Shown: positions 1-64,000 of the stretch, one piece after another | Layout of the letters: each line of letters begins with the position of its first letter | How positions within the stretch are numbered: position 1 is the stretch's first letter | Source: an uncultured Aequorivita sp. | GTDB lineage: Bacteria; Bacteroidota; Bacteroidia; Flavobacteriales; Flavobacteriaceae | Length of the DNA: 64,000 bases | Direction: 5' to 3' | NCBI GenBank assembly: GCA_937125455.1 | Contig: CAKZLK010000015.1 | Coordinates: 1 to 64,000, forward strand | Notes under the pieces: model-generated | Told to the model about the DNA's origin: nothing | Seen by the model: only the letters and a program-made list of their open reading frames with translations | The model's database searches: none | Made by a program: the position numbers and the translations under genes

Positions 1-16
1 AAAAAAAAATATAATA

Positions 17-1357
17 ATGAAAATCAAACAATTTGAATATAAGCCACTTTCACATTTTTCATATGCTATCATTAGCAATGGTAAAATGGCTTTGGTAGAT
101 CCCGAAAGAAATCCGATGCAGTATTATAAATATGCAGAAGAAAATGATGCAGAGATTGTTGCTGTGTTTGAAACGCATCCACATGCTGATTTTGTGAGTT
201 CGCACTTACAAATTCGTGAGGAAACCGGTGCCACTCTTTATTGTAGTAAAAAAATGGGAGCTGATTATCCACATTCGCCTTTTGACGATGGCGATAAGGT
301 GACAATGGGCAATACAACTTTCAAAGCTATAAACACCCCGGGACACTCCCCAGACAGTATAACCATTCTGGCTAATGAAGAAAATAAAACAGCCCTTTTT
401 ACCGGTGATACTTTATTTGTTGGCGATGTAGGTCGTCCAGATTTGCGCGAAAAAGCAGGCCATATGAAAGCTAAACGCGAGGAATTGGCTAAAATGATGT
501 ATGATACTATTCAGAATAAGTTTTCAGACTTACCAGACAATGCATATGTATATCCTGCACATGGAGCGGGTTCTCTTTGTGGAAAAGGAATGAGCGATGA
601 TGCTTCATCGAGTACACTTGGCAATGAAAGAGTGGGAAACTGGGCGTTTAAAAAGCAAACTGAAAAACAGTTTGTAGATTACCTACTAGACTCACAGCCT
701 TTTATTCCGCACTATTTTGGTTATAACGTTGATGTGAATAAAAACGGAGCCAAAAACTTACGCGCTGCTTTGGGTAAAATCCCTTTTCGATTAAACGTTA
801 ATAGCGTCACTGATGGAGCTTTATTGATAGATATTAGAGAGGCAGATGATTTTAAAAAGAAACATCTCCCTGGTAGTATAAATATTATGGCTACTTCAGA
901 AACTTCTAAATTTGAGACTTGGCTGGGTTCCATTATTCGTCCCGATGAAGATTTTCACGTGGTTATAGAATCCGCTGAGAATGTAGAAAACATTCTTAAC
1001 CGAATAGCTAAAATTGGCTATGAGGCGAATGTTAAAACCATATTGACCTTAGGTGATGAGGTATCCGAAAAATCGACTACATTCAACTTGGATCACTTTA
1101 AAAACAATATTAATGATTATACTATTGTAGATATTCGAAATGAAACCGAAGTTTCCGAAGGTGAGTTTTTTGAAAATAACATAGTTATTCCTTTGTATCA
1201 ATTACGGGAGAAAGCGAGTGATTTACCAACAGATAAACCCATTGTGGTTCATTGTGCTGGCGGTTACCGAAGTGCAGCGGGTGCAAGTATTCTTCAGAAA
1301 GAACTACAGACCAACAACATATTTGACCTGAGTGATGATGTTGAACATTTTAAATAA
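17..1357 (+). CDS. MBL-fold persulfide dioxygenase-like hydrolase with two rhodanese domains
   Basis: Predicted cytoplasmic sulfane-sulfur enzyme of the CstB/persulfide dioxygenase kind. Residues 1-245 form a glyoxalase-II-like metallo-beta-lactamase fold: H54, H56 and D58 (THPHAD), H110 (TPGH), D131 and H182 (PAHG) are the expected metal ligands. Two rhodanese modules follow, about 265-345 and 350-446. Only the second has the catalytic cysteine, C413 in VHCAGGYRS; the first keeps the LIDIRE start but has no active-site cysteine. The gene ends with no gap against the convergent upp stop. Sulfide:quinone oxidoreductase at 5066 supports a role in sulfide or persulfide oxidation. Only 16 bases of upstream sequence are visible, so its promoter is not seen. 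The exact substrate is inferred. Confidence 0.85.
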   Translation: MKIKQFEYKPLSHFSYAIISNGKMALVDPERNPMQYYKYAEENDAEIVAVFETHPHADFVSSHLQIREETGATLYCSKKMGADYPHSPFDDGDKVTMGNTTFKAINTPGHSPDSITILANEENKTALFTGDTLFVGDVGRPDLREKAGHMKAKREELAKMMYDTIQNKFSDLPDNAYVYPAHGAGSLCGKGMSDDASSSTLGNERVGNWAFKKQTEKQFVDYLLDSQPFIPHYFGYNVDVNKNGAKNLRAALGKIPFRLNVNSVTDGALLIDIREADDFKKKHLPGSINIMATSETSKFETWLGSIIRPDEDFHVVIESAENVENILNRIAKIGYEANVKTILTLGDEVSEKSTTFNLDHFKNNINDYTIVDIRNETEVSEGEFFENNIVIPLYQLREKASDLPTDKPIVVHCAGGYRSAAGASILQKELQTNNIFDLSDDVEHFK

Positions 1358-2011
1358 TTACAGCTTTTGACCAAAGGAAAGATCACCAGCATCGCCTAAT
1401 CCTGGTATAATGTAGCCACGGTTGTTTAGTTGGTCGTCGACAGCAGCAATCCAAAGATGGGTGTTTTTGGGAAAAATACTTTCTATGTATTCAATTCCAG
1501 GTTTGGCTCCGATGATTGAAATGATATGAATTTGCTTTGGAGTTCCGTGGCTATTAAATGCTTTTAGTACATTTTCGAGTGTTTTTCCTGTTGCTAACAT
1601 TGGGTCTGTTAAAACTAATGTTTTCCCTTCAATAGATGGGGATGCCAAATAATTTACGATTACTTCAAAATCGTCACCGCCATCGGGATGATGTCTATAG
1701 GCTGATATAAAAGCATTTTCTGCAGTATCAAAAAAATTTAGAATGCCATTATGTAAGGGCAGCGCGGCTCTTAAAATGGAGCAAACAACCAAATCAATTT
1801 CGGGTACTTGCATTTCTTTTTTTCCAAAAGGTGTTGTTGCAATTTCTGTTTTATATTGCAAAGTCTTACTCATTTCAAAACTTAGAACTTCGCCAATGCG
1901 CTCAATATTTTTCCGAAAGCGCATTGAGTCGTTTTGTATTGAAACATTGCGCATTTCCATAATAAATTGGTTGAGGATTGATTTTTCGTTGCTAAAATCG
2001 TGGACTGTCAT
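1358..2011 (-). CDS. upp: Uracil phosphoribosyltransferase
   Basis: Cytosolic pyrimidine salvage enzyme that makes UMP from uracil and PRPP. At 217 residues it has the usual family length. The PRPP-binding loop LVLTDPMLATGKT lies near residues 131-143, and the C-terminal uracil-binding region reads YIIPGLGDAGD. The start at MTVHDFSNEK is the first ATG and fits family N-termini. A -7 element (TAATTTTG on the minus strand, 2068-2061) lies about 50 bases upstream. It is convergent with the MBL/rhodanese gene and divergent from cydA. It looks like an ordinary housekeeping gene unrelated to its neighbours. Confidence 0.93.
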   Translation of the reverse strand: MTVHDFSNEKSILNQFIMEMRNVSIQNDSMRFRKNIERIGEVLSFEMSKTLQYKTEIATTPFGKKEMQVPEIDLVVCSILRAALPLHNGILNFFDTAENAFISAYRHHPDGGDDFEVIVNYLASPSIEGKTLVLTDPMLATGKTLENVLKAFNSHGTPKQIHIISIIGAKPGIEYIESIFPKNTHLWIAAVDDQLNNRGYIIPGLGDAGDLSFGQKL

Positions 2012-2060
2012 AATCTTTTGAAATTGTAATATAAAGATGTAAATAATGCTTTGCTTAAAA

Positions 2061-2068
2061 CAAAATTA
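2061..2068 (-). promoter_or_regulatory. -7 element of the upp promoter
   Basis: On the minus strand this reads TAATTTTG, a full match to the Bacteroidetes -7 consensus TAnnTTTG, about 50 bases before the upp ATG. It is distinct from the divergent cydA promoter elements at 2097-2140. Confidence 0.45.
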
Positions 2069-2096
2069 GAATAAAGTAAGGTAATTATTTAATTTG

Positions 2097-2140
2097 GTAA
2101 CAATTGTTACAACAACAAGCAAAATGGCTTTTTATCTTTG
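2097..2140 (+). promoter_or_regulatory. cydAB promoter with GTAAC palindrome and -7 element
   Basis: A perfect 14-base palindrome, GTAACAATTGTTAC (2097-2110), is followed after exactly 22 bases by TATCTTTG (2133-2140), a perfect TAnnTTTG -7 element. Two other promoters in the window, at 4933 and 14032, share the palindrome arms and the spacing. The palindrome centre falls about 42 bases before the expected transcription start, the position of a class II Crp/FNR-family activator. The binding protein is not identified. Confidence 0.75.
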
Positions 2141-2172
2141 TTTCGTTTTATACCCATTAATACAACTGCCAA

Positions 2173-3507
2173 ATGGAAGATATGCTCTTTTATGATAGAA
2201 TGCAATTCGCATTTACTATTACTTTTCACTACTTATTTCCCCAGTTAACAATGGGCTTATCGTTGATCATTGTTTATTTCAAGTGGAAATTTCTAAGGAC
2301 TAAAATTGATAAATACAATGATGCTGCAAAATTTTGGATGAAAATTTTTGCGCTCAACTTTGCAATGGGAGTAGTAACAGGTATTCCTATGGAGTTTCAA
2401 TTTGGTACTAATTGGGCTAAATTTTCAGAGTTAACAGGAGGAATTATTGGTCAGACGTTGGCTATGGAAGGCATGTTTTCCTTCTTTTTAGAATCCTCAT
2501 TTTTGGGTCTTTTCATTTTTGGTGAAAAGCTATTGGGCCAGAAACTACATTTTTTAACTGGTTTTTTGGTTTTTTTAGGTTCATGGGCAAGTGGTTTTTT
2601 AATAATAGCAACCCACTCGTGGATGCAACATCCCGTTGGTTTTGAAATTTTGGAAAATGGAAAGTTTGTTCTTAATAATTTCTCTGCGCTCTTTTCCAAT
2701 CCTTGGCTTTGGCCATCTTATCTTCATAACCAGTTAGCTTCCGTAGTTACGGCATCTTTTGTAATCGCAGCTATTGGAGCATTTTACATCTTAAGTAATA
2801 AGCATCGGGAAGCGGGTCAGTTATTTTTGAAAACAGGTGTGCTCTTTGGTTTAGTTTCTTCAATTCTAGTAGCCTTTCCTACTGGCGATTGGACTGCAAA
2901 AAACGTAGTGAAACACCAACCAGTCACATTTGCTGCAATGGAAGGTGTGTTTGAGACTGAAACTGGCGGTTCAGAAATTATCTTAATTGGCCAACCAGAT
3001 GTGGAAAATAAAAAACTGGACAACAAGATAGCAGTACCAAATGTATTGAGTTTTTTAACCTATCAAAGATGGGATGCGGAAATTAAAGGTTTGAATGATT
3101 TTGATGAAAGTGTTTATCCAACCAATATTTCTGGATTATATTATTCCTACCACATTATGGTTGGCTTGGGAACAATATTTATTGGATTAATGATTCTTGC
3201 AAGTGTACAACTGTTCCGGAAAAAACTCTATAAAACAAAATGGATTCTATGGTCTTTAATGTTTATGTTGCCATTTCCTTATATAGCTAATACCACGGGT
3301 TGGTACACTGCTGAATTGGGCAGACAACCTTGGTTGGTATATAATCTCTTGCGAACTGCTGATGGCATTTCACCCACAGTTTCTTCAGGAAACACATTGT
3401 TCACTTTACTGGGTTTTATTGGACTTTATCTTTTATTGGGACTATTGTTCCTTATGTTGGCTGGAAAAATCATTTATAAAGGACCTGAAACCTCAAAACA
3501 ACTATAA
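2173..3507 (+). CDS. cydA: Cytochrome bd ubiquinol/menaquinol oxidase subunit I
   Basis: Catalytic inner-membrane subunit of cytochrome bd oxidase, which reduces O2 to water with quinol as donor. H19 is in the position of the heme b595 ligand; E99 (AMEG) and E107 (FLES) match the proton-path glutamates; H153 in WMQHPVGF fits a heme b558 ligand. At 444 residues it is shorter than E. coli CydA (522), as expected for a short Q-loop or cyanide-insensitive type. cydB follows after 2 bases. bd oxidases resist sulfide, which fits the sulfide-linked genes on both sides. The promoter carries the GTAAC palindrome shared with sqr. Confidence 0.95.
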   Translation: MEDMLFYDRMQFAFTITFHYLFPQLTMGLSLIIVYFKWKFLRTKIDKYNDAAKFWMKIFALNFAMGVVTGIPMEFQFGTNWAKFSELTGGIIGQTLAMEGMFSFFLESSFLGLFIFGEKLLGQKLHFLTGFLVFLGSWASGFLIIATHSWMQHPVGFEILENGKFVLNNFSALFSNPWLWPSYLHNQLASVVTASFVIAAIGAFYILSNKHREAGQLFLKTGVLFGLVSSILVAFPTGDWTAKNVVKHQPVTFAAMEGVFETETGGSEIILIGQPDVENKKLDNKIAVPNVLSFLTYQRWDAEIKGLNDFDESVYPTNISGLYYSYHIMVGLGTIFIGLMILASVQLFRKKLYKTKWILWSLMFMLPFPYIANTTGWYTAELGRQPWLVYNLLRTADGISPTVSSGNTLFTLLGFIGLYLLLGLLFLMLAGKIIYKGPETSKQL

Positions 3508-3509
3508 CT

Positions 3510-4586
3510 ATGGAATTATTTTGGTATATCGTTTTAATGACAATGTTAAGCATTTATGTTATTTTGGATGGTTATGATTTTGGCGCTGGCATTATTCATT
3601 TGTTTGTTGCAAAAACCGAAAAGGATAAAAAAGCAATCACAAACTCTATTGGTCCATTTTGGGACGCCAATGAAGTATGGCTCATTGCTGCGGGGGGTGT
3701 TTTGTTTTTTGCATTTCCAACGTTGTACGCATCATCATTTAGCGGCTTTTATCTGCCATTGATCATGATTTTATGGTTGCTTATTTTTAGGGCTATTGGT
3801 TTGGAGTTACGGGGTCAAATCCATAACAAGATTTGGGAAACTATTTGGGATAAAGCTTTTGGAGTGGCCAGTTTATTATTGGCTTTGTTTTTTGGAATTG
3901 CATTAGGAAATATTGTTAGAGGTGTTAATCTAGGGATGGTTACTAATGGTATTTCTGCACAAGAACCGCATTATTTCTTTCTGCCTTTATGGAATCCAAC
4001 GTTTAGCCCGCATGCAGAGCATTTGGGTATTATTGATTGGTTTACATTGTTTCTAGGTATTGTTGGCGTAGTAGCATTGGCTATCCACGGTGCAAATTGG
4101 ATAATTTTTAAAACCAATTCCGATATAAACCAAAAGCTTAAAAAATTGGTTTTCAATTTAAATTTTGTGCTTTTTGGTTTAGTTGTTACGTCATTATTAA
4201 TCTGGCATATCATTGAGCCAAAACCATTTCACAACTTTTTAGAATATCCCTGGCTTTGGATTTTTCCAGCCATAACGTTCACGGGGCTTTTTGGCCTATT
4301 TAAAGTAAAATCCTTTAAAAAAGATGGATTAGGTTTTTTGTTTTCGTCTTTGTTTTTATTTGGAGGATTAACGTCTACTGTAGCTTCAATATTTCCAAAG
4401 GTCTTACCTTCAACCAATGATGTTAATCCCTCATTAACGATTCATAACGTGGCCGCAGATGATTATGGATTATCCGTTGGCGTGTATTGGTTTGTTATTG
4501 CTGCAGTTTTGGTTGCTGTTTATATGTTTGTTCAATACCGTATTTTTAAAGGAAAGATGGACAATGTAGGCTATGGTGAACATTGA
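3510..4586 (+). CDS. cydB: Cytochrome bd oxidase subunit II
   Basis: Integral membrane partner of CydA, 358 residues with about eight or nine hydrophobic helices. The N-terminus (LDGYDFGAGI, then GPFWDANEVW) is the CydB hallmark. It lies 2 bases after cydA and overlaps the leading codons of the downstream ORF, so the two are co-transcribed. No cydCD transporter genes are in the window, and no CydX-like small subunit was recognised; the following 100-residue protein is too long and not similar. Confidence 0.95.
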   Translation: MELFWYIVLMTMLSIYVILDGYDFGAGIIHLFVAKTEKDKKAITNSIGPFWDANEVWLIAAGGVLFFAFPTLYASSFSGFYLPLIMILWLLIFRAIGLELRGQIHNKIWETIWDKAFGVASLLLALFFGIALGNIVRGVNLGMVTNGISAQEPHYFFLPLWNPTFSPHAEHLGIIDWFTLFLGIVGVVALAIHGANWIIFKTNSDINQKLKKLVFNLNFVLFGLVVTSLLIWHIIEPKPFHNFLEYPWLWIFPAITFTGLFGLFKVKSFKKDGLGFLFSSLFLFGGLTSTVASIFPKVLPSTNDVNPSLTIHNVAADDYGLSVGVYWFVIAAVLVAVYMFVQYRIFKGKMDNVGYGEH

Positions 4587-4609
4587 TTTCATTTAGAAAC
4601 GCTTTTAGT

Positions 4610-4912
4610 ATGACGGATACACTTATTGCAATCATCAGTATTTTTATTGGCATTATTGGAGCAAATGTATTTGGTGTCATTAAATGGAAATACACAATGG
4701 GTTTTACCGGAAATACCATCGCAGGAATTTTTGGCAGTATTTTTTTCATTAAAACCCTCGGAAGACTTGGTTTCGATCCTATTTCAATAATGAAATCAGG
4801 AGAAGTGAATGTTTTTTTGTTTGCAATAAACACTTTGGTATCACTATTTGGCGGCGCTATTGGATTAATAGCTATTAACCTGATAAAAAATAAATTGAAT
4901 AGCGATAAATAA
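4610..4912 (+). CDS. Small membrane protein after cydB
   Basis: Unrecognised protein of about 100 residues with three hydrophobic segments (about 3-21, 28-48 and 64-92), glycine-rich in the first two. The gene could begin at a TTG (4583) overlapping the cydB stop, but the ATG at 4610 places the first helix directly after a short MTDT leader and is preferred. The topology and the glycine pattern (GFTGNTIAGIFGS) recall small GlsB/YeaQ-type membrane proteins, but this is only a resemblance. Its position suggests co-transcription with cydAB. Confidence 0.6.
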   Translation: MTDTLIAIISIFIGIIGANVFGVIKWKYTMGFTGNTIAGIFGSIFFIKTLGRLGFDPISIMKSGEVNVFLFAINTLVSLFGGAIGLIAINLIKNKLNSDK

Positions 4913-4932
4913 TTCAATTTATTTTTAAATAT

Positions 4933-4976
4933 GTAACAAAAGTTACTGAGCTTCATTATAAAAAATTAGATTTTTG
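4933..4976 (+). promoter_or_regulatory. sqr promoter with GTAAC palindrome
   Basis: GTAACAAAAGTTAC (4933-4946) has perfect GTAAC/GTTAC arms. Exactly 22 bases downstream is GATTTTTG (4969-4976), a TAnnTTTG-like -7 element with one change. The layout matches the cydAB and second RND promoters. It implies a leader of roughly 80 bases before sqr. Confidence 0.65.
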
Positions 4977-5039
4977 ATAAGTCTAATCAGCATATATTTA
5001 AATGATTACAATCTTTTTCAGATTGTTTTATCTGTAGTT

Positions 5040-5055
5040 TTTTAGATATCTAAAA
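5040..5055. promoter_or_regulatory. Perfect 16-base palindrome just before the sqr start
   Basis: TTTTAGATATCTAAAA is a perfect palindrome ending 10 bases before the sqr ATG, inside the predicted leader. A weaker hairpin (ACAATC/GATTGT) lies just upstream at about 5010-5028. In the transcript the palindrome could fold over the ribosome entry site; as DNA it could be an operator. Function unknown. Confidence 0.35.
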
Positions 5056-5065
5056 CTTTAAAAAA

Positions 5066-6523
5066 ATGTCAAAAATAGTAATATTGGGAGCAGGTATTTC
5101 AGGCCACGTAGCCGCATCCCATCTGCGAAGAAAGCTCGACAAAAGTCACGAAGTAGTTGTGGTTTCCCCCAACAGTAATTACCAATGGATTCCCTCAAAT
5201 ATTTGGGTGGGCATTGGCCGAATGAAATCTAAGGAAATACTTTTTCCGTTAGCACCTTTGTACAAAAAGAAAGGAATCGGTTTTAAACAAGCCAAGGTAA
5301 CATCGTTTTATCCCGAGGGCGATAGCGAAATTGACAAGCCATTTGTTATGGTTGAATATGTTTCTGAAACAATGAGAGGTGAAACTGAAAAAATAACCTA
5401 TGACTACCTTATAAACGCTACGGGGCCAAAATTAAACTTTGAAGCTACTGAAGGATTAAATCCGGGTACAAATAAGGCCTATTCCGTTTGTACATATACC
5501 CATGCAGATCACGCATGGCAAGGTTTAAGTGCACTTATTGAAGAAATGAAGCAAGGTAAAGAAGCTAGAATAGTTATTGGTACTGGCCACGCCAAAGCAA
5601 CCTGTCAAGGAGCTGCATTTGAATATATACTGAACGTGGAACAAGAGCTTCGCAGACAAAAGGTTCGCGACAAGGCAAAAATTACGTGGATTTCTAATGA
5701 ATACCAATTGGGCGATTTTGGAATGGATGGAATGCTCCTGAGTTATGGAAGCAACATAATGAAATCACACGAAATGGTAGAGATGGTTTTTGAGGATCGT
5801 GGAATTGACTGGATTTTAGGTGCAGGTGTAAACAAAGTGGAAGATGGCCTTACCCATTATGAAACTTTAAACGGAGAACAAAATACTATTGCACATGACT
5901 TTGCAATGTTGATCCCTTCTTTTTCTGGACATGGTTTTAAAGCATTTGATAAAAACAATCAAGACATTACCGAAAAACTCTTTAAAGGGTTTATGATCGT
6001 TGACGCAGATTACACCCCAAGACCCTATGAAGAATGGACTGTTCAGGATTGGCCTGAAACCTATCAAAACCCAAGCTATAAAAATATTTTTGCACCGGGA
6101 ATAGCTTTTGCACCGCCGCACAGTATTTCCAAACCTCGTAAAAGTTCAAAGGGAACTGAAATATTTCCAGCACCTCCAAGAACTGGAATGCCATCAGGAA
6201 TTACGGCCAAATTAGTTGCCGATAATATTATTGATAGCATCAAACAACAAAAAGAATCGCTTCACCATAAAGGTTCTATGGGCAATATGGGTGCAGCTTG
6301 TATTGCTTCGGCTGGTTTTGGTATGACCAAGGGAAGTGGTATTAGTATAACCACATATCCTATTGTGCCCGATTATAAAAAATATCCTGACACAATGGGA
6401 AGAAAGTTAGGTAAGACTTTTGGCGAAATAGGTCTTGCAGGTCACTGGCTCAAACTTGCATTGCACTATGCCTTTATTTACAAAGCTAAAATGAAACCAT
6501 TTTGGTATTTAATTCCTGAATAA
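5066..6523 (+). CDS. sqr: Sulfide:quinone oxidoreductase
   Basis: Membrane-associated flavoprotein that oxidises sulfide to sulfane sulfur and passes electrons to quinone. The N-terminal FAD-binding site is GAGISG (residues 8-13), and the second dinucleotide region IGTGHAKATC ends at C180. Three cysteines, C142, C180 and C412, occupy the order expected for the SQR redox/substrate cysteines. A C-terminal amphipathic/hydrophobic segment (about 450-485) would anchor it to the membrane. At 485 residues it is slightly longer than typical SQRs, so a related subtype is possible. The MBL/rhodanese protein upstream is a natural partner for the persulfide produced. Transcription is predicted from the palindrome promoter at 4933. 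Confidence 0.85.
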   Translation: MSKIVILGAGISGHVAASHLRRKLDKSHEVVVVSPNSNYQWIPSNIWVGIGRMKSKEILFPLAPLYKKKGIGFKQAKVTSFYPEGDSEIDKPFVMVEYVSETMRGETEKITYDYLINATGPKLNFEATEGLNPGTNKAYSVCTYTHADHAWQGLSALIEEMKQGKEARIVIGTGHAKATCQGAAFEYILNVEQELRRQKVRDKAKITWISNEYQLGDFGMDGMLLSYGSNIMKSHEMVEMVFEDRGIDWILGAGVNKVEDGLTHYETLNGEQNTIAHDFAMLIPSFSGHGFKAFDKNNQDITEKLFKGFMIVDADYTPRPYEEWTVQDWPETYQNPSYKNIFAPGIAFAPPHSISKPRKSSKGTEIFPAPPRTGMPSGITAKLVADNIIDSIKQQKESLHHKGSMGNMGAACIASAGFGMTKGSGISITTYPIVPDYKKYPDTMGRKLGKTFGEIGLAGHWLKLALHYAFIYKAKMKPFWYLIPE

Positions 6524-6537
6524 AAAAATATAAAATT

Positions 6538-6678
6538 ATGACACGTAGAATATCAAAATACAAACGATTTGTGATGATGAATCCCATTATCCAATTTTTC
6601 AAATTCATATACCTAAGTATCAAAGTATTAATTGTTGTAGCTGGCGGTCATGGGGGAACACGACAGCTTGAGAAATAA
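6538..6678 (+). CDS. 46-residue basic membrane-associated protein
   Basis: Short ORF starting 14 bases after the sqr stop. It is strongly basic at the N-terminus (MTRRISKYKRF), has a hydrophobic stretch (about residues 16-35), then VVAGGHGGTRQLEK. It shares the sqr direction and probably its transcript. The glycine/histidine tail looks conserved-protein-like rather than random, and codon use is ordinary, but no family is recognised. Translation is inferred. Confidence 0.5.
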   Translation: MTRRISKYKRFVMMNPIIQFFKFIYLSIKVLIVVAGGHGGTRQLEK

Positions 6679-6729
6679 TAGTTTTAAAAAATTTTTTTAA
6701 AAATAATATTATATATTTTTGAATCCGAA

Positions 6730-7128
6730 ATGAAATCACTTCTTGCACTAACATTTTCTTTTCTCGTTTTTTTCCAAAGCGCTGGTTTGGGAATAAATGA
6801 TTTATTCCTTCTTGGTAGTTTGGCAGAACATGCCAAATACCATTCAGAGAATTATGGTGATGATTTCTTTACTTTCATTGAAAAACATTACGGTTCACAA
6901 AAAACTGAGCACCAAAAAAATCACAATGAAGAAAAGCAAGAGCATGAAGAACTTCCTTTTCAACATATATCTTGTAACCACATTATTACTGATCTGGTGT
7001 TAATGAATTTTGACCTTTCGGTTTTAAAAGAGGAGATACTTTCCCAGCGTTCACAAACATTTTTTTATCAAAATTTATATTCTTCCTTGAAAAAAGTTTC
7101 CATTTTTCAACCTCCCAAATTTGCATAA
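6730..7128 (+). CDS. His-rich exported protein ahead of the metal efflux genes
   Basis: Protein of 132 residues with a signal-peptide-like hydrophobic N-terminus (about 1-20) and a soluble middle rich in His, Glu and Lys (about 40-78, HQKNHNEEKQEHEELPFQH). It ends in FQPPKFA. Small exported proteins with a xPPKxA tail commonly precede CzcA-type operons in Bacteroidetes; the 20320 protein here, before the copper receptor, ends similarly in HPPRLG. A periplasmic metal-binding or sensing role is inferred. No catalytic motif is seen. Confidence 0.65.
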   Translation: MKSLLALTFSFLVFFQSAGLGINDLFLLGSLAEHAKYHSENYGDDFFTFIEKHYGSQKTEHQKNHNEEKQEHEELPFQHISCNHIITDLVLMNFDLSVLKEEILSQRSQTFFYQNLYSSLKKVSIFQPPKFA

Positions 7129-7230
7129 CTAAAAAGGCCTTATAAGGAAGGTAAAGCTTCCAAAACTTCATAAAGGCTAAATCTGTCGTTTCTTCACAGA
7201 AACGCTTAAAATCAATTTTAATTTTTTCAT

Positions 7231-7254
7231 TTTTCAGCAATTTTTTGCTGAAAA
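7231..7254. terminator. Hairpin between the His-rich gene and the CzcA fusion
   Basis: Ten-base perfect stem TTTTCAGCAA/TTGCTGAAAA with a TTTT loop, followed by ggtaattttt. It lies 19 bases before the czcA-like ATG. A second hairpin (CGTTTCT/AGAAACG) lies upstream at about 7188-7206. It may be a terminator or attenuator separating the sensor-like gene from the pump, or an antiterminator pair. There is no strong U tract. Confidence 0.5.
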
Positions 7255-7273
7255 GGTAATTTTTAAGTTAGTT

Positions 7274-10200
7274 ATGCTTTCAAAAATCATTCAATTCAGT
7301 ATTAAAAATAAACTCATTATTGGGTTATTCACGCTTGTGCTTATAGGTTTTGGCGTGTATTCACTTACACAGTTGTCCATAGGGGCGGTTCCAGATGTAA
7401 CCAACAATCAAGTGCAGGTAATTACTACCTCACGTAACCTTTCCACACAGGATATGGAGCAATTCATTACGTATCCAGTGGAGCTTGAAATGGCCAATTT
7501 GCCTGGGGTGAAGGAAATTCGTTCCACTTCAAAATTTGGACTTTCCGTTGTAACGATTGTATTTGAAGAAAACTTAGGCACCTATTTACCGCGGCAACTA
7601 ATCGCCGAAAAAATCCAATCTGCTGCAGAAAACATTCCCGAAGGTTTTGGCACTCCTCAGATGGGACCTATAACTACGGGACTGGGCGAGATCTATCAAT
7701 ATATTCTAGATGTAAAACCAGGGTTTGAAGATAAATATACTACCACAGAACTTCGCACAATCCAAGATTGGATCGTAAAACGACAACTCTCTGGAATTCC
7801 CGGTGTAGTAGAGGTGAACACTTGGGGTGGAAAATTAAAGCAATATGAAGTTGCCATAAACACCCACAAGCTCAATGCAATGGGCATAACAGCGCAAGAA
7901 GTGTTTACTGCTTTAGAAAAAAACAATAGTGTTTCAGGTGGGGGCTATATTGAAAAAGAAAACCAAGCCTATTTCATTCGTGGCGAAGGTTTGGCTTCAT
8001 CGTTGGAAGATATTGGAAATATCGTGGTGAAAAATGAAAATGGCTTTCCTGTTTATGTGAAAGATATCGCGAAAGTCCAATTTGGAAGTGCTCTCCGCTT
8101 TGGTGCAATTACCGGGAATGGCGAAGGCGAAAAAATTTTGGGACAGGTAATGATGTTGAAAGACGGAAACTCAAACCAAGTAATTGAATCCGTTAAAGAA
8201 CGTGTGGCGAATATTTCTGAATCACTGCCCGAAGGCGTTTACATAAATCCCGTTTTGGATCGTAGTGTTCTTATCGGGAAAACCACATTCACCATAGCCG
8301 AAAATCTTATACTGGGAGTCCTGATCGTAATTTTTGTAGTTGTGCTGTTGTTGGGAAATCTTCGCTCGGGACTCGTTGTTGCTTCGGTAATTCCATTATC
8401 GCTACTATTCACGCTTTCATTGATGTATATTTTTGGTGTAGATGCGAACTTGATGAGCCTTGGTGCGATTGACTTCGGGATTATTATTGACGGAGCAGTT
8501 ATTATTGTTGAGTTTGTAGCATTTCAAATAAGTAAAAACGCAATAAAACTGAATGCGCTTTCTTCCGAAGAAAAACAATTGACGAAGGATAACCTCACTA
8601 TAAAAAGTGCTTCAAAAATGATGAATTCTGCCATTTTTGGTCAGTTGATTATTTTGATTGTTTTCATCCCTATTCTTTCATTGAGTGGGGTGGAGGGAAA
8701 AATGTTCAAACCTATGGCGCTAACTTTCAGTTTTGCATTGATAGGAGCGATGGTTCTGTGTTTTACTTATGTTCCCGTAGCCGCTTCCATATTTTTAAAA
8801 CCCACAGAAACTTCCAAAAGAAATATTTCTGTGCGTATAATGAATTTTCTGAACCGTTATTATGAACCATCAATCCGCTGGGCACTAGGTGCTAAAAAGC
8901 TAGTTTTAGGTATTGCTGCAACTATTTTGGTGGCTACTATTTACCTCTTTACAACTATGGGTGGTGAGTTTGTACCAACGCTAGATGAAGGCGATTTTGT
9001 AATCCAACCCGTACTAAAAACAGGTACTTCACTCAGCAATACAATTGATATAACAACCAAGATTGAAAAAATTCTAATAGAGAAATTCCCTGAGGTAGAT
9101 CAGGTGGTAAGCCGTATTGGTGCTGCTGAAGTTCCTACAGATCCTATGTCGATGGAAGAGAGCGATGTTATTATTACTCTAAAGCCAAAAAGCGAATGGG
9201 TTTCAGCGGCTAGTAAAGATGAGCTAGCTGATAAATTTAAGGAGGCACTCTCAATTATTCCTGGTATGGAAGTGGAGTTTACCCAACCCATCGAAATGCG
9301 GTTCAACGAATTGATAACGGGAGTACGAGCAGATATTGCTGTCAAAATTTTTGGGGAAGATCTTGACATATTAAATAAAAAAGCCAATGAAATAAAGGGA
9401 GTAATAGAAAATGTGGATGGTGCTGCGGATATTACTATCGAAAAGGTGGTGGGCCTGCCACAGATGAATGTGAAATTCGATAGATCCAAAATCGCTCGCT
9501 ACGGCTTGAACATTGAAGATTTAAATGAAATGATCTCTATGGGTTTTGCCGGCAAATCATTGGGAAGCATTTTTGAAGGCGAAAAACGTTTTGATCTTGT
9601 GGTTCGGCTTGATGAAAACAACCGTCAAAATCTTTCAAACCTTCAAAATCTTTATGTCGATACACCTTCTGGAGAAAAAGTACCGTTGCGCGAACTTGCT
9701 GAAATAAAGTATACCAAAGGTGCTGCTAAAATTTCACGAGACGACACCAAACGCCGCATTGTGGTGGGTATAAATGTGCGTAACCGAGACCTGCAAAGTG
9801 TTGTGGACGATGTACAAAAGTTGATTGACGAAAATATAACTCTTCCTGTAGGCTATACTATTGATTACGGTGGCCAGTTTGAAAATCTCCAAAGTGCGAA
9901 AAGTAGATTATTGATTGCTGTTCCAGTGGCTTTGGTACTAATTTTTTTCTTGCTTTATTTCGCCTTTAACTCTGTAAAGGAAGCACTGATGATTTATTCT
10001 GCAATTCCTTTAGCGGCTGTGGGCGGTGTTTTGTTATTATGGTTACGTGATATGCCTTTTAGCATCTCGGCAGGCGTCGGGTTTATTGCACTTTTTGGGA
10101 TTGCGGTACTCAATGGAATTGTGCTGATAGAACATTTCAAAGAATTAAAGAAAGAAGGTATGAAAGATAAAAAAGAACTCATTGTGCAAGGTGCAAAAAA

Positions 10201-11605
10201 TCGGCTTCGGGCTGTTTTGCTTACCGCAGCTGCTGCAGCACTTGGTTTTTTACCGATGGCTATCTCCACAAATGCTGGTGCTGAGGTACAAAGACCATTG
10301 GCAACGGTTGTTATTGGTGGCTTGGTAACGGCTACACTTTTAACCTTGATAGTTTTACCAGTCTTATTTTCAATTTTCGATTCAGATAAGAAAATAATCA
10401 AGCTGAAAAGAAAAGGAAAAAAGCTGCCCACAGCTATAATCATCTTCATATTTAGTTTTGCCGGAATGGCGCAGGAAAACCCTAAAACCCTGGAAGATTT
10501 AAAACAAATGGCTTTGGAAAACAATGCAGCGTTAAAAGCTTCATCACTTCAAAAAGACGAAGCAGACGCCTTGATAGGAAGTGCTTTCAATTTTGATAAA
10601 ACCACAGTGTTTTATGAGTTTGATGAGAATAATTTAGCATTTAATAATGAGCCGCTTAGGATTTTTGGAGTACAGCAAAGCTTTCTTTTTCCGACGGTTT
10701 ACTTCGCTGAAAAAAACGTGAACCAGCGACAGTTTGAAATGCAAAGTAGTCAATATGAGCTTCAAAAACGCAAAACGGAAGGGCTGGTGACTGAATCGTT
10801 TTATCAATTTCAATTTGAAAAAAATAAGGAGCGTGTTTATCAAAGTTTGGACAGTCTCTATCAAAACTTTGCTCATGCGGCACAACGTCGTTTTGAATTG
10901 GGTGAAACCAATTATTTGGAAAAAATAACCGCCCGTGCCAAACAACGGCAGTTGGAAACCAATTATAGACAAAGTAAGGAAGATGTTCAGATTGCAAGAG
11001 AACGTTTGAAGGCGGCAGTACAATCAAAGGATAGTTTGTTGATTGCTGAGCGGCCTTTGGAAAAACTACAACTTTCACTTTCAAACTTAGAAGAGCACCC
11101 CGCAATAGATTATTATCAAAACAGGAGTGATTTTTTTGAGGCAAAACGCAGTCTTGAAAAGCAACATTTACTTCCAGATATAAGTCTTATGTACTCCTTA
11201 GGTAGTAATTCTGGTTTGAATCAAAATTTATATGCCTATCAAATTGGTCTAAAGATTCCCTTGCTTTTTAGTGGAAATGCTTCAAAAATAAAAGCATCAA
11301 AAATCGCTATTGAGATGAGTCAACAACAGGCAACTGATTATAAAATTAATTTGAATTCAAAAAAAAATCAGTTGCTAAATGAAGTTTCAAAATATGAAGA
11401 AGCCCTTCAATATTATGAAACGGAGGGAAGATTACTTTCCGAAGAAATTTTAAAAACCGCAAATATCAGTTTCAAAAATGGCGAAATAGATTTTTTTCAA
11501 TACATCCAAAGCCTTGAAAACGCTTACGAAATTGAACTGCAATATCTAGAAAACCTCAACAATTACAATCAAGCGGTTATCGCTATCAATTATTTAATGC
11601 TATAA
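7274..11605 (+). CDS. CzcA/CusA-type heavy-metal RND pump fused to a TolC-like outer-membrane factor
   Basis: Residues 1-1045 are a full RND permease of the heavy-metal (HME) class: 12 membrane helices, two large periplasmic loops, and the TM4 signature DFGIIIDGAVIIVE with the proton-relay Asp/Asp/Glu. Residues 1068-1443 are a TolC/CzcC-type outer-membrane efflux domain with long coiled coils. Between them, KKLPTAIIIFIFSFAGMA (about 1049-1066) looks like a complete signal peptide with a cleavage site before Q1067. Such fusions occur in Bacteroidetes. The two domains belong to different membranes, so processing at the internal signal is likely. The adaptor gene follows 10 bases later. The exported metal (Cu+, Zn2+, Co2+ or other) cannot be told from sequence. 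Confidence 0.9.
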   Translation: MLSKIIQFSIKNKLIIGLFTLVLIGFGVYSLTQLSIGAVPDVTNNQVQVITTSRNLSTQDMEQFITYPVELEMANLPGVKEIRSTSKFGLSVVTIVFEENLGTYLPRQLIAEKIQSAAENIPEGFGTPQMGPITTGLGEIYQYILDVKPGFEDKYTTTELRTIQDWIVKRQLSGIPGVVEVNTWGGKLKQYEVAINTHKLNAMGITAQEVFTALEKNNSVSGGGYIEKENQAYFIRGEGLASSLEDIGNIVVKNENGFPVYVKDIAKVQFGSALRFGAITGNGEGEKILGQVMMLKDGNSNQVIESVKERVANISESLPEGVYINPVLDRSVLIGKTTFTIAENLILGVLIVIFVVVLLLGNLRSGLVVASVIPLSLLFTLSLMYIFGVDANLMSLGAIDFGIIIDGAVIIVEFVAFQISKNAIKLNALSSEEKQLTKDNLTIKSASKMMNSAIFGQLIILIVFIPILSLSGVEGKMFKPMALTFSFALIGAMVLCFTYVPVAASIFLKPTETSKRNISVRIMNFLNRYYEPSIRWALGAKKLVLGIAATILVATIYLFTTMGGEFVPTLDEGDFVIQPVLKTGTSLSNTIDITTKIEKILIEKFPEVDQVVSRIGAAEVPTDPMSMEESDVIITLKPKSEWVSAASKDELADKFKEALSIIPGMEVEFTQPIEMRFNELITGVRADIAVKIFGEDLDILNKKANEIKGVIENVDGAADITIEKVVGLPQMNVKFDRSKIARYGLNIEDLNEMISMGFAGKSLGSIFEGEKRFDLVVRLDENNRQNLSNLQNLYVDTPSGEKVPLRELAEIKYTKGAAKISRDDTKRRIVVGINVRNRDLQSVVDDVQKLIDENITLPVGYTIDYGGQFENLQSAKSRLLIAVPVALVLIFFLLYFAFNSVKEALMIYSAIPLAAVGGVLLLWLRDMPFSISAGVGFIALFGIAVLNGIVLIEHFKELKKEGMKDKKELIVQGAKNRLRAVLLTAAAAALGFLPMAISTNAGAEVQRPLATVVIGGLVTATLLTLIVLPVLFSIFDSDKKIIKLKRKGKKLPTAIIIFIFSFAGMAQENPKTLEDLKQMALENNAALKASSLQKDEADALIGSAFNFDKTTVFYEFDENNLAFNNEPLRIFGVQQSFLFPTVYFAEKNVNQRQFEMQSSQYELQKRKTEGLVTESFYQFQFEKNKERVYQSLDSLYQNFAHAAQRRFELGETNYLEKITARAKQRQLETNYRQSKEDVQIARERLKAAVQSKDSLLIAERPLEKLQLSLSNLEEHPAIDYYQNRSDFFEAKRSLEKQHLLPDISLMYSLGSNSGLNQNLYAYQIGLKIPLLFSGNASKIKASKIAIEMSQQQATDYKINLNSKKNQLLNEVSKYEEALQYYETEGRLLSEEILKTANISFKNGEIDFFQYIQSLENAYEIELQYLENLNNYNQAVIAINYLML

Positions 11606-11615
11606 AACATTCGTT

Positions 11616-12782
11616 ATGAAATATATAAAATCAATTTTGTTGCTTTCCATTTTAGTTTTGGCAGCTTGCAACAATTCAAAAACAGAAGAAGCTACCCTTG
11701 AAATGACTTCGGAAGAAAACAATTCAGGAATAATCCATCTTTCAAAAGCACAGTTCGAAAATGCAAAAATGGAAATGGGGCAACTCACCGAAAAACCTTT
11801 TGCTGAAACAGTACAAACCACTGGAGTAATTGATGTGCCACCCCAAAGCAAGGCGGTAATCAGTTCTTTTTTAGGAGGGTATATAAAAAACACGCCTTTA
11901 TTGGTGGGCGACAAAGTTTCTAAGGGTCAGCGGTTGGTAACCCTTGAAAATCCTGAGTTTATAACTTTGCAGCAAAATTATTTAGAAACAGCGGAGCAAC
12001 TTTCCTATTTAAAATCGGAGTACGACCGCCAGAAAATTATGTTTGATGAAAAGATCACTTCGCAACGCAATTATTTAAAAGCTGAAAGTGAGTATAAATC
12101 AAATTTGGCGCGATACAAAAGCTTGAAGAAAAACCTCGAGATGTTGAATATAAATCCAGCTTCGGTAGAGGGAGGAAACATTGTTTCCCAAGTCAACATT
12201 TATAGTCCTATTGATGGCAATGTGACCCAGGTTTTTGTGAATACTGGCACTTACGTTTCACCTGCTGACAAAATTTTGGAAATTATGAATACAGACCATA
12301 TTCACTTGGAGTTGAAGGTTTTTGAAAAGGATTTGTTGCAACTCAAAAAAGAACAGAATATACTTTTCAAAGTTCCTGAAGCTTCTAATGAAGTATTTAA
12401 TGGCGAAGTGCACTTGGTCGGAACATCAATAGATCCTAACTCAAGAATTGCGATGGTACACGGACATATTGAGGAAAAAGATGAGAAGAACTTCACGGCT
12501 GGTATGTTCGTGGAAGCTCAGATTGTTACAGGCACTTCAAATCAACTGGCACTTCCCGAAAATGCCGTGTTGGAAAGAGAAGGTAAATATTATGTTTTGC
12601 TTATTGCAAATGAAACGAACGAAGCATTTGAAATACAACCCTTATTGGTGAAAGTAGGTTCAACTTATGAAGGTTTCACGGCTATAGAAAACGCTGATGA
12701 TTTTAAAATGGATAGCCCGTTTTTGACAAAAGGAGCCTTTTTATTATTACAGGAAGAATTTGAAGGAGTTAAAGGCGATTAA
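11616..12782 (+). CDS. CzcB/CusB-type periplasmic adaptor lipoprotein
   Basis: Membrane-fusion protein completing the tripartite pump with the preceding CzcA-TolC protein. The signal peptide ends in a lipobox (LAAC, C18). Lipoyl/barrel-sandwich halves lie at about 70-115 and 190-225 around a coiled-coil hairpin, followed by beta-barrel and C-terminal domains. Length (388) is normal. It has no extra metal-binding domain. It starts 10 bases after the fusion gene. Confidence 0.87.
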   Translation: MKYIKSILLLSILVLAACNNSKTEEATLEMTSEENNSGIIHLSKAQFENAKMEMGQLTEKPFAETVQTTGVIDVPPQSKAVISSFLGGYIKNTPLLVGDKVSKGQRLVTLENPEFITLQQNYLETAEQLSYLKSEYDRQKIMFDEKITSQRNYLKAESEYKSNLARYKSLKKNLEMLNINPASVEGGNIVSQVNIYSPIDGNVTQVFVNTGTYVSPADKILEIMNTDHIHLELKVFEKDLLQLKKEQNILFKVPEASNEVFNGEVHLVGTSIDPNSRIAMVHGHIEEKDEKNFTAGMFVEAQIVTGTSNQLALPENAVLEREGKYYVLLIANETNEAFEIQPLLVKVGSTYEGFTAIENADDFKMDSPFLTKGAFLLLQEEFEGVKGD

Positions 12783-12874
12783 TAGAATTTCTTAAAAATT
12801 GTATATAGCCTATTTCAAGGAAAATTTCAAAAAAATACGTATCTTAAACTTTCATATTAAAAATAGTCTTGATT

Positions 12875-13459
12875 ATGAAAAAGTTAATGTTTGTATTCAT
12901 TTTTGCATTTGCATTTGCTGCATTTTCACAGAATAAAATTTTGCCGAAGAATATACAGATAAAAACCGCAGTTCTAGCCGCTCCTGAAATGTATCGCGAT
13001 GGCGCTACGGTTTTGGGCTATAATGAAGAAGGAAAACTTACAACCCTTCGCGAAGGCACTAACAAAATGGTTTGCTTGGCAGATGACCCAAACAGAGAAG
13101 GGATAAGCGTTGCCTGTTATGGAGCCGAATTGGAACCGTTTATGGCCCGAGGCAGAGCCTTGGCCGCTGAAGGTAAATCTAATGAAGAAAAGCGTGAAAT
13201 CCGAAAAAATGAAATAGATACAGGAACTTTAAAAATGCCTGAAGAACCATCCATTCTCTATATACTGGCTGGTGAAGAAAAAGACTATAATACCGAAACT
13301 GGTGAACTTTTAAATGGCAAAATTCGCTATGTGGTTTACAAACCTTATATGACAGGGGAAAGCACTGGTTTGCCCACTAAACCTCAGGCTCCAGGAATGC
13401 CTTGGTTGATGGACGCCGGGACACACCGATCCCATATAATGATTACGCCAGCGAATTAA
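12875..13459 (+). CDS. Exported protein of unknown function
   Basis: 194 residues starting at ATG 12875 (a TTG two codons earlier is possible but unnecessary). The N-terminus MKKLMFVFIFAFAFAAFSQ is a signal peptide with cleavage after AFS. The mature protein contains GATVLGYNEEGKLTTLREG, a Lys/Glu-rich stretch (about 98-118) and a Pro-rich C-terminal part with GTHRSHIMITP. No known domain or catalytic motif was recognised. It follows the metal pump by 92 bases without a visible terminator, so co-expression is possible. Confidence 0.6.
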   Translation: MKKLMFVFIFAFAFAAFSQNKILPKNIQIKTAVLAAPEMYRDGATVLGYNEEGKLTTLREGTNKMVCLADDPNREGISVACYGAELEPFMARGRALAAEGKSNEEKREIRKNEIDTGTLKMPEEPSILYILAGEEKDYNTETGELLNGKIRYVVYKPYMTGESTGLPTKPQAPGMPWLMDAGTHRSHIMITPAN

Positions 13460-13487
13460 TGAACTACTTTTTTTGAAATACACATCA

Positions 13488-13531
13488 CATTGTGTTGTCA
13501 TATTACTTATTGTTTTTCAATCATACATTTG
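13488..13531 (+). promoter_or_regulatory. DUF302 promoter with one FNR-like half-site
   Basis: TACATTTG (13524-13531) is a perfect -7 element. In the 14 bases placed 22 bases upstream (13488-13501) only the right arm GTCAT matches the FNR-like box found elsewhere in the window; the left arm does not. Either a degenerate half-site or coincidence. Confidence 0.35.
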
Positions 13532-13559
13532 TTTAAGTATATTTAATATCTAAAATATC

Positions 13560-13949
13560 ATGAGTTATTATATCAGTACAACCTTAAAGAACATAACTTT
13601 TAAAGATGCTATTGAAAAGACAATAGCAGCATTAAAGGAAGAAGGATTCGGTGTGTTGACCGAAATAGACCTAAAAGCCACCTTAAAAAAGAAGTTGGAC
13701 GCAGACTTTTATAATTACACTATCCTAGGCGCCTGCAATCCACAGATGGCGTATCAAGCGTTACAAGCCGAAAATAAAATCGGAACGATGTTGCCCTGTA
13801 ATGTCATAGTCCAGGAGCGCGAACCAGGAGTTGTTGAGGTTTCTGCAGTAGATCCTGCAGCTTCAATGATGGCGGTAGAAAATGATTCGTTAGGTGGAAT
13901 TGCCAAAGAAGTTCAAATGAAATTGACCAAAGTCATCCAACATATTTAG
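13560..13949 (+). CDS. DUF302 family protein
   Basis: Small cytosolic alpha/beta protein (129 residues) of the DUF302 family. The family core is visible: FKDAIEKTIAALKEEGFGVLTEID at the start, then YNYTILGACNPQMAYQALQAE and GTMLPCNVIVQE. Function is unknown; DUF302 proteins often occur near sulfur, metal and DUF2892 genes, as here. A strong terminator at 14000-14026 closes the unit. Confidence 0.85.
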   Translation: MSYYISTTLKNITFKDAIEKTIAALKEEGFGVLTEIDLKATLKKKLDADFYNYTILGACNPQMAYQALQAENKIGTMLPCNVIVQEREPGVVEVSAVDPAASMMAVENDSLGGIAKEVQMKLTKVIQHI

Positions 13950-13999
13950 AAATATCTAGGTTGTTTCTTTCCAAACAAACACCTATATATTTGGTTATT

Positions 14000-14026
14000 A
14001 AAAAGCACCCTACGCGGGTGCTTTTT
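14000..14026 (+). terminator. Intrinsic terminator after the DUF302 gene
   Basis: Eleven-base perfect stem AAAAAGCACCC/GGGTGCTTTTT with a five-base loop, giving a U-rich 3' end. It stops 6 bases before the GTAAC palindrome of the next promoter. Confidence 0.9.
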
Positions 14027-14031
14027 CTTTG

Positions 14032-14075
14032 GTAACATTAGTTACTGACTACCCTTGTTTTCTGCCGTATGTTTG
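14032..14075 (+). promoter_or_regulatory. Second RND operon promoter with GTAAC palindrome
   Basis: GTAACATTAGTTAC (14032-14045) has perfect outer arms, then exactly 22 bases, then TATGTTTG (14068-14075), a perfect TAnnTTTG -7 element. Same design as the cydAB and sqr promoters. The element also argues that translation starts at ATG 14095, since an upstream in-frame start (14029) would precede the promoter. Confidence 0.75.
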
Positions 14076-14094
14076 CATCAAATTTAATTTAGCA

Positions 14095-15399
14095 ATGAAG
14101 ATTAAAAATATAATTACACTAATTGGTTTGCTGCCAGCGATAGTTTTTGCACAGCAAACCGTGCCCATTTCCAAGGCCGAGGTACTGGAAAAGGTGGTTC
14201 AACAAAATAATAAATTAAAAATTGGCGAGCAGCAAGTACTAGCGGCAAAAGGGGATTATAACCAAACAAATGCTGTGTTTCTGCCCAACATAACTGCTTC
14301 CCATAGTGGAACTGCGACAACTAATCCGTTGATGGCTTTTGGTTTTAAGCTGAACCAAGAAATAGTTACCCAAGCAGATTTTGATCCGAATAAATTGAAC
14401 AATCCATCACAGATTGAAATTTTCGCAACAAAATTTGAGGTTCAGCAACCCATTATAAACATTGACGGAATTTTTCAAAGAAAAGCTGCAAAAGCAAAAT
14501 GGCAAGCAACCCAAATGCAGTTAGCACGCACAGGTGATTATCTTTCCTTAGAAACTGAAAAGGCTTATATGCAGTTGCAACTAGCCTACAAAAGTGTTGA
14601 TGTTTTGGAAAATGCCTTAAAAGCTGCTAATGAAAATTTGCGCTTGGCAAATAATAGTTTTAAACAAGGGTATTTGCAACAAAGCGATGTTTTAGCGGTG
14701 CAAGTGCGCGTTACCGAGGTGGAGAACCAGTTGCAATATGCAAAAAGCAATGTGATTAACGCTTCAGAATATATTGCAGTGTTGATGAATGAAGAGGTTT
14801 CCGGTGTTTTAAAACCCACGGATTCCCTTATGGTTTCTTCGGAATTAAATACCGTTGAAAATCTTTCCGATTCCAGAGCTGATATTCAAGCCATGGAATT
14901 TGTGGCAGATGCCTACAAACAAAATTACAAAGCAGATAAAATGACTTTCTTGCCTAGGTTGAATGCGTATGGAAGTTACGAACTTTATGACGATCAGATT
15001 TTTCAAGCAGATGCTAACGGATACTTATTCGGTGCAGCCTTAACTTGGAATCTTTTTGAAGGTTCCAAACGTTTCGGAAAAACTCAAAAAAGCAAAGCTG
15101 AATTTAGCAAAGCAAACTTAGAATTAGAGCAATATAAAGCCGATAGCCAATTGGAGCTTAACAAGGCAAAACGTATGTTCCAAGATGCTAAAAACAATTT
15201 GAAATTAACCGAATTGGCACTTGATCAATCAAAAGAAGCGCTTCGTATTCGCACCAACCGTTTTAAAGAAGGTTTGGAAAGAACAACGGACCTCTTAATG
15301 GCCGAAACCCAATTTTCTCAGAAACAGTTGGAGTATTTCAACACCGTTTTTCAGCATAATTACGCCTTAGCATACTTACAATTTTTAACCAAAAAATAA
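14095..15399 (+). CDS. TolC-family outer-membrane efflux protein
   Basis: Outer-membrane channel of a tripartite RND pump, 434 residues. The start at ATG 14095 gives a clean signal peptide ending FAQ (about residue 18); an in-frame TTG at 14029 lies upstream of the -7 element and is rejected. Two long alpha-helical coiled-coil repeats alternate with barrel strands, as in TolC. The adaptor follows after 6 bases and the pump after that, forming one operon up to 20220. Confidence 0.87.
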   Translation: MKIKNIITLIGLLPAIVFAQQTVPISKAEVLEKVVQQNNKLKIGEQQVLAAKGDYNQTNAVFLPNITASHSGTATTNPLMAFGFKLNQEIVTQADFDPNKLNNPSQIEIFATKFEVQQPIINIDGIFQRKAAKAKWQATQMQLARTGDYLSLETEKAYMQLQLAYKSVDVLENALKAANENLRLANNSFKQGYLQQSDVLAVQVRVTEVENQLQYAKSNVINASEYIAVLMNEEVSGVLKPTDSLMVSSELNTVENLSDSRADIQAMEFVADAYKQNYKADKMTFLPRLNAYGSYELYDDQIFQADANGYLFGAALTWNLFEGSKRFGKTQKSKAEFSKANLELEQYKADSQLELNKAKRMFQDAKNNLKLTELALDQSKEALRIRTNRFKEGLERTTDLLMAETQFSQKQLEYFNTVFQHNYALAYLQFLTKK

Positions 15400-15405
15400 T
15401 CAGAA

Positions 15406-16485
15406 ATGAATAAAATATATACCATTCTTGCATTTTCTGCGGTACTAGGTTTTACTGCCTGTAACAACGCTTCCGAAGAAAAAAACATAGATAAAACCCC
15501 TGCGGTTCCTGTAACAGTAAGCTCTGTGGCCGCAGAAAACAACACGCCTTTTTTAACTGCCAGTGGAAAGATTGAAGCCGTGAATAGTGCAACCCTCAGT
15601 ACACGAATGATGGGTTTTGTGGATAAAGTTCTCGTAAACGTTGGCCAACAAGTTACAAAAGGACAATTGTTGGTGAGCATCAATAATTCTGATCTTTCGG
15701 CCAAACAAGCCCAGACAAGCGCTGGAATTAGCGAGGCACAAGCTGCTTTCAACAATGCAGAAAAAGATTATCAAAGATTTCAAAATTTGTTCGCTGAAAA
15801 CAGCGCAAGTCAAAAGGAACTCGACGACCAACGCGCTCGTTACGAAATGGCAAAAGCCAGATTGGAAGGCGCAAGACAGATGAAAAATGAAGTGCAGTCG
15901 CAGTTTGCTTATGTAAATCTTCGCGCTCCTTTTAATGGGGTTGTTACCAATAAATTCATTGAAGCTGGCGATATGGCAAATCCAGGCGTACCGTTAATTT
16001 CAATTGAAGGTCCTGGGAATTTTGAAGTTACCGCTTCAGTTCCCGAAAGTGAAATTTCAAAAATAAAATCTGGATCCGAAGTACAAGTAATTGTAAAATC
16101 TTCAAATAAAATACTTCCAGCAACTGTTACCGAAGTGAGTACTTCAGCAAAAAATACGGGTGGGCAATATTTGGTTAAAGTAGTTTTAGACAAAACCGAT
16201 GAGAGTATTCTTTCTGGGATGTACGCTACGGTTCAATTTCCTATTGAAAAGAAAACGGATGTTACGACGGTTTTAGTGCCAGAGGAAGCATTGGTGAAAC
16301 GCGGGCAATTAATAGGAATATATACGGTTAGTGAGAGCAATACCGCAATGCTGCGTTGGTTGCGATTAGGTCGCACCTTTGGAGATAATGTAGAAGTGCT
16401 TTCAGGCTTGGCAGCAGATGAAAACTATATTATTTCTGCTGATGGAAAACTATTTAACGGTGCCAAAATAACTATTAAACAATAA
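15406..16485 (+). CDS. RND periplasmic adaptor lipoprotein
   Basis: Membrane-fusion protein (359 residues) with a lipoprotein signal (FTAC, C19). Lipoyl half-motifs lie around GFVDKVLVNVGQQVTKGQ (about 67-84) and AYVNLRAPFNGVV (about 165-180), with a short coiled coil between them. It links the TolC protein and the RND permease encoded on either side. The substrate is unknown. Confidence 0.87.
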   Translation: MNKIYTILAFSAVLGFTACNNASEEKNIDKTPAVPVTVSSVAAENNTPFLTASGKIEAVNSATLSTRMMGFVDKVLVNVGQQVTKGQLLVSINNSDLSAKQAQTSAGISEAQAAFNNAEKDYQRFQNLFAENSASQKELDDQRARYEMAKARLEGARQMKNEVQSQFAYVNLRAPFNGVVTNKFIEAGDMANPGVPLISIEGPGNFEVTASVPESEISKIKSGSEVQVIVKSSNKILPATVTEVSTSAKNTGGQYLVKVVLDKTDESILSGMYATVQFPIEKKTDVTTVLVPEEALVKRGQLIGIYTVSESNTAMLRWLRLGRTFGDNVEVLSGLAADENYIISADGKLFNGAKITIKQ

Positions 16486-16487
16486 TC

Positions 16488-19400
16488 ATGAAAGACGGAT
16501 TTGCAGGCAAAATTGCCAAATTATTTATAGGCTCAAAGCTTACGGTACTGTTGATGATCGTATTTATGGTTATCGGTGTTTACAGTTCGTTTTTGATACC
16601 GCGTGAGGAAGAACCGCAGATTGATGTGGCTATGGCCGACATTTTTGTAGGTTATCCCGGAGCATCCCCAACCGAGGTAGAATCTCGTGTTGTAAAACCT
16701 TTGGAAAAACTGGTTTCTAATATTCCTGGAGTGGAGTATGTGTATTCTACATCATCAAAAGAAGGAGCAATGGTCATTGTTCAGTTTTATGTAGGTGAAG
16801 ATATTGAGCGCTCTTTTGTAAAGCTTTATAACGAAATGAACAAGCATATGGACCAAATGCCTCCGGGCGTTACCATGCCGCTTGTAAAGCCTCGTGCTAT
16901 TGACGATGTGCCAATGCTGGGAATCACACTTTGGAGTGAAAGCTACAATGACTTTCAACTAAAACAAATTGCAGATGAACTCACGCAAGAAATTGAAAAA
17001 GTAAAGCAAGTTTCTACCACCCATAAAATTGGGGGGCGAGACCGCCAGCTAAGGGTTGTACTTGATAAAGATAAATTGGCCGCAAGTGGTTTAGACTTTT
17101 TGGGTGTTGCTGAAATGATAAAGGCAAACAATCAGCAAATGAGTTCGGGCAGTTTTGATAAAAACGATACAGAGTTTTTGGTTACAACTGGTAATTTTCT
17201 AAAATCTGCAACCGATGTTGAAAACTTGGTTGTTGGTGTACAGCAGAATCAACCAATTTACTTAAAGCAAGTTGCCAATATTTTTGACGGCCCTGAAATA
17301 CCTAACAAATATGTTTCCTTCGGTTTTGGTGGCGCTAGTGAAATTGCTTCAAAATATCCCTCGGAATATCCTGCTGTAACTATTTCTGTTGCAAAACGAA
17401 AAGGTGCCGATGCAATGAAAATTGCCGATGTGATTATTGACAAGGTAGATCATTTGCGCAGTAACCTAATTCCAGATGACGTTCACGTAGAAATCACACG
17501 AAACTACGGCGAAACAGCTTCCCAGAAGGTTTCTGAATTGTTGATGCACCTTATAGGTGCCATTATAGCAGTTACTCTGGTAGTAATGCTCGCTATGGGC
17601 TGGCGTGGTGGTTTGGTAGTTTTTCTTTCGGTGCCAATTACATTTGCACTGACACTTTTGAGCTACTATTTACTCGATTATACTTTAAACAGAATAACCC
17701 TTTTTGCATTAGTATTTGTTACAGGTATTGTTGTGGATGACTCCATTATTATTGCCGAAAATATGCACCGGCATTTCAAGATGAAACGCTTGCCGTTTAA
17801 GCAAGCTGCTATATACGCAATAAACGAAGTAGGAAACCCAACCATTTTAGCAACTTTCACGGTTATTGCTTCCGTATTACCGATGGCATTTGTATCTGGA
17901 TTGATGGGGCCATACATGTCGCCAATGCCGATAGGAGCTTCCATAGCTATGATACTATCATTGTTTGTAGCTTTAACTATCACCCCATATTTGGGTTATA
18001 TTTTCCTACGTGAAAAAGAGAAAAAAGGAAAAACACCGAAACCGGAAAAACCTTTGGAGGGGACTTTCATTTACAGAATTTATTCAAAATTTGAGACACC
18101 TCTGATAGAAAACAAAAAGACACGTTGGCTCTTCCTTGGAACTACCATAATACTTTTACTGGGTTCTGTAATGTTGTTTTTTACTAAATCAGTTGCTGTT
18201 AAAATGTTGCCTTTCGACAATAAAAACGAAATGCAAGTAGTGATTGATATGCCCGAAGGAACTACCCTGGAACGCACTGCAGTGGTTGCTCGTGAAATTG
18301 GACAATATCTTTCAACACAACCTCTTGTGGTTAATTATCAAAATTACGTAGGAACTTCTGCACCAATTACTTTTAATGGATTGGTAAGGCATTATGACCT
18401 TCGTGGCGGTAGTAATGTAGCAGACATTCAAGTAAACTTTGTAGATAAAGAAGAGCGCGATGAACAAAGCCATGATATCGCTAAACAGCTACGTCCACAT
18501 ATTCAGGAAATTGGTAAAAAATACGGAGCTAATGTAAAAATTGTGGAAGTTCCTCCAGGACCACCAGTACTTTCAACTATTGTAGCTGAAGTTTATGGTC
18601 CTAATTATGACCAACAGATTGCTGTAGCAAAACAGCTAGAAAACATTTTGAACAATACCAAAGATGTTGTGGATGTAGATTGGATGGTAGAAGCCAACCA
18701 AAGAGAATACGAATTTCTGATAGATAAAGAAAAAGCTATGCGGTATGGAGTGGCGCCGCAGCAGATTGTGTATACAATGAACATGGCACTTTCAGATAGA
18801 CCCGTAACCAATCTTTATGATGAAAATGTTGTTGAACAAGTAGGAATACTAATGGCATTGGATGAAAAAGAAAAATCTACAATTCAGGATATTTCGCAAT
18901 TGAAAATTGCTTCCAAGCAAGGCAATATGGTTTCGGTGGGTGATTTGGTAAATATAAAGGAAAGTACCAAAGCAAAGAGCATTTACCGAAAAAACCAAAA
19001 ACGTGTTGTATATGTATTGGCCGATATGGCAGGAGAGCTTGAAAGTCCTGTTTACGCTATTTTGGGAATGACCGACAAATTGAAGGGTATAGAATTGCCA
19101 GCTGGCTACAAAATGAATGAGCTTTACCTTGAGCAACCTGAGTTTGAGGACGATTTTACCGTGAAGTGGGATGGCGAATGGCAGATAACTTTAGAGGTGT
19201 TCCGTGATTTGGGAATTGCATTTTTAGGTGTAATTATCATTATTTATATTTTGATCGTTGGTTGGTTTCAAAACTTCAAGGCTCCTATAGTAATGATGGT
19301 TGCTATTCCTTTGTCTTTAATTGGAATCATACTTGGTCATTGGGTTTTGGGTGCTTTTTTCACAGCAACTTCCTTTATTGGAATGATTGCCTTAGCTGGA

Positions 19401-19685
19401 ATTATGGTTCGAAACTCTGTGTTGTTGATAGACTTTATAAATCTACGGACAGCAGATGGAATCCCACTAAAGCAGGCTGTTATTGAAGCTGGAGCAGTAA
19501 GAACTACACCAATTTTATTAACTGCGGGAACGGTTGTAATTGGAGCATTTGTAATTCTTTTTGATCCTATTTTCCAAGGACTTGCTATTTCCTTGATGGG
19601 TGGAACTATTGTTTCCACTGTGCTAACGTTGCTTGTTGTGCCGTTGGTATACTATATGATTGAACGAAAAAACTTTAAAGAATAA
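16488..19685 (+). CDS. RND efflux permease (AcrB-like)
   Basis: Inner-membrane proton-driven exporter, 1065 residues, 12 helices and two large periplasmic domains. TM4 carries VVDDSIIIAEN, the Asp-Asp pair typical of the AcrB-like class rather than the metal class of the 7274 gene. Its N-terminus REEEPQIDVAMADIFV and periplasmic region are full length. It lies 2 bases after the adaptor. Shared regulation with cydAB and sqr suggests export of a compound related to sulfide or oxidative chemistry; this is inference only. Confidence 0.88.
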   Translation: MKDGFAGKIAKLFIGSKLTVLLMIVFMVIGVYSSFLIPREEEPQIDVAMADIFVGYPGASPTEVESRVVKPLEKLVSNIPGVEYVYSTSSKEGAMVIVQFYVGEDIERSFVKLYNEMNKHMDQMPPGVTMPLVKPRAIDDVPMLGITLWSESYNDFQLKQIADELTQEIEKVKQVSTTHKIGGRDRQLRVVLDKDKLAASGLDFLGVAEMIKANNQQMSSGSFDKNDTEFLVTTGNFLKSATDVENLVVGVQQNQPIYLKQVANIFDGPEIPNKYVSFGFGGASEIASKYPSEYPAVTISVAKRKGADAMKIADVIIDKVDHLRSNLIPDDVHVEITRNYGETASQKVSELLMHLIGAIIAVTLVVMLAMGWRGGLVVFLSVPITFALTLLSYYLLDYTLNRITLFALVFVTGIVVDDSIIIAENMHRHFKMKRLPFKQAAIYAINEVGNPTILATFTVIASVLPMAFVSGLMGPYMSPMPIGASIAMILSLFVALTITPYLGYIFLREKEKKGKTPKPEKPLEGTFIYRIYSKFETPLIENKKTRWLFLGTTIILLLGSVMLFFTKSVAVKMLPFDNKNEMQVVIDMPEGTTLERTAVVAREIGQYLSTQPLVVNYQNYVGTSAPITFNGLVRHYDLRGGSNVADIQVNFVDKEERDEQSHDIAKQLRPHIQEIGKKYGANVKIVEVPPGPPVLSTIVAEVYGPNYDQQIAVAKQLENILNNTKDVVDVDWMVEANQREYEFLIDKEKAMRYGVAPQQIVYTMNMALSDRPVTNLYDENVVEQVGILMALDEKEKSTIQDISQLKIASKQGNMVSVGDLVNIKESTKAKSIYRKNQKRVVYVLADMAGELESPVYAILGMTDKLKGIELPAGYKMNELYLEQPEFEDDFTVKWDGEWQITLEVFRDLGIAFLGVIIIIYILIVGWFQNFKAPIVMMVAIPLSLIGIILGHWVLGAFFTATSFIGMIALAGIMVRNSVLLIDFINLRTADGIPLKQAVIEAGAVRTTPILLTAGTVVIGAFVILFDPIFQGLAISLMGGTIVSTVLTLLVVPLVYYMIERKNFKE

Positions 19686-19689
19686 AACT

Positions 19690-19995
19690 ATGAAACTATT
19701 AATTGTAACAATTGTGGACGAGTTTCAGAAAGAAGTACTGCAACTTTTCAAAAAGTCAAATATTGAGAGCTATAGTGGCTCGGATATAGAAGGATATAAA
19801 AATGCGTCCCCTTTTATGATGAATTCTAATTGGTTTCCATCGGAAAAAGGGGGAGCGGAGAGTATTATGTTTTTTTCTTTTACGGAAGATGAAAAAATTG
19901 ATTTGTTTTTCAATTTAGTACTAGAATTCAATCAAAATATGGAAACTAACAATCCCATACATGCGATTGTGGTTCCAATAGAAAGAAGTATTTAA
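19690..19995 (+). CDS. Small PII-like protein of the RND operon
   Basis: 101 residues from ATG 19690 (an in-frame upstream ATG at 19660 lies inside the permease gene). The pattern MKLLIVTIVDEFQKEVLQLFKKSNIESYSGSDIEGY, then FFSFTEDEKIDLFFNLV and HAIVVPIERS, is that of a ferredoxin-like or PII-like fold. Such proteins often sit after RND permeases in Bacteroidetes and may sense a small molecule. No ligand can be named. Confidence 0.6.
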   Translation: MKLLIVTIVDEFQKEVLQLFKKSNIESYSGSDIEGYKNASPFMMNSNWFPSEKGGAESIMFFSFTEDEKIDLFFNLVLEFNQNMETNNPIHAIVVPIERSI

Positions 19996-20013
19996 TTTTT
20001 AAATTTCAAAAAA

Positions 20014-20220
20014 ATGATAAACAGGTATATACGGGCAATTGCAGGAACTTTTATTTTAATCAGTCTTATTTTGGCTATTTATGTGAATATAAACTGGCTA
20101 TGGTTTACCGCTTTTGTAGGTGCAAACTTGCTTCAATCTTCCATTACAAAATGGTGCTTGATGGAAAAAATTCTAAAAAAGCTTGGTGTAAAGGATGAAA
20201 AAGAAAATTGCTGCTCATAG
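20014..20220 (+). CDS. DUF2892 (YgaP-type) small membrane protein
   Basis: 68 residues with two hydrophobic helices separated by NINW, then a cytoplasmic tail ending KENCCS. The motif RYIRAIAGTFIL and AFVGANLLQSSITKWC identify the inner-membrane DUF2892 family, the same part that is fused to rhodanese in YgaP. The tail has a CC pair. Last gene of the RND operon. A second family member lies at 62811, also after a GTAAC-like site. Confidence 0.8.
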   Translation: MINRYIRAIAGTFILISLILAIYVNINWLWFTAFVGANLLQSSITKWCLMEKILKKLGVKDEKENCCS

Positions 20221-20271
20221 TCAATTTCCTCTTTTTTTGAAGAATGTAAACTTTGCAGATTCATAAATTAA

Positions 20272-20315
20272 TTGACAAATATCATTCTTCAATCAGCTTG
20301 TTGATACTATATTTG
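20272..20315 (+). promoter_or_regulatory. FNR-like box and -7 element before the copper block
   Basis: TTGACAAATATCAT (20272-20285) is followed after exactly 22 bases by TATATTTG (20308-20315). The GTG start of the next gene is only 5 bases past the -7 element, so the transcript would be nearly leaderless. Confidence 0.7.
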
Positions 20316-20319
20316 CCCT

Positions 20320-20697
20320 GTGAAAAATGTAATTCTTATAATCACCTCTTTAATAATGCTCACAAAGCCATTATGGCCAGTCGTTGATTATGCAGTGAAT
20401 TATAATTACATTGTAAACGTGCTTTGTGAAAACAAGGATAAACCCGAAATGCACTGTAACGGAAAATGCCATCTAACAAAAGAATTGGCTAAGGAAGCCG
20501 GAGCTGATAGTAAAAATCCGTTTAGCGAAAAAGCTTCAAAGACTGAAATTCCACAATTTATTATTTCAGAAAACCTCAAAGAATATACTTTTGCAATGGA
20601 AACGATTTCAGTTTCCATTGCAAATATTGGCTATATGCCGAATTTAAATACTTCTCTTTTTACCTCTAAGATTCTTCATCCACCTCGCTTGGGATAG
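20320..20697 (+). CDS. Small membrane-anchored Cys/His protein ahead of the copper receptor
   Basis: 125 residues from a GTG start. An N-terminal hydrophobic anchor (about 3-22) is followed by VNYNYIVNVLCENKDKPEMHCNG and KCHLTKEL: three cysteines with Met and His, a likely soft-metal site (C36, C46, C50 approximately). It ends HPPRLG, like the small protein before the CzcA fusion. An ATG at 20357 is possible but would cut into the anchor. No named family; a copper-binding or sensing role is inferred from the site and from the receptor gene 119 bases downstream. Confidence 0.65.
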   Translation: MKNVILIITSLIMLTKPLWPVVDYAVNYNYIVNVLCENKDKPEMHCNGKCHLTKELAKEAGADSKNPFSEKASKTEIPQFIISENLKEYTFAMETISVSIANIGYMPNLNTSLFTSKILHPPRLG

Positions 20698-20712
20698 TTT
20701 ATAGCTAGGATT

Positions 20713-20746
20713 GTGCTTGAAAAATTCCTTTGGAATATTTCAGCAC
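20713..20746. terminator. Long hairpin between the Cys/His gene and the copper receptor
   Basis: GTGCTTGAAAAATTCC pairs with GGAATATTTCAGCAC across a TTT loop, with one mismatch and one bulge. No pure U tract follows (gaccattttcttcc), so it is either a weak terminator or a processing/attenuation structure. Confidence 0.45.
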
Positions 20747-20758
20747 GACCATTTTCTT

Positions 20759-20784
20759 CCTACACAGTTTTGAAACTTTGTAGG
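20759..20784. promoter_or_regulatory. 26-base near-perfect palindrome before the copper receptor
   Basis: The segment runs from CCTACA to TGTAGG, with the inner arms AGTTT and AAACT; only one symmetric pair and the central pair do not match. It contains AAACTTTG (20773-20780), a -7-like element, and ends 31 bases before the receptor ATG. It could be a metal-repressor operator over a promoter or a second RNA hairpin. Confidence 0.45.
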
Positions 20785-20815
20785 TATTCAAAAAACATAT
20801 AAAATATTAACAAAG

Positions 20816-22855
20816 ATGAAATCATCTATAAATGTATTTCCCTTAAGGGCAATACTTGTGGGGTGTCTTTGGTGTGTACTTCTATGTGGTAATTTTGTGT
20901 CGCGTCTTTACGCCCAGGAAACTCCCGTAGACAGCTTGAAACTGGTAAACCTAAGTGAAGTGGTAATCATTTCAACAGGCAAACAATTGGATTATCAAAA
21001 GCAGCACAAACCCCTGTCCACCTTGGACGAGTTTTTGGAATCCTCGCGCAGTATCAATATGGTAAAACGTGGAGCTTATGCGTGGGAACCAACTATGAAT
21101 GATATGGCTTCAGAGCGTTTGGCAGTAACCATTGACGGTATGCAAATTTTTGGTGCTTGTACAGACAAGATGGACCCAATAACTTCTTATGTTGATGTGT
21201 CAAATTTATCGGAAGCCCAGATTGGTTCCGGACAGCAGGGCGCAGTATTTGGGAATACCATTGGCGGTGGCATCAATTTAAAACTGGACAAAAGTAATTT
21301 TAAACCAACTGGTTGGAACGGTTCTGTGGAGAGTGCTTATGAAACTAATAATGCAATGCGTGTTTTTGGTGGCGAGCTAAATTATTCCGATGAAAAATTC
21401 TATCTGAATACCGATGGAATCTATCGTAAAGCTGATAATTATTATGCTGGACGCGATCGAGAGGTTAAATTTTCGCAATTTGAAAAATATAATTTTTCCG
21501 TCAATTCAGGCTATAAACTAACTGAAGACAAGTCCATTTCTGCTACTTTAATATACGATGAAGCAAATGATGTTGGGTACCCCGCATTGACGATGGATGT
21601 TTCTTTGGCACGGGCAGTAATTGGTTCTGTGAGTTTTAACCAAGATACCTTGTTCGGAAACCTCAGTAATTGGGAATCCAAAATGTATTACAATACTATT
21701 AAGCACGTAATGGACGATACAAAGCGCCCAGATGTACCAATACATATGGATATGCCGGGTTGGAGCGAAACGGCAGGGTTTTATTCGCAAGCCAATTTCA
21801 ACAGACAGAAGAACCATTTCTTCTTTAAGTTGGATGGTTTTTACAACAAATCATATGCTGAAATGACCATGTATCCAACCAACAGCAGCGAACCGTTGAT
21901 GTTTATGTTGACGTGGCCAGATGTTCGTACCAAGGATGTAGGTTTTTATGCGGAAGATCATATTGCTTTTGGAAAAGCTTCTCTAAAACTTTCTACTCGT
22001 TTGGCATACCACTCCAACAGCGTAGCAGATGATTTTGGGCTTAACAGTTTAAAAATTTTCTACCCTGAAATGGAAAGGACAAACACTCGCTTTTTGAAAA
22101 GTTTTTCGGCACAGTATCACAAAATGCTGAATGATTTTCACTTTAACGGTGGCCTTTCTTATGGTGAACGAGCACCATCGGTTTCAGAAGGTTATGGGTT
22201 TTATTTGTTCAACAGTTTTGATAACCATGATTATATTGGTGATCCAGATTTAAAGACAGAAAGTTCTGCAGATGCAAATATTTCAGTGACTTATAAAAAA
22301 CCAATTTTTGAAATTACCGCTGCGGCAAATTACTTCCATGTTTTCAATTATATAATTGGTGTGGTTGATAATTCGTTGAGCACGATGACTATTGGAGCCG
22401 ATGGAGTGAAGTTTTATACCAATCTGGATTATGCACAGCTTTTTAATGCATCACTTTCTGGACGTTATAATATTTCCAATGCATTTAAATTAACGGGAAC
22501 TGTTTCCTATCATCGTGGGGTTGATAATGATGGCGAAAACTTGCCATTAATCAGCCCTGTTTCGTACCGAAGTGCAGTCGATTTTTATAAAAATCAATAT
22601 TCTGCTTCACTTTCCATAGCGGGTTCTGGAGAACAGATCAATTACAACCCGGCTTATGGAGAAACCAAAACCGCTGCTTATGCAATACTTTCAGCGAGCT
22701 TTGGGAAACGTTTTTTCATAAAAGAGAATTCTCTTTTTGTGAAAGCTGGGATTGAAAACATTCTCGACACCTATTACTCTTCCTATACCGATTGGAATAA
22801 CATTCCTCGAATGGGTAGAAATATTTATGCAACAATTTCTTATTCAATTAATTAA
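20816..22855 (+). CDS. TonB-dependent copper receptor (OprC/NosA type)
   Basis: Outer-membrane active transporter, 679 residues: signal peptide (to about A33), plug domain (about 45-155) and 22-strand barrel ending in aromatic-rich YATISYSIN. Within the plug, C115-TDK-M119 matches the CxxxM half of the OprC copper site, and H297-V-M299 matches the HxM half. The separation of 182 residues is close to that in OprC (C143/H323). The DPITSYVDV stretch next to C115 is also typical. The window encodes NosZ, which needs 12 copper atoms per dimer, and a CcoI copper ATPase, so copper import makes sense. The lipoprotein gene follows after 14 bases. Confidence 0.85.
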   Translation: MKSSINVFPLRAILVGCLWCVLLCGNFVSRLYAQETPVDSLKLVNLSEVVIISTGKQLDYQKQHKPLSTLDEFLESSRSINMVKRGAYAWEPTMNDMASERLAVTIDGMQIFGACTDKMDPITSYVDVSNLSEAQIGSGQQGAVFGNTIGGGINLKLDKSNFKPTGWNGSVESAYETNNAMRVFGGELNYSDEKFYLNTDGIYRKADNYYAGRDREVKFSQFEKYNFSVNSGYKLTEDKSISATLIYDEANDVGYPALTMDVSLARAVIGSVSFNQDTLFGNLSNWESKMYYNTIKHVMDDTKRPDVPIHMDMPGWSETAGFYSQANFNRQKNHFFFKLDGFYNKSYAEMTMYPTNSSEPLMFMLTWPDVRTKDVGFYAEDHIAFGKASLKLSTRLAYHSNSVADDFGLNSLKIFYPEMERTNTRFLKSFSAQYHKMLNDFHFNGGLSYGERAPSVSEGYGFYLFNSFDNHDYIGDPDLKTESSADANISVTYKKPIFEITAAANYFHVFNYIIGVVDNSLSTMTIGADGVKFYTNLDYAQLFNASLSGRYNISNAFKLTGTVSYHRGVDNDGENLPLISPVSYRSAVDFYKNQYSASLSIAGSGEQINYNPAYGETKTAAYAILSASFGKRFFIKENSLFVKAGIENILDTYYSSYTDWNNIPRMGRNIYATISYSIN

Positions 22856-22869
22856 TAACAAAAAATAAA

Positions 22870-23724
22870 ATGAAAAAACTAAAATATATTTTCGCAATTC
22901 TTATACTTTCAATCACTTTCGGTAGTTGTTCTGACGATAATGACGAAGTTATTGTAGAATCTAATCCTGTAGAAGGTTTAAACAAGATTTATGAATTTTC
23001 AGAAGCGGACCACACCGTAGAAATCTATTCAGAAAAAACGGCTCTAGAAGTAGGTTATAATGAAATTTCAATCAGAATTAAAGATATGGCCAGCAACAAA
23101 TACGTTACTAATGCCGAAGCAAGTTGGATGCCTATGATGCATATGGAAACGATGGAACATTCCGCACCGCACAGTATGTTGACTAATTCAGAGGAAAGTT
23201 CGGTTTATAAAGGATATATTGTTTTTCAAATGCCTGGAAATGATACAGAATACTGGGATTTTACATTAAACTATAACTTGAACGGCCAAGCAATGACCGA
23301 AACACATCAAATTTCTGTTACACAGCCAATAGATGGTCTTAAAAAAGTACAAGTATTTATGGGAAGTGATGATAACAGATATATTTTGGCTTATGTAAAT
23401 CCTAAAGCCCCACAGGTTGCAATCAATGACTTCCAGGCGGTGCTTTACAAGATGGAGAATATGATGACCTTTCCAGTGGTTGAAAATTTCAAAGTTACTG
23501 TTGATCCACGAATGCCTGGAATGGGAAACCACAGTTCACCAAACAATCAGGACTTGACCTACGATGCAGCTACCAAAATGTATAACGGAAAATTGTCCTT
23601 GACGATGACTGGCTACTGGAAAATTAACCTAAAATTACAAAACGAAAGCAATGAGGTTTTAAAAGGTGAAGACGTTACAGAGGCAAACCCGGAGAGCAGT
23701 CTTTATTTTGAATTGGAATTTTAA
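22870..23724 (+). CDS. Met/His-rich lipoprotein of the copper block
   Basis: 284 residues with a lipobox (FGSC, C20) and two Ig-like beta domains. A soft-metal cluster WMPMMHMETMEHSAPHSM (about residues 96-113) and further GNHSS and RMPGMG motifs suggest Cu binding. It lies directly after the copper receptor and is probably its surface or periplasmic partner. The second domain resembles the first in outline. No characterised family was recognised. A terminator follows at 23748. Confidence 0.7.
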   Translation: MKKLKYIFAILILSITFGSCSDDNDEVIVESNPVEGLNKIYEFSEADHTVEIYSEKTALEVGYNEISIRIKDMASNKYVTNAEASWMPMMHMETMEHSAPHSMLTNSEESSVYKGYIVFQMPGNDTEYWDFTLNYNLNGQAMTETHQISVTQPIDGLKKVQVFMGSDDNRYILAYVNPKAPQVAINDFQAVLYKMENMMTFPVVENFKVTVDPRMPGMGNHSSPNNQDLTYDAATKMYNGKLSLTMTGYWKINLKLQNESNEVLKGEDVTEANPESSLYFELEF

Positions 23725-23747
23725 TTTAAAAGTTTTTATTATTTCTT

Positions 23748-23774
23748 AAAACGTCTGCAAAAGCAGGCGTTTTT
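23748..23774 (+). terminator. Intrinsic terminator of the copper block
   Basis: Eleven-base stem AAAACGTCTGC/GCAGGCGTTTT with one G-T pair and an AAAA loop, followed by Ts. Confidence 0.88.
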
Positions 23775-23811
23775 GTTTTATAAAGAGAATACAAACAATA
23801 TACATTAAGAT

Positions 23812-23855
23812 ATGACTTTAGTCATTTTAAAACCTATAAATATGGGTTATATTTG
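23812..23855 (+). promoter_or_regulatory. FNR-like box and -7 element before hpf-usp
   Basis: Perfect palindrome ATGACTTTAGTCAT in its arms (23812-23825), exactly 22 bases, then TATATTTG (23848-23855). Transcription would start about 20 bases before the hpf ATG. Confidence 0.75.
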
Positions 23856-23881
23856 AAAAATAGAAATCAATTATTAGTATT

Positions 23882-24181
23882 ATGACAATAAATATCCAAT
23901 ATGTGAAAATGCCTACTAGTGAGGCCATGAACGATTACGTAGAAAAAAAGCTTCAAAAACTTGCTGTTAAATATGAATGGCTTATTAGAGCCGAAGTAAG
24001 TTTTAAAATGGAAAACAACGTATACGGAAAAGGCAACATTTGTGAAATTGAACTGAGTCTACCGGGTCCCAAAATTTTTGCAACATCAAAAGAAGCAACT
24101 TTTGAAGCAGCAGCAAAAGAAACAATTTCAGATTTAGAAAAACAGCTTAAAAAACGCAAGACAAAATTCACAACACACTAA
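23882..24181 (+). CDS. hpf: Ribosome hibernation-promoting factor (HPF/YfiA family, short form)
   Basis: Binds the 30S decoding region and keeps ribosomes idle in stress or stationary phase. At 99 residues it is a short-type protein: the beta-alpha-beta-beta-beta-alpha pattern is visible from TINIQYVKMP to the basic C-terminus LEKQLKKRKTKFTTH. There is no long-HPF dimerisation domain. A USP gene starts 10 bases later, and an FNR-like box lies in the promoter, suggesting induction when oxygen falls. Confidence 0.88.
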   Translation: MTINIQYVKMPTSEAMNDYVEKKLQKLAVKYEWLIRAEVSFKMENNVYGKGNICEIELSLPGPKIFATSKEATFEAAAKETISDLEKQLKKRKTKFTTH

Positions 24182-24191
24182 ACCATTCGAT

Positions 24192-25028
24192 ATGAAAAAA
24201 ATATTAGTTCCCGTAGATTTCTCCAAGCATTCCGAATACGCAATAGAAGTTGCTGCAGGCATTGCAAAAAAGCAAAATGCTGAAATTATTGCAGTACATA
24301 TGATGGGTCTAACCGATGCCGTTTTAACTAAAGATGAAAGTAAAGAAGTCTTTGAAGCGATGTATTACATGAAACTTGCTGAAAAACGCTTTGCAGAATT
24401 TTTAGATAAAGATTACTTAGAAGGCATTAAGGTTACAGATACCGTTCACAATTATAAAATCTTTAGTGAACTGAATGATGTTGCAAGCGATTTTGAAGCA
24501 GACTTAATTATTATGGGATCACACGGTAGTTCTGGCTTAAAAGAGGTTTTCGTAGGAAGTAATACCGAAAAGGTAGTGCGTACTTCCGAAATTCCAGTTT
24601 TAGTTATTAAACATCGCGTAGAGAAATTCAATCCTAAATTAGGTGTGTTTGCATGTGACTTTTTAGAAAATTCGGTGGGTCCATACATAAAAGCAAAAAA
24701 GTTGTTTAGCGCGCTAGATATTAATATGGAATTGCTCTATGTTAACCTTGCAGGCAATTTTCATAGCACACGTGAAATTGAAAAAAGAATCCTAAACTTT
24801 TTGAATAGTGCTGGAGAAACAAATCCGTTGGAAAGTCTAAACAAAGTTGTTCAATACAATGAATATTCTGTAGAAGCTGGAATTTTTGGCTATAGCCAAG
24901 TAAGTAACGCCGATATAATTGCGCTTCCAACACATGGTCGCCAAGGCTTGGCACACTTTTTCTCTGGAAGCATAGGTGAGGATGTAGTCAACCATTCGGA
25001 ATTGCCGGTAATGACTTTTAAGGTATAA
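24192..25028 (+). CDS. Universal stress protein, tandem UspA domains
   Basis: 278 residues, two Usp folds (1-145 and about 150-278). The first domain has the ATP-binding signature GSHGSSG...GSNTEKVV (G-x2-G-x9-GS). The second keeps LPTHGRQGLAHFFSGSIGEDVV. It lies 10 bases after hpf and shares its promoter. One of six USP genes in the window, and the one in which both halves best keep the nucleotide-binding glycines. Confidence 0.9.
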   Translation: MKKILVPVDFSKHSEYAIEVAAGIAKKQNAEIIAVHMMGLTDAVLTKDESKEVFEAMYYMKLAEKRFAEFLDKDYLEGIKVTDTVHNYKIFSELNDVASDFEADLIIMGSHGSSGLKEVFVGSNTEKVVRTSEIPVLVIKHRVEKFNPKLGVFACDFLENSVGPYIKAKKLFSALDINMELLYVNLAGNFHSTREIEKRILNFLNSAGETNPLESLNKVVQYNEYSVEAGIFGYSQVSNADIIALPTHGRQGLAHFFSGSIGEDVVNHSELPVMTFKV

Positions 25029-25060
25029 TTAACTCCTATCGATTTCAGTTAAAAATAAAG

Positions 25061-25087
25061 GCAGGAATTTCAACTTGGGATTCCTGC
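25061..25087. terminator. Bidirectional terminator between usp and deoD
   Basis: Eight-base stem GCAGGAAT/ATTCCTGC with an 11-base loop. A-rich on the left and T-rich on the right, it can terminate both the plus-strand usp transcript and the minus-strand deoD transcript. Confidence 0.82.
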
Positions 25088-25100
25088 TTTTATTATATTT

Positions 25101-25802
25101 TTAAAGAATTGTATTTAGGGCAATCTCAATCATTTTTGAAAAGCTACCTTCGCGTTCATCAGCCGTAGTAGTTTCACCTGTCACTAACATGTCTGAAATG
25201 GTCAAGATGGCTAATGCCTTTACATTAAATTTGGCAGCAATTGTATAAAGTCCTGCGGCTTCCATTTCGACGCAAAGCACACCAAAATCGGCCCATTTTT
25301 TATAGGCGTTAAAATCATCCTCATAAAACTGGTCACTAGAAAGTACGTTACCTGCTTTTATTGAAATGTTGTTTTCTTTTGCGTAAAGTACCGCTTTCAT
25401 AAACAAATCGAAATTTGCAGTAGGCGAGTAGTCACAATTTATAAAACGAGTGTTATTGATGCCTGAAGTTGAAGAAGCTGCCATTGCAATAACAATATCG
25501 CGGAGTTTGATGTCTTTTTGATAACTTCCTGCTGAACCTACCCGAACCAGGTTTTTCACTCCATATTCGTTGATAAGTTCATGACAATATATCAACGCAG
25601 AAGGAATGCCCATTCCAGTGCCTTGTACAGAGACTCGTTTTCCTTGAAAAGTACCAGTATAGCCATACATGCCACGAACATCATTATAACATTTTGTGTT
25701 TTCAAGGAAGGTTTCGGCAATCCATTTTGCACGCATCGGATCGCCAGGAAGCAATACCGATTCTGCGATTTCCCCAAATTTTGCTTCAATATGTGTGCTC
25801 AT
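25101..25802 (-). CDS. deoD: Purine-nucleoside phosphorylase, DeoD type
   Basis: Cleaves purine (deoxy)nucleosides with phosphate to base and (deoxy)ribose-1-phosphate. The start MSTHIEAKFGEIAESVLLPGDPMRAK (25802) matches the family; the longer reading from 25829 adds nine residues overlapping deoC and is rejected. Visible motifs are VQGTGMGIPSA, VRVGSAGSYQ and the active-site VEMEAAGLY. 233 residues is normal for the hexameric type. The gene overlaps the deoC end by 17 bases, so the two are translationally coupled. Confidence 0.94.
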   Translation of the reverse strand: MSTHIEAKFGEIAESVLLPGDPMRAKWIAETFLENTKCYNDVRGMYGYTGTFQGKRVSVQGTGMGIPSALIYCHELINEYGVKNLVRVGSAGSYQKDIKLRDIVIAMAASSTSGINNTRFINCDYSPTANFDLFMKAVLYAKENNISIKAGNVLSSDQFYEDDFNAYKKWADFGVLCVEMEAAGLYTIAAKFNVKALAILTISDMLVTGETTTADEREGSFSKMIEIALNTIL

Positions 25803-26457
25803 CTGTATCTTTTTTGCCGGGCAAAACAATTGTTATTCCTGAAGAAGTTCCAATTCGGCTAACGCCCATTTCAATATATTTTTTTGCTGTTTCAGCATCT
25901 TTTATTCCCCCGGAAGCCTTAATTTGTAAACTGTCTTGTACTTCTGCAATCATTATTTTTAAAGTGTGTTCTGTGGCTCCACTCGTTCCAAAACCAGTAG
26001 ATGTTTTTATGAAATCGGCGCCAGCTCGCTTGGCAATTTGGCATGCTATTTTTATCTCGTCATCAGTTAAATAACAAGTTTCCAAAATTACTTTTAATAC
26101 TTTATTGCCAATGACTTCCTTTACGGCTGAAATTTCTTCACGAACGGATTTGTGCAACTTCGCTTTTAAAAAGCCTATGTTGAGTACCATATCAATTTCA
26201 TCAGAGCCATCTTTTATACATTGTTCCGCTTCACAAGCCTTGGAATGGCAACTGTTTGCGCCAAGAGGGAAACCAACGACCGTTGCAACTTTTACATTAC
26301 TATCCTTTAATTCATTTGCAGCTAAAAAAGTATAGCAACTATTTACGCAGACGGCATAAAAATGATATTTTTTTGCCTCGTTGCAAAGGTTGACAATGTC
26401 TTGCGGGGTAGCGGTAGCTTTTAATAATGTGTGGTCAATATAATGGCTGAGGTCCAT
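25786..26457 (-). CDS. deoC: Deoxyribose-phosphate aldolase
   Basis: Class I aldolase that splits deoxyribose-5-phosphate into glyceraldehyde-3-phosphate and acetaldehyde. The start MDLSHYIDHTLLKATAT at 26457 overlaps the trx stop by one base (TAATG); a 22-residue longer reading inside trx is rejected. The Schiff-base lysine lies in DFIKTSTGFGTSGAT and the second lysine in QIKASGGIKD. Works with DeoD in deoxynucleoside breakdown. 223 residues, normal. Confidence 0.94.
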   Translation of the reverse strand: MDLSHYIDHTLLKATATPQDIVNLCNEAKKYHFYAVCVNSCYTFLAANELKDSNVKVATVVGFPLGANSCHSKACEAEQCIKDGSDEIDMVLNIGFLKAKLHKSVREEISAVKEVIGNKVLKVILETCYLTDDEIKIACQIAKRAGADFIKTSTGFGTSGATEHTLKIMIAEVQDSLQIKASGGIKDAETAKKYIEMGVSRIGTSSGITIVLPGKKDTDEHTY

Positions 26458-26759
26458 TAATTTTTGTGTTGATTGATTATGGAGATCAAATCGTTTTTTT
26501 GTAGAACTCCGCTCTGCCGCCAAAGTTGTTTTCCGTTTTTAAATAAAATCATTGTGGGCACACCGCGCACTTGAAATTCTGCGGAGAGCGGTTGGTTTTT
26601 GTCAACGTCTATTTTTACAATTTTCACAGCATCACCCAATTCATCTTTAACTTGCTTTAGTATTGGAGCCAGCATTTTACAGGGGCCACACCAATCGGCA
26701 AAAAAGTCGACAAGTACGGGTGTTTCGGAATTGATTATATCTTTAAAATTACTTTTCAT
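26457..26759 (-). CDS. trxA: Thioredoxin
   Basis: Cytosolic disulfide reductase of 100 residues with the active site WCGPC (residues 23-27) and the cis-proline VPTMILFKNG. Its stop overlaps the deoC start by one base, so it heads a trx-deoC-deoD transcript, which is an unusual pairing of redox and salvage genes but not unique in flavobacteria. Confidence 0.93.
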   Translation of the reverse strand: MKSNFKDIINSETPVLVDFFADWCGPCKMLAPILKQVKDELGDAVKIVKIDVDKNQPLSAEFQVRGVPTMILFKNGKQLWRQSGVLQKNDLISIINQHKN

Positions 26760-26770
26760 AATACTAATTT

Positions 26771-27637
26771 TCAGCTGAGTAATGGATTCTTTTTATATTT
26801 TCTTAAAACGGGCATTAATCTTTCCAATGGAATTTTAATTGAATAGGTTCCTGTGTAGGATGGGCAGATAACGCAATCGTCAAAATAGAATTCGACAACA
26901 TCATCGTTTATTACGAAATTATTTTTTGCTTTGAAGAAATCATCTGCTGAAATTGTCCAGCAGTCGTAATACATTTCTCCAGAACTAATTTTTTCTTTTA
27001 AGAGGTCATTTAAAATATCGCGAAGCTCTTCTTCGGAGCCATTGTTGAAAAAATCCTCATAATTCATAAAGGTAGAACGCACCAAATCAAAATTCAAACA
27101 CTCAAAGGTATAAGCGGCATGGGCGGCCCCGGTATAGAAATTCTCTTTGTAAAAAAGAACGCTAATGAGTTTATCGTTTAGGTTGTAGATTTTATAATCT
27201 ACTAGTTTTTTTTCTTTTTGCTTTGGAATTCCTAGGGAATCGCACAATCTTTTTTCCTCTATAATCTGCTTCTCAATATTTTTTGCATCAACATAATGTT
27301 TGTAGATATATTCGTTGAAATTCTCAAAAGAAGGTTTTATTTTTTCATTTAGATAAGGGTATTTAAAGTCTAATGTATACCAATCACCTTCTTTAAAAAA
27401 TGATTTTGAAATAAGTAGTTTTTCCAGTTCCTCTTTGGAATCTTTTTTTTCTATGAGTTCCTGGCGTTTAAGGTTGAGGGTTTTTTGCTGTTGTTCTAAA
27501 TTTTTGTCGGACACTTTTAGTGTATCAATATTTTCTTCCGAAATTGTTTCATTATTATTATCAACTACTTCTTTTTTTTGGTCGTTTTTACAGCCCAAGA
27601 AAGTAAATAAAATAAAGGCTACCAGAAGAATTCTCAT
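26771..27637 (-). CDS. DUF3298/RsiV-like lipoprotein
   Basis: 288 residues with a lipoprotein signal (LGC, C16), a Lys/Glu-rich linker (about 20-75) and a C-terminal domain carrying NFYTGAAHAAYTFECLNFDL, the AHA signature of DUF3298 proteins (the anti-sigma factor RsiV C-terminal family). RsiV binds lysozyme in Bacillus, but here there is no membrane-spanning anti-sigma part and no sigma factor gene nearby, so function is open. It lies 11 bases upstream of trxA. Confidence 0.75.
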   Translation of the reverse strand: MRILLVAFILFTFLGCKNDQKKEVVDNNNETISEENIDTLKVSDKNLEQQQKTLNLKRQELIEKKDSKEELEKLLISKSFFKEGDWYTLDFKYPYLNEKIKPSFENFNEYIYKHYVDAKNIEKQIIEEKRLCDSLGIPKQKEKKLVDYKIYNLNDKLISVLFYKENFYTGAAHAAYTFECLNFDLVRSTFMNYEDFFNNGSEEELRDILNDLLKEKISSGEMYYDCWTISADDFFKAKNNFVINDDVVEFYFDDCVICPSYTGTYSIKIPLERLMPVLRKYKKNPLLS

Positions 27638-27710
27638 TGTGTTGGAGTTTTAATTTATAAAATTAAGCAAACAATTTAAAGCAGAAAAGCGAAAGCATTT
27701 TTAAACTGAT

Positions 27711-28115
27711 TTAATCTTTCAAGAGTTGCTTCAGTTTTGTGAGCATGATCACTTCACTTTTGTTTTTCCCCGAAAAGGAGTTAGCGATAGCATTTGCTGT
27801 CTTCCAAATCAATTGTTTTCGATCTTTAGTGAAAAGGCTGGGATTTTCCGTTTTATAATCTGCAAAGCTTTCGAAACAATCTTGGGCGTCCAACTGCTCA
27901 TAGTCAAACCAATCAAAAACAACCTCAATCTGGTATGCGGCATCGGTGTGGAAAGGATCTTCATAATCATCAAGATTCTCCCATTGTTTAGATACAATTT
28001 GCTTTAAAGTATCATACTCCTCTTCGCGCACCATTTTGTCTGCGGCGGCAATAGAATAAAAAAGTTCACCCATTTTTTGATAAAATAGAAGTTGGGGTTT
28101 ATCTAAATTTCCCAT
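27711..28115 (-). CDS. TerB-like small protein
   Basis: 134 residues, all-alpha, cytosolic and acidic. The pattern YQKMGELFYSIAAADKMVREEEYDTLKQIV resembles the TerB/DjlA N-terminal helical repeat, with acidic side chains that bind metal in TerB. The similarity is visible by eye only. It is divergent from the PAS kinase gene with a 110-base spacer. Confidence 0.55.
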   Translation of the reverse strand: MGNLDKPQLLFYQKMGELFYSIAAADKMVREEEYDTLKQIVSKQWENLDDYEDPFHTDAAYQIEVVFDWFDYEQLDAQDCFESFADYKTENPSLFTKDRKQLIWKTANAIANSFSGKNKSEVIMLTKLKQLLKD

Positions 28116-28175
28116 AAAGCTATAATTTTAGGTTCTTCAAAGGTGTAAAGCTAAGTTGTATTTCAGTGAAATATT

Positions 28176-28221
28176 ATGATATTGATCAGTTAACAAAAAC
28201 TATTTAAAATCCTTACTTTTG
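28176..28221 (+). promoter_or_regulatory. FNR-like box before the PAS kinase, off-register
   Basis: ATGATATTGATCAG (28176-28189) fits the window's FNR-like box except for the last base. The nearest -7 element TACTTTTG (28214-28221) is 24 rather than 22 bases downstream. The kinase ATG is only 4 bases beyond, implying a leaderless message if this -7 is used. It would allow autoregulation of the kinase-regulator pair. Confidence 0.5.
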
Positions 28222-28225
28222 AGGG

Positions 28226-29461
28226 ATGAAGGTTTTTGACCAAAAAAAAGATAATGTATTCAAAATTCTTTCTGAATCTATTTCGGAAGGTATTGTTATC
28301 GTTAACGAAAAACAGGAAGTTGTCACTTCCAACGAAGCAGCTGAAAGAATGTTTGGCTACGGTTCTCATGAGCTTTTAGGGGAAAAGCTAGATGTTCTGA
28401 TTCCGAAGGAATATCGCAGCAGCCATCCTAAACAGGTTGAAGCGTTTATGGATAAAAGTGATCCACGCCAAATGGGCCACGGACGTGATCTTTATGGATT
28501 GCGAAAAGATGGAACCACATTTCCAGTGGAAGCGGGCCTAAATCCGTTTGAGGTTTATGGAAACAAATACGTGATGGCTTTGGTTACCGATATTTCCATC
28601 CGTAAGAATCAGGAGCTGGAAATAATTGAGCTCAACGTATCATTAGAACACAAAATTGAAGAACGCACCAAGGAACTTCAAAAAACCATCAAAGAACTAA
28701 AAGAAGAAGTTACCAAGCGCAAGCAAGCCGAGCATAAAATGAAGGAATCGCTGCGGAAGGAGCGCGAGTTGAATGAGTTGAAAACCAAGTTTCTTTCACT
28801 GGTTTCGCATGAATTCAAAACACCTTTGAGCGGGATTCTTACCTCGGCTACACTTGCAGGAAAATATACTGAAACAGATCAGCAAGACAAAAGGGAAAAG
28901 CATTTAAAAACTATTCAAAGTAAAGTAAAATATTTAAATAATATTCTGAATGACTTTTTGTCTATTGAACGTTTGGAATCTGGTAAAGCCACTTATAAAT
29001 TTGAAATTTTTCCGTTGAGCAAAGTGGTAAACGAGGTGATATACAACGCCAATATGCTATTAAAAGATGGTCAGAAAATTAAATATCCAAGTAATATTGA
29101 TGAAATAACGGTAAATTTTGATGAAAAAATTCTTGAACTTTCATTGACCAACCTTATAAATAACGCCATAAAATACTCTCCCGAATATACTACGATTGAT
29201 GTTGTTGTGGTTCAAAAACAATCAGCTATCGAAATAAAAATAATTGATGAAGGCATGGGTATCCCAAAAAGCGAACAGAAATTTATTTTCAACAGATATT
29301 TTCGTGCTGAAAATGCTCTTTTAGATCAGGGAACTGGAATTGGTCTTAATATTGTGAAGAGCCATTTGGAAAATCTTAGTGGTAAAATTACCTTTGAAAG
29401 TGAAGAAGGAAAAGGGAGTACATTTACAATAATCTTCCCAACGAACAATAATTTAAGCTAA
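28226..29461 (+). CDS. PAS-domain histidine kinase, possibly FixL-like
   Basis: Cytosolic sensor kinase of 411 residues: PAS (about 10-125), coiled coil (about 130-185), HisKA with phospho-acceptor H195 in LSLVSHEFKTPLSG, HATPase with N box NLINNAIKYSPE, G1 DEGMGIP and G2 GTGIGLNIVK. No transmembrane segment. The PAS stretch YRSSH67 ... SDPRQMGHGR87 ... RKDGTTFPVE aligns well with the heme PAS of FixL, where that histidine binds heme and the arginine contacts O2. The same pattern also occurs in non-heme PAS domains, so O2 sensing is a hypothesis. The response regulator starts one base after its stop. Confidence 0.85.
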   Translation: MKVFDQKKDNVFKILSESISEGIVIVNEKQEVVTSNEAAERMFGYGSHELLGEKLDVLIPKEYRSSHPKQVEAFMDKSDPRQMGHGRDLYGLRKDGTTFPVEAGLNPFEVYGNKYVMALVTDISIRKNQELEIIELNVSLEHKIEERTKELQKTIKELKEEVTKRKQAEHKMKESLRKERELNELKTKFLSLVSHEFKTPLSGILTSATLAGKYTETDQQDKREKHLKTIQSKVKYLNNILNDFLSIERLESGKATYKFEIFPLSKVVNEVIYNANMLLKDGQKIKYPSNIDEITVNFDEKILELSLTNLINNAIKYSPEYTTIDVVVVQKQSAIEIKIIDEGMGIPKSEQKFIFNRYFRAENALLDQGTGIGLNIVKSHLENLSGKITFESEEGKGSTFTIIFPTNNNLS

Positions 29462-29462
29462 A

Positions 29463-30515
29463 ATGAAAAATATACTCCTTATCGAAGACGATAGTGCGTT
29501 AAGAGAAAACACTGCTGAGCTTTTGGAGCTTTCAGGCTATAAGGTTTCTACTGCACCCAATGGGAAAATTGGTATTGAAAAAGCTAAAAAGGAAAAGCCA
29601 AATGTTATTATTTGTGATATAATGATGCCCGAAATAGATGGTTATGGCGTTTTAGAGGCCATAGCTTTAGAAGAAGATACAAAACACATTCCTTTTATTT
29701 TTCTATCTGCCAAAACTGAACATAAAGAAATACGAAAGGGGATGGATATGGGCGCAGATGATTATCTCACAAAACCATTTGATGAAGATGAGTTGTTGAG
29801 TGCCATAGAAAGCCGTTTGGCAAAGGCGAGTATTTTGGAAAAGCATAAAAACAATCAAGATAAAGAAAATGCAGTAGATGAAGAAAGCCCTCAAAACCTC
29901 AATCAGTTAAAAAACTTTTTTTGTGATGAAGGTGAAGTGTCTACATATAAAAAAGGGGAAACAATTTATAGCAAGGGTGAGCACTCCAACAGTCTTTTTC
30001 TTATTCTTAAAGGCGTTGTGAAAACACATACAATGGATGCCAATGCCAAAGAACTCATCACGGGGCTATATAAGGCTGATGATTTTCTGGGTTTCACTAC
30101 TTTTGACGATAACATTCCTTACAGCGAATCATCCACAGCCTTGGAGGAGACCGAGTTAGTTGGCGTTTCAAAAAAATATGTAAAGGATATTTTGAAAAAA
30201 AGCCAAGACATTTCTTTGGAATTAATGAATCTTCTCACTGATAATCTTTCCGAGGTGAAACAACAATTGCTTAAAATGGCATATAGTTCAGTTCGAAAAA
30301 AAACAGCGGCAACTATTCTTCAATTTGTGGAGATCATGGACAAGAAACCTGGAGCACCCTTTAGAATTTCTCGAAACGATTTATCTACTACCGCTGGAAT
30401 AGCTACTGAAAGCTTGATCAGGACGCTTTCAGACTTTAAGAGGGATGGCCTTATTGAAATTGAAGGGCGGGACATTCGCATTGTTGATCTGGAAAGCTTG
30501 CGGGAGATTGAATAA
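29463..30515 (+). CDS. Response regulator with Crp/FNR-type output (REC-cNMP-HTH)
   Basis: 350 residues. Receiver domain 1-120 with acceptor D52 (CDIMMP) and K104. An acidic linker (about 125-150). Cyclic-nucleotide-binding-like beta roll (about 152-265). A Crp-family winged helix at about 275-345. The recognition helix reads ATESLIRTLSDF, with E316 and R320 in the positions that contact TGA in FNR and Crp. No cysteine cluster for an Fe-S centre, so any oxygen signal must come through the kinase. In effect FixJ and FixK are merged in one chain. The DNA-binding residues suit the NTGAY-N4-RTCAT boxes found across the window. Confidence 0.9.
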   Translation: MKNILLIEDDSALRENTAELLELSGYKVSTAPNGKIGIEKAKKEKPNVIICDIMMPEIDGYGVLEAIALEEDTKHIPFIFLSAKTEHKEIRKGMDMGADDYLTKPFDEDELLSAIESRLAKASILEKHKNNQDKENAVDEESPQNLNQLKNFFCDEGEVSTYKKGETIYSKGEHSNSLFLILKGVVKTHTMDANAKELITGLYKADDFLGFTTFDDNIPYSESSTALEETELVGVSKKYVKDILKKSQDISLELMNLLTDNLSEVKQQLLKMAYSSVRKKTAATILQFVEIMDKKPGAPFRISRNDLSTTAGIATESLIRTLSDFKRDGLIEIEGRDIRIVDLESLREIE

Positions 30516-30567
30516 GAAAGCAAAAATAATTCCACTTCACAATAAATCGAAAGCAAATTAATCAAAA

Positions 30568-30611
30568 CTGATTTATATCATTTCTTGCCACGAGCTATAT
30601 AAATACTTTTG
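30568..30611 (+). promoter_or_regulatory. FNR-like box and -7 element before usp
   Basis: CTGATTTATATCAT (30568-30581), exactly 22 bases, then TACTTTTG (30604-30611). It lies 19 bases before the USP ATG pair. Confidence 0.75.
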
Positions 30612-30630
30612 CTGGTAAGATTATGATATA

Positions 30631-31470
30631 ATGATGAATATATTAATTCCGACAGATTTTTCCGAAAATGCACAAAATGCCGTTCGGTATGCACTTGAGT
30701 ATTTTTCTGATATTCCCGTGAATTTCTATATTCTGCATATATCACTAAAAGGTTTAGATTATAAAGAGGATGGTGCAGACGAAGGTTTTGAATTTTTCGA
30801 AGACAAGCAGGTTATTCAACAGCCTATAATTAAATTGCAGGAAGAAATTAAAACCTGTAAGCTATTGGCCAAAAACACCAACCATCAATTTTATATGCTT
30901 TATGAAAACATGCTTTTGGTAGAAGCTATTAGAAAACATGTTGCAGAAAAGGAAATTGATTATATAGTAATGGGCACCAAGGGGGCCTCAAAAATTTCCC
31001 AAAAAGAAATAGGAAGCAACACCAGTGAAGTAATTACCAAGGTTAAGTGCCCCGTACTTTTAATTCCTGAAAACGCAACGTTTATTGAAATAAAAAATAT
31101 CGCCTTTTTAACGGATTATAATTATATATACCGTAACAAAGTTATAAAAGCTCTTTCCCAAACACTGCAAATACAAGAAGCTGGCCTAAGGGTACTGCAT
31201 ATTCGTTCACAAAACTCTACGCTAACAGCATCGCAGACAGACAACAAAGGTTTTCTACATTATTTTTTCAGGGAGACCAAGCATAGTTTTCATTTTTTGG
31301 ATAATAAAAATATTGAAACAGGAATCCAAGATTTTGTGGAAACTTGGGAAATAGATATGGTTGCAATTGTGGCAAAAAATCTGAATTTGATTCAACGGCT
31401 ACTTTTCAAACCAATCCTGAATTCAATAAACTACCAAAGCGAAGTCCCTTTTTTAATACTTCACGAGTAG
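30631..31470 (+). CDS. Universal stress protein, tandem domains
   Basis: 279 residues. The ATG is doubled (ATGATG); the second, 30634, gives the family-like MNILIPTDFSENA. The first Usp domain has GTKGASKISQKEIGSN, a good G-x2-G-x9-GS ATP site. The second half lacks the glycine signature (AKNLNLIQRLLF), so it is probably structural. Monocistronic by position, following the kinase/regulator by 115 bases and preceded by an FNR-like box. Confidence 0.88.
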   Translation: MMNILIPTDFSENAQNAVRYALEYFSDIPVNFYILHISLKGLDYKEDGADEGFEFFEDKQVIQQPIIKLQEEIKTCKLLAKNTNHQFYMLYENMLLVEAIRKHVAEKEIDYIVMGTKGASKISQKEIGSNTSEVITKVKCPVLLIPENATFIEIKNIAFLTDYNYIYRNKVIKALSQTLQIQEAGLRVLHIRSQNSTLTASQTDNKGFLHYFFRETKHSFHFLDNKNIETGIQDFVETWEIDMVAIVAKNLNLIQRLLFKPILNSINYQSEVPFLILHE

Positions 31471-31521
31471 TTTTCAATTTTTTAGTGTTAAATTACTAAG
31501 AGCGAAAAAAGTATACTGCAA

Positions 31522-31746
31522 TCAGTGCTCTTGACCTATAGAGTGATCCTCATAAAAATCCCTAAATGTTTTGTCTGTAGTATAGTTGTCTTTTAACACC
31601 TTCAAAACTGAAAATACTAATAATGCTTGTCCAAATATTGTGAGATAAAATACCCAACTGAAGGGAAGTCCCATTGCTGAAAAAACAGTAACAGTAATTA
31701 AAATCAATGTAGTTATAACAAGATAGGTAATGGGTGAAACTTTCAT
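31522..31746 (-). CDS. Small two-helix membrane protein
   Basis: 74 residues with two hydrophobic segments (about 6-24 and 30-50) and a charged tail TFRDFYEDHSIGQEH. Unrecognised. It lies between two USP genes on the opposite strand; divergent from the next USP. The FNR-like box at 31819 lies in the shared upstream region, but the spacing to a minus-strand -7-like element (31797-31790) is 21, not 22, so joint control is uncertain. Confidence 0.55.
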   Translation of the reverse strand: MKVSPITYLVITTLILITVTVFSAMGLPFSWVFYLTIFGQALLVFSVLKVLKDNYTTDKTFRDFYEDHSIGQEH

Positions 31747-31818
31747 AATTTTTAATTACAAGTTACGAAAAACAAATAATGACTATCCTTAAATGTTCCT
31801 TAAAAATCAAGTATTTAG

Positions 31819-31862
31819 TTGACAATAGTCATATTTTTATTAAGGTTGATTAGTTAATTTTA
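31819..31862 (+). promoter_or_regulatory. FNR-like box and -7 element before the usp-nuclease operon
   Basis: TTGACAATAGTCAT (31819-31832), exactly 22 bases, then TAATTTTA (31855-31862), one change from TAnnTTTG. It probably drives the five genes from 31889 to 36714. Confidence 0.7.
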
Positions 31863-31888
31863 CCTATTGAAATTCTAAAATAAAAAAA

Positions 31889-32734
31889 ATGCGAAAAATA
31901 ATAGTCCCTACAGATTTCTCTGAAAACTCATTGAATGCTATCAAGTATGCCACTGAGCTTTTCAAATATAATCATGCTGAAATTTATCTTTTGCATGCTT
32001 TTGCAGATGAAGTTTATGATGCAAAGAATCGTCTTCCTGACGAAATTTTTGATGAGCTTCAAGAAAAAATACTTAAAGAAACAAAAGAAGGGCTAGAGGA
32101 TTTCCGTAAAAAAATAATTTCATTTTCGCCAAACCCTAAACACACCGTACACACGATTGCAGAATTTGGAATGTTAGTAGATTCTGTAAATGATTGGGTG
32201 GAAAAGGAGAATATGGATATAGTTGTGATGGGGACCAAAGGCCAGACTTCTGATAAAAAAATAACCTTTGGTAGCAATACGCTTCAAGTAATCAAATATG
32301 TGAAATGCCCGGTGCTCGCCATTCCAGCTGATTATGGAGATGTGCAGCCTAAAAATATTTTATTCTCAACAGATTTTCAGCTGACTTATAAAAGGCGTGA
32401 GTTAAAATTGGTGAGTAGCATAGCAAAAAGCTTTGTTTCCAAAATCAATTTTCTTTATGTTTCAAAATTTCCATCCTTGTCATTCCGGCAGCAAGACAAC
32501 AAGAACTTTTTAGAAGCTTCTTTTTCTGAAAATCAGGTTATTTTTCATCAAGAAAAAGATAAAGAAGTTACAAATGCAATTAATACCTTTATTATTGAAA
32601 ACCCAATAGATATGTTGGTTATGGTAAATACCCGTCATTCATACCTGGAAAATATACTTTATCAATCAACTATTGAAAAAATTGGATTACATATAGATAT
32701 TCCTTTTTTAGTACTTCAAAATCTTCCTCGTTAA
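31889..32734 (+). CDS. Universal stress protein, tandem domains (first of three)
   Basis: 281 residues. The N-terminus RKIIVPTDFSENSLNA is the Usp start; GTKGQTSDKKITFGSN supplies the nucleotide glycines in the first domain. The second domain (about 150-281) is degenerate. First gene of a run of three USPs separated by 18 and 36 bases. Confidence 0.88.
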   Translation: MRKIIVPTDFSENSLNAIKYATELFKYNHAEIYLLHAFADEVYDAKNRLPDEIFDELQEKILKETKEGLEDFRKKIISFSPNPKHTVHTIAEFGMLVDSVNDWVEKENMDIVVMGTKGQTSDKKITFGSNTLQVIKYVKCPVLAIPADYGDVQPKNILFSTDFQLTYKRRELKLVSSIAKSFVSKINFLYVSKFPSLSFRQQDNKNFLEASFSENQVIFHQEKDKEVTNAINTFIIENPIDMLVMVNTRHSYLENILYQSTIEKIGLHIDIPFLVLQNLPR

Positions 32735-32752
32735 TCTTTTAAATATTTTATA

Positions 32753-33601
32753 ATGAAAAAAATACTAGTTCCTACAGATTTCTCAAAAAACGCTTATGCA
32801 GCTTTGTTTTACGTTACAAAACTCTTCAGTGATGAAGCTTTACAAGTAACAATTCTTCATTCTTTTGGCGATGAAGTTGATAAACTTACAAGCCGTGTAG
32901 ATATTGGTCGTTCTGAAAATATGATCGAAAAACTTTACAGACAATCCGATGAAGACGGTAAAGCCTTATTGCATAAAATCAAGCTTGATACGGGTAAGAT
33001 TCCTCACACTTATGAAGTGATTTCAACGCCAGCTACGTTGTCAAAAACTATCAATAAATTGGTTGCTACTGAAGGTATTGATTTGGTTGTGATGGGAAGC
33101 AAGGGTAGAACTGGTGCTGAGGAAGTACTTGTTGGTAGCACAACCGAAAGAATCACTAAAACTCTTGAAGGTTGCCCGTTGCTTATTGTGCCAAGGGAAG
33201 TTGATTTCGTTATTCCAAGTAGTATAGCTTTTGCATCAGATTATAACGATTTTTATCAACTTTCAAAATTGCGGCCAATTATTCGTTTGGTGCGCCAGTA
33301 TAATTCAACCATACACTTGGTGCACGTAGGCGCAAAAAATGAATTGAACTCCAAACAGCACAAAAATTTGGAACAATATATGAACGACCTTACGGAATAC
33401 GACACGGAATTCCACTTTATAACAAAAGGGGAGAATGTTTCGAAAACACTTCATGATTTCATTGATAATAAAAATATTGATTTGTTAGCTTTGGTATATC
33501 ACAAACATGCTTTTTTAAAACAACTATTTCGTGAGCCTGTAGTTAGTAGGGTAGGAAAACACACCCATGTGCCTACACTTGTAATCCCTATTAAAAGCTA
33601 A
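32753..33601 (+). CDS. Universal stress protein, tandem domains (second of three)
   Basis: 282 residues. Usp start KKILVPTDFSKNAYA and ATP-site signature GSKGRTGAEEVLVGSTTERIT in the first domain. The second domain keeps the fold pattern but not the glycines. Eighteen bases after the previous USP, in the same predicted transcript. Confidence 0.88.
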   Translation: MKKILVPTDFSKNAYAALFYVTKLFSDEALQVTILHSFGDEVDKLTSRVDIGRSENMIEKLYRQSDEDGKALLHKIKLDTGKIPHTYEVISTPATLSKTINKLVATEGIDLVVMGSKGRTGAEEVLVGSTTERITKTLEGCPLLIVPREVDFVIPSSIAFASDYNDFYQLSKLRPIIRLVRQYNSTIHLVHVGAKNELNSKQHKNLEQYMNDLTEYDTEFHFITKGENVSKTLHDFIDNKNIDLLALVYHKHAFLKQLFREPVVSRVGKHTHVPTLVIPIKS

Positions 33602-33637
33602 TTTTTAAAATAAAGCAATAATCTTAAAACCGAAAAA

Positions 33638-34489
33638 ATGAAAAAAAGAATATTAATTCCTACAGATTTTTCGCAAAATGCTTTCAATGCTATTAAATAT
33701 GCAATTGAACTTTACAAAAGGGAATATTGTGAATTCTTTATACTCCATACCTATTATCATCCAGGTTATTCTAAGGATAACCTATTGAGTCCAGAGCCCT
33801 CCGAAAAAAAATTGAACGAAGTAAAAGAGCGTTCCGAAAAGAACATTGAAAAGTTAAAGGTACAAGTTCAGTTTAATGATGACAACACAAACCATACACT
33901 CCACTTTTTAAATGAATTTGGTCCTTTTAACGATGTGCTCAAAAAAACTGTAGAAAAGGAAGATATTGAGCTAATAGTCATGGCAACTCGGGGTGAAACA
34001 GACGACAAAAATGTAATTATGGGCAGCAATGCAGTAAAAACCATGGAAAAAAACAGAAACTGTCCCGTTTTTGCAATTCCAGGAAATGTAAGGTATAAAG
34101 ATCCAAATGAGATTGTCTTTCCCACTAGTTTTAAAACACATTATAAAGAAAAGGAATTAGAAACTTTGATAGAAATTTCTCGTATAACCAATGCACCAAT
34201 ACGAATTTTACATGTTCAAAAAAACGAAGAGTTAAGCAAAGAACAGTTGGAGAATAAAGCTTTACTCGATCGTATTCTGGGCGTGACAACATTTACACAT
34301 CATACCTTGTATAGTTTAGATCTGCAGGAAGGAGTTCGTTGTTTTGCACAAAGCCGTGAGAGCGAAATGATTGCTTTTGTTAATAAGAAGCACAATTTCT
34401 TTGAAAGTATTTTTTCAAATCCAATGGTTAAAGAACTTGGAATGCACACCAATGTGCCACTTCTTGCTATGCACGACTTGCGAAATTAA
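33638..34489 (+). CDS. Universal stress protein, tandem domains (third of three)
   Basis: 283 residues. The start KKRILIPTDFSQNAFNA is typical. The site reads ATRGETDDKNVIMGSN: the first glycine of G-x2-G-x9-GS is replaced by alanine, so nucleotide binding may be weaker or lost. The ATP-cone protein gene begins 3 bases after its stop. Confidence 0.87.
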   Translation: MKKRILIPTDFSQNAFNAIKYAIELYKREYCEFFILHTYYHPGYSKDNLLSPEPSEKKLNEVKERSEKNIEKLKVQVQFNDDNTNHTLHFLNEFGPFNDVLKKTVEKEDIELIVMATRGETDDKNVIMGSNAVKTMEKNRNCPVFAIPGNVRYKDPNEIVFPTSFKTHYKEKELETLIEISRITNAPIRILHVQKNEELSKEQLENKALLDRILGVTTFTHHTLYSLDLQEGVRCFAQSRESEMIAFVNKKHNFFESIFSNPMVKELGMHTNVPLLAMHDLRN

Positions 34490-34492
34490 TCT

Positions 34493-35341
34493 ATGAAGAA
34501 AAAGGTAGCAGATATTGAAATTATTAAGCATTCTGGTGAAAAGACAAATTTTTCAATTGAAAAATTAAAAAACTCCCTACGGAAAAGTGGTGCCGAAGAA
34601 GCATTGGTCAATGAAATTGCGAATAATGTTCGCGATGAGCTTTATCAAGGTATTTCAACTAAAGAAATTTACAATCGTGCCTTTGCCCTTCTCAAAAAAA
34701 AGAAAAAAGGATACGCTTCCAAATATAAATTGAAGAAAGCAATCTATGAGCTAGGTCCCACAGGTTTCCCTTTTGAAAAATTTGTTGGGGCAATCCTCTT
34801 TTACAGTGGTTATGAAGTAAAGACTGGTCAGATTTTACAAGGAGAATGCGTAACCCACGAAATAGATGTGGTAGCGCATAAAAACGGTCAATATGTAGTG
34901 GCGGAATGTAAATTCCATAGCGATGAAGGCCGCAACTGCGACGTGAAAGTGCCGCTTTATATCCATTCGCGTTATCGCGACATACTCAATTTTTACGGCG
35001 ACAAAAACAATGGAGAAAAACCAAATGAAGGATGGGTAGTAACCAATACCCGTTTTACGGAAGACGCAATAAAATATGGAGCCTGCGTTGGACTCTATCT
35101 TTTAAGTTGGGATCTTCCAAAAGATAATGGCATCAAGGATCGTATAGACCGTTTAGGGCTTTATCCTGTTACTGTTTCCACCTTGCTCAGCCAGCGTGAA
35201 AAACAGTTTTTGCTTAGCCGCGATGTGGTGCTTTGCAAACAATTGATGGATGACCATTTCTATTTGGATCATTTAGGGATTTCAGATAAACGCAAAGAAC
35301 GGATTTTAGCTGAAATCCAACTTTTATGTAAAAACAAATAG
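34493..35341 (+). CDS. ATP-cone protein with PD-(D/E)XK nuclease-like domain
   Basis: 282 residues. Residues 5-90 form an ATP-cone (IEIIKHSGEKTNFSIEKLKNSL ... ELGPTGFPFEKFV), the nucleotide-sensing module known from ribonucleotide reductase and NrdR. Residues 92-210 match a Mrr-like restriction endonuclease fold: E95, D125 (HEID) and E138-C-K140 are the expected catalytic set. A C-terminal helical part (about 245-282) resembles a helix-hairpin-helix. It may be a nucleic-acid nuclease gated by nucleotide level. It sits between USPs and a beta-CASP exonuclease, with 2-3 base gaps, so they are co-translated. Function inferred. Confidence 0.75.
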   Translation: MKKKVADIEIIKHSGEKTNFSIEKLKNSLRKSGAEEALVNEIANNVRDELYQGISTKEIYNRAFALLKKKKKGYASKYKLKKAIYELGPTGFPFEKFVGAILFYSGYEVKTGQILQGECVTHEIDVVAHKNGQYVVAECKFHSDEGRNCDVKVPLYIHSRYRDILNFYGDKNNGEKPNEGWVVTNTRFTEDAIKYGACVGLYLLSWDLPKDNGIKDRIDRLGLYPVTVSTLLSQREKQFLLSRDVVLCKQLMDDHFYLDHLGISDKRKERILAEIQLLCKNK

Positions 35342-35343
35342 AT

Positions 35344-36714
35344 ATGCAAAAATTAAAAATCCACTTCCTTGGCGCAGCGGGAACCGTTACTGGCTCTAAA
35401 TTTTTAATTGAAACCACTGAACAAAACATTTTGATAGACTGTGGCATGTTCCAAGGTTTAAAGGAACTGCGTGAAAAAAACTGGGAATATTTGCCCGTCG
35501 ATGTTTCGGAAATAGATGTAGTACTGCTCACACACGGACATCTGGATCATACTGGCTATTTGCCGCGATTGGTTAAGCAAGGCTTTCGCGGAAAAATTAT
35601 AGGTACAGCGCCAACCTTGGCCATTACAAAAATCATTTTGATGGACAGTGCCAAAATACATGAGGAAGAGGCCGAAAAGGCTAACGAAGAAGGCTATTCC
35701 CATCACAAACCCGCTGAACCATTTTATAGCGTTGAAGACGCTGAGGTTACATTAGGTTTTTTTCATGCAGAGGAAAGAGACCAATGGATTGAACTTTCCC
35801 AAAACATAAAATATCGGTTTCGGTATAACGGTCATATTATTGGTGCCACATTTATTGAATTGGATCTTTTCGGAAAAACTTTTGTTTTTTCAGGAGATAT
35901 TGGGAGAGAACACGATTTGTTGCTTTTTCCACCCGAAAAACCGGAATGGGCGGATTATCTTTTTATGGAAAGTACCTATGGAAACAAGCTTCATCCACAA
36001 GAAAGTGTTTCAGATAAACTGGTGGAACTCATCAATAAAACCATTCATAATCGGGGGAATTTGATTATTCCTTCCTTTGCAGTAGAGCGTTTGCAAACGT
36101 TGATGTTTTTACTTTGGAAACTGTACAATGAAAACCGAATCCCCAACATCCCAATTTTTATCGATAGCCCAATGGGAAATAATGTACTTTCTGTTTTTGA
36201 AAACTTTCCCGATTGGCACAAATTGCCGATGAAAGATTTTAACGCGATGAACAACCGGATGAATATCATTACTTCCTATAAGGAAACTTGGGAAACTATA
36301 GATAATCCCCAGCCAAAAGTAGTTATCGCAGGTAGTGGTATGGTTACTGGCGGAAGAGTTTTAACCTATTTGAAACAACTGATAGACAAAACAAATACTA
36401 CCGTTCTATTAGTAGGGTATCAAGCTGAAGGAACACGCGGGCGACAACTTTTGGAAGGCGCTTTTGAGCTAAAATTCTTTGGAAAATATTATCCTGTAAA
36501 GGCTGAAATCCATCATATTGAAAGCCTCTCCGCACACGCTGACCAACAAGGACTTTTGGATTGGACCAGCAATATAAAAAACATACCTGAAGAAGTATTT
36601 CTTATCCACGGAGAACCTACGGCACAAGATGCCTTTCGTGTAAAATTGAGAGATACCTATAATTGGAATGTCAGTATTCCAAAACTCTATAGCGTTAAAG
36701 AAATTACAATCTAA
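35344..36714 (+). CDS. Beta-CASP metallo-beta-lactamase exonuclease-like protein
   Basis: 456 residues. MBL motif HGHLDHTG (motif 2) with further ligands at NGHIIGAT, FSGDIG and SAHADQQG. The beta-CASP part includes IPSFAVERLQ and VVIAGSGMVTGGRV. The family (CPSF73/RNase J relatives, 'RNA-specific exonuclease') processes RNA. It starts 2 bases after the ATP-cone nuclease-like gene. Whether RNA is the substrate here is inferred from family only. Confidence 0.87.
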   Translation: MQKLKIHFLGAAGTVTGSKFLIETTEQNILIDCGMFQGLKELREKNWEYLPVDVSEIDVVLLTHGHLDHTGYLPRLVKQGFRGKIIGTAPTLAITKIILMDSAKIHEEEAEKANEEGYSHHKPAEPFYSVEDAEVTLGFFHAEERDQWIELSQNIKYRFRYNGHIIGATFIELDLFGKTFVFSGDIGREHDLLLFPPEKPEWADYLFMESTYGNKLHPQESVSDKLVELINKTIHNRGNLIIPSFAVERLQTLMFLLWKLYNENRIPNIPIFIDSPMGNNVLSVFENFPDWHKLPMKDFNAMNNRMNIITSYKETWETIDNPQPKVVIAGSGMVTGGRVLTYLKQLIDKTNTTVLLVGYQAEGTRGRQLLEGAFELKFFGKYYPVKAEIHHIESLSAHADQQGLLDWTSNIKNIPEEVFLIHGEPTAQDAFRVKLRDTYNWNVSIPKLYSVKEITI

Positions 36715-36936
36715 CATTGGTTATTCCAACACATTCAATTTAAGTTGTTAGGCATTCTCAACCTTTTCAGATAGCCTCCAACACGATTTTTCAAAAGATT
36801 TTCTAGGGCTCAAAATTGTTGCTATCCAAACAATACTTCACTATCCAATTCAGCTTTTAGAAACACATTTTCATTAATACCTCTGGTAGCAGACCATTGC
36901 TATCGAAATCTACTTGATATTATAAAATTCTGTGAG

Positions 36937-36980
36937 CTGACCATTATCATACTTTCATTCTGAAGCAAAATTTACCTTTA
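36937..36980 (+). promoter_or_regulatory. FNR-like box and -7 element before YceI
   Basis: CTGACCATTATCAT (36937-36950), exactly 22 bases, then TACCTTTA (36973-36980). Lies at the end of the longest gene-free stretch (36715-37002), in which nothing else was recognised. Confidence 0.68.
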
Positions 36981-37002
36981 CCCTAAATTTAAAACACAGA
37001 TT

Positions 37003-37593
37003 ATGAAAACCTTAAAAAATTTAATATTAGTATTTGGAAGTTTGTTAATGTTTGCTTTTACAACACAAATTTCTGTGGCTCAAACGTACAATCTGAGTAA
37101 TGCGGCTTCTGTATTAAAAATCGAAGGAACTTCAAATATTCACGATTGGGATATAACAGCAGCAGATCAAAAGGGTAAGATTGTGGTAGACTTCGAAAAT
37201 GGAAAACTAATAAATATAGAGCAGCTAGATTTTATTGTTATGGCCGAAAGCTTGAAAAGTGGAAAATCTAGTATGGATAAGAACACTTATAAGGCCTTAA
37301 ATACTGAAAAATATAAACAAATAGTCTATAAACTTACGAAAGTGAATAGTATTAACTGTTCAACGAATAGTAACTGTAAAGTAACTACTACTGGTAGTCT
37401 TAAAATAGCAGGAACAACCAAAACCGTTGAGATTACTTTTGATATAAAGATTACAGATTCTAAAATTATTCTTTCAGGAGTCGAGACACTTAAAATGACT
37501 ACATATGGAGTAGAGCCTCCTACCGCATTGTTTGGCACCATTACTACTGGTGATGCCATTGACGTAAAATTTCAATCATCTTTTATTAAATAA
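37003..37593 (+). CDS. YceI-family periplasmic protein
   Basis: 196 residues with a signal peptide (to about QISVAQ, residue 27). The lipocalin-like YceI fold is indicated by LKIEGTSNIHDWDITA and the late motif KMTTYGVEPPTALFGTI. YceI proteins bind isoprenoid-like molecules. The outer-membrane barrel gene follows after 48 bases, and a second YceI comes after it. The FNR-like box suggests use under low oxygen. Confidence 0.85.
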   Translation: MKTLKNLILVFGSLLMFAFTTQISVAQTYNLSNAASVLKIEGTSNIHDWDITAADQKGKIVVDFENGKLINIEQLDFIVMAESLKSGKSSMDKNTYKALNTEKYKQIVYKLTKVNSINCSTNSNCKVTTTGSLKIAGTTKTVEITFDIKITDSKIILSGVETLKMTTYGVEPPTALFGTITTGDAIDVKFQSSFIK

Positions 37594-37641
37594 TACAAAT
37601 AGATTTTTTTAAAAAAATTATTCACCCTTAAAATTATTAAA

Positions 37642-38937
37642 ATGAGAACACTAATCAATTATTTCAGTACTGCTTTATTAATATTGTTTGGTTTCCAGGC
37701 ATTTGCCCAAGAAAAGGGAACGAGAGACTTGGACAATTTTAGATATCCTGACAAACGTGGGATAAATCAATTTGAAGCTCCAAAAGACACCACTTCTACA
37801 TTCAATGGAGTTAATGTACGTATAGGCGGAGCATCTACAATTCAATTCCAAGCTTTAAATCATGAGACTACAGGTACCCCTGTAGATGGAGATGGAAATC
37901 CGGTTTCACTTATTGAGATAGGTGACAATTTTAATCTACCTACAGCAAACTTGGACCTTGACGTTCATTTGTACGACGGTGTAAGAATGCACTTGAGAAC
38001 CTATTTGTCTTCACGCCATCACCCTGAACCATATGTAAAAGGTGGATATATACAAATAGATAAACTTGACTTTGTAAGTAAAGGCTTTATGGAATCACTT
38101 ATGAAAAATGTAAGATTCAAAATTGGTCATATGGAAAATAACTATGGCGATGCACATTTTAGAAGAAGTGATAATGCTCAAGCAATTTACAATCCCTTTG
38201 TCGGGAATCTAATAATGGACGCTTTTACTACTGAAGTGGGAGGAGAGGTCTATTACTTTAAAAGTGGTTTCTTGGGTATGGTTGGTGTAACAAACGGTAA
38301 ATTAAACCAAGCCGTAAGCAGTCCAGATAAAACTGATCCATCATTTATAGCTAAACTAGGGTACGACAACATGATAAACGATGATTTGCGTGTTAGAATA
38401 ACAGGATCTGTATATCATACCAATAAAACTGCTAGTGCATATCTATACACTGCAGATAGGGCAGGTTCAAGATATTATTTAGTAATGGAGCCAGAAGGAG
38501 CTTCCACTTCTTCAAATTTTCGTTCAGGTAGATTTGACCCTGGATTCAAAAACGAACTTACTTCCTTTATGATAAATCCATTTGTAAAATATGGTGGCGT
38601 TGAATTCTTCGGAACCTTTGAAAGAGCTTCTGGTAAAGCAGATGCCGAGCTTGATACAAGAACTTTTAATCAATATGCTGCTGAAATAATCTATCGCTTT
38701 GGCAATGATGAAAATGTATATGTTGGCGGACGTTACAATTATGTAGATGGCGAAATGATGGGAGGAACAAATGTTGATATCACAAGATTCAATCTTGCTG
38801 CTGGATGGTTTATGACCAAAAACATTCTTGCTAAATTAGAATATGTGAACCAAGAATACGGTGGGTTCCCAACTAATGATTTAAGAAATGGCGGTAAATT
38901 TAACGGAGTAGTGCTTGAGGCTATAATTAGTTTCTAA
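37642..38937 (+). CDS. Outer-membrane beta-barrel protein between two YceI genes
   Basis: 431 residues: signal peptide ending FAQ (about 23), then amphipathic beta strands ending in phenylalanine (EAIISF), typical of outer-membrane porins. No plug domain. It resembles porin-like proteins of Bacteroidetes but no substrate is evident. Flanked by YceI genes in the same direction, and closed by a hairpin at 38959. Confidence 0.75.
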   Translation: MRTLINYFSTALLILFGFQAFAQEKGTRDLDNFRYPDKRGINQFEAPKDTTSTFNGVNVRIGGASTIQFQALNHETTGTPVDGDGNPVSLIEIGDNFNLPTANLDLDVHLYDGVRMHLRTYLSSRHHPEPYVKGGYIQIDKLDFVSKGFMESLMKNVRFKIGHMENNYGDAHFRRSDNAQAIYNPFVGNLIMDAFTTEVGGEVYYFKSGFLGMVGVTNGKLNQAVSSPDKTDPSFIAKLGYDNMINDDLRVRITGSVYHTNKTASAYLYTADRAGSRYYLVMEPEGASTSSNFRSGRFDPGFKNELTSFMINPFVKYGGVEFFGTFERASGKADAELDTRTFNQYAAEIIYRFGNDENVYVGGRYNYVDGEMMGGTNVDITRFNLAAGWFMTKNILAKLEYVNQEYGGFPTNDLRNGGKFNGVVLEAIISF

Positions 38938-38958
38938 AAGAGCTAGATTTAATAAATG

Positions 38959-38988
38959 AAGGTGGGGGAAGTTGAATTCCTCCACCTT
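38959..38988 (+). terminator. Hairpin after the barrel gene
   Basis: Twelve-base stem AAGGTGGGGGAA/TTCCTCCACCTT with one G-T pair and a six-base loop. The T tract after it is short, so some read-through into the second YceI gene is likely. Confidence 0.68.
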
Positions 38989-39003
38989 TAAAAATGAAAA
39001 GAA

Positions 39004-39579
39004 ATGAACCGTTTGTTGGTATATTTTTTATTTTTTTTATTTAGCATAAAAGCTTGGACACAGAGTGAATTCAGTACAAAAACTATTCAAATACTTCCAA
39101 CGAGCGAGCTTTCAATAAAAGGAGATACCAATATAAGTGAGTTTGGATGTGTTTTCAATACCGCTTACCTGGAAAAAAACAGAGTGGTAACCTATAAGCA
39201 ACATGGAAATGCAATTAGTTTCAATAATGCCGTACTTTCTCTACAAAATAAAGGTTTTAATTGTGGAAATAATGCAATAAATAAAGATTTCCATTCCCTG
39301 CTCAATACAAAGGAGTATCCGATTATCATTCTAGAGTTGACTAAAATTACCTTCATTGAAAAAGAAAAGGCTAAGGCATACGTGAAAATTACCATAGCAG
39401 GAAAGAAAAAGGAATATTCACTTCCGATAGATATTCATTCTTCAACTACATTTCGTTTTATTGGTAAGCTAAAATTGAATATAAAAGATTTTAATCTAGA
39501 ACCTCCTAAAAAAATGTTTGGTTTGATAGTTATAAAAGAAGAGATTGAAATAGCTTTTGATCTTGGAGCAAGATTATAA
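39004..39579 (+). CDS. YceI-like exported protein
   Basis: 191 residues with a signal peptide (ending KAWTQ, about residue 20). Weaker YceI match: SELSIKGDTNISEFGCVF, KEYPIIILELTKI and FNLEPPKKMFGLI correspond to the first YceI's motifs. Two cysteines (C48 and C79 approximately) could form a disulfide. It diverges from the first copy in length and charge. Convergent with the LOG-family gene. Confidence 0.75.
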   Translation: MNRLLVYFLFFLFSIKAWTQSEFSTKTIQILPTSELSIKGDTNISEFGCVFNTAYLEKNRVVTYKQHGNAISFNNAVLSLQNKGFNCGNNAINKDFHSLLNTKEYPIIILELTKITFIEKEKAKAYVKITIAGKKKEYSLPIDIHSSTTFRFIGKLKLNIKDFNLEPPKKMFGLIVIKEEIEIAFDLGARL

Positions 39580-39639
39580 TTCTTTATGATTGTATAAACA
39601 TCTTTAAAATCGAAAAAACCAACCACACGGTTACTTATT

Positions 39640-40389
39640 TTAAAATTTCTTTCTGTTTTCACCATACCACCATTTTGGTTTGTATTGTTTTTTTACCAAC
39701 CCAAACTTTTCAATAGCGTGTTCTTTTATATGGTTTATTACTTCTTCAACAGAATCAGATATAAATAGTAATTTCATGTCTTCTGGGCTAATACTTTCGT
39801 TTTCTGCCATTATTTTGATGTGTTCACACAATTCTTTGTGATATTCAGAATCAAAAATTACGATTGGAAAATTTTGGATTATCTTGGTCTGTATAAGGGT
39901 AATTGCTTCAAAAAGCTCGTCTAATGTACCCATCCCACCGGGCATTACCACATAAGCATATGAATATTTCATCATTAAAAACTTTCGAATGAAGAAATAA
40001 GGGATATTTATCCATTTGTGTAAATAGGAATTGGGTTTTTGTTCAAAAGGCAGAATAATATTTACCCCTACTGAATAGCCTCCAGCCTCAAAGGCACCTT
40101 TATTGGCTGCTTCCATTATGCCAGGACCACCGCCGGTCATAATAGTAAACCCTAATTTTGAAAGTTCTGCCCCAATTTTTTCTGCATTTTGGTAATGTTT
40201 GGAGTCGGGAGTAAATCTTGCCGAACCAAAAACGGTTACGCAAGGTCCAATAAAGTGCATTTTCCGAAAGCCTTTTATAAAATTGTATTGAACTTTCAGT
40301 GTAAAAATAAATTCCTTGAATCGGGAACGTGGCCCTCGAAGGAACGGCGATTCGCTTCTTTGTAAATGATATTTTATATTGTTTTTCAC
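39640..40389 (-). CDS. LOG-family (TIGR00730) Rossmann-fold protein
   Basis: 249 residues. The nucleotide-binding pattern VFGSARF, MTGGGPGIMEAAN and the catalytic PGGMGTLDELFE identify the LOG/lysine-decarboxylase-like family (cytokinin-type phosphoribohydrolases or nucleotide hydrolases). The long N-terminal extension (about 1-45) is basic. It is the last gene of the export operon, overlapping the permease stop by one base. Confidence 0.87.
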   Translation of the reverse strand: MKNNIKYHLQRSESPFLRGPRSRFKEFIFTLKVQYNFIKGFRKMHFIGPCVTVFGSARFTPDSKHYQNAEKIGAELSKLGFTIMTGGGPGIMEAANKGAFEAGGYSVGVNIILPFEQKPNSYLHKWINIPYFFIRKFLMMKYSYAYVVMPGGMGTLDELFEAITLIQTKIIQNFPIVIFDSEYHKELCEHIKIMAENESISPEDMKLLFISDSVEEVINHIKEHAIEKFGLVKKQYKPKWWYGENRKKF

Positions 40390-41510
40390 TAATGTACTTT
40401 TTTATAACTCCAAACTGCAAATCCATTCATTGCAATGGCATATAAGAGCGTCTTCCAAAGTTGCGGTAATATATCCGTAAAACTAGCGCCTTTGAGCATA
40501 ACCATACGCACAACTTCCACAAAATATTTTATAGGATTAAAATTGGTAACTATCTGTGCCCATCTAGGCATGCTTTCAATTGGCGTGAACAAACCACTCA
40601 TCAAAATAAAAATCACTATAAAAAACCAAGCGATGAACATGGCTTGTTGTTGGGTATCGGTGAAATTCGAAATGAGCAAGCCCATCCCGAGAATTACTAA
40701 AATATAAATGGAAGTGTAGGCGTAAAGCAGTACTATACTTCCTATCGTTGGAATATTAAAAATTACTTTTGCCAGTATTAATCCTACAGTTAATAGGCCC
40801 ATCCCTATTACCCAAAACGGAAATAATTTCCCTATTATAAATTGGCTCTTGCGTATGGGCGTTACATTTATTTGTTCCAAAGTGCCGATTTCTTTTTCGC
40901 GAACAATGTTCATCCCAGAAAGAAAAAGTGTTATCATAGATACCAATAAAACTAAAATGCCAGGAACCATAAAGGTTTTGTAATTTAATGTGGTATTAAA
41001 CCAAAAAGACGGGATACTTTCAATTGTTATGGGCTGTATCGCTTTTTTTGATGTGTTCATAATAGCCATTTTCACATCTTTATTAAAGCTTTGTACAATT
41101 TGATTTACATAACCGCTTTCCACTCCGGCTGCCGCACCGTCAATGGCGTTAATGGTTATGGACAGATCGGTGGTTTTATCCCTCAGTAGATTCCGTTCAA
41201 AATGATTTGGTATTTCCAGCACTACATCAACTTCGCCGGCCAACATGGAAGAGCTTGCTATTTCTTGTGAAGGAAAATCGGTTAAAACATTAAAATAGGT
41301 GGAAGCGTTAAACTTTTCAACTAAAGCACGGGAGGTTGAGGAGTGATCGAAATCTATGTATGCAAATTTTATGTTTTTTACTTCGTAAGTAGCGGCATTG
41401 GAAAGTATGACCAGTTGCAAAATGGGCAGGATAAAAATGATAGGCAACATCCCTTTATTTCTAAAGATTTGCTTGAACTCCTTTTGTATGATATAGCCGA
41501 TGGTCTTCAT
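40389..41510 (-). CDS. ABC-2 permease, second of pair (YbhR-like)
   Basis: 373 residues; one N-terminal helix, a periplasmic domain (about 40-170) and five C-terminal helices, with EKEIGTLEQINVTPI, the ABC-2 cytosolic signature. Overlaps the preceding permease by one base. Part of a YbhGFSR-type exporter. Confidence 0.88.
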   Translation of the reverse strand: MKTIGYIIQKEFKQIFRNKGMLPIIFILPILQLVILSNAATYEVKNIKFAYIDFDHSSTSRALVEKFNASTYFNVLTDFPSQEIASSSMLAGEVDVVLEIPNHFERNLLRDKTTDLSITINAIDGAAAGVESGYVNQIVQSFNKDVKMAIMNTSKKAIQPITIESIPSFWFNTTLNYKTFMVPGILVLLVSMITLFLSGMNIVREKEIGTLEQINVTPIRKSQFIIGKLFPFWVIGMGLLTVGLILAKVIFNIPTIGSIVLLYAYTSIYILVILGMGLLISNFTDTQQQAMFIAWFFIVIFILMSGLFTPIESMPRWAQIVTNFNPIKYFVEVVRMVMLKGASFTDILPQLWKTLLYAIAMNGFAVWSYKKVH

Positions 41511-42634
41511 TATTCCAACCGTATTTTATATTTTTTGACGCTTATCCCAATAAAGAATAGGGTCATTCCAATCAAGATTAAAGTTTCTTTCCAGACATAC
41601 GTTATCCCAACCCCTTTTAGCATAATTCCTTTTATAATGATGATAAACCATTTTGCAGGGATTATGTTGCTAATTATTTGGAGTGGTATTGGCATACTCG
41701 CTATTGGAAAAATAAATCCGGAAAGCAATATTACCGGAAGCATCAATCCCATCAAGGAAATCATCATTGCCGCCTGTTGTGTTTGTGCAATAGTTGAGAT
41801 TAAAATACCCAACGCCAATGAAGTGATTATAAACAAAACACTTTCAGCGCCCAATAAAAAGAGACTTCCCGCTACAGGCATCTTAAATATAAAAATGCTC
41901 AGAAGCACTATTACTGTGGCGTTGACAAGCGATAGAAAAATATACGGAACTACTTTTCCAATAATAACCTGAAAAGGTTTTAAAGGTGAAACCAATAAGA
42001 TTTCCATCGTGCCCAATTCCTTCTCGCGCGTGATGGAAATAGAAGTCATCATTGCCGATACCAACATCAGAATAATGGTCATTACCCCAGGCACGAACAT
42101 AAAAACACCTTTTAGTTCTGGATTGTAAACCATCCGTGTTTGGGGAACAATTTGATAATCTATTTGAATTCCTTTATTTTTTGACTGCTGATAGTTTTGA
42201 AGTATCGCATTAATATAATTGGTTATTGAATTTGCAGTATTCGGGTCGGTAGCGTCCGTTATTATTTGAATGGTAGCTTTCTGTTCTTTGATTAGATTTT
42301 TGCTGAAATCTTTTTCAAAATTCAGAACCGCCTTTATTTTTCCCTTTTTAAAAACAGTTTCAATATCGGCTTCTCGGACAATGATTTGTTTTATTGTGAA
42401 ATATTTTGAAGCGGAAATTTTATTGATTATTTCTTCGGTAGTAGCATCTTTTGAATGATCTAAAATGGCGATATCTACATTATTTATTTCATTAGTAATG
42501 GCAAATCCGAAAAGCAATATTTGGGCAATGGGCATTCCAAAGAGTATAAACAGCGACCGCCTATCCCTGAAGATATGGTAGAATTCTTTTTTTATAAAAC
42601 CTATAAATCGTTTCATGGTCTTTTTGGTTTCCAA
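41510..42634 (-). CDS. ABC-2 permease, first of pair (YbhS-like)
   Basis: 374 residues with the same topology as its partner and the motif EKELGTMEILLVSPLKP. It lies 9 bases after the second ATPase gene. The pair would form the heterodimeric membrane part. Confidence 0.88.
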   Translation of the reverse strand: METKKTMKRFIGFIKKEFYHIFRDRRSLFILFGMPIAQILLFGFAITNEINNVDIAILDHSKDATTEEIINKISASKYFTIKQIIVREADIETVFKKGKIKAVLNFEKDFSKNLIKEQKATIQIITDATDPNTANSITNYINAILQNYQQSKNKGIQIDYQIVPQTRMVYNPELKGVFMFVPGVMTIILMLVSAMMTSISITREKELGTMEILLVSPLKPFQVIIGKVVPYIFLSLVNATVIVLLSIFIFKMPVAGSLFLLGAESVLFIITSLALGILISTIAQTQQAAMMISLMGLMLPVILLSGFIFPIASMPIPLQIISNIIPAKWFIIIIKGIMLKGVGITYVWKETLILIGMTLFFIGISVKKYKIRLE

Positions 42635-42643
42635 CCTTGAGGG

Positions 42644-43384
42644 TTAGGGGGCTTCAATATTCCTAGCGAGTTTTAAAAACACATCGTTCATTGACTCAAC
42701 TTTAAACTGTTCCTTCAATTTTTTCGGTGTATCTAAAGCTTCAATTTTTCCTTCCACCATAATGGAAACGCGATCGCAGTATTCAGCTTCATCCATATAA
42801 TGTGTGGTCACGAAAATTGTGGTGCCTTGGTCTGCTGCTTTATAAATCATTTCCCAAAAATGTCTTCGGGTAATGGGGTCAACGCCTCCCGTGGGTTCAT
42901 CCAAAAAAACAATCTTTGGCTCGTGTAAAAGTGATACTGAAAACGATAGTTTTTGTTTCCAGCCCAAAGGCAAAGAGCCAACCAACTTATTACTGATGTC
43001 TTCCAATCCCAATTCCGAAATTAACTGCGCTCTTTTCTCCTTGATTTTCTTTCTAGATAGCCCATAAATCCCACCAAAAAAAGTGATGTTTTCTTTAACT
43101 GTTAGATCGTCATACAGTGCAAATTTCTGGCTCATGTAACCAATGTTTTTCTTTATAAATTCCGTTTGGGAATACACATCAAAACCTGCAACTTTTGCCG
43201 TACCCGATGAGGGCTTGGAAATTCCTATTAACATTTTCATAGCCGTAGTTTTTCCAGCGCCATTTGCACCTAAAAATCCAAAAATCTCCCCTTTTTTAAC
43301 TTCAAAACTAATTGCATTAACAGCTGTGAAATCACCAAAAGTCTTGGTTAATTGATCGGCCTCTATAACATTCTCTTTTTTCAT
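42644..43384 (-). CDS. ABC ATPase with atypical signature (YbhF C-terminal half-like)
   Basis: 246 residues. Walker A GANGAGKTT, Walker B FLDEPTGGVDP and switch TTHYMDEAEY are intact, but the signature is LPLGWKQKL rather than LSGG. The same change is seen in the C-terminal half of E. coli YbhF. Here the two halves are separate genes, overlapping by one base. Confidence 0.9.
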   Translation of the reverse strand: MKKENVIEADQLTKTFGDFTAVNAISFEVKKGEIFGFLGANGAGKTTAMKMLIGISKPSSGTAKVAGFDVYSQTEFIKKNIGYMSQKFALYDDLTVKENITFFGGIYGLSRKKIKEKRAQLISELGLEDISNKLVGSLPLGWKQKLSFSVSLLHEPKIVFLDEPTGGVDPITRRHFWEMIYKAADQGTTIFVTTHYMDEAEYCDRVSIMVEGKIEALDTPKKLKEQFKVESMNDVFLKLARNIEAP

Positions 43385-44286
43385 TATTTTGCTAATTCCA
43401 TAAAAGCGTCTTCTATATTGGCTTGAGCGACTTCTATGTGGATGTCTGTTAAACCTGCCTTTTCCAGATAGGATTTTAATTCGGCTATTTCAAAAGATTC
43501 TCTTTGGTCAGTATAATGTACAAACTCTCCAAACGGAAATACACTATACAAATGCTCATAATCCTGAAGTGATTGTATCAATTTATACATATTATTTGCC
43601 CCCACATTATATATGGTTTTAGGGAATTTGCTTACAATTGCTTTTGGAGTATCAATATCCAATATTGCACCATTCTGAATCAGCGCAATTCTATCACACA
43701 AAGCTGCCTCGTCCATATATGGGGTTGATACCAAAATGGTAATTCCTTTTTTCTGTAGGCGTTTCAACATTTCCCAAAACTCTTTTCTGGAAACGGGATC
43801 CACGCCCGTCGTGGGCTCATCCAAAAAAAGCACTTTTGGTTTGTGGATTAATGCACAGCAGAGGGCGAGCTTTTGTTTCATTCCACCTGAAAGCTTTCCT
43901 GCGCGTCTGTTTTTAAAAGGTGCGATTTGAACATAGATATCTTCAATCAAATCGTAGTTTTCTTCAATAGTGGTTCCGAAAATAGTGGCGAAAAACGACA
44001 GGTTTTCCTCTACAGTCAAATCTTGGTAAAGCGAAAAGCGTCCTGGCATATAGCCAACAGAGCTACGGATAGCTTTATAGTCCGCTACAATATCAAAACC
44101 TGCAACCTTAGCAGTGCCCTCGTCTGGAATCAACAGCGTGGTCAATATTCTGAAAATGGTAGTTTTTCCAGCGCCATCAGGACCGATGAGACCAAAGAGT
44201 TCGCCTGGATTCACATCAAACGATATGTCTTGCACTGCTTTAACCTTTTTATACGATTTGCTGATATTGCTGAGGGAAATACTCAT
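43384..44286 (-). CDS. ABC ATPase (YbhF N-terminal half-like)
   Basis: 300 residues with Walker A GPDGAGKTT, a regular signature LSGGMKQKL and Walker B FLDEPTTGVDP, followed by a C-terminal extension (about 225-300). With its partner it makes an asymmetric ATPase pair. It starts directly after the OsmC stop. Confidence 0.9.
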   Translation of the reverse strand: MSISLSNISKSYKKVKAVQDISFDVNPGELFGLIGPDGAGKTTIFRILTTLLIPDEGTAKVAGFDIVADYKAIRSSVGYMPGRFSLYQDLTVEENLSFFATIFGTTIEENYDLIEDIYVQIAPFKNRRAGKLSGGMKQKLALCCALIHKPKVLFLDEPTTGVDPVSRKEFWEMLKRLQKKGITILVSTPYMDEAALCDRIALIQNGAILDIDTPKAIVSKFPKTIYNVGANNMYKLIQSLQDYEHLYSVFPFGEFVHYTDQRESFEIAELKSYLEKAGLTDIHIEVAQANIEDAFMELAK

Positions 44287-44745
44287 TTATGGTGCAATTT
44301 TGATGGTAACCTCCATCGTAATTTTTGATTTTATTGAATTTGAAACCAAACAAACTGCTTCCGATTTTTGAAGGACTCGCTCCGCACGCTCACGGTCTTT
44401 TTCGTCTTTAATGATTACGGTGGGTTCAAGAATTACTTCGGTCATTAAGTATTTGCCGTCAATTCTTTCTAAAATACCTTTCGATTTGCAACTGAAACCT
44501 GTGAAATCCAATTTTGAGTTTTCAGCAATTGCCAAAAAAGTTGTCATCAAACAACTGCTAACAGAAGCGGTAAAAAGATGTTCGGGCGTCCAAATATTGG
44601 GCATTCCCTTTGGGAATTCCGGCGGTGTAGCCACTTCTATGCAATTGGCAGAATGTGTATTGCCCTCAACCAATTCTGGCGAACACATCATTCCCTTTCG
44701 ATCCTGCCGCCAAGTTATATCTACGTTATAAAGATGTTTTTCCAT
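44287..44745 (-). CDS. OsmC-family peroxiredoxin-like protein
   Basis: 152 residues. OsmC fold with the two conserved cysteines in SVSSCLMTTF (about 81-90) and FTGFSCKSKG (about 101-110). The family reduces organic hydroperoxides. Embedded in the export operon, 6 bases after the lipoprotein gene. Confidence 0.87.
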   Translation of the reverse strand: MEKHLYNVDITWRQDRKGMMCSPELVEGNTHSANCIEVATPPEFPKGMPNIWTPEHLFTASVSSCLMTTFLAIAENSKLDFTGFSCKSKGILERIDGKYLMTEVILEPTVIIKDEKDRERAERVLQKSEAVCLVSNSIKSKITMEVTIKIAP

Positions 44746-44751
44746 ACTATT

Positions 44752-45252
44752 TTATTGAAAATAATTATAATATCCATCAAGATTTTCCTTAATACTCTTA
44801 GTAACTTGAGCACCTTCATCTTTGGTTGAAACCTTGTTTAAAGCTTCAATTTTCTCGATAAGTGGATGTAAAAAAATGTGTAAATTGTCGTGTGAAGGTC
44901 CTTCCATCGTGCATTTTTTTACTACAAAATTTTTATCCTCGTTTAATTTTGAAGCCAAGGAGTGGTAATCTTCCACGGTTTTTGGATCGCTGGATTTAAC
45001 CAAACTGAGCATTTTATCTACCCCTTCGGTTGTTTCTGGGTTGGCCTGCCATTTGTAGCCGTTGTCTAGTTTTATTTCATCTGTCCAAGCATTATTCATT
45101 GCATGGTTTTCGGTGGCTATTTTTTCCATTTGGTGTTCGTGAATTCCTTCGGTGGTTTCAACGGTGTCTGTACTTTCTTCTTTGTGTTTAGTTTCATTAC
45201 AACTTATCAATAATGCCGAAATGAGTGCTGTTATTAATATTGGTTTTTTCAT
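44752..45252 (-). CDS. His-containing lipoprotein of the export operon
   Basis: 166 residues with a lipobox (LISC, C18). The acidic segment GIHEHQMEKIATENHAMNNAW suggests metal binding; the C-terminal part is helical, with a CTMEGPSHDNLHIFLHPLI motif. Similar small lipoproteins occur near metal or stress exporters in Bacteroidetes, but no family is named. Separated by 59 bases from the adaptor gene. Confidence 0.62.
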   Translation of the reverse strand: MKKPILITALISALLISCNETKHKEESTDTVETTEGIHEHQMEKIATENHAMNNAWTDEIKLDNGYKWQANPETTEGVDKMLSLVKSSDPKTVEDYHSLASKLNEDKNFVVKKCTMEGPSHDNLHIFLHPLIEKIEALNKVSTKDEGAQVTKSIKENLDGYYNYFQ

Positions 45253-45311
45253 AATTTGAAATGTTTAGGCGTTTATTTTTTTAAAAGTTTAAATAATTAT
45301 TTTATTACGAA

Positions 45312-46196
45312 TTATTCAGAAATCCACATTTCCGCAGGCATCCCAATTTTTAGGCTACCATTGTTTTTTACTGTAACCTTAACTGCATAAACTAGATTTA
45401 CACGTTCCTCTTTAGTTTGAATTATTTTTGGTGTGAATTCAGCTGAGGAAGAAACCCAATTTATAATTCCGTTATAATCTTTCATTGTTTCGCCAGAATC
45501 AATTTTTACGGTTACTTGTTGTCCGACTTTAATGTTCGAAAGTTGTGTTTCGCTTACGTAAACGCGTAGCGTCATTTCTTCCAAATTCGCTATTTTATAA
45601 AGTGGTTTTCCGAAAGAAACAATTTCGCCCGGCTCGGCATATTTAGTCAAAACCGTTCCTTTTATTGGGTTTGTAATTTTACTATTATCAATCTGCTCTT
45701 CAATTTGCGCAACTTTTGCATCGATGGATTTCAACTCATTAACAATTGGGGCATTTTGGGTTTCCACGTTTTGTATTTGTTTTTTTAGAACGTCCACTTG
45801 GCTGTTGGCTTGATCTAGCTGGCGTTGGGTAGCAGCGTTTTCGTCAAACATATTTTGAACGCGTTGTTGTTCAGTTTTTGCGGTTTGCAATTGTTGATTC
45901 AAAACACTCACTTGGGACCAAACACCACCCGATTTTGAAGCTACCGTTGCTTTAGAAGCGAGTAACTGCTGTTTGTTTAGATAAGGCTGAACTGTGTCTA
46001 CAAGTCCAACGACTGTTCCTTTTTCCAAAACTTGTCCTTCCTCTAAATTCAAAAATTCCAGTTTTCCATTTGCTTCGGAAGAGATTGTGATTTCAGTAGC
46101 TTCAAAATTTCCGTAACCATCTGCTTTTTCGCCATTAGAACAGGAGAATAGACTTCCTGTTATGCCAGCCAAAAACAATATTTTTATATTTTTCAT
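45312..46196 (-). CDS. HlyD-family adaptor lipoprotein (YbhG-like)
   Basis: 294 residues; lipoprotein signal (FSC, C19), biotinyl-lipoyl halves around GKLEFLNLEEGQVLEKGT and ITNPIKGTVLTKYAEPGE, and a coiled coil between (about 80-160). Links the ABC permeases to the TolC protein. It starts 9 bases after the TolC gene. Confidence 0.86.
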   Translation of the reverse strand: MKNIKILFLAGITGSLFSCSNGEKADGYGNFEATEITISSEANGKLEFLNLEEGQVLEKGTVVGLVDTVQPYLNKQQLLASKATVASKSGGVWSQVSVLNQQLQTAKTEQQRVQNMFDENAATQRQLDQANSQVDVLKKQIQNVETQNAPIVNELKSIDAKVAQIEEQIDNSKITNPIKGTVLTKYAEPGEIVSFGKPLYKIANLEEMTLRVYVSETQLSNIKVGQQVTVKIDSGETMKDYNGIINWVSSSAEFTPKIIQTKEERVNLVYAVKVTVKNNGSLKIGMPAEMWISE

Positions 46197-46205
46197 CCTA
46201 AATAA

Positions 46206-47468
46206 TTAATTAAAATTTCCTTTGATTATTTTATAATTTGCCTTTGCCATTGCCAATTGTACCTCGTGTAATTGTTGGTCAACTCTGGCTTCGTAAAGAT
46301 TGTTCAGTTCCGTGATATATTCAGAAGAAGTGATAGCGCCATTCTGTAATTGTGAAGTCGTGGCCTGTAAAACTTTTTCACGCAATTCAATAATTTGAAT
46401 GTCCTTTAGAAGCATTGCTTTATATTTTCCAATATCACTCTCGGCTTCTTTTTGTTGTATTTCGTTGTTCAGCAAAAAGGTCTCTTTTTCAGTGGAAACG
46501 ATTTCTTTTGAAATATCGATGGTGTTTCTTTTCTCCTTCGTTTTTCCCCAATCAAAAAGGTTCCAATTCAATTTCAAGCCAACGATATAAAAATCCTGAA
46601 ATGAATTGTCTAGCATATTCAATCCCGGATTGCCATAACCAGCTTGCGCAAAACCATATAATTTTGGGTAATTGCTTTTGGAAATAACTTCTTTTGAAGT
46701 TTCCAGCTGCGTTTCCTGTAACTTGAAAAGTTCCAGTTCAGGTCGCTTTGAATTAATTTCTGATTCGACCAAAATTTCTGGGTTTGTAAGGGTTGTATTG
46801 GTATCCAAATCCTGAAAAACCAACAAGGAGAGGTTTTTCAATGTTTTTTCTCTGTCAAAAGTTATTTGTGAAAGTTGTTGTTCCAGTTTCAGCAGCTCTG
46901 CGCTCAAAAGCTGTTCGGAAGCGGGGAGGACTGCGCCGTATTTTACGCCTGTGTTTGCTTCTTTTAAGCGGGCATTGAGTTGTTCCATTTTTGAATTGAG
47001 CAGTTTTTCCTGTTCCTGAAAAAGTAAAACGCTGAAATAATTTTGATTGATTCGCGATTTTAAATTGTAAAGATTTACCGCAACTTGTTGTTGCTGTGTT
47101 TCTAATTCTGCGGTTTTCATTCTTTTGTTAGCCCCAATGTTTCCAGCGTTATAAATCAATTGGTTTGCATCCAATGTAGCGCGATATTGATCATTGTTGG
47201 GGGGAGCAATTGTTGCGTTTGGAATTTGCAAGGGAAATTCAATAACATCTGATTGATAGGTAGCCTGTGCGTTCAAATCTAATTTGGGAAGTTTTTCTTT
47301 TTCTAAAATTTTTATTTCAGAATTTGTTTTTTCTTCCAATAAAGCGATCTGTTTTGCCAACGGAAAATTTTTTTCAGCTAGGGAGTAACACTCTTCCAAT
47401 GTTAAAACTTGCTGTGCTATAGCAAATAGCGGAGCGAAACCGATAAATATGAATAATACCCTTTTCAT
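46206..47468 (-). CDS. TolC-family outer-membrane channel
   Basis: 420 residues with a signal peptide (ending AIAQ, residue 19) and the alternating helical/strand pattern of TolC. Starts just 1 base after the TetR gene stop. First structural gene of the export operon. Confidence 0.87.
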   Translation of the reverse strand: MKRVLFIFIGFAPLFAIAQQVLTLEECYSLAEKNFPLAKQIALLEEKTNSEIKILEKEKLPKLDLNAQATYQSDVIEFPLQIPNATIAPPNNDQYRATLDANQLIYNAGNIGANKRMKTAELETQQQQVAVNLYNLKSRINQNYFSVLLFQEQEKLLNSKMEQLNARLKEANTGVKYGAVLPASEQLLSAELLKLEQQLSQITFDREKTLKNLSLLVFQDLDTNTTLTNPEILVESEINSKRPELELFKLQETQLETSKEVISKSNYPKLYGFAQAGYGNPGLNMLDNSFQDFYIVGLKLNWNLFDWGKTKEKRNTIDISKEIVSTEKETFLLNNEIQQKEAESDIGKYKAMLLKDIQIIELREKVLQATTSQLQNGAITSSEYITELNNLYEARVDQQLHEVQLAMAKANYKIIKGNFN

Positions 47469-47469
47469 T

Positions 47470-48084
47470 TTATTTTTTAATTGAATTTATTATGAATTCC
47501 GAAACCGCAGTTTTACGCTGCTCCATCATTTGTTTGAAACCTTTATCGTCAATTTTCAGAAATCCTTTTATTAAAGGAGTTGCCACAAAAGGAAAAATAT
47601 TCAGCGAAATAATATTGATGAAGAGTTGTTCGCCGTTAATGGGTTTCAAAATTTCTTTTTCCACTTCTTCGGCCACTTGGTTTTTAAACTTTTCAAGTGT
47701 TGGGAAAGCGGCGTTTTGTTGAATTTTTTCAAAAAATTTCGGATTTCGGTTCAGCTCTTGAATAATGAAATTGGGCAGGTATGGATGTTTTATAATAAAG
47801 GAAATGTAATTGTTTGTGAAATTTTTCACCTTGTCTTCAATAGCTGAATCATCATTCAGGATTTTGTTCAGCTGAGGTGCTAAAAGTGAAAATGCGTTAG
47901 TGAAAACCGCTTCAAAAAGCAGTTGCTTGCTTCGGTAATAATAATGAAGCATCGCTTTGTTGATGCCTGCCGCATCTGCAATTTCCTGCATGCGCGCACC
48001 ATCCATTCCTTTTTTTTGAAAAACGTTTTCTGCGGCAGCCAAAATTTGTCCTTCCGTATCGTGATTTTTTTTTGTCTTTGCCAT
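47470..48084 (-). CDS. TetR-family repressor (CecR-like position)
   Basis: 204 residues. N-terminal helix-turn-helix (about 8-55: IADAAGINKAMLHYYYRSKQLLF) and an alpha-helical ligand-binding domain. It heads the operon and likely represses it through the palindrome at 48100-48115. In E. coli, cecR heads ybhGFSR in the same way. The ligand is unknown. Confidence 0.88.
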   Translation of the reverse strand: MAKTKKNHDTEGQILAAAENVFQKKGMDGARMQEIADAAGINKAMLHYYYRSKQLLFEAVFTNAFSLLAPQLNKILNDDSAIEDKVKNFTNNYISFIIKHPYLPNFIIQELNRNPKFFEKIQQNAAFPTLEKFKNQVAEEVEKEILKPINGEQLFINIISLNIFPFVATPLIKGFLKIDDKGFKQMMEQRKTAVSEFIINSIKK

Positions 48085-48099
48085 TATTAACTTTATGGT

Positions 48100-48123
48100 T
48101 TAACCATTTGGTTAACAAAGATA
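48100..48123 (-). promoter_or_regulatory. TetR operator overlapping the operon promoter
   Basis: TTAACC-ATTT-GGTTAA (48100-48115) is a perfect inverted repeat, 15 bases from the tetR start. Immediately next to it, TATCTTTG on the minus strand (48123-48116) is a perfect -7 element, so bound repressor would cover the transcription start. Confidence 0.75.
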
Positions 48124-48181
48124 CATATTATATCTTTACACAAGGGTTTTTCGAAAAAAAAATGTAACTATCTATTGATGA

Positions 48182-48225
48182 ATGATCAATATCATTTTTG
48201 AATCTATAGAAATACTTTAGGTTTA
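48182..48225 (+). promoter_or_regulatory. FNR-like box and -7 element before a lipoprotein gene
   Basis: ATGATCAATATCAT (48182-48195), exactly 22 bases, then TAGGTTTA (48218-48225). The leader would be about 100 bases long. The box is also about 100 bases from tetR but in the wrong arrangement for it. Confidence 0.6.
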
Positions 48226-48333
48226 TAAATTGTTTTGTTAGTACTTTAAAATTTAAAAACTAGTGAAGCTTACAACAAGCAATAGATTAAAAAGGAGATA
48301 TGATTTGGAATAACTAACGCAAACAACAATATT

Positions 48334-48966
48334 ATGCGACAATTAATGGCAATAGCAGTTTTTACGCTCCTACTTTTCGGTTGTTCAAGCAGCCGTTTGG
48401 TGGATGAATATGTAAATTCGGAAAGTCCAAATTTTCAGACAAGTAAAGTTATGGTGGTTGGATTAACGCCAGATAGCGTGTTGCAGCGCCAATTTGAGTA
48501 CAGTCTGGTAAAAGCTCTGGAAGCTGAAAAAGTAATAGCCGTAAAGAGCGTTGATTATTTTCAAAGTACATTCAATGAAAACAACCAATCTGAAGAGAAT
48601 CTTATTACCCTTGAAAATGAGCTTTTGAATGCAGGCTTTGATGCAGTTCTATTTTCAAAAATCACTGGTCAGGAAAGTAAGGTTACTATTGGACAATCGT
48701 ATCGAAACCTTAAAAAATCATTTGAAACATTTAGTGATTATTATAACGAGAATAAACCTGTTTACGGAAACCCACAAACTGAGGATTATCCAGTTTATAA
48801 CACAGAAACCTCCTTGTATTGTCTGTGTCCCGGCAAGGAACAGGATTTAATTTGGCGCGGAAAAATAGACATTGTTAATCCACCAGCAGCTGCATCGACT
48901 ATTCGTGATTATGTTAAAACACTGGTACATAGGCTCAAAAAAAATAATCTCTTGAAAGTAAAATAA
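48334..48966 (+). CDS. Lipoprotein of unknown function
   Basis: 210 residues with a lipobox (FGC, C17) and a Rossmann-like or TolB-N-like alternating pattern (VMVVGLTPDSVLQRQFEYSLVKALEAEKVIAV, then AVLFSKITG). A late YCLCPG motif has two cysteines. No family recognised. Convergent with a USP gene, 15 bases apart. Confidence 0.6.
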   Translation: MRQLMAIAVFTLLLFGCSSSRLVDEYVNSESPNFQTSKVMVVGLTPDSVLQRQFEYSLVKALEAEKVIAVKSVDYFQSTFNENNQSEENLITLENELLNAGFDAVLFSKITGQESKVTIGQSYRNLKKSFETFSDYYNENKPVYGNPQTEDYPVYNTETSLYCLCPGKEQDLIWRGKIDIVNPPAAASTIRDYVKTLVHRLKKNNLLKVK

Positions 48967-48981
48967 GTTTTTGGAAATTTA

Positions 48982-49806
48982 TTAATGCAGTACCAAAAGG
49001 GGGATAGGAGAACCGTAGCTAATTTTTGATGTTTCCGATCCGAAAATGAATCGATCTAAAAAACTTTTGCGTTCCACAACCATAATGTGGAGCTGAACTG
49101 GAATTAACTGTTCAAACACATTTATAGCCATTGCGGCAGGTATGTTTTTTATGGAAAAACGTTCAAAACCAATTTTCTTCAAAGCTTCTTCAGTGTAATT
49201 TTTTTTGTTGGTAAGTTCAATATTTTCTTCTTCTATTTCCAGAACTTTCAAGGATGCTTTGTGCTTCGTCACTATTTCTGAAATAATACTTAGGGATTTT
49301 TCTGAAATTATATATTGATAGTTAAGTGAAAGCAAAACGGATTCTATTTTCTTGAAAGTATATCCTTGGGGAACAGCAATAACAGGACAATCAGCTTTTC
49401 GTATAATTTTTAAAGTATTGCTCCCTAAAATGACTTCAGCGGCATCTGTTGCTCCATTTGTACCCATAATAATCAATTCAATATTGTTTAGGGCAACTGC
49501 TTGGTTAACGGCAGCAACAATATTGTCAAAATCAAGCTTTGGAATGAAACTGTAATTTTCCTTTTCAGAAATTGACTCACAAAATCGAACCATTTTTTCA
49601 AGTTCCATTTTATTGTCGTTTAAAATACCATCGTGGATTGAGCTACCAGGCGAACCATATAGCACATCTGCGGTTATATAGCTTGATGGTTTTTGTGAAT
49701 TGATTATATAAAACGTACAAGTTTCGCCTTTAAAAAAACTCATAGCGAACCGAATTGCATTCTTTGAGTTTTCTGAGAAATCTGTTGGTAAAAGTATGTT
49801 TTTCAT
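48982..49806 (-). CDS. Universal stress protein, tandem domains
   Basis: 274 residues from MKNILLPTDFSENSKNA at 49806. The reading frame is open for 20 more codons to 49866, but that extension contains the -7 element and the FNR-like box, so the shorter start is chosen. First-domain signature GTNGATDAAEVILGSN is intact; the second domain lacks it. Divergent from the nos cluster. Confidence 0.88.
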   Translation of the reverse strand: MKNILLPTDFSENSKNAIRFAMSFFKGETCTFYIINSQKPSSYITADVLYGSPGSSIHDGILNDNKMELEKMVRFCESISEKENYSFIPKLDFDNIVAAVNQAVALNNIELIIMGTNGATDAAEVILGSNTLKIIRKADCPVIAVPQGYTFKKIESVLLSLNYQYIISEKSLSIISEIVTKHKASLKVLEIEEENIELTNKKNYTEEALKKIGFERFSIKNIPAAMAINVFEQLIPVQLHIMVVERKSFLDRFIFGSETSKISYGSPIPLLVLH

Positions 49807-49822
49807 AAAGTCATGATTTCTC

Positions 49823-49866
49823 CAAATGTACTTTTTAAGTATTATTTCTAAAATGATTTCCATCAT
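49823..49866 (-). promoter_or_regulatory. FNR-like box and -7 element before usp (minus strand)
   Basis: ATGATTTCCATCAT (49853-49866; arms palindromic) and, exactly 22 bases downstream on the minus strand, TACATTTG (49830-49823). Confidence 0.77.
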
Positions 49867-49964
49867 AAATTTTCTTGTGAAGAGATTGGACCCGTATTAC
49901 TAGAAAATTTTTCTGGATTGCAGTTTTTTTCAATTACAGATTAAAAGATAAAAATATCTTATTT

Positions 49965-50008
49965 ATGATAAAAATCATATTCTATCCACCACTCTAGTGT
50001 TAATTTTG
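49965..50008 (+). promoter_or_regulatory. FNR-like box and -7 element of the nos cluster
   Basis: ATGATAAAAATCAT (49965-49978), exactly 22 bases, then TAATTTTG (50001-50008), a perfect -7 element. Drives cytochrome c, fasciclin, nosZ and probably the whole cluster. It also shows that the TTG at 49997 is not the start of the first gene. Confidence 0.8.
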
Positions 50009-50032
50009 TCAAATAAATTAAATCAAACAACT

Positions 50033-50536
50033 ATGAAAAGCATAATGAAATCTATAACCGCAATTGCAATTTTAAGTTTAATAAGCTGTGGTGGTAAAGA
50101 AGAAAAAAAGAATGATAGTATTCAAATTGGCCAAAAACCAGCTGCAACCGAAACCCCAAAAGAGGAACCAGCTGCTTCTACAAAGCCTTCGGAAACTATT
50201 GACTTAACAAATAAAGGCGTTGGCCCAATTAAAAATTTAGAACTTCCTGCTGAAATTGATCAAGCAATGGCAGCTAAAGGGATGGAGGTTTATAAAAACA
50301 AGTGTATGGCTTGCCACAAACCGGACAAAAAATTCATTGGTCCTGCCCCAAAAGGAATTTTATTAAGACGAACTCCTGAATGGATTATGAACATGATTCT
50401 AGATCCTGAGGATATGATTAAAAAGGATCCATTGGCAAAAGCACTTTTGGTAGAGTTTAACGGTTCGCCAATGGCAAATCAAAACCTTACCGAAGAAGAA
50501 GCACGACAAGTACTTGAATATTTTAGAACACTTTAA
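50033..50536 (+). CDS. Mono-heme cytochrome c lipoprotein of the nos cluster
   Basis: 167 residues from ATG 50033. Lipobox LISC (C19), an Ala/Pro/Glu-rich linker (about 30-60) and a class I cytochrome c domain: heme site CMACH (91-95) and distal methionine M147 in GSPMANQNLT. Probable electron donor to NosZ, anchored on the outer face of the inner membrane. The alternative TTG at 49997 is inside the promoter. Confidence 0.88.
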   Translation: MKSIMKSITAIAILSLISCGGKEEKKNDSIQIGQKPAATETPKEEPAASTKPSETIDLTNKGVGPIKNLELPAEIDQAMAAKGMEVYKNKCMACHKPDKKFIGPAPKGILLRRTPEWIMNMILDPEDMIKKDPLAKALLVEFNGSPMANQNLTEEEARQVLEYFRTL

Positions 50537-50559
50537 TATACAATTAAACAACCAACCTC

Positions 50560-50594
50560 CTGCAGGGTTTATAACTCTGCAGGGCTTTAAAACC
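50560..50594. repeat. Imperfect tandem repeat between cytochrome c and fasciclin genes
   Basis: CTGCAGGGTTTATAACT (50560-50576) is followed directly by CTGCAGGGCTTTAAAACC (50577-50594). The second copy with the next bases can also fold (CAGGG...CCCTG). Resembles short GC-bearing extragenic repeats of flavobacteria. Confidence 0.5.
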
Positions 50595-50604
50595 CTGAAG
50601 TAAT

Positions 50605-51183
50605 ATGAAAACAACACTTAAACTGTTATTTTTTTCAGCTGCAATACTCGTGTTTTCAGCTTGTAAAAACGAAACAAAAACCGAAGGGGAAGAAACTGTG
50701 ATGGAAACTTCCGCAAAAAGTGATGCCCAAAATGAAAAACAGGGTCAAGCTTTTATTGAAAATGATGAATCTAAACCCAACGTACTTCAAATTGCAATAG
50801 CCTCGCCAGACCATACAACGCTAGTTGCTGCTGTCCAGGCTGCAGGATTGGAAAATTCACTGGTTAATGCAGGTCCATTGATGGTGTTTGCTCCAACCAA
50901 TGCAGCATTTGAGGCACTGCCAGCAGGTACTGTTGAGAATCTTCTTAAACCTGAAAATAAAGAACAGCTCGCTTCTATTTTAAAAAATCATGTTACTCCA
51001 GGCAATTATTCAAAAGATTTTTTGAAGAAATTTAAAAAGCTTGGTCAAGCAGGAGGTGAAAGCATTTCTGTTGAAGTGAAAGGGGAGGATGTATATGTTG
51101 GAGGAGCTAAAATTCTAGCAAGTATTCCAGCCGGTAACGGAATTGTACACGTGGTGGACAAAGTGATATTGCCAACGAACTAA
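50605..51183 (+). CDS. Fasciclin-domain lipoprotein of the nos cluster
   Basis: 192 residues; lipobox FSAC (C20), charged linker (about 22-50) and one FAS1 domain (about 52-190) with GPLMVFAPTNAAFEALPAG and NGIVHVVDKVILP. Fasciclin genes recur in Bacteroidetes nos clusters, perhaps as an assembly or docking partner of NosZ. Function there is unknown. Confidence 0.85.
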   Translation: MKTTLKLLFFSAAILVFSACKNETKTEGEETVMETSAKSDAQNEKQGQAFIENDESKPNVLQIAIASPDHTTLVAAVQAAGLENSLVNAGPLMVFAPTNAAFEALPAGTVENLLKPENKEQLASILKNHVTPGNYSKDFLKKFKKLGQAGGESISVEVKGEDVYVGGAKILASIPAGNGIVHVVDKVILPTN

Positions 51184-51211
51184 TCAATTAATTTTTATAA
51201 ATAATAAAACA

Positions 51212-53179
51212 ATGAAAAAAGTAATTAATATTTTAGTTTCCCTAGTTATGGTCGCTGGTTTAGTGAGTTGTAACAATGGTGAAAACAAAAAAGGAAACAA
51301 GGGGCAGGGTGGTTTGGCTACCAATGCCGCTGAAAAAGTATACGTAGCTCCTGGTGATCATGATGAGTTTTATGCTTTTATTTCTGGAGGATTCAGTGGA
51401 CAGCTTGCTGTTTACGGTTTGCCATCTGGGCGATTGTTTAAGGTAATTCCCGTGTTTTCACAAGACCCTGAAAAAGCATATGGTTACAATGAAGAAAGTA
51501 AGCCTATGCTCAATACTTCTTATGGTTTTGTGCCTTGGGGAGATGCGCATCACCCGGATATTTCACAAACAAACGGTGAGCTTGATGGACGGTGGGTTTT
51601 TATAAATGAAAATAATACGCCACGAATTGCGCGTATAGACCTAACCACTTTTGAAACTGCTGAAATTATCGAAGTACCAAACAGTGCTGGTAACCACAGT
51701 TCTTCTTTTGTTACAGAAAATACGGAATATGTTGTTGCGGGAACTCGTTTCTCAGTGCCAATTCCACAGCGCGATATGCCTATTAAGGATTATAAAGGAA
51801 ATTTTAAAGGAGCATTATCTTTCATTAGTGTTGATCCTGAGTCAGGTAATATGTCAATCAAATTCCAATTGTTGATGCCTGGATTTGATTATGATCTTTC
51901 ACACCCTGGACGTGACAAATCTCATGGTTGGTTCTTCTTTACTACTTATAATACAGAAGAGGCCAATTCATTATTGGAAGTAAATGCCTCTCAAAACGAT
52001 AAGGATTTTATTGCAGCCGTAAACTGGAAGAAAATTGAAGAATATGTAAATAATGGTGGGGGAACAAAAGTTCCTGCAAAATATGCACATAACATTTATA
52101 GTGATGAAACACATTCGGCCACTTCAACTATGATGGACGAAGTGCTTACAGTAAATCCAGTCGATGTGCCTGGGGCTATATTTTTCCTTCCAACCCCTAA
52201 ATCCCCACACGGTTGTGATGTTGACCCAACTGGAGAATATATTGTTGGTAACGGTAAACTTTCTGCTGACTTAACTGTTCATTCATTTACAAAAATGCTC
52301 GCAGCTATCGAAAATAAGAAGTTTGATGGCGAAGCTTATGGTATTCCAATCTTAAAATTTGAGGATGTATTGGCAGGAACTGTGAAGCAACCAGGCTTAG
52401 GCCCATTGCACACAGAGTTTGACGGTAAAGGTAATGCCTATACCACTTTCTTTATTTCTTCTGAAGTAGTAAAATGGAAATTGGGAACCTGGGAGGTTGT
52501 AGATCGTCAACCTGCGTACTATTCTGTAGGTCACGGTATGATTCCAGGAGGAAACTCACGCAAGCCTTTCGGTAAGTATTTTGTTTCAATGAATAAGATT
52601 ACTAAAGACCGCTATTTGCCAACAGGACCAGAAGTTACCCAGTCTGCGCAGTTGTATGACATTAGTGGTGATAAAATGGAACTTTTGTTGGATTTCCCAA
52701 CCATTGGTGAGCCACATTACGCTGCGGGAATCCCTGCAGATATTGTTGCAAAAAACTCAAGGCAAATATTCAAATTATCTGAAAATAAACACCCTTATGC
52801 CACGATTACTGATGGTGATGCACGGGTAGAGCGTAAAGGAAACGAAGTACATATTTATATGACCATGATCCGAAGCCATTTTAATCCAGATAACATTGAA
52901 GGTGTGAAAGTAGGCGATAAGGTTTTCTTCCACGTTACCAACCACGAGCAAGATTACGATGTACCCCACGGAATCAGTATGATTGGAGCAAACACTTCTG
53001 AGTTGTTAATAATGCCAGGACAGACCGAAACTTTTATCTGGGAACCAAAATTGCCTGGTGTATGGCCGTTTTATTGCACAGACTTCTGTTCTGCATTGCA
53101 CCAAGAAATGCAAGGTTATGTTCGTGTGAGCCCTGCAGGTTCTGGAACAGAGCTTAAATGGTCTTTGGGCGAAGATTAA
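51212..53179 (+). CDS. nosZ: Nitrous-oxide reductase, clade II type
   Basis: 655 residues. Reduces N2O to N2 in the periplasm. The Sec-type lipoprotein signal (VSC, C20) instead of a Tat signal marks clade II. N-terminal seven-bladed propeller with CuZ histidines (for example DAHHPD and GNHSS); C-terminal cupredoxin with the CuA set C622, C626, H630 and M633 (CTDFCSALHQEM). All ligands appear intact. Second in importance only to the cyt c in a cluster with NosL, D, F and Y. Confidence 0.96.
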   Translation: MKKVINILVSLVMVAGLVSCNNGENKKGNKGQGGLATNAAEKVYVAPGDHDEFYAFISGGFSGQLAVYGLPSGRLFKVIPVFSQDPEKAYGYNEESKPMLNTSYGFVPWGDAHHPDISQTNGELDGRWVFINENNTPRIARIDLTTFETAEIIEVPNSAGNHSSSFVTENTEYVVAGTRFSVPIPQRDMPIKDYKGNFKGALSFISVDPESGNMSIKFQLLMPGFDYDLSHPGRDKSHGWFFFTTYNTEEANSLLEVNASQNDKDFIAAVNWKKIEEYVNNGGGTKVPAKYAHNIYSDETHSATSTMMDEVLTVNPVDVPGAIFFLPTPKSPHGCDVDPTGEYIVGNGKLSADLTVHSFTKMLAAIENKKFDGEAYGIPILKFEDVLAGTVKQPGLGPLHTEFDGKGNAYTTFFISSEVVKWKLGTWEVVDRQPAYYSVGHGMIPGGNSRKPFGKYFVSMNKITKDRYLPTGPEVTQSAQLYDISGDKMELLLDFPTIGEPHYAAGIPADIVAKNSRQIFKLSENKHPYATITDGDARVERKGNEVHIYMTMIRSHFNPDNIEGVKVGDKVFFHVTNHEQDYDVPHGISMIGANTSELLIMPGQTETFIWEPKLPGVWPFYCTDFCSALHQEMQGYVRVSPAGSGTELKWSLGED

Positions 53180-53234
53180 AAGATGTTTTTAGTTGTGAAA
53201 ATACTAGATTAGTGATTAATAGTATTTTCAGAGT

Positions 53235-53268
53235 AAAAGGCGGGGGTTGTTGATTTCCCCCGTCTTTT
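53235..53268 (+). terminator. Hairpin after nosZ
   Basis: Twelve-base stem AAAAGGCGGGGG/CCCCCGTCTTTT with one G-T pair and a ten-base loop. It probably reduces expression of the downstream assembly genes relative to nosZ; no -7 element was found before 53387. Confidence 0.72.
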
Positions 53269-53386
53269 AAAAAGATTTGAAAACCCTTTTATTTTCAATT
53301 TCTAAAATCAATACTCAAAATATCCTTACAAATACTTAAACAAAAAACAACACACACTGACGTTTAAGATTTAAAATTCAAACAAA

Positions 53387-54019
53387 ATGAAGAAAGCAGG
53401 TATATTAATGATTGTGGGCTCTTTGTTGTTATTAGGACTTTTTAAATTTCCCTTGTGGAACATCATGCTCGGTGCACCACAATATCCAGATCCATTGGGA
53501 ATGGATATTTATATTAAAGGAATTCAAGGGGTACAAGAATTTGACATTCAAAATATTGATGGTTTAAATCATTACATCGGTATGAAAACAATTCCCGAAC
53601 CAAAAGATATGTGGGAATTTCAAATATTTCCACTAGTCATTGGAGCTATGGTTGCTCTTGGGGTTATTATAGGGTTGCTTGGTTTCTTTGGGAAAGTGAG
53701 TTATAAATGGTTTATTGGTTGGTTTCTGGTAATGTCTGTTTTGGGGATTATGGGAATGTATGATTTTAATGCTTGGCTAGCCGAATACGGAAGTGATTTA
53801 AACCCAAAAGCTATTATGAAATTGCTCAACCCCGACGGCACCCCGATGACTTACAAACCACCACTCATGGGCTATCAAAAAATGCTTAACTTCGATGTAG
53901 ATTCTTGGCCAGCAACCGGCGCATATATGATGTTTGTTGGGATGATGTTAACCATTGTAGCATTCTTTGTTGGAAAGAAAGAATACAAAAAAATATCTTT
54001 AAAAAAAGTAACTGAATAA
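53387..54019 (+). CDS. nos-cluster membrane protein
   Basis: 210 residues with four hydrophobic segments (about 3-24, 85-105, 109-127 and 178-197) and a periplasmic loop between the first two. Motifs YPDPLGMDIYI and MTYKPPLMGYQKM are unfamiliar. It sits where clade II clusters often place a membrane protein of unknown role. Its stop overlaps the nosL start by one base. Confidence 0.7.
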   Translation: MKKAGILMIVGSLLLLGLFKFPLWNIMLGAPQYPDPLGMDIYIKGIQGVQEFDIQNIDGLNHYIGMKTIPEPKDMWEFQIFPLVIGAMVALGVIIGLLGFFGKVSYKWFIGWFLVMSVLGIMGMYDFNAWLAEYGSDLNPKAIMKLLNPDGTPMTYKPPLMGYQKMLNFDVDSWPATGAYMMFVGMMLTIVAFFVGKKEYKKISLKKVTE

Positions 54020-54453
54020 TGAAAAACTTCATCTTTTTGGGTATTGTTACTGCTTTGCTAACTTCGTGCAACGTGAGCCCACAACAAATAGAATATGGCA
54101 CAGATGCTTGTCATTATTGCAACATGACTATTGTGGATAGGCAACATGCATCTCAGCTTGTAACTACAAAAGGGAAAGCCTATAAGTATGATGCTATAGA
54201 ATGTATGGTTAATTCCCTACAGGGCGAATTGAAGGACACTGAAATCGCTTTGTATTTAACTGCAGATTTCAGAAAACCAGGACAATTAATGGACGCTACC
54301 ATGGCCACCTATCTTGTAAGCGAACAGGTTCCGAGTCCCATGGGGGCCAACCTTTCCGCTTTTGAAAATGAAAACGCTGCACTTAAGGGACAGGAAGAAT
54401 TCACAGGGCAACTTTTTTCTTGGGAAGAAATCCAAAATCAAATAAAAAAATAA
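54019..54453 (+). CDS. nosL: NosL copper-chaperone lipoprotein
   Basis: 144 residues; lipobox TSC (C17). The copper ligands are in C31-HY-C34-N-M36 and ECMVN. Delivers Cu(I) for NosZ maturation. One-base overlap with the upstream membrane protein gene and 3 bases before the cupin gene. Confidence 0.9.
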   Translation: MKNFIFLGIVTALLTSCNVSPQQIEYGTDACHYCNMTIVDRQHASQLVTTKGKAYKYDAIECMVNSLQGELKDTEIALYLTADFRKPGQLMDATMATYLVSEQVPSPMGANLSAFENENAALKGQEEFTGQLFSWEEIQNQIKK

Positions 54454-54456
54454 AAT

Positions 54457-54747
54457 ATGTATCAAATAAACGATACCATCAGTAATCAGGGTTTCAACAA
54501 GCTTCAGGTTTCAAAACTGAATAACGAACCCGCTGAAACTATATTAATTACACTTGAAAAAGGTGCAACATTCCCAGAACATACCTCACCAAGAGATGCA
54601 CATATAATTGTTTTGGAAGGCGAAATACAATTCCATATAAATTCTGAAATTTTTCATTTAAAAACCTATCAAGATTTTAAATTTCCTAAGGAAACAAAGC
54701 ATTGGGTGGAAGCTATTGAAAACTCGAAATTCTTGATTATCCGTTAA
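54457..54747 (+). CDS. Small cupin protein in the nos cluster
   Basis: 96 residues, single cupin barrel (ATFPEHTSPRDAHIIVLEGEIQFHI ... TKHWVEAIENS). The histidines in the two cupin motifs could bind a metal. No signal peptide, so cytosolic. Its role in nos assembly is unknown. Confidence 0.8.
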   Translation: MYQINDTISNQGFNKLQVSKLNNEPAETILITLEKGATFPEHTSPRDAHIIVLEGEIQFHINSEIFHLKTYQDFKFPKETKHWVEAIENSKFLIIR

Positions 54748-54791
54748 ATTATCCACCTTCAATCTTTCGATTGGTTAATTTCAATTTACAC

Positions 54792-56045
54792 TTGAAAAAA
54801 AATCTTAAAATATTTACTTTCTTTTTATTGGTTTTTTGCACTATCCAAGGTTTTGCAAAAACGATAACCGTTTGCAGTTCCTGTGCTGTAAAAACAATCC
54901 AGGAAGGAATAAAGCAAGCCGGGGAAGGCGATACGGTTTTAGTGAAGAAAGGAATTTATAAGGAAGTAAATATCATTATTGATAAAAGCATAATTCTTTT
55001 AGGCGAAAACCTTCCCATTATTGATGGTGAGGATAAAGGCGAAATCATAAAAATAACAGCTGATAATGTAACCGTTGACGGTTTCAAAATTATTAATGTA
55101 GGAACAAGTTATACTTCAGATTATGCTGCAGTACGCGTTATAAAAAGAAACGGATTTTTAATTCAGAATCTGGAACTCGAAAAACTTTTCTTCGGAATTT
55201 ATCTCGAAAAATCCAACGACGGAAAAGTGCTGAACAACAAAATAAGAGGAGATGCTGTAAACGAATACAATTCTGGAAACGGCATTCAGCTTTGGTACTG
55301 CAAAGGTGTTGAGGTGCGCGGAAATACTGTAGAAAATGTTCGTGACGGTATTTACCTTGAATTTTCAGATAACATTAAAATAAGCCATAATTTAAGCAGA
55401 AACAACCTGCGCTACGGGTTGCATTTTATGTTTAGCAACCACGATACTTATGAATACAATACTTTTGAAAACAATGGGGCAGGAGTGGCCGTCATGTTTT
55501 CAAAGTTTATTGAAATGAACAATAATATTTTTAAGGAAAATTGGGGAACGGCTGCTTTCGGACTTCTTTTGAAAGAAATAAACGATGCCAAAATAACCAA
55601 TAACGTTTTTAAGGAAAACACCATCGGAATAAACATTGAAGGCAGTAATCGAATAGATTATAAAAACAACGATTTTATAAGTAACGGCTGGGCCATAAAA
55701 GTGCGAGGGGCTTGCTATACCAATAATTTCGAGAACAACAATTTTCTGTATAATTCCTTTGATATTTCATACAACAGTAACTTGAACGATAATAAATTTG
55801 ACCATAATTTTTGGAGTAATTACACGGGTTATGATTTGGACAAAAACGGTATAGGCGACGTGCCTTATCGCCCAGTGAAACTGTTTTCATATATAGTAAA
55901 CCGTACGCCGGAAACCATTATTTTACTGCGAAGCCTTTTTATTGATATTATAGATTTTTCAGAAAAAGTTTCGCCGGTTTTCACTCCTGATAATTTGGTA
56001 GACGAAAACCCAAAAATGAAGACCATAAACCATGATAGAAGTTAA
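54792..56045 (+). CDS. nosD: NosD periplasmic accessory protein
   Basis: 417 residues from a TTG at 54792, which gives a typical signal peptide (MKKNLKIF ... GFAK); another TTG at 54771 is possible but places seven extra residues before the basic region. Right-handed beta-helix of NosD/CASH repeats (about 30-330). Works with NosFY in CuZ assembly. Overlaps nosF by 14 bases. Confidence 0.88.
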   Translation: MKKNLKIFTFFLLVFCTIQGFAKTITVCSSCAVKTIQEGIKQAGEGDTVLVKKGIYKEVNIIIDKSIILLGENLPIIDGEDKGEIIKITADNVTVDGFKIINVGTSYTSDYAAVRVIKRNGFLIQNLELEKLFFGIYLEKSNDGKVLNNKIRGDAVNEYNSGNGIQLWYCKGVEVRGNTVENVRDGIYLEFSDNIKISHNLSRNNLRYGLHFMFSNHDTYEYNTFENNGAGVAVMFSKFIEMNNNIFKENWGTAAFGLLLKEINDAKITNNVFKENTIGINIEGSNRIDYKNNDFISNGWAIKVRGACYTNNFENNNFLYNSFDISYNSNLNDNKFDHNFWSNYTGYDLDKNGIGDVPYRPVKLFSYIVNRTPETIILLRSLFIDIIDFSEKVSPVFTPDNLVDENPKMKTINHDRS

Positions 56046-56742
56046 GGATTTATTTAAAAAATTTGGCAAAAACGAGGTGCTAAAAGGCATTGATCTTACT
56101 ATTGAGCGGGGCGGAATTTTCTCTGTTCTCGGTCCAAATGGTTCTGGAAAAACAACATTGATAAAATGTATTTTAGGGATGGTTTTACCAGATGCCGGAC
56201 AAATTTCCATAGATGGTAAACCATTGAAAAACAATTTCAAATACCGAAACGAGATCGATTATTTACCACAAATAGCGAACTTTCCGGGAAATTTGAAAGT
56301 TAGCGAACTTATTGATATGATAAAGGATTTGCGCGATGCAAAAGCAACTAAAGATGAAGAATTGATAGAACTTTTTAAACTGCAGCCTTTTCTCAATAAA
56401 AAATTGTCAAATCTTTCCGGTGGCACAAAACAAAAAGTGAATTTGGTACTCACTTTTATGTTTGACAGTCCGTTGATTATTTTGGACGAACCCACAAATG
56501 GTTTGGATCCCATTTCGCATTTACGATTAAAAAATCTTATCAATACTGAAAAAGAAAAAGGAAAGACCATTTTGATTACTTCCCACATTTTGAGCTTTGT
56601 AGAAGAAATTTCTGATGAAATTGTTTTCCTTTTGGAAGGAAAAATCTATTTCAAGGGAAGTATTACCGAATTGAAAACCAAGACCGAACAACCCGATTTT
56701 GAACACGCTATAGCCTCCATTTTATCTTCAAGTTATGCTTAA
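56032..56742 (+). CDS. nosF: NosF ABC ATPase
   Basis: 236 residues; Walker A GPNGSGKTT, signature LSGGTKQK, Walker B IILDEPTNGLDP. Partner of NosD and NosY. Overlaps nosY by 8 bases. Confidence 0.93.
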   Translation: MIEVKDLFKKFGKNEVLKGIDLTIERGGIFSVLGPNGSGKTTLIKCILGMVLPDAGQISIDGKPLKNNFKYRNEIDYLPQIANFPGNLKVSELIDMIKDLRDAKATKDEELIELFKLQPFLNKKLSNLSGGTKQKVNLVLTFMFDSPLIILDEPTNGLDPISHLRLKNLINTEKEKGKTILITSHILSFVEEISDEIVFLLEGKIYFKGSITELKTKTEQPDFEHAIASILSSSYA

Positions 56743-57517
56743 AATATTAAAATATAGTTTTTACGATTTAATGCGAAGCCGCTGGAGCTACGTGTATTTT
56801 TTATTCTATTTGCTATTGGGCATCGTGCTTTTGTTTTTGAACAATGACCTTTCTAAAGCAGTAATAACGCTGATGAATGTTATCATTATTCTGGTGCCGC
56901 TTATCGGAACTATTTTTGGGGTAATGTATTATTACAACTCGCGGGAATTTACCGAATTGCTTTTGGCACAGCCCGTAAAACGCAGCTCCATCTTTCTGGG
57001 TCAGTATTTTGGTGTCGCAACTTCTTTGGCAATGAGTTTAGTAATTGGGCTGGGAATGCCTTTTGTTTTCTACGGAATCTTCAACAGCAATGCCATTTGG
57101 GATTTTTCATTATTGCTTGTAACCGGCGCATTTTTGACCTTTATCTTCACTGCATTGGCTTTTGTGATAGCGCTTCGTAACGAAAACAAGATAAAAGGTT
57201 TTGGCTATGCAATTCTGCTTTGGCTTTTTATGGCGGTTATTTATGACGGTATTTTTTTAATGTCGCTTTTATATTTTGAAGATTATCCGCTAGATAAATT
57301 TTCGCTAGTGGCAACGATGCTGAATCCTGTGGATCTATCCCGTGTTTTAATTTTATTAAAGCTTGATATTTCAGCACTTTTGGGTTATACAGGTGCTGTT
57401 TTTCAAAAATTCTTTGGAACTAATTTTGGTCTAGTTCTTTCTTCAGCTTTATTGGCGCTTTGGGTATTGGTGCCTACTTTCTTTATTTGGCGAATTGCTA
57501 AGCGGAAGGATTTTTAA
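56735..57517 (+). CDS. nosY: NosY ABC permease
   Basis: 260 residues, six hydrophobic helices, with SREFTELLLAQPVKRSSIF, the ABC-2 signature. Last gene of the nos cluster; no nosR or nosX gene is present, as is usual for clade II. Confidence 0.9.
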   Translation: MLKILKYSFYDLMRSRWSYVYFLFYLLLGIVLLFLNNDLSKAVITLMNVIIILVPLIGTIFGVMYYYNSREFTELLLAQPVKRSSIFLGQYFGVATSLAMSLVIGLGMPFVFYGIFNSNAIWDFSLLLVTGAFLTFIFTALAFVIALRNENKIKGFGYAILLWLFMAVIYDGIFLMSLLYFEDYPLDKFSLVATMLNPVDLSRVLILLKLDISALLGYTGAVFQKFFGTNFGLVLSSALLALWVLVPTFFIWRIAKRKDF

Positions 57518-57547
57518 TTTTCTTTATTACTTAAAATTGTTTTTCAA

Positions 57548-57565
57548 AGGTGTAATGAAACACCT
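57548..57565 (+). terminator. Weak hairpin after nosY
   Basis: Six-base stem AGGTGT/ACACCT with a six-base loop, followed by aatttta. Possible end of the nos transcript. Confidence 0.35.
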
Positions 57566-57597
57566 AATTTTACAACTAATGGGACATAAAAAAAAGT

Positions 57598-58203
57598 ATG
57601 AAGAAATTAATTGAACATTCCCTTTCAAAAGCAATGGATTACACCCATTACAACTTATTTTTTAAGCAATTGGTAGCAGAGAAAAGAACTACTGGAGCGC
57701 AAACCTTAGAAAAAATAAATTATACAAAATTGAATTTCAGTCGTACAAAAAGACTGGACAAAACAGCTGAGATCGTCCGAGAGTATATTGACGTTTTCAA
57801 AAATATTCCCGACAGACAAACGTGGCTTGTAATAAGCGAACCCTGGTGTGGTGATGCGGCACAGATGCTTCCCTTTTTGAATAAAATTGCCCAGCTTTCC
57901 GAAAATATAGATTTAAAGATCGTACTACGTGACGAAAATCCGGAGCTTATGGATAATTTTTTAACAAATGGTTCTCGCTCCATTCCGGTTTTACTTATAA
58001 TCGATGAAAATTTTAATGTAACCCAAACATGGGGTCCGCGTTCTAAAACTGCTACAAAACTTGTAAAAGATTATAAAGTCAAACACGGAAAGATTGATGC
58101 CACTTTAAAAGAAATGCTTCAAATTTGGTACAACAATGACAAAGGTACTTCCGTGGTGAAGGATCTTTCCGAGATAGTTAATTCAACAAAAGCAATTTGC
58201 TGA
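57598..58203 (+). CDS. Thioredoxin-fold protein with a single active-site cysteine
   Basis: 201 residues, thioredoxin-like family. The site reads SEPWCGDAAQML, with only one cysteine where thioredoxins have CxxC; SIPVLLIID carries the cis-proline. Such YtpP-like proteins may act as bacillithiol/thiol transferases or chaperones. The gene stands alone, 80 bases after nosY. A second cysteine occurs only at the C-terminus (KAIC). Confidence 0.75.
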   Translation: MKKLIEHSLSKAMDYTHYNLFFKQLVAEKRTTGAQTLEKINYTKLNFSRTKRLDKTAEIVREYIDVFKNIPDRQTWLVISEPWCGDAAQMLPFLNKIAQLSENIDLKIVLRDENPELMDNFLTNGSRSIPVLLIIDENFNVTQTWGPRSKTATKLVKDYKVKHGKIDATLKEMLQIWYNNDKGTSVVKDLSEIVNSTKAIC

Positions 58204-58243
58204 TATTTATCATTTTCAATGATTGGTAAATTCCCCAAATTTG
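58200..58243 (+). promoter_or_regulatory. FNR-like box and -7 element before the CoA-transferase
   Basis: CTGATATTTATCAT (58200-58213) begins inside the preceding stop region; exactly 22 bases later is CAAATTTG (58236-58243), one change from TAnnTTTG. Confidence 0.65.
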
Positions 58244-58258
58244 CATAAAAATAATATC

Positions 58259-59527
58259 ATGCAAATCGTTTCTGCCGAAGAGGCTGTATCTATAGTAAAA
58301 TCAAATGACCGGGTGTATTTTCAGGGAGCTGCAATGACACCCAATTTATTGATTGACAGTTTATGCGAAAGGTATCATGAACTTAAAAATGTCGAAATAA
58401 TACAAATCCATACCCATGGTGATGCCAAGTATTCGCGAGAGCCATACAGCAATACCTTTAAACTATCCAGTTGTTTTGTTGGCGAAAATGTTCGAAAAGG
58501 AGTGAATACACTTAACGGTGATTACATTCCTGTTTTTTTGAGCGAAATTCATTGGCTTTTTAGAAGAAATATTCTACCATTGGATGTTGCTTTTATTCAA
58601 GTTTCACCACCAGATAGCCATGGGTTTTGTTCCTTGGGAGTTTCGGTTGATGTTACTTTACCAGCTATCCAAACGGCAAAGAAAGTTGTTGCGCAAATAA
58701 ATCCAAAAGTTCCCAGAACTCATGGAGATGGTATAATTCATATTAAAAATATAGATTTTGCCGTTGAAGTGGATATACCTATTCACGCTTCTGTAATGGG
58801 AGCTCCCACAGAGGTGGAGACGACCATCGGGAAGCACGTTGCTAGTTTGGTTGAAGATGGCGCCACGTTGCAAATGGGGATTGGTAATATACCCAATGCC
58901 GTACTTCACAATTTGCAAAACCACAAAAGACTGGGAATACACACCGAAATGTTCAGCGATGGCATTCTCCCCCTTATTGAAAAAGGTATTATTACTGGTG
59001 AGGATAAAGTGATTAAAACAGGAAAAATAGTTACTTGTTTTGCAATGGGAACTCAAAAATTATACGATTTTATTGATGATAACCCAATTGTACACTTCAA
59101 GGAAGCAGCCTATACAAATGATACGGCAATCATTCGTCAAAACCCCAAAGTAACGGCTATAAATAGTGCTATAGAAATTGATTTGACGGGACAAGTTTGT
59201 GCAGATAGCATTGGGATGTATCAATATTCTGGTGTTGGCGGCCAAATGGATTTTATCCGTGGCGCTTCTTTGTCAGAAAGAGGAAAACCCATTATTGCAA
59301 TGCCGTCAACAACAAACAAAGGTCTTTCTAAAATCACCCCCTTTTTAAAAGAAGGAGCCAGCGTTACTACAACTAGAGCGCATGTTCATTATGTAGTAAC
59401 TGAGTACGGGGTAGTGAATCTTTTCGGAAAAGGACTAGAGCAACGTACCAAAGCCCTTATTTCCATAGCCCATCCCAAACATAGGGAAGCTTTGGAAATA
59501 GAAGCTAAAAGGAGATTTGACAACTAA
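58259..59527 (+). CDS. Acetyl-CoA hydrolase/transferase family protein
   Basis: 422 residues from MQIVSAEEAVSIVKSNDRVYF (58259); a longer TTG reading from 58223 runs through the -7 element and is rejected. Glutamate-type CoA-transferase with N-terminal GAAMTPNLLIDSL, substrate loop GIGNIPNAVL and the C-terminal GVGGQMDFIRGA. Probably moves CoA between acetyl-CoA and another acid (for example succinate or 4-hydroxybutyrate). An FNR-like box suggests a role in acetate production under low oxygen. Confidence 0.85.
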   Translation: MQIVSAEEAVSIVKSNDRVYFQGAAMTPNLLIDSLCERYHELKNVEIIQIHTHGDAKYSREPYSNTFKLSSCFVGENVRKGVNTLNGDYIPVFLSEIHWLFRRNILPLDVAFIQVSPPDSHGFCSLGVSVDVTLPAIQTAKKVVAQINPKVPRTHGDGIIHIKNIDFAVEVDIPIHASVMGAPTEVETTIGKHVASLVEDGATLQMGIGNIPNAVLHNLQNHKRLGIHTEMFSDGILPLIEKGIITGEDKVIKTGKIVTCFAMGTQKLYDFIDDNPIVHFKEAAYTNDTAIIRQNPKVTAINSAIEIDLTGQVCADSIGMYQYSGVGGQMDFIRGASLSERGKPIIAMPSTTNKGLSKITPFLKEGASVTTTRAHVHYVVTEYGVVNLFGKGLEQRTKALISIAHPKHREALEIEAKRRFDN

Positions 59528-59552
59528 TTTTTTTCAGCATTTTTTTAATATT

Positions 59553-59574
59553 TAAATACGTTGAAAGGTATTTA
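59553..59574. promoter_or_regulatory. Putative Rrf2 operator
   Basis: TAAATAC-N8-GTATTTA is a perfect inverted repeat, 20 bases before the rrf2 start. NsrR-type Rrf2 regulators bind AT-rich inverted repeats of similar size, so it may be the regulator's own operator. Confidence 0.55.
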
Positions 59575-59594
59575 CTTTTTAACAAAACAAAAAT

Positions 59595-60023
59595 ATGTTT
59601 TCAAAAGCATGCGAATATGGTATCAGGGCTGTTCTATTTATAGCTAAACAATCCCAAAATGGGGTACGACCAAATATAACGGAAATAGCTAAGGCGGTAG
59701 ACTCTCCAGAACCATTTACAGCTAAGGTCTGTCAACAATTAGTGAGAGAAAATATTTTACTCTCCAAAAAGGGGCCTAATGGTGGATTTTATTTGAAAAA
59801 AGATTCTACTTTAAAGCTTATAGAAGTAATTACTGCGATAGATGGTGATAAACTTTTTAAAGGTTGTGGTTTGGGACTTCAAGAATGTTCTCCAGAACAC
59901 CCTTGTCCTTTACACACGCAGTTTATGGGCGTTCGCAACAGATTGAAATATATGTGCGAAAATACATTGGTAATGGAGCTTGCCTTAGACTTAGAGGAAG
60001 GTGAAACTTTTTTGAAAGTTTAA
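59595..60023 (+). CDS. Rrf2-family regulator, NsrR-like
   Basis: 142 residues. Winged helix with ITEIAKAVDSPEPFTAKVCQQLV; Fe-S-type cysteines CGLGLQECSPEHPC (C-x6-C-x5-C), close to the NsrR arrangement. NsrR senses nitric oxide. It precedes the hemerythrin and RIC genes, forming an NO/Fe-S-stress group. Confidence 0.87.
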   Translation: MFSKACEYGIRAVLFIAKQSQNGVRPNITEIAKAVDSPEPFTAKVCQQLVRENILLSKKGPNGGFYLKKDSTLKLIEVITAIDGDKLFKGCGLGLQECSPEHPCPLHTQFMGVRNRLKYMCENTLVMELALDLEEGETFLKV

Positions 60024-60029
60024 ATTCAA

Positions 60030-60037
60030 TATTTTTG
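60030..60037 (+). promoter_or_regulatory. -7 element before the hemerythrin gene
   Basis: TATTTTTG fits TAnnTTTG. TATTTT-TGT-AAAATA (60030-60044) is also an inverted repeat over it. No FNR-like box lies upstream. Confidence 0.4.
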
Positions 60038-60066
60038 TAAAATACTGATGCAAAACAAGTTCAATA

Positions 60067-60534
60067 ATGGAAAGAAAAAAACCAATAAAACGCCATAAAG
60101 CCCTACAACCCCTGAGTCGTCAACATCATTTTGGACTGCTGTTCAGTTGGAAAATACGAAAAGGCCTCAGTAAAAATATTGCTGTGGAAAGGCTACAGGA
60201 ATATACCAAGTGGTTTTACCAAAAGGAAATAAAGCCTCATTTCAATGATGAGGAAAAGTATCTTTTTCCAATACTTGATGAAGATAATGAATTAATAGTG
60301 CGAGCACTTAAAGAACACGGACGATTAAAAAGTCTTTTTAATTACGAAGAAAATCCTTTAAAATCCTTAACCCAACTGGAAGAAGAACTAGTAGCCCACA
60401 TTCGTTTTGAGGAACGTGTTCTTTTTAACGAAATCCAAAAAGTTGCCACGGAAGCCCAGCTTCAAAAAATTGATGAAATTCACAGTAATTTAGAAAAATC
60501 TCCTGTTTATCACGATCCGTTTTGGGAGAAATGA
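60067..60534 (+). CDS. Hemerythrin-like (HHE) domain protein
   Basis: 155 residues, four-helix HHE bundle. Histidines and acids in LSRQHHFGLL, HFNDEEKYLFP, EHGRL, HIRFEERVLF supply a di-iron site. May bind O2 or NO. Lies between the Rrf2 and RIC genes. Confidence 0.85.
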   Translation: MERKKPIKRHKALQPLSRQHHFGLLFSWKIRKGLSKNIAVERLQEYTKWFYQKEIKPHFNDEEKYLFPILDEDNELIVRALKEHGRLKSLFNYEENPLKSLTQLEEELVAHIRFEERVLFNEIQKVATEAQLQKIDEIHSNLEKSPVYHDPFWEK

Positions 60535-60595
60535 TTTCTTCTTGTGAAGTTTATGCTATAAAGCAAAAAATAATTTAAGATAAAATTATCCTTTT

Positions 60596-60639
60596 ATGAT
60601 TTAGGTCATATTCTACTGCTTATTTTCTTTTAAAATTTG
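60596..60639 (+). promoter_or_regulatory. FNR-like box and -7 element before ric
   Basis: ATGATTTAGGTCAT (60596-60609), exactly 22 bases, then AAAATTTG (60632-60639), one change from TAnnTTTG. Confidence 0.68.
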
Positions 60640-60670
60640 CATCATAATTATTCATTAAATTTTAAAAGCG

Positions 60671-61396
60671 ATGACAAAACTTCAAGAAAAAACGGTAGCC
60701 GATTTGGTTACCGAAAATATAAAAGCCGCACACATATTTAAAAAATACGGAATAGATTTTTGCTGTGGCGGTGGGATAAGTATCAAAAGAGCCTGTGAAA
60801 GGGCGAAAATTGATCCAACAATTTTAGAATCAGAACTTCTAAATTTGGAAACCATACCTGACCGCGCTTCAGATTATAATAGTTGGAAGCTTGATTTTTT
60901 GACAGACCATATTATTAACCTGCACCACGTATACATAGAGGAAAGCAGTCCGCTATTGCTTCAATATTCTAAAAGGGTGAACCAAGTACACGGGCATCAT
61001 TATATCGAATTAGCTGAAATAGAGGAATTGGTAAAAAATGTAGTGCAGGAGTTGGCCGTTCATATGAAGAAAGAAGAATTGATTCTTTTTCCTTTCATTA
61101 AGAAATTAGTACAAGCCGAACGCGAAGCAAGCGATATTCCTGCAATCCATTTTGGAACCGTTGAGAATCCTATCAATATGATGGAAGCAGAACACGAGCA
61201 AGCTGGAGATATAATGCGTAAAATTGCGAAGCTTAGCAACAATTATACACCTCCCGAAAATGCGTGTAATACATATCGCGCGTTTTATGCAAAACTTGAC
61301 GAGTTTGAACAAGATTTGCACCAACATGTGCATTTGGAAAATAATATTCTTTTCCCAAAAGCACTGAACTTGGAAAAAAAATTAAAAAACAAGTAA
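60671..61396 (+). CDS. ric: Iron-sulfur cluster repair di-iron protein (RIC/ScdA/YtfE)
   Basis: 241 residues. ScdA N-terminal domain (about 1-60) with KKYGIDFCCGGGISIKRAC, then a hemerythrin-like di-iron domain with histidines in LHHVYIEE, VHGHHYIEL, HMKKEELILFP, EAEHEQAG and HVHLENNILFP. Repairs Fe-S clusters after nitrosative or oxidative damage. The promoter has an FNR-like box. Confidence 0.93.
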   Translation: MTKLQEKTVADLVTENIKAAHIFKKYGIDFCCGGGISIKRACERAKIDPTILESELLNLETIPDRASDYNSWKLDFLTDHIINLHHVYIEESSPLLLQYSKRVNQVHGHHYIELAEIEELVKNVVQELAVHMKKEELILFPFIKKLVQAEREASDIPAIHFGTVENPINMMEAEHEQAGDIMRKIAKLSNNYTPPENACNTYRAFYAKLDEFEQDLHQHVHLENNILFPKALNLEKKLKNK

Positions 61397-61453
61397 ATCG
61401 ATTCAAATTATTCCCGGCCCCAAATCGTAGATTTTTTTTGATTGGTTTTTAGA

Positions 61454-61517
61454 ACAGTTCGGAAGAATGGCAAATATGGATGTTTATAGCCAAATTTCGG
61501 ACTGTTTTTTTATTTTT
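61454..61517 (+). terminator. Long terminator-like hairpin after ric
   Basis: An eleven-base stem (54-64 pairing with 95-505; ACAGTTCGGAA/TTTCGGACTGT with two G-T pairs) closes a 30-base loop containing a small inner GGC/GCC helix, and is followed by a run of Ts. The large loop makes it more than a minimal terminator. Confidence 0.65.
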
Positions 61518-61522
61518 AAAGC

Positions 61523-62731
61523 TTGATAGATTTAAAAAAACATATCATAATTGCACTGGCATATTTCTTAATTGTGGCCTTGATGGGTTTGTTGCTGCGG
61601 TTTTTCTTTGTAACTCCCATTGCACTAAATTATAAGTTTATCCTGCATGCACATTCACACACTGCATTGTTGGGATGGATTTATTTGGGGTTGACAACCT
61701 TGATCTATAAACTTTTTCTTTCAGAGGCGCAAAACCTAAAAATTTACAAAAGCATTTTCCTCTTCACGAATATTTGTATTGTGGGTATGTTGTTAACCTT
61801 TCCTATCCAGGGATATGCATTGTTTTCCATTATATTTTCTACACTTTTTTTGTTTGCGTCCTATTGGTTTTCCGGGTTTGCACTAATGTATGTTCCGCAA
61901 CAATTTAAAAACCGTTTTTCATGGAAACTTGTAAAAACAGCACTTTTATACCTAATTATTTCCAGCATTGGGCCGTGGGCGATAGGAGGGGTAATGGCGA
62001 CTTTGGGGCCGGAATCCATTTGGTATAAAACGTCAATATATTTCTATCTTCATTTTCAATATAATGGTTGGTTTATTTTAACACTTTTGGGTGTTCTGTT
62101 TTATATTTTTGAAGAAAACGGAATTGTTTTCAATACCCATAAATTGAAATCTTTTTTTCTTCTTTTGAATTTTGGAATATTATTCACTTTCTTCCTTTCC
62201 GTGCTTTGGATTACCCCGCCAATTATTTTTTACATATTCGGGTTGATGGGAGCTGTGGCACAAGGTTTGGCTTTTTACGAGCTTTATTTTTTATTGAAAC
62301 AACAGTTTCCAATTTTGAAAAAACTATTTTCTTCTCCTGCTTTTTCTCTTCTAAAAATCGCAGGTATTTTAATGATAATTAAACTTTTGGTGCAACTATT
62401 TTCTGCGATTCCATATGTTGCTGATTTGGCTTATAGGCTCAAAGATTTTATAATTGGTTACTTGCACATGGTTTTCCTAGGAATTGTAATTACGAGCTTA
62501 CTCGTTTTTTTAAAGTATTTTAAGTTGGTAGTGCTACCCAGATATTTTTTACCCCTCTATTTTTTTGCATTTGCAACAACTGAATTTTTGATTTTTTATA
62601 AAGCCTTCGCTTTTTGGTTGAAATTGCCATTTTTTTCTCTCTATTATACGCTTTTGGCAGTTTTTAGTTTTGCTTTTCCAATGGCTGTAGCCTTACTTCT
62701 TTTTAAAAACATCTTCATCCAAAAACGCTAA
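61523..62731 (+). CDS. Polytopic membrane protein with conserved histidines
   Basis: 402 residues from a TTG (an upstream stop excludes earlier starts; next Met is residue 21). About 11-12 helices. H-containing segments FILHAHSHTALLGW (about 40-53), YLHFQYNGW (about 175) and GYLHMVFLG (about 313) recall heme-copper oxidase/NorB or NnrS-type proteins. No copper or full heme ligand set can be assigned by eye. Its place after the NO-defence genes suggests NO or N-oxide metabolism. Confidence 0.6.
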   Translation: MIDLKKHIIIALAYFLIVALMGLLLRFFFVTPIALNYKFILHAHSHTALLGWIYLGLTTLIYKLFLSEAQNLKIYKSIFLFTNICIVGMLLTFPIQGYALFSIIFSTLFLFASYWFSGFALMYVPQQFKNRFSWKLVKTALLYLIISSIGPWAIGGVMATLGPESIWYKTSIYFYLHFQYNGWFILTLLGVLFYIFEENGIVFNTHKLKSFFLLLNFGILFTFFLSVLWITPPIIFYIFGLMGAVAQGLAFYELYFLLKQQFPILKKLFSSPAFSLLKIAGILMIIKLLVQLFSAIPYVADLAYRLKDFIIGYLHMVFLGIVITSLLVFLKYFKLVVLPRYFLPLYFFAFATTEFLIFYKAFAFWLKLPFFSLYYTLLAVFSFAFPMAVALLLFKNIFIQKR

Positions 62732-62746
62732 AAACCCCTAAATTTT

Positions 62747-62760
62747 CTTACATTAGTTAC
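62747..62760 (+). promoter_or_regulatory. Degenerate GTAAC-type site before DUF2892
   Basis: CTTACATTAGTTAC has a perfect right arm (GTTAC) and the same N4 as the 14032 site, but a changed left arm. No good -7 element lies 22 bases downstream (TTTTTATG). Weak member of the GTAAC class. Confidence 0.35.
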
Positions 62761-62810
62761 CTTAAATTGACATAATTACTGTTTTTTATGAAACAATTAA
62801 ATTTTGAGAT

Positions 62811-63020
62811 ATGAAAAAAAACATGGGCGGCGCAGACCGTACAATTAGAATTTTGATAGCTGCAATTATGGTGGCTTTGTATTATTTCGAGGTGATAAAC
62901 GGAACACTGGCCATTGTTTTGCTCGTTCTTGCAGGTATTTTTGTATTAACCAGCTTCGTTAGTTTTTGTCCGCTCTATACAATTTTTGGAATAAGCACGT
63001 GTAAGGTCAAGAAAAATTAA
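62811..63020 (+). CDS. DUF2892 small membrane protein, second copy
   Basis: 69 residues, start MKKNMGGADRTIRILIAAIM, two helices and a Lys-rich end. DUF2892 family, shorter tail than the copy at 20014 and with CPLYTIFGISTC. The family is often linked to rhodanese and sulfur enzymes. Confidence 0.85.
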   Translation: MKKNMGGADRTIRILIAAIMVALYYFEVINGTLAIVLLVLAGIFVLTSFVSFCPLYTIFGISTCKVKKN

Positions 63021-63042
63021 TTTGCCTTTTACCGATAGGTTG

Positions 63043-63086
63043 GTGATATTTATCATTTTTTAAAACACTTACTTTACTAAACTTTG
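63043..63086 (+). promoter_or_regulatory. FNR-like box and -7 element before ccoI
   Basis: GTGATATTTATCAT (63043-63056), exactly 22 bases, then AAACTTTG (63079-63086), one change from TAnnTTTG. In proteobacteria fixI/cco genes are the classical FNR/FixK targets. Confidence 0.7.
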
Positions 63087-63115
63087 CAACAGGTATAGCG
63101 AGTAAATTTAGCTTT

Positions 63116-64000
63116 ATGGCAAACTGTTTTCATTGTGGCGATCCTTGTTTGGATGTTGAAATTAAACATGAGGAAAAATCCTTTTGTTGTCACGGTTGTA
63201 AAACTGTTTATGATATTTTTCACGAAAACGACTTAAGTTACTATTACGATCTTGAAAAAACACCAGGAATTTCACCCAGCGAAATTGTTGGTAAATATGA
63301 CTTTCTAGAAAACGAAGATATTGTCGAAAAGTTATTAGAATTCAATGATGGCAATACGCAGATTGTTTCCTTTTTAATTCCTTCAATTCACTGTAGTAGC
63401 TGTATTTGGATTCTTGAAAACCTGAACAAACTCAATCCTGCTGTAAAATCCTCACAAGTAAATTTTCCCGAAAAAACGGTCCGAATTACTTTTTCTGCCG
63501 AAGAAAACTCACTGAAAAAATTAGTCATTCTTTTAAGTCGGATTGGTTATGAACCTTACATCTCACTGGATGATTTCGATAAAAAAGAAAAATACATCAA
63601 CCGAAGCCTTATTTATAAATTGGGCATCGCAGGATTTGCCTTTGGAAATGTAATGTTTCTTTCATTTCCAGAGTATTTTGAACATTCCGAATTTTGGTTA
63701 GATCAGTTTAAACCGATGTTCCGATGGTTGATGTTCGCATTTTCACTTCCTGTGGTTTTGTATTCTGCAAGTGGTTATTTCACTTCTGCATACAAAGGTC
63801 TCCGTTCAAGAATTTTGAATATTGATGTACCAATAGCATTGGGAATTTCCGTTCTTTTTATTCGAAGTACGCTGGATATCGTTATGAATTGGGGCACGGG
63901 CTTTTTCGACAGTCTTACGGGACTTGTTTTCTTTTTGTTGCTCGGGAAGTTTTTTCAACAGAAAACGTACAATTACCTTTCATTTGAGCGTGACTATAAA
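63116..64000 (+). CDS. ccoI: Copper-transporting P-type ATPase CcoI/FixI, 5' part
   Basis: First 295 residues; the gene runs past the window end. The N-terminus carries CFHCGDPC and CCHGCKTVYDIF, the cysteine-rich pre-ATPase domain of CcoI, then a heavy-metal-associated domain with IHCSSCIWILENLN (CxxC) and the first transmembrane helices (about 165-295). CcoI supplies copper for cbb3 oxidase assembly, so a ccoNOP cluster is expected to the right. FNR-like box upstream. Confidence 0.88.
   Translation, partial: MANCFHCGDPCLDVEIKHEEKSFCCHGCKTVYDIFHENDLSYYYDLEKTPGISPSEIVGKYDFLENEDIVEKLLEFNDGNTQIVSFLIPSIHCSSCIWILENLNKLNPAVKSSQVNFPEKTVRITFSAEENSLKKLVILLSRIGYEPYISLDDFDKKEKYINRSLIYKLGIAGFAFGNVMFLSFPEYFEHSEFWLDQFKPMFRWLMFAFSLPVVLYSASGYFTSAYKGLRSRILNIDVPIALGISVLFIRSTLDIVMNWGTGFFDSLTGLVFFLLLGKFFQQKTYNYLSFERDYK

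Follow-up and report, generated by a model that had tools for sequence, protein, structure and literature searches.

The window, by which we mean the whole 64-kb stretch of DNA analysed, carries twelve sites of one layout, in which a palindromic box lies exactly 22 bases ahead of a -7 element of the TAnnTTTG type. As judged from sequence, these sites probably belong to a class II regulon of the Crp/FNR fold that is read by a receiver-Crp fusion protein (REC-Crp), switched by a heme-PAS kinase and induced at low oxygen. The boxes would be dimer sites of the activator; the bound activator would replace the -33 element and contact the sigma-A polymerase, and the rigidity of this contact would set the 22 bases between box and TAnnTTTG. 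With little oxygen on its heme the kinase would be active and REC-Crp phosphorylated at D52, whereupon the dimer would bind the box. One regulator would then turn its targets on at low oxygen, with a joint rise in copper supply, cbb3 oxidase (ccoNO, ccoI), HemN-type heme synthesis, N2O reduction (nosZ), Fe-S repair (ric), ribosome hibernation (hpf) and several USP units.

All twelve boxes listed in a first-pass annotation are present in the sequence, each at its listed coordinate. The window holds 13 TGAYN4RTCA cores, whereas 100 order-3 Markov simulations average 3.5 and never exceed 7, and TAnnTTTR follows exactly 22 bases past the 14-mer in 9 of the 13 (simulated mean 0.02, maximum 1). A core at 13923, absent from the first-pass list, was dismissed as a site; it lies near an ORF end and has no -7 element. 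The first site (20272..20315, plus strand, -7 TATATTTG; spans run from box through -7) precedes the copper block, composed of a gene for 125 amino acids (20320-20697), a TonB-dependent copper-type receptor that scores under the NCBIfam cut-off, and a YtkA-like gene. The second (23812..23855, plus strand, -7 again TATATTTG) precedes hpf (23882-24181) and a USP gene (24192-25028; Pfam). Further plus-strand sites stand before a USP gene at 30631-31470 (site 30568..30611, -7 TACTTTTG), before an array at 31889-36714 (site 31819..31862, -7 TAATTTTA), before YceI at 37003-37593 (site 36937..36980, -7 TACCTTTA) and before a lipoprotein-like gene at 48334-48966 (site 48182..48225, -7 TAGGTTTA) for which Pfam and NCBIfam gave no family match. 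By Pfam the array comprises three USP genes, an ATP-cone protein, which is the gene at 34493-35341 and not a USP, and a beta-CASP nuclease. A minus-strand site (49823..49866, -7 TACATTTG) faces a USP gene at 48982-49806, and a plus-strand site (49965..50008, -7 TAATTTTG) precedes cytochrome c (50033-50536), a fasciclin-domain protein and nosZ (51212-53179), which is a Sec-dependent NosZ (945 bits; cut-off 625). The last three plus-strand boxes have weaker -7 elements, also at 22: CAAATTTG before an acetyl-CoA hydrolase/transferase-family gene at 58259-59527 (58200..58243), AAAATTTG before ric at 60671-61396 (60596..60639), and AAACTTTG before a CcoI-type P-type ATPase that runs from 63116 to beyond the window end (63043..63086). 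With nosZ, ric and the CcoI-type ATPase behind boxes, the low-oxygen and denitrification targets named at first pass hold up.

The targets of the boxes are kept in relatives. Among homologues in the named loci, a 22-spaced box occurs for 30 of 33 hpf genes, 66 of 79 homologues of the USP gene at 30631-31470, 41 of 65 homologues of the first array gene, usp31889, and 9 of 12 YceI genes. Some USP homologues have no box (19/65 for usp31889, and 28/38 for usp24192, which comes second in its unit). The comparison of targets used 30 of 38 places with REC-Crp only and 30 of 41 with an FNR-like protein only, and the associated searches required RTCAT.

The box at 28176 had been taken for an off-spaced kinase promoter and the sole exception, at 24, to a 22-base gap in 11 of 12 boxes. 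On the plus strand it ends in CAG instead of CAT and stands 24 bases before the kinase -7 (TACTTTTG). On the minus strand (CTGATCAATATCAT; site 28146..28189) the -7 element TAGCTTTA lies at exactly 22 bases, facing a divergent gene for 134 amino acids at 27711-28115 that has no family match in Pfam or NCBIfam. The exception was therefore misassigned, and once the box is taken on the minus strand the 22-base gap extends to 12 of 12. Homologues of the divergent gene have a 22-spaced box in 40 of 51 cases in the named loci, so that the box belongs first to this gene. We dismissed class II membership for the kinase promoter because none of the 79 readable kinase homologues has a box at 22 (15 have one at 24; two more homologues lie at locus edges, outside the 79).

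The own genome as a whole, window included, gives 27 sites at 22 under the strict pattern (reversed control 0); relaxing the -7 raises this to 31 (control 1). Of 47 box/-7 pairs over the 30 spacings scanned, 27 fall at 22. The twelve sites of the window are real, but the genome has about 31 sites, and not the twelve of the regulon as first proposed. An extra relaxed site, C43:156346, was dismissed; it reads RTCAA for RTCAT, and no ORF of at least 70 codons starts within 500 bases downstream. In 53 family genomes, with kinship uncorrected, 815 sites fall at 22 versus a mean of 62 per spacing (1792 over the 29 others), and the reversed-pattern control gives 30 versus 815 in tests that ignore kinship. 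In 80 named loci the count is 302 at 22, with a maximum elsewhere of 16 (at 24) over spacings 0 to 60. A genome-wide spacing scan had been set beforehand, with a flat profile as the outcome that would speak against the idea; no flat profile was found in the own genome or the 53 family genomes, and 22 is strongly preferred there and in the named loci. The Markov simulations, the reversed control and the family-wide spacing counts lead us to dismiss a chance origin of the boxes and their spacing.

A centre at -41.5 is the class II position for FNR and CRP activators. Because TAnnTTTG occupies -12 to -5 relative to the starts mapped in F. psychrophilum (PMC9723704), the box (A/C)TGAY-N4-RTCAT would span -48 to -35 and be centred at -41.5. 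With the F. psychrophilum starts applied, the sites have the class II layout, a centre at -41.5 and a single, constant gap to the core promoter, and the first-pass placement near -41.5 agrees with this published position of the -7 element in Flavobacterium. The palindrome TGA-N6-TCA, the centre and the Glu and Arg of the recognition helix are as in class II sites of E. coli FNR and CRP. The box does not match that of FNR/FixK, after which the regulon was named at first pass. In TTGAT-N4-ATCAA a T stands outside TGA and an A outside TCA; here the upstream outer base is C in 161 of the 302 sites, A in 92, T in 33 and G in 16, and the downstream one is T in 295 of 302.

The REC-Crp gene (29463..30515, plus strand) encodes, by Pfam, a receiver (PF00072), a cNMP-binding fold (PF00027) and a Crp-type HTH (PF13545), the latter two over cut-off, which places the protein in the Crp/FNR DNA-binding family. 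It adjoins the kinase gene in 77 of 80 named loci. In the alignment of the window protein with those of all 80 named loci, D52, E316, I319 and R320 are each present in 81 of 81. Glu and Arg of the recognition helix read TGA, and REC-Crp has both (E316, R320); E. coli FNR has Ser where REC-Crp has Ile. REC-Crp differs from E. coli FNR in the outer base of its putative box, in carrying a receiver and in having no N-terminal CxxC (of its two cysteines only C51 is invariant). It is not a FixJ either: the output domain of FixJ is a LuxR-type HTH, whereas the receiver here is joined to a Crp-type HTH.

The neighbouring sensor histidine kinase (28226..29461, plus strand; PAS-HisKA-HATPase by Pfam) is predicted to be a heme-PAS oxygen sensor like FixL and DosP. 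Among PDB sequences its PAS domain is closest to DosP (E 9e-19) and FixL (E 4e-17), and H67 and R87 align with the heme-sensor His and Arg of these proteins, so that it has the sequence features of a FixL-type kinase: proximal His and distal Arg in the PAS domain, HisKA and HATPase. The corresponding residues are Arg97 in DosP and the O2-stabilising Arg in FixL (PMC4263535). Unlike those of DosP and FixL, its output partner would be REC-Crp. The alignment comprises the window kinase and those of 78 out of 80 loci, with one row gapped at both PAS positions; H67 is found in 75 of 78 readable rows, R87 in 56 of 78 and H195 in 79 of 79. In 22 of 78 kinases R87 gives way to L, M or some other residue (H67 is replaced in 3 of 78). 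This variation, the presence among the targets of nosZ and ric, both typical genes of nitrogen-oxide metabolism, and an Rrf2-family gene (59595-60023) upstream of ric would fit a system with the same regulator but a signal other than oxygen: NO, redox state or another heme-PAS ligand. We consider this unlikely: the window kinase has both H67 and R87, the targets in this genome include ccoNO, the CcoI-type ATPase and HemN-type genes, which are classic low-oxygen genes, and F. psychrophilum raises cbb3 oxidase and heme genes when oxygen is limiting (PMC9723704).

Oxygen as the signal leaves the question of the reader. A search of this genome for an FNR-like one-component orthologue detected none at E 1e-35 or less, and REC-Crp is left as the best candidate. 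A candidate regulator in the window, as named at first pass, is thereby supported. The most likely reader is therefore REC-Crp under the neighbouring kinase, whose binding to the box we infer. The Crp proteins of this genome were collected by PF13545 only. One of them, the one-component protein at C19:59940, was dismissed as reader; its helix, VVVSR, has no Glu. A third, also one-component (C59:101049-101633), has the helix ETVIR, shares E, I and R with REC-Crp and could read similar half-sites, and 24 of the 53 family genomes have a protein of its type. That this or another Crp/FNR protein reads the boxes, with REC-Crp targets that differ or overlap only partly, is nevertheless improbable. 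The C59 type is absent from 29 of the 53, including three genomes with 48, 42 and 42 sites (G061, G081, G220), and two genomes that have neither this type nor the FNR-like protein (G076, G133) keep 10 and 16 sites. Moreover, the REC-Crp gene sits in the densest site cluster of its genome, the 12 of 31 sites inside the window.

Across 246 genomes of the order, site numbers track the presence of REC-Crp or the FNR-like protein and are near zero where neither occurs. The medians are 16 with both proteins (n=27), 16 with REC-Crp only (n=9), 6 with the FNR-like protein only (n=103) and 0 with neither (n=107), although most genomes with neither are small and belong to other families, which lets genome size and kinship confound these medians. 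REC-Crp was counted as present at full length and E below 1e-70 (from a match list reaching E 2.8e-22) and the FNR-like protein at E 1e-35 or less; since at most 8 and 11 first-look candidates were scored per genome, some proteins may have been missed in this count.

The notion that the downstream half is a plain -33 element and the palindrome incidental, which could appeal to RTCAT lying near the expected -33 position and to RTCAT alone giving 28 at 22 versus 5 to 20 at other spacings, is rejected, because the full palindrome occurs 295 times at 22 but no more than 3 times at each of the other spacings from 16 to 29, so that both half-sites are needed for the peak, and because of the weak reversed control in the family genomes.

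Read by REC-Crp, the regulon would resemble the rhizobial circuits. In FixL-FixJ-FixK, and in hFixL-FxkR-FixK with FnrN, the relay from a heme-PAS kinase converges with a one-component Fe-S protein on one palindromic box at cbb3 and low-oxygen genes (PMC7888657). Unlike FixL-FixJ-FixK, the FixJ-like receiver and FixK-type output are fused in REC-Crp, and therefore no intermediate fixK gene needs to be induced; if the scheme is correct, the fusion is a shortened FixLJ-FixK cascade. The box also differs from the rhizobial one, with A or C and not T outside and a Bacteroidota TAnnTTTG promoter at a fixed 22-base gap. Within the phylum, HcpR of Bacteroides is likewise a Crp/FNR-family regulator with a link to nitrogen oxides; its predicted regulon in most Bacteroides contains hcp genes only (PMC1274295). 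For Flavobacteriaceae, the matches listed in our literature search, which covered few subscription papers, describe no FNR-type regulon or box, and one study of Crp/FNR homologues in Flavobacteriales predicts that they sense carbon (PMC8510549). No oxygen regulator is assigned to the family in the literature searched, and REC-Crp with its box offers a candidate. About thirty promoters of the same layout suggest how a large, little-studied bacterial group may adapt to low oxygen. With the fixed spacing, sequence alone suffices to list the candidate regulon of such genomes, and for the genes of high-affinity respiration and N2O reduction the regulator, box and sensor can be put to a direct test.

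Many other Flavobacteriaceae would read the same box through an FNR-like one-component protein, whose recognition helix is nearly identical. Like E. coli FNR, this protein has four invariant cysteines (19/19 each, in 19 proteins from 20 fetched loci; the f4 protein in L084 and two additional Crp proteins, from L079 and L082, are not counted). We regard it as evenly balanced whether the regulon is common among Flavobacteriaceae, leaves traces across the class Bacteroidia and has kept its rigid layout while the sensor was swapped between the FNR-like protein and the heme-PAS kinase with the fused receiver-FixK; as part of this reading, only the kinase/REC-Crp type would be present here and in the sampled genomes of five further genera. 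Boxes around seven REC-Crp genes of family f4 showed no clear pattern. Those f4 genomes that encode REC-Crp carry few sites (2 to 7), but the REC-Crp helix reads ETVSR in the five of the seven proteins examined.

The window contains 13 TGAYN4RTCA cores, against a mean of 3.5 and a maximum of seven in 100 simulations, and behind nine of the 13 the -7 element TAnnTTTR follows after 22 bases (simulated mean 0.02, maximum one). A weaker -7 element stands at the same distance behind three further boxes; we looked for one behind the thirteenth core, at 13923, and found none. The 12 boxes of the form NTGAY-N4-RTCAT that the first-pass annotation had listed are all present in place. It had also put the -7 element exactly 22 bases on in 11 of them, with the box at 28176 as the exception; the 22-base spacing is borne out, but the exception disappears, because on the minus strand this box reads CTGATCAATATCAT, 22 bases, TAGCTTTA, and then the 134-aa gene at 27711-28115. 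Among the 51 homologues of the 134-aa gene in 80 named loci around REC-Crp, the window protein at 29463-30515, 40 have a box at the 22-base spacing and ten more a box placed otherwise. The neighboring kinase gene (28226-29461) has a 22-spaced box before none of its 79 readable homologues: the box is at 24 bases in 15 (eight in named Aequorivita, seven in others), otherwise placed in 30, and absent in 34.

The genome-wide preference for 22 bases that had been expected was confirmed. In the genome holding the window (3.73 Mb, 63 contigs, 30 spacings searched), box and -7 element form 47 pairs, 27 of them at 22, whereas the reversed pattern forms 16, none at 22. Relaxing the -7 element gives 31 sites with the 22-base spacing (control one), 14 of which are on the window's 78.6-kb contig and 12 inside the window. 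Across 53 genomes of the Flavobacteriaceae, 815 pairs at 22 (reversed control 30) compare with 1792 over the other 29 spacings, a mean of 61.8 each. The named loci (1.24 Mb), which were picked for carrying REC-Crp and are mutually related, yield 302 sites at 22, 16 at 24, nine at 23, and at most nine elsewhere. At least one strict 22-spaced match occurs in 169 of 197 genomes sampled from the class, many with only one to five, and none in 28; one genome, G305, has 27 (control zero). We conclude that the promoter code is real, strong and widely conserved. Over spacings of 16 to 29 bases, full palindromes number 295 at 22 and never more than three elsewhere; sites with just the downstream half number 28, against 5 to 20 at the other spacings, and those with just the upstream half 37, against 20 to 51; both half-sites are required for the 22-base peak.

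The T after RTCA, which lies outside the search pattern used to find the 302 sites, is present in 295 of them; where the box end lacks such a -7 element, it is present in only 136 of 276. On the upstream side, 253 of the 302 sites have C or A as their outer base, and RTCAT occurs in 30 of the 31 relaxed sites. In F. psychrophilum, TAnnTTTG occupies positions -12 to -5 relative to mapped starts (PMC9723704). Because 22 bases part the box from this element, the 14-mer would lie at -48 to -35 with its centre at -41.5, by analogy with the starts mapped in that species. A centre at -41.5 is the class II position.

Targets in the window are the copper block (a TonB-dependent copper-type receptor that scores 115 bits, below the cut-off of 472, and a YtkA-like gene), a unit of hpf and a USP gene, the 134-aa gene, a single USP gene, an array at 31889-36714 with three USP genes, an ATP-cone protein and a beta-CASP nuclease in a row behind one box, YceI, a lipoprotein-like gene, a USP gene on the minus strand, a cytochrome c/fasciclin/nosZ unit, an acetyl-CoA hydrolase/transferase, ric, and a CcoI-type ATPase. 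The gene for the fasciclin-domain protein (50605-51183) is flanked by the cytochrome c gene and nosZ. In NCBIfam the beta-CASP nuclease comes closest to Cas14 of type VII and to aCPSF1, neither match reaching the cut-off. An Rrf2-family regulator gene (59595-60023) lies upstream of ric; another regulator may thus be at work in the cluster. The same genome has 18 strict sites outside the window, whose targets, named beyond Pfam by interpretation, include a ccoNO-type COX1 (C15:65.5 kb), a HemN-like radical SAM protein, SQR-like and thioredoxin-reductase-like flavoproteins, a cation P-type ATPase, MlaE, FadL/OmpP1, a patatin, a WG-repeat protein and a DUF6799 protein; the remainder have no family assigned. 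Six 22-spaced sites form a second cluster spanning about 11 kb (G000:C38:114707-126007), where SQR-like, FadL, patatin, WG-repeat and unknown genes are found.

To judge from the sequence, the regulator of this code is likely encoded in the window, where a PAS-HisKA-HATPase kinase precedes REC-Crp, a REC-cNMP-HTH_Crp_2 protein. The two genes adjoin in 77 of the 80 named loci, the nearest of which are from Aequorivita (identity up to 87%), which makes Aequorivita the probable source of the window. D52, E316, I319 and R320 of REC-Crp are conserved in 81/81 proteins. C51, the cysteine just ahead of the phospho-acceptor D52, is also invariant (81/81). Among solved-structure sequences, DosP (E 9e-19) and FixL (E 4e-17) are nearest to the kinase PAS domain, and 13 of the 14 at E ≤1e-6 are DosP or FixL, the fourteenth being another kinase (E 9e-11). 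His77 is the heme ligand of DosP. Kinase residues H67 and R87, conserved in 75 and 56 of 78 readable rows, align with DosP residues; chain 9bgv has Ala at the R position. Bound O2 is stabilised by Arg97 in DosP and by an Arg in FixL (PMC4263535). R87, the distal Arg of this heme-PAS-like domain, is replaced in 22 of the 78 kinases, mostly by Leu or Met, and the pocket may have been retuned in some lineages.

Box, spacing, targets, residues and co-occurrence are features of the sequences themselves; for heme, O2, phosphorylation, binding and the sign of regulation we infer the following scheme. At low oxygen the heme PAS would free the kinase, REC-Crp would become phosphorylated, and its dimer would bind (A/C)TGAYN4RTCAT and recruit polymerase from -41.5. 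The nearest model is found in rhizobia, where fixK is turned on by FixL/FixJ or by hFixL/FxkR and its product uses the same box, TTGAT-N4-ATCAA, as the Fe-S protein FnrN (PMC7888657; PMC4999443 gives a similar FixK/FnrN motif). Unlike in rhizobia, relay and output are a single protein here, and the outer base of the box differs. Within the literature searched, which leaves out most subscription papers, we found no description of the regulon. Oxygen limitation raised cbb3 oxidase and heme genes in F. psychrophilum, and the words Fnr and Crp are absent from the main text of that study (PMC9723704); in a wastewater study, the role predicted for the Crp/FNR homologues of Flavobacteriales was carbon sensing (PMC8510549).

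Of the single FNR/FixK-like class II regulon proposed at first pass, the layout and a candidate regulator stand, but the outer base differs and a search of this genome for an FNR-like protein at E 1e-35 found none. Relatives have an FNR-like protein of the one-component kind, in which four cysteines are invariant (19/19 each), with a CxxC at the N-terminus; its recognition helix is TE(S/T)xIR in 19/19, and TESLIR is found in 53 of 81 REC-Crp proteins. It was detected in 130 of 246 genomes of the order. The median site number is 16 both with the two proteins together (n = 27; total 470, control 14) and with REC-Crp only (n = 9; 145, control two), six with the FNR-like protein only (n = 103; 653, control 37), and zero with neither (n = 107, mostly small genomes from outside Flavobacteriaceae; 76, control nine, still above control). 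Ten genomes of the family lack the FNR-like protein; nine of them have REC-Crp, and the remaining one, G236, lacks both proteins and has a single site. Family medians are 17 with REC-Crp (28 genomes) versus nine in the rest (25; p 1.9e-6, phylogeny ignored), and within a single genus 16 (8) versus eight (17; p 0.0076, phylogeny ignored). Outside the family REC-Crp was not linked to a higher site number (median four in eight genomes, versus five for FNR-like only). In family f4 of the order, the five REC-Crp proteins examined (L053, L056-L059) differ in their helix, which is ETVSR rather than ESLIR; their genomes have few sites, and these proteins may read another box. A third Crp protein of the window's genome (contig C59, helix ETVIR) is present in 24 of 53 family genomes; G076 and G133, which have neither this type nor the FNR-like protein, contain 10 and 16 sites.

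We compared 30 downstream genes (of 38 places) from three REC-only genomes with 30 (of 41 places) from three FNR-only genomes. At E 1e-6, 16 of the former match a target of the window's genome (ten USP genes, ccoNO, hemN, the nos-unit cytochrome c with two boxes, a WG-repeat gene, and one weak match), versus nine of the latter (ccoNO twice, hemN, ric, SQR, hpf, the 134-aa gene, YceI, and one USP). The regulons thus overlap in part, as 14 and 21 genes, respectively, matched no such target. USP genes are commoner under REC-Crp (10/30 versus 1/30). In one REC-only relative, two boxes with the 22-base spacing, separated by about 100 bases (L181 and L184, at G192:C2:143468 and 143570) appear to precede one common nos-unit cytochrome c gene.
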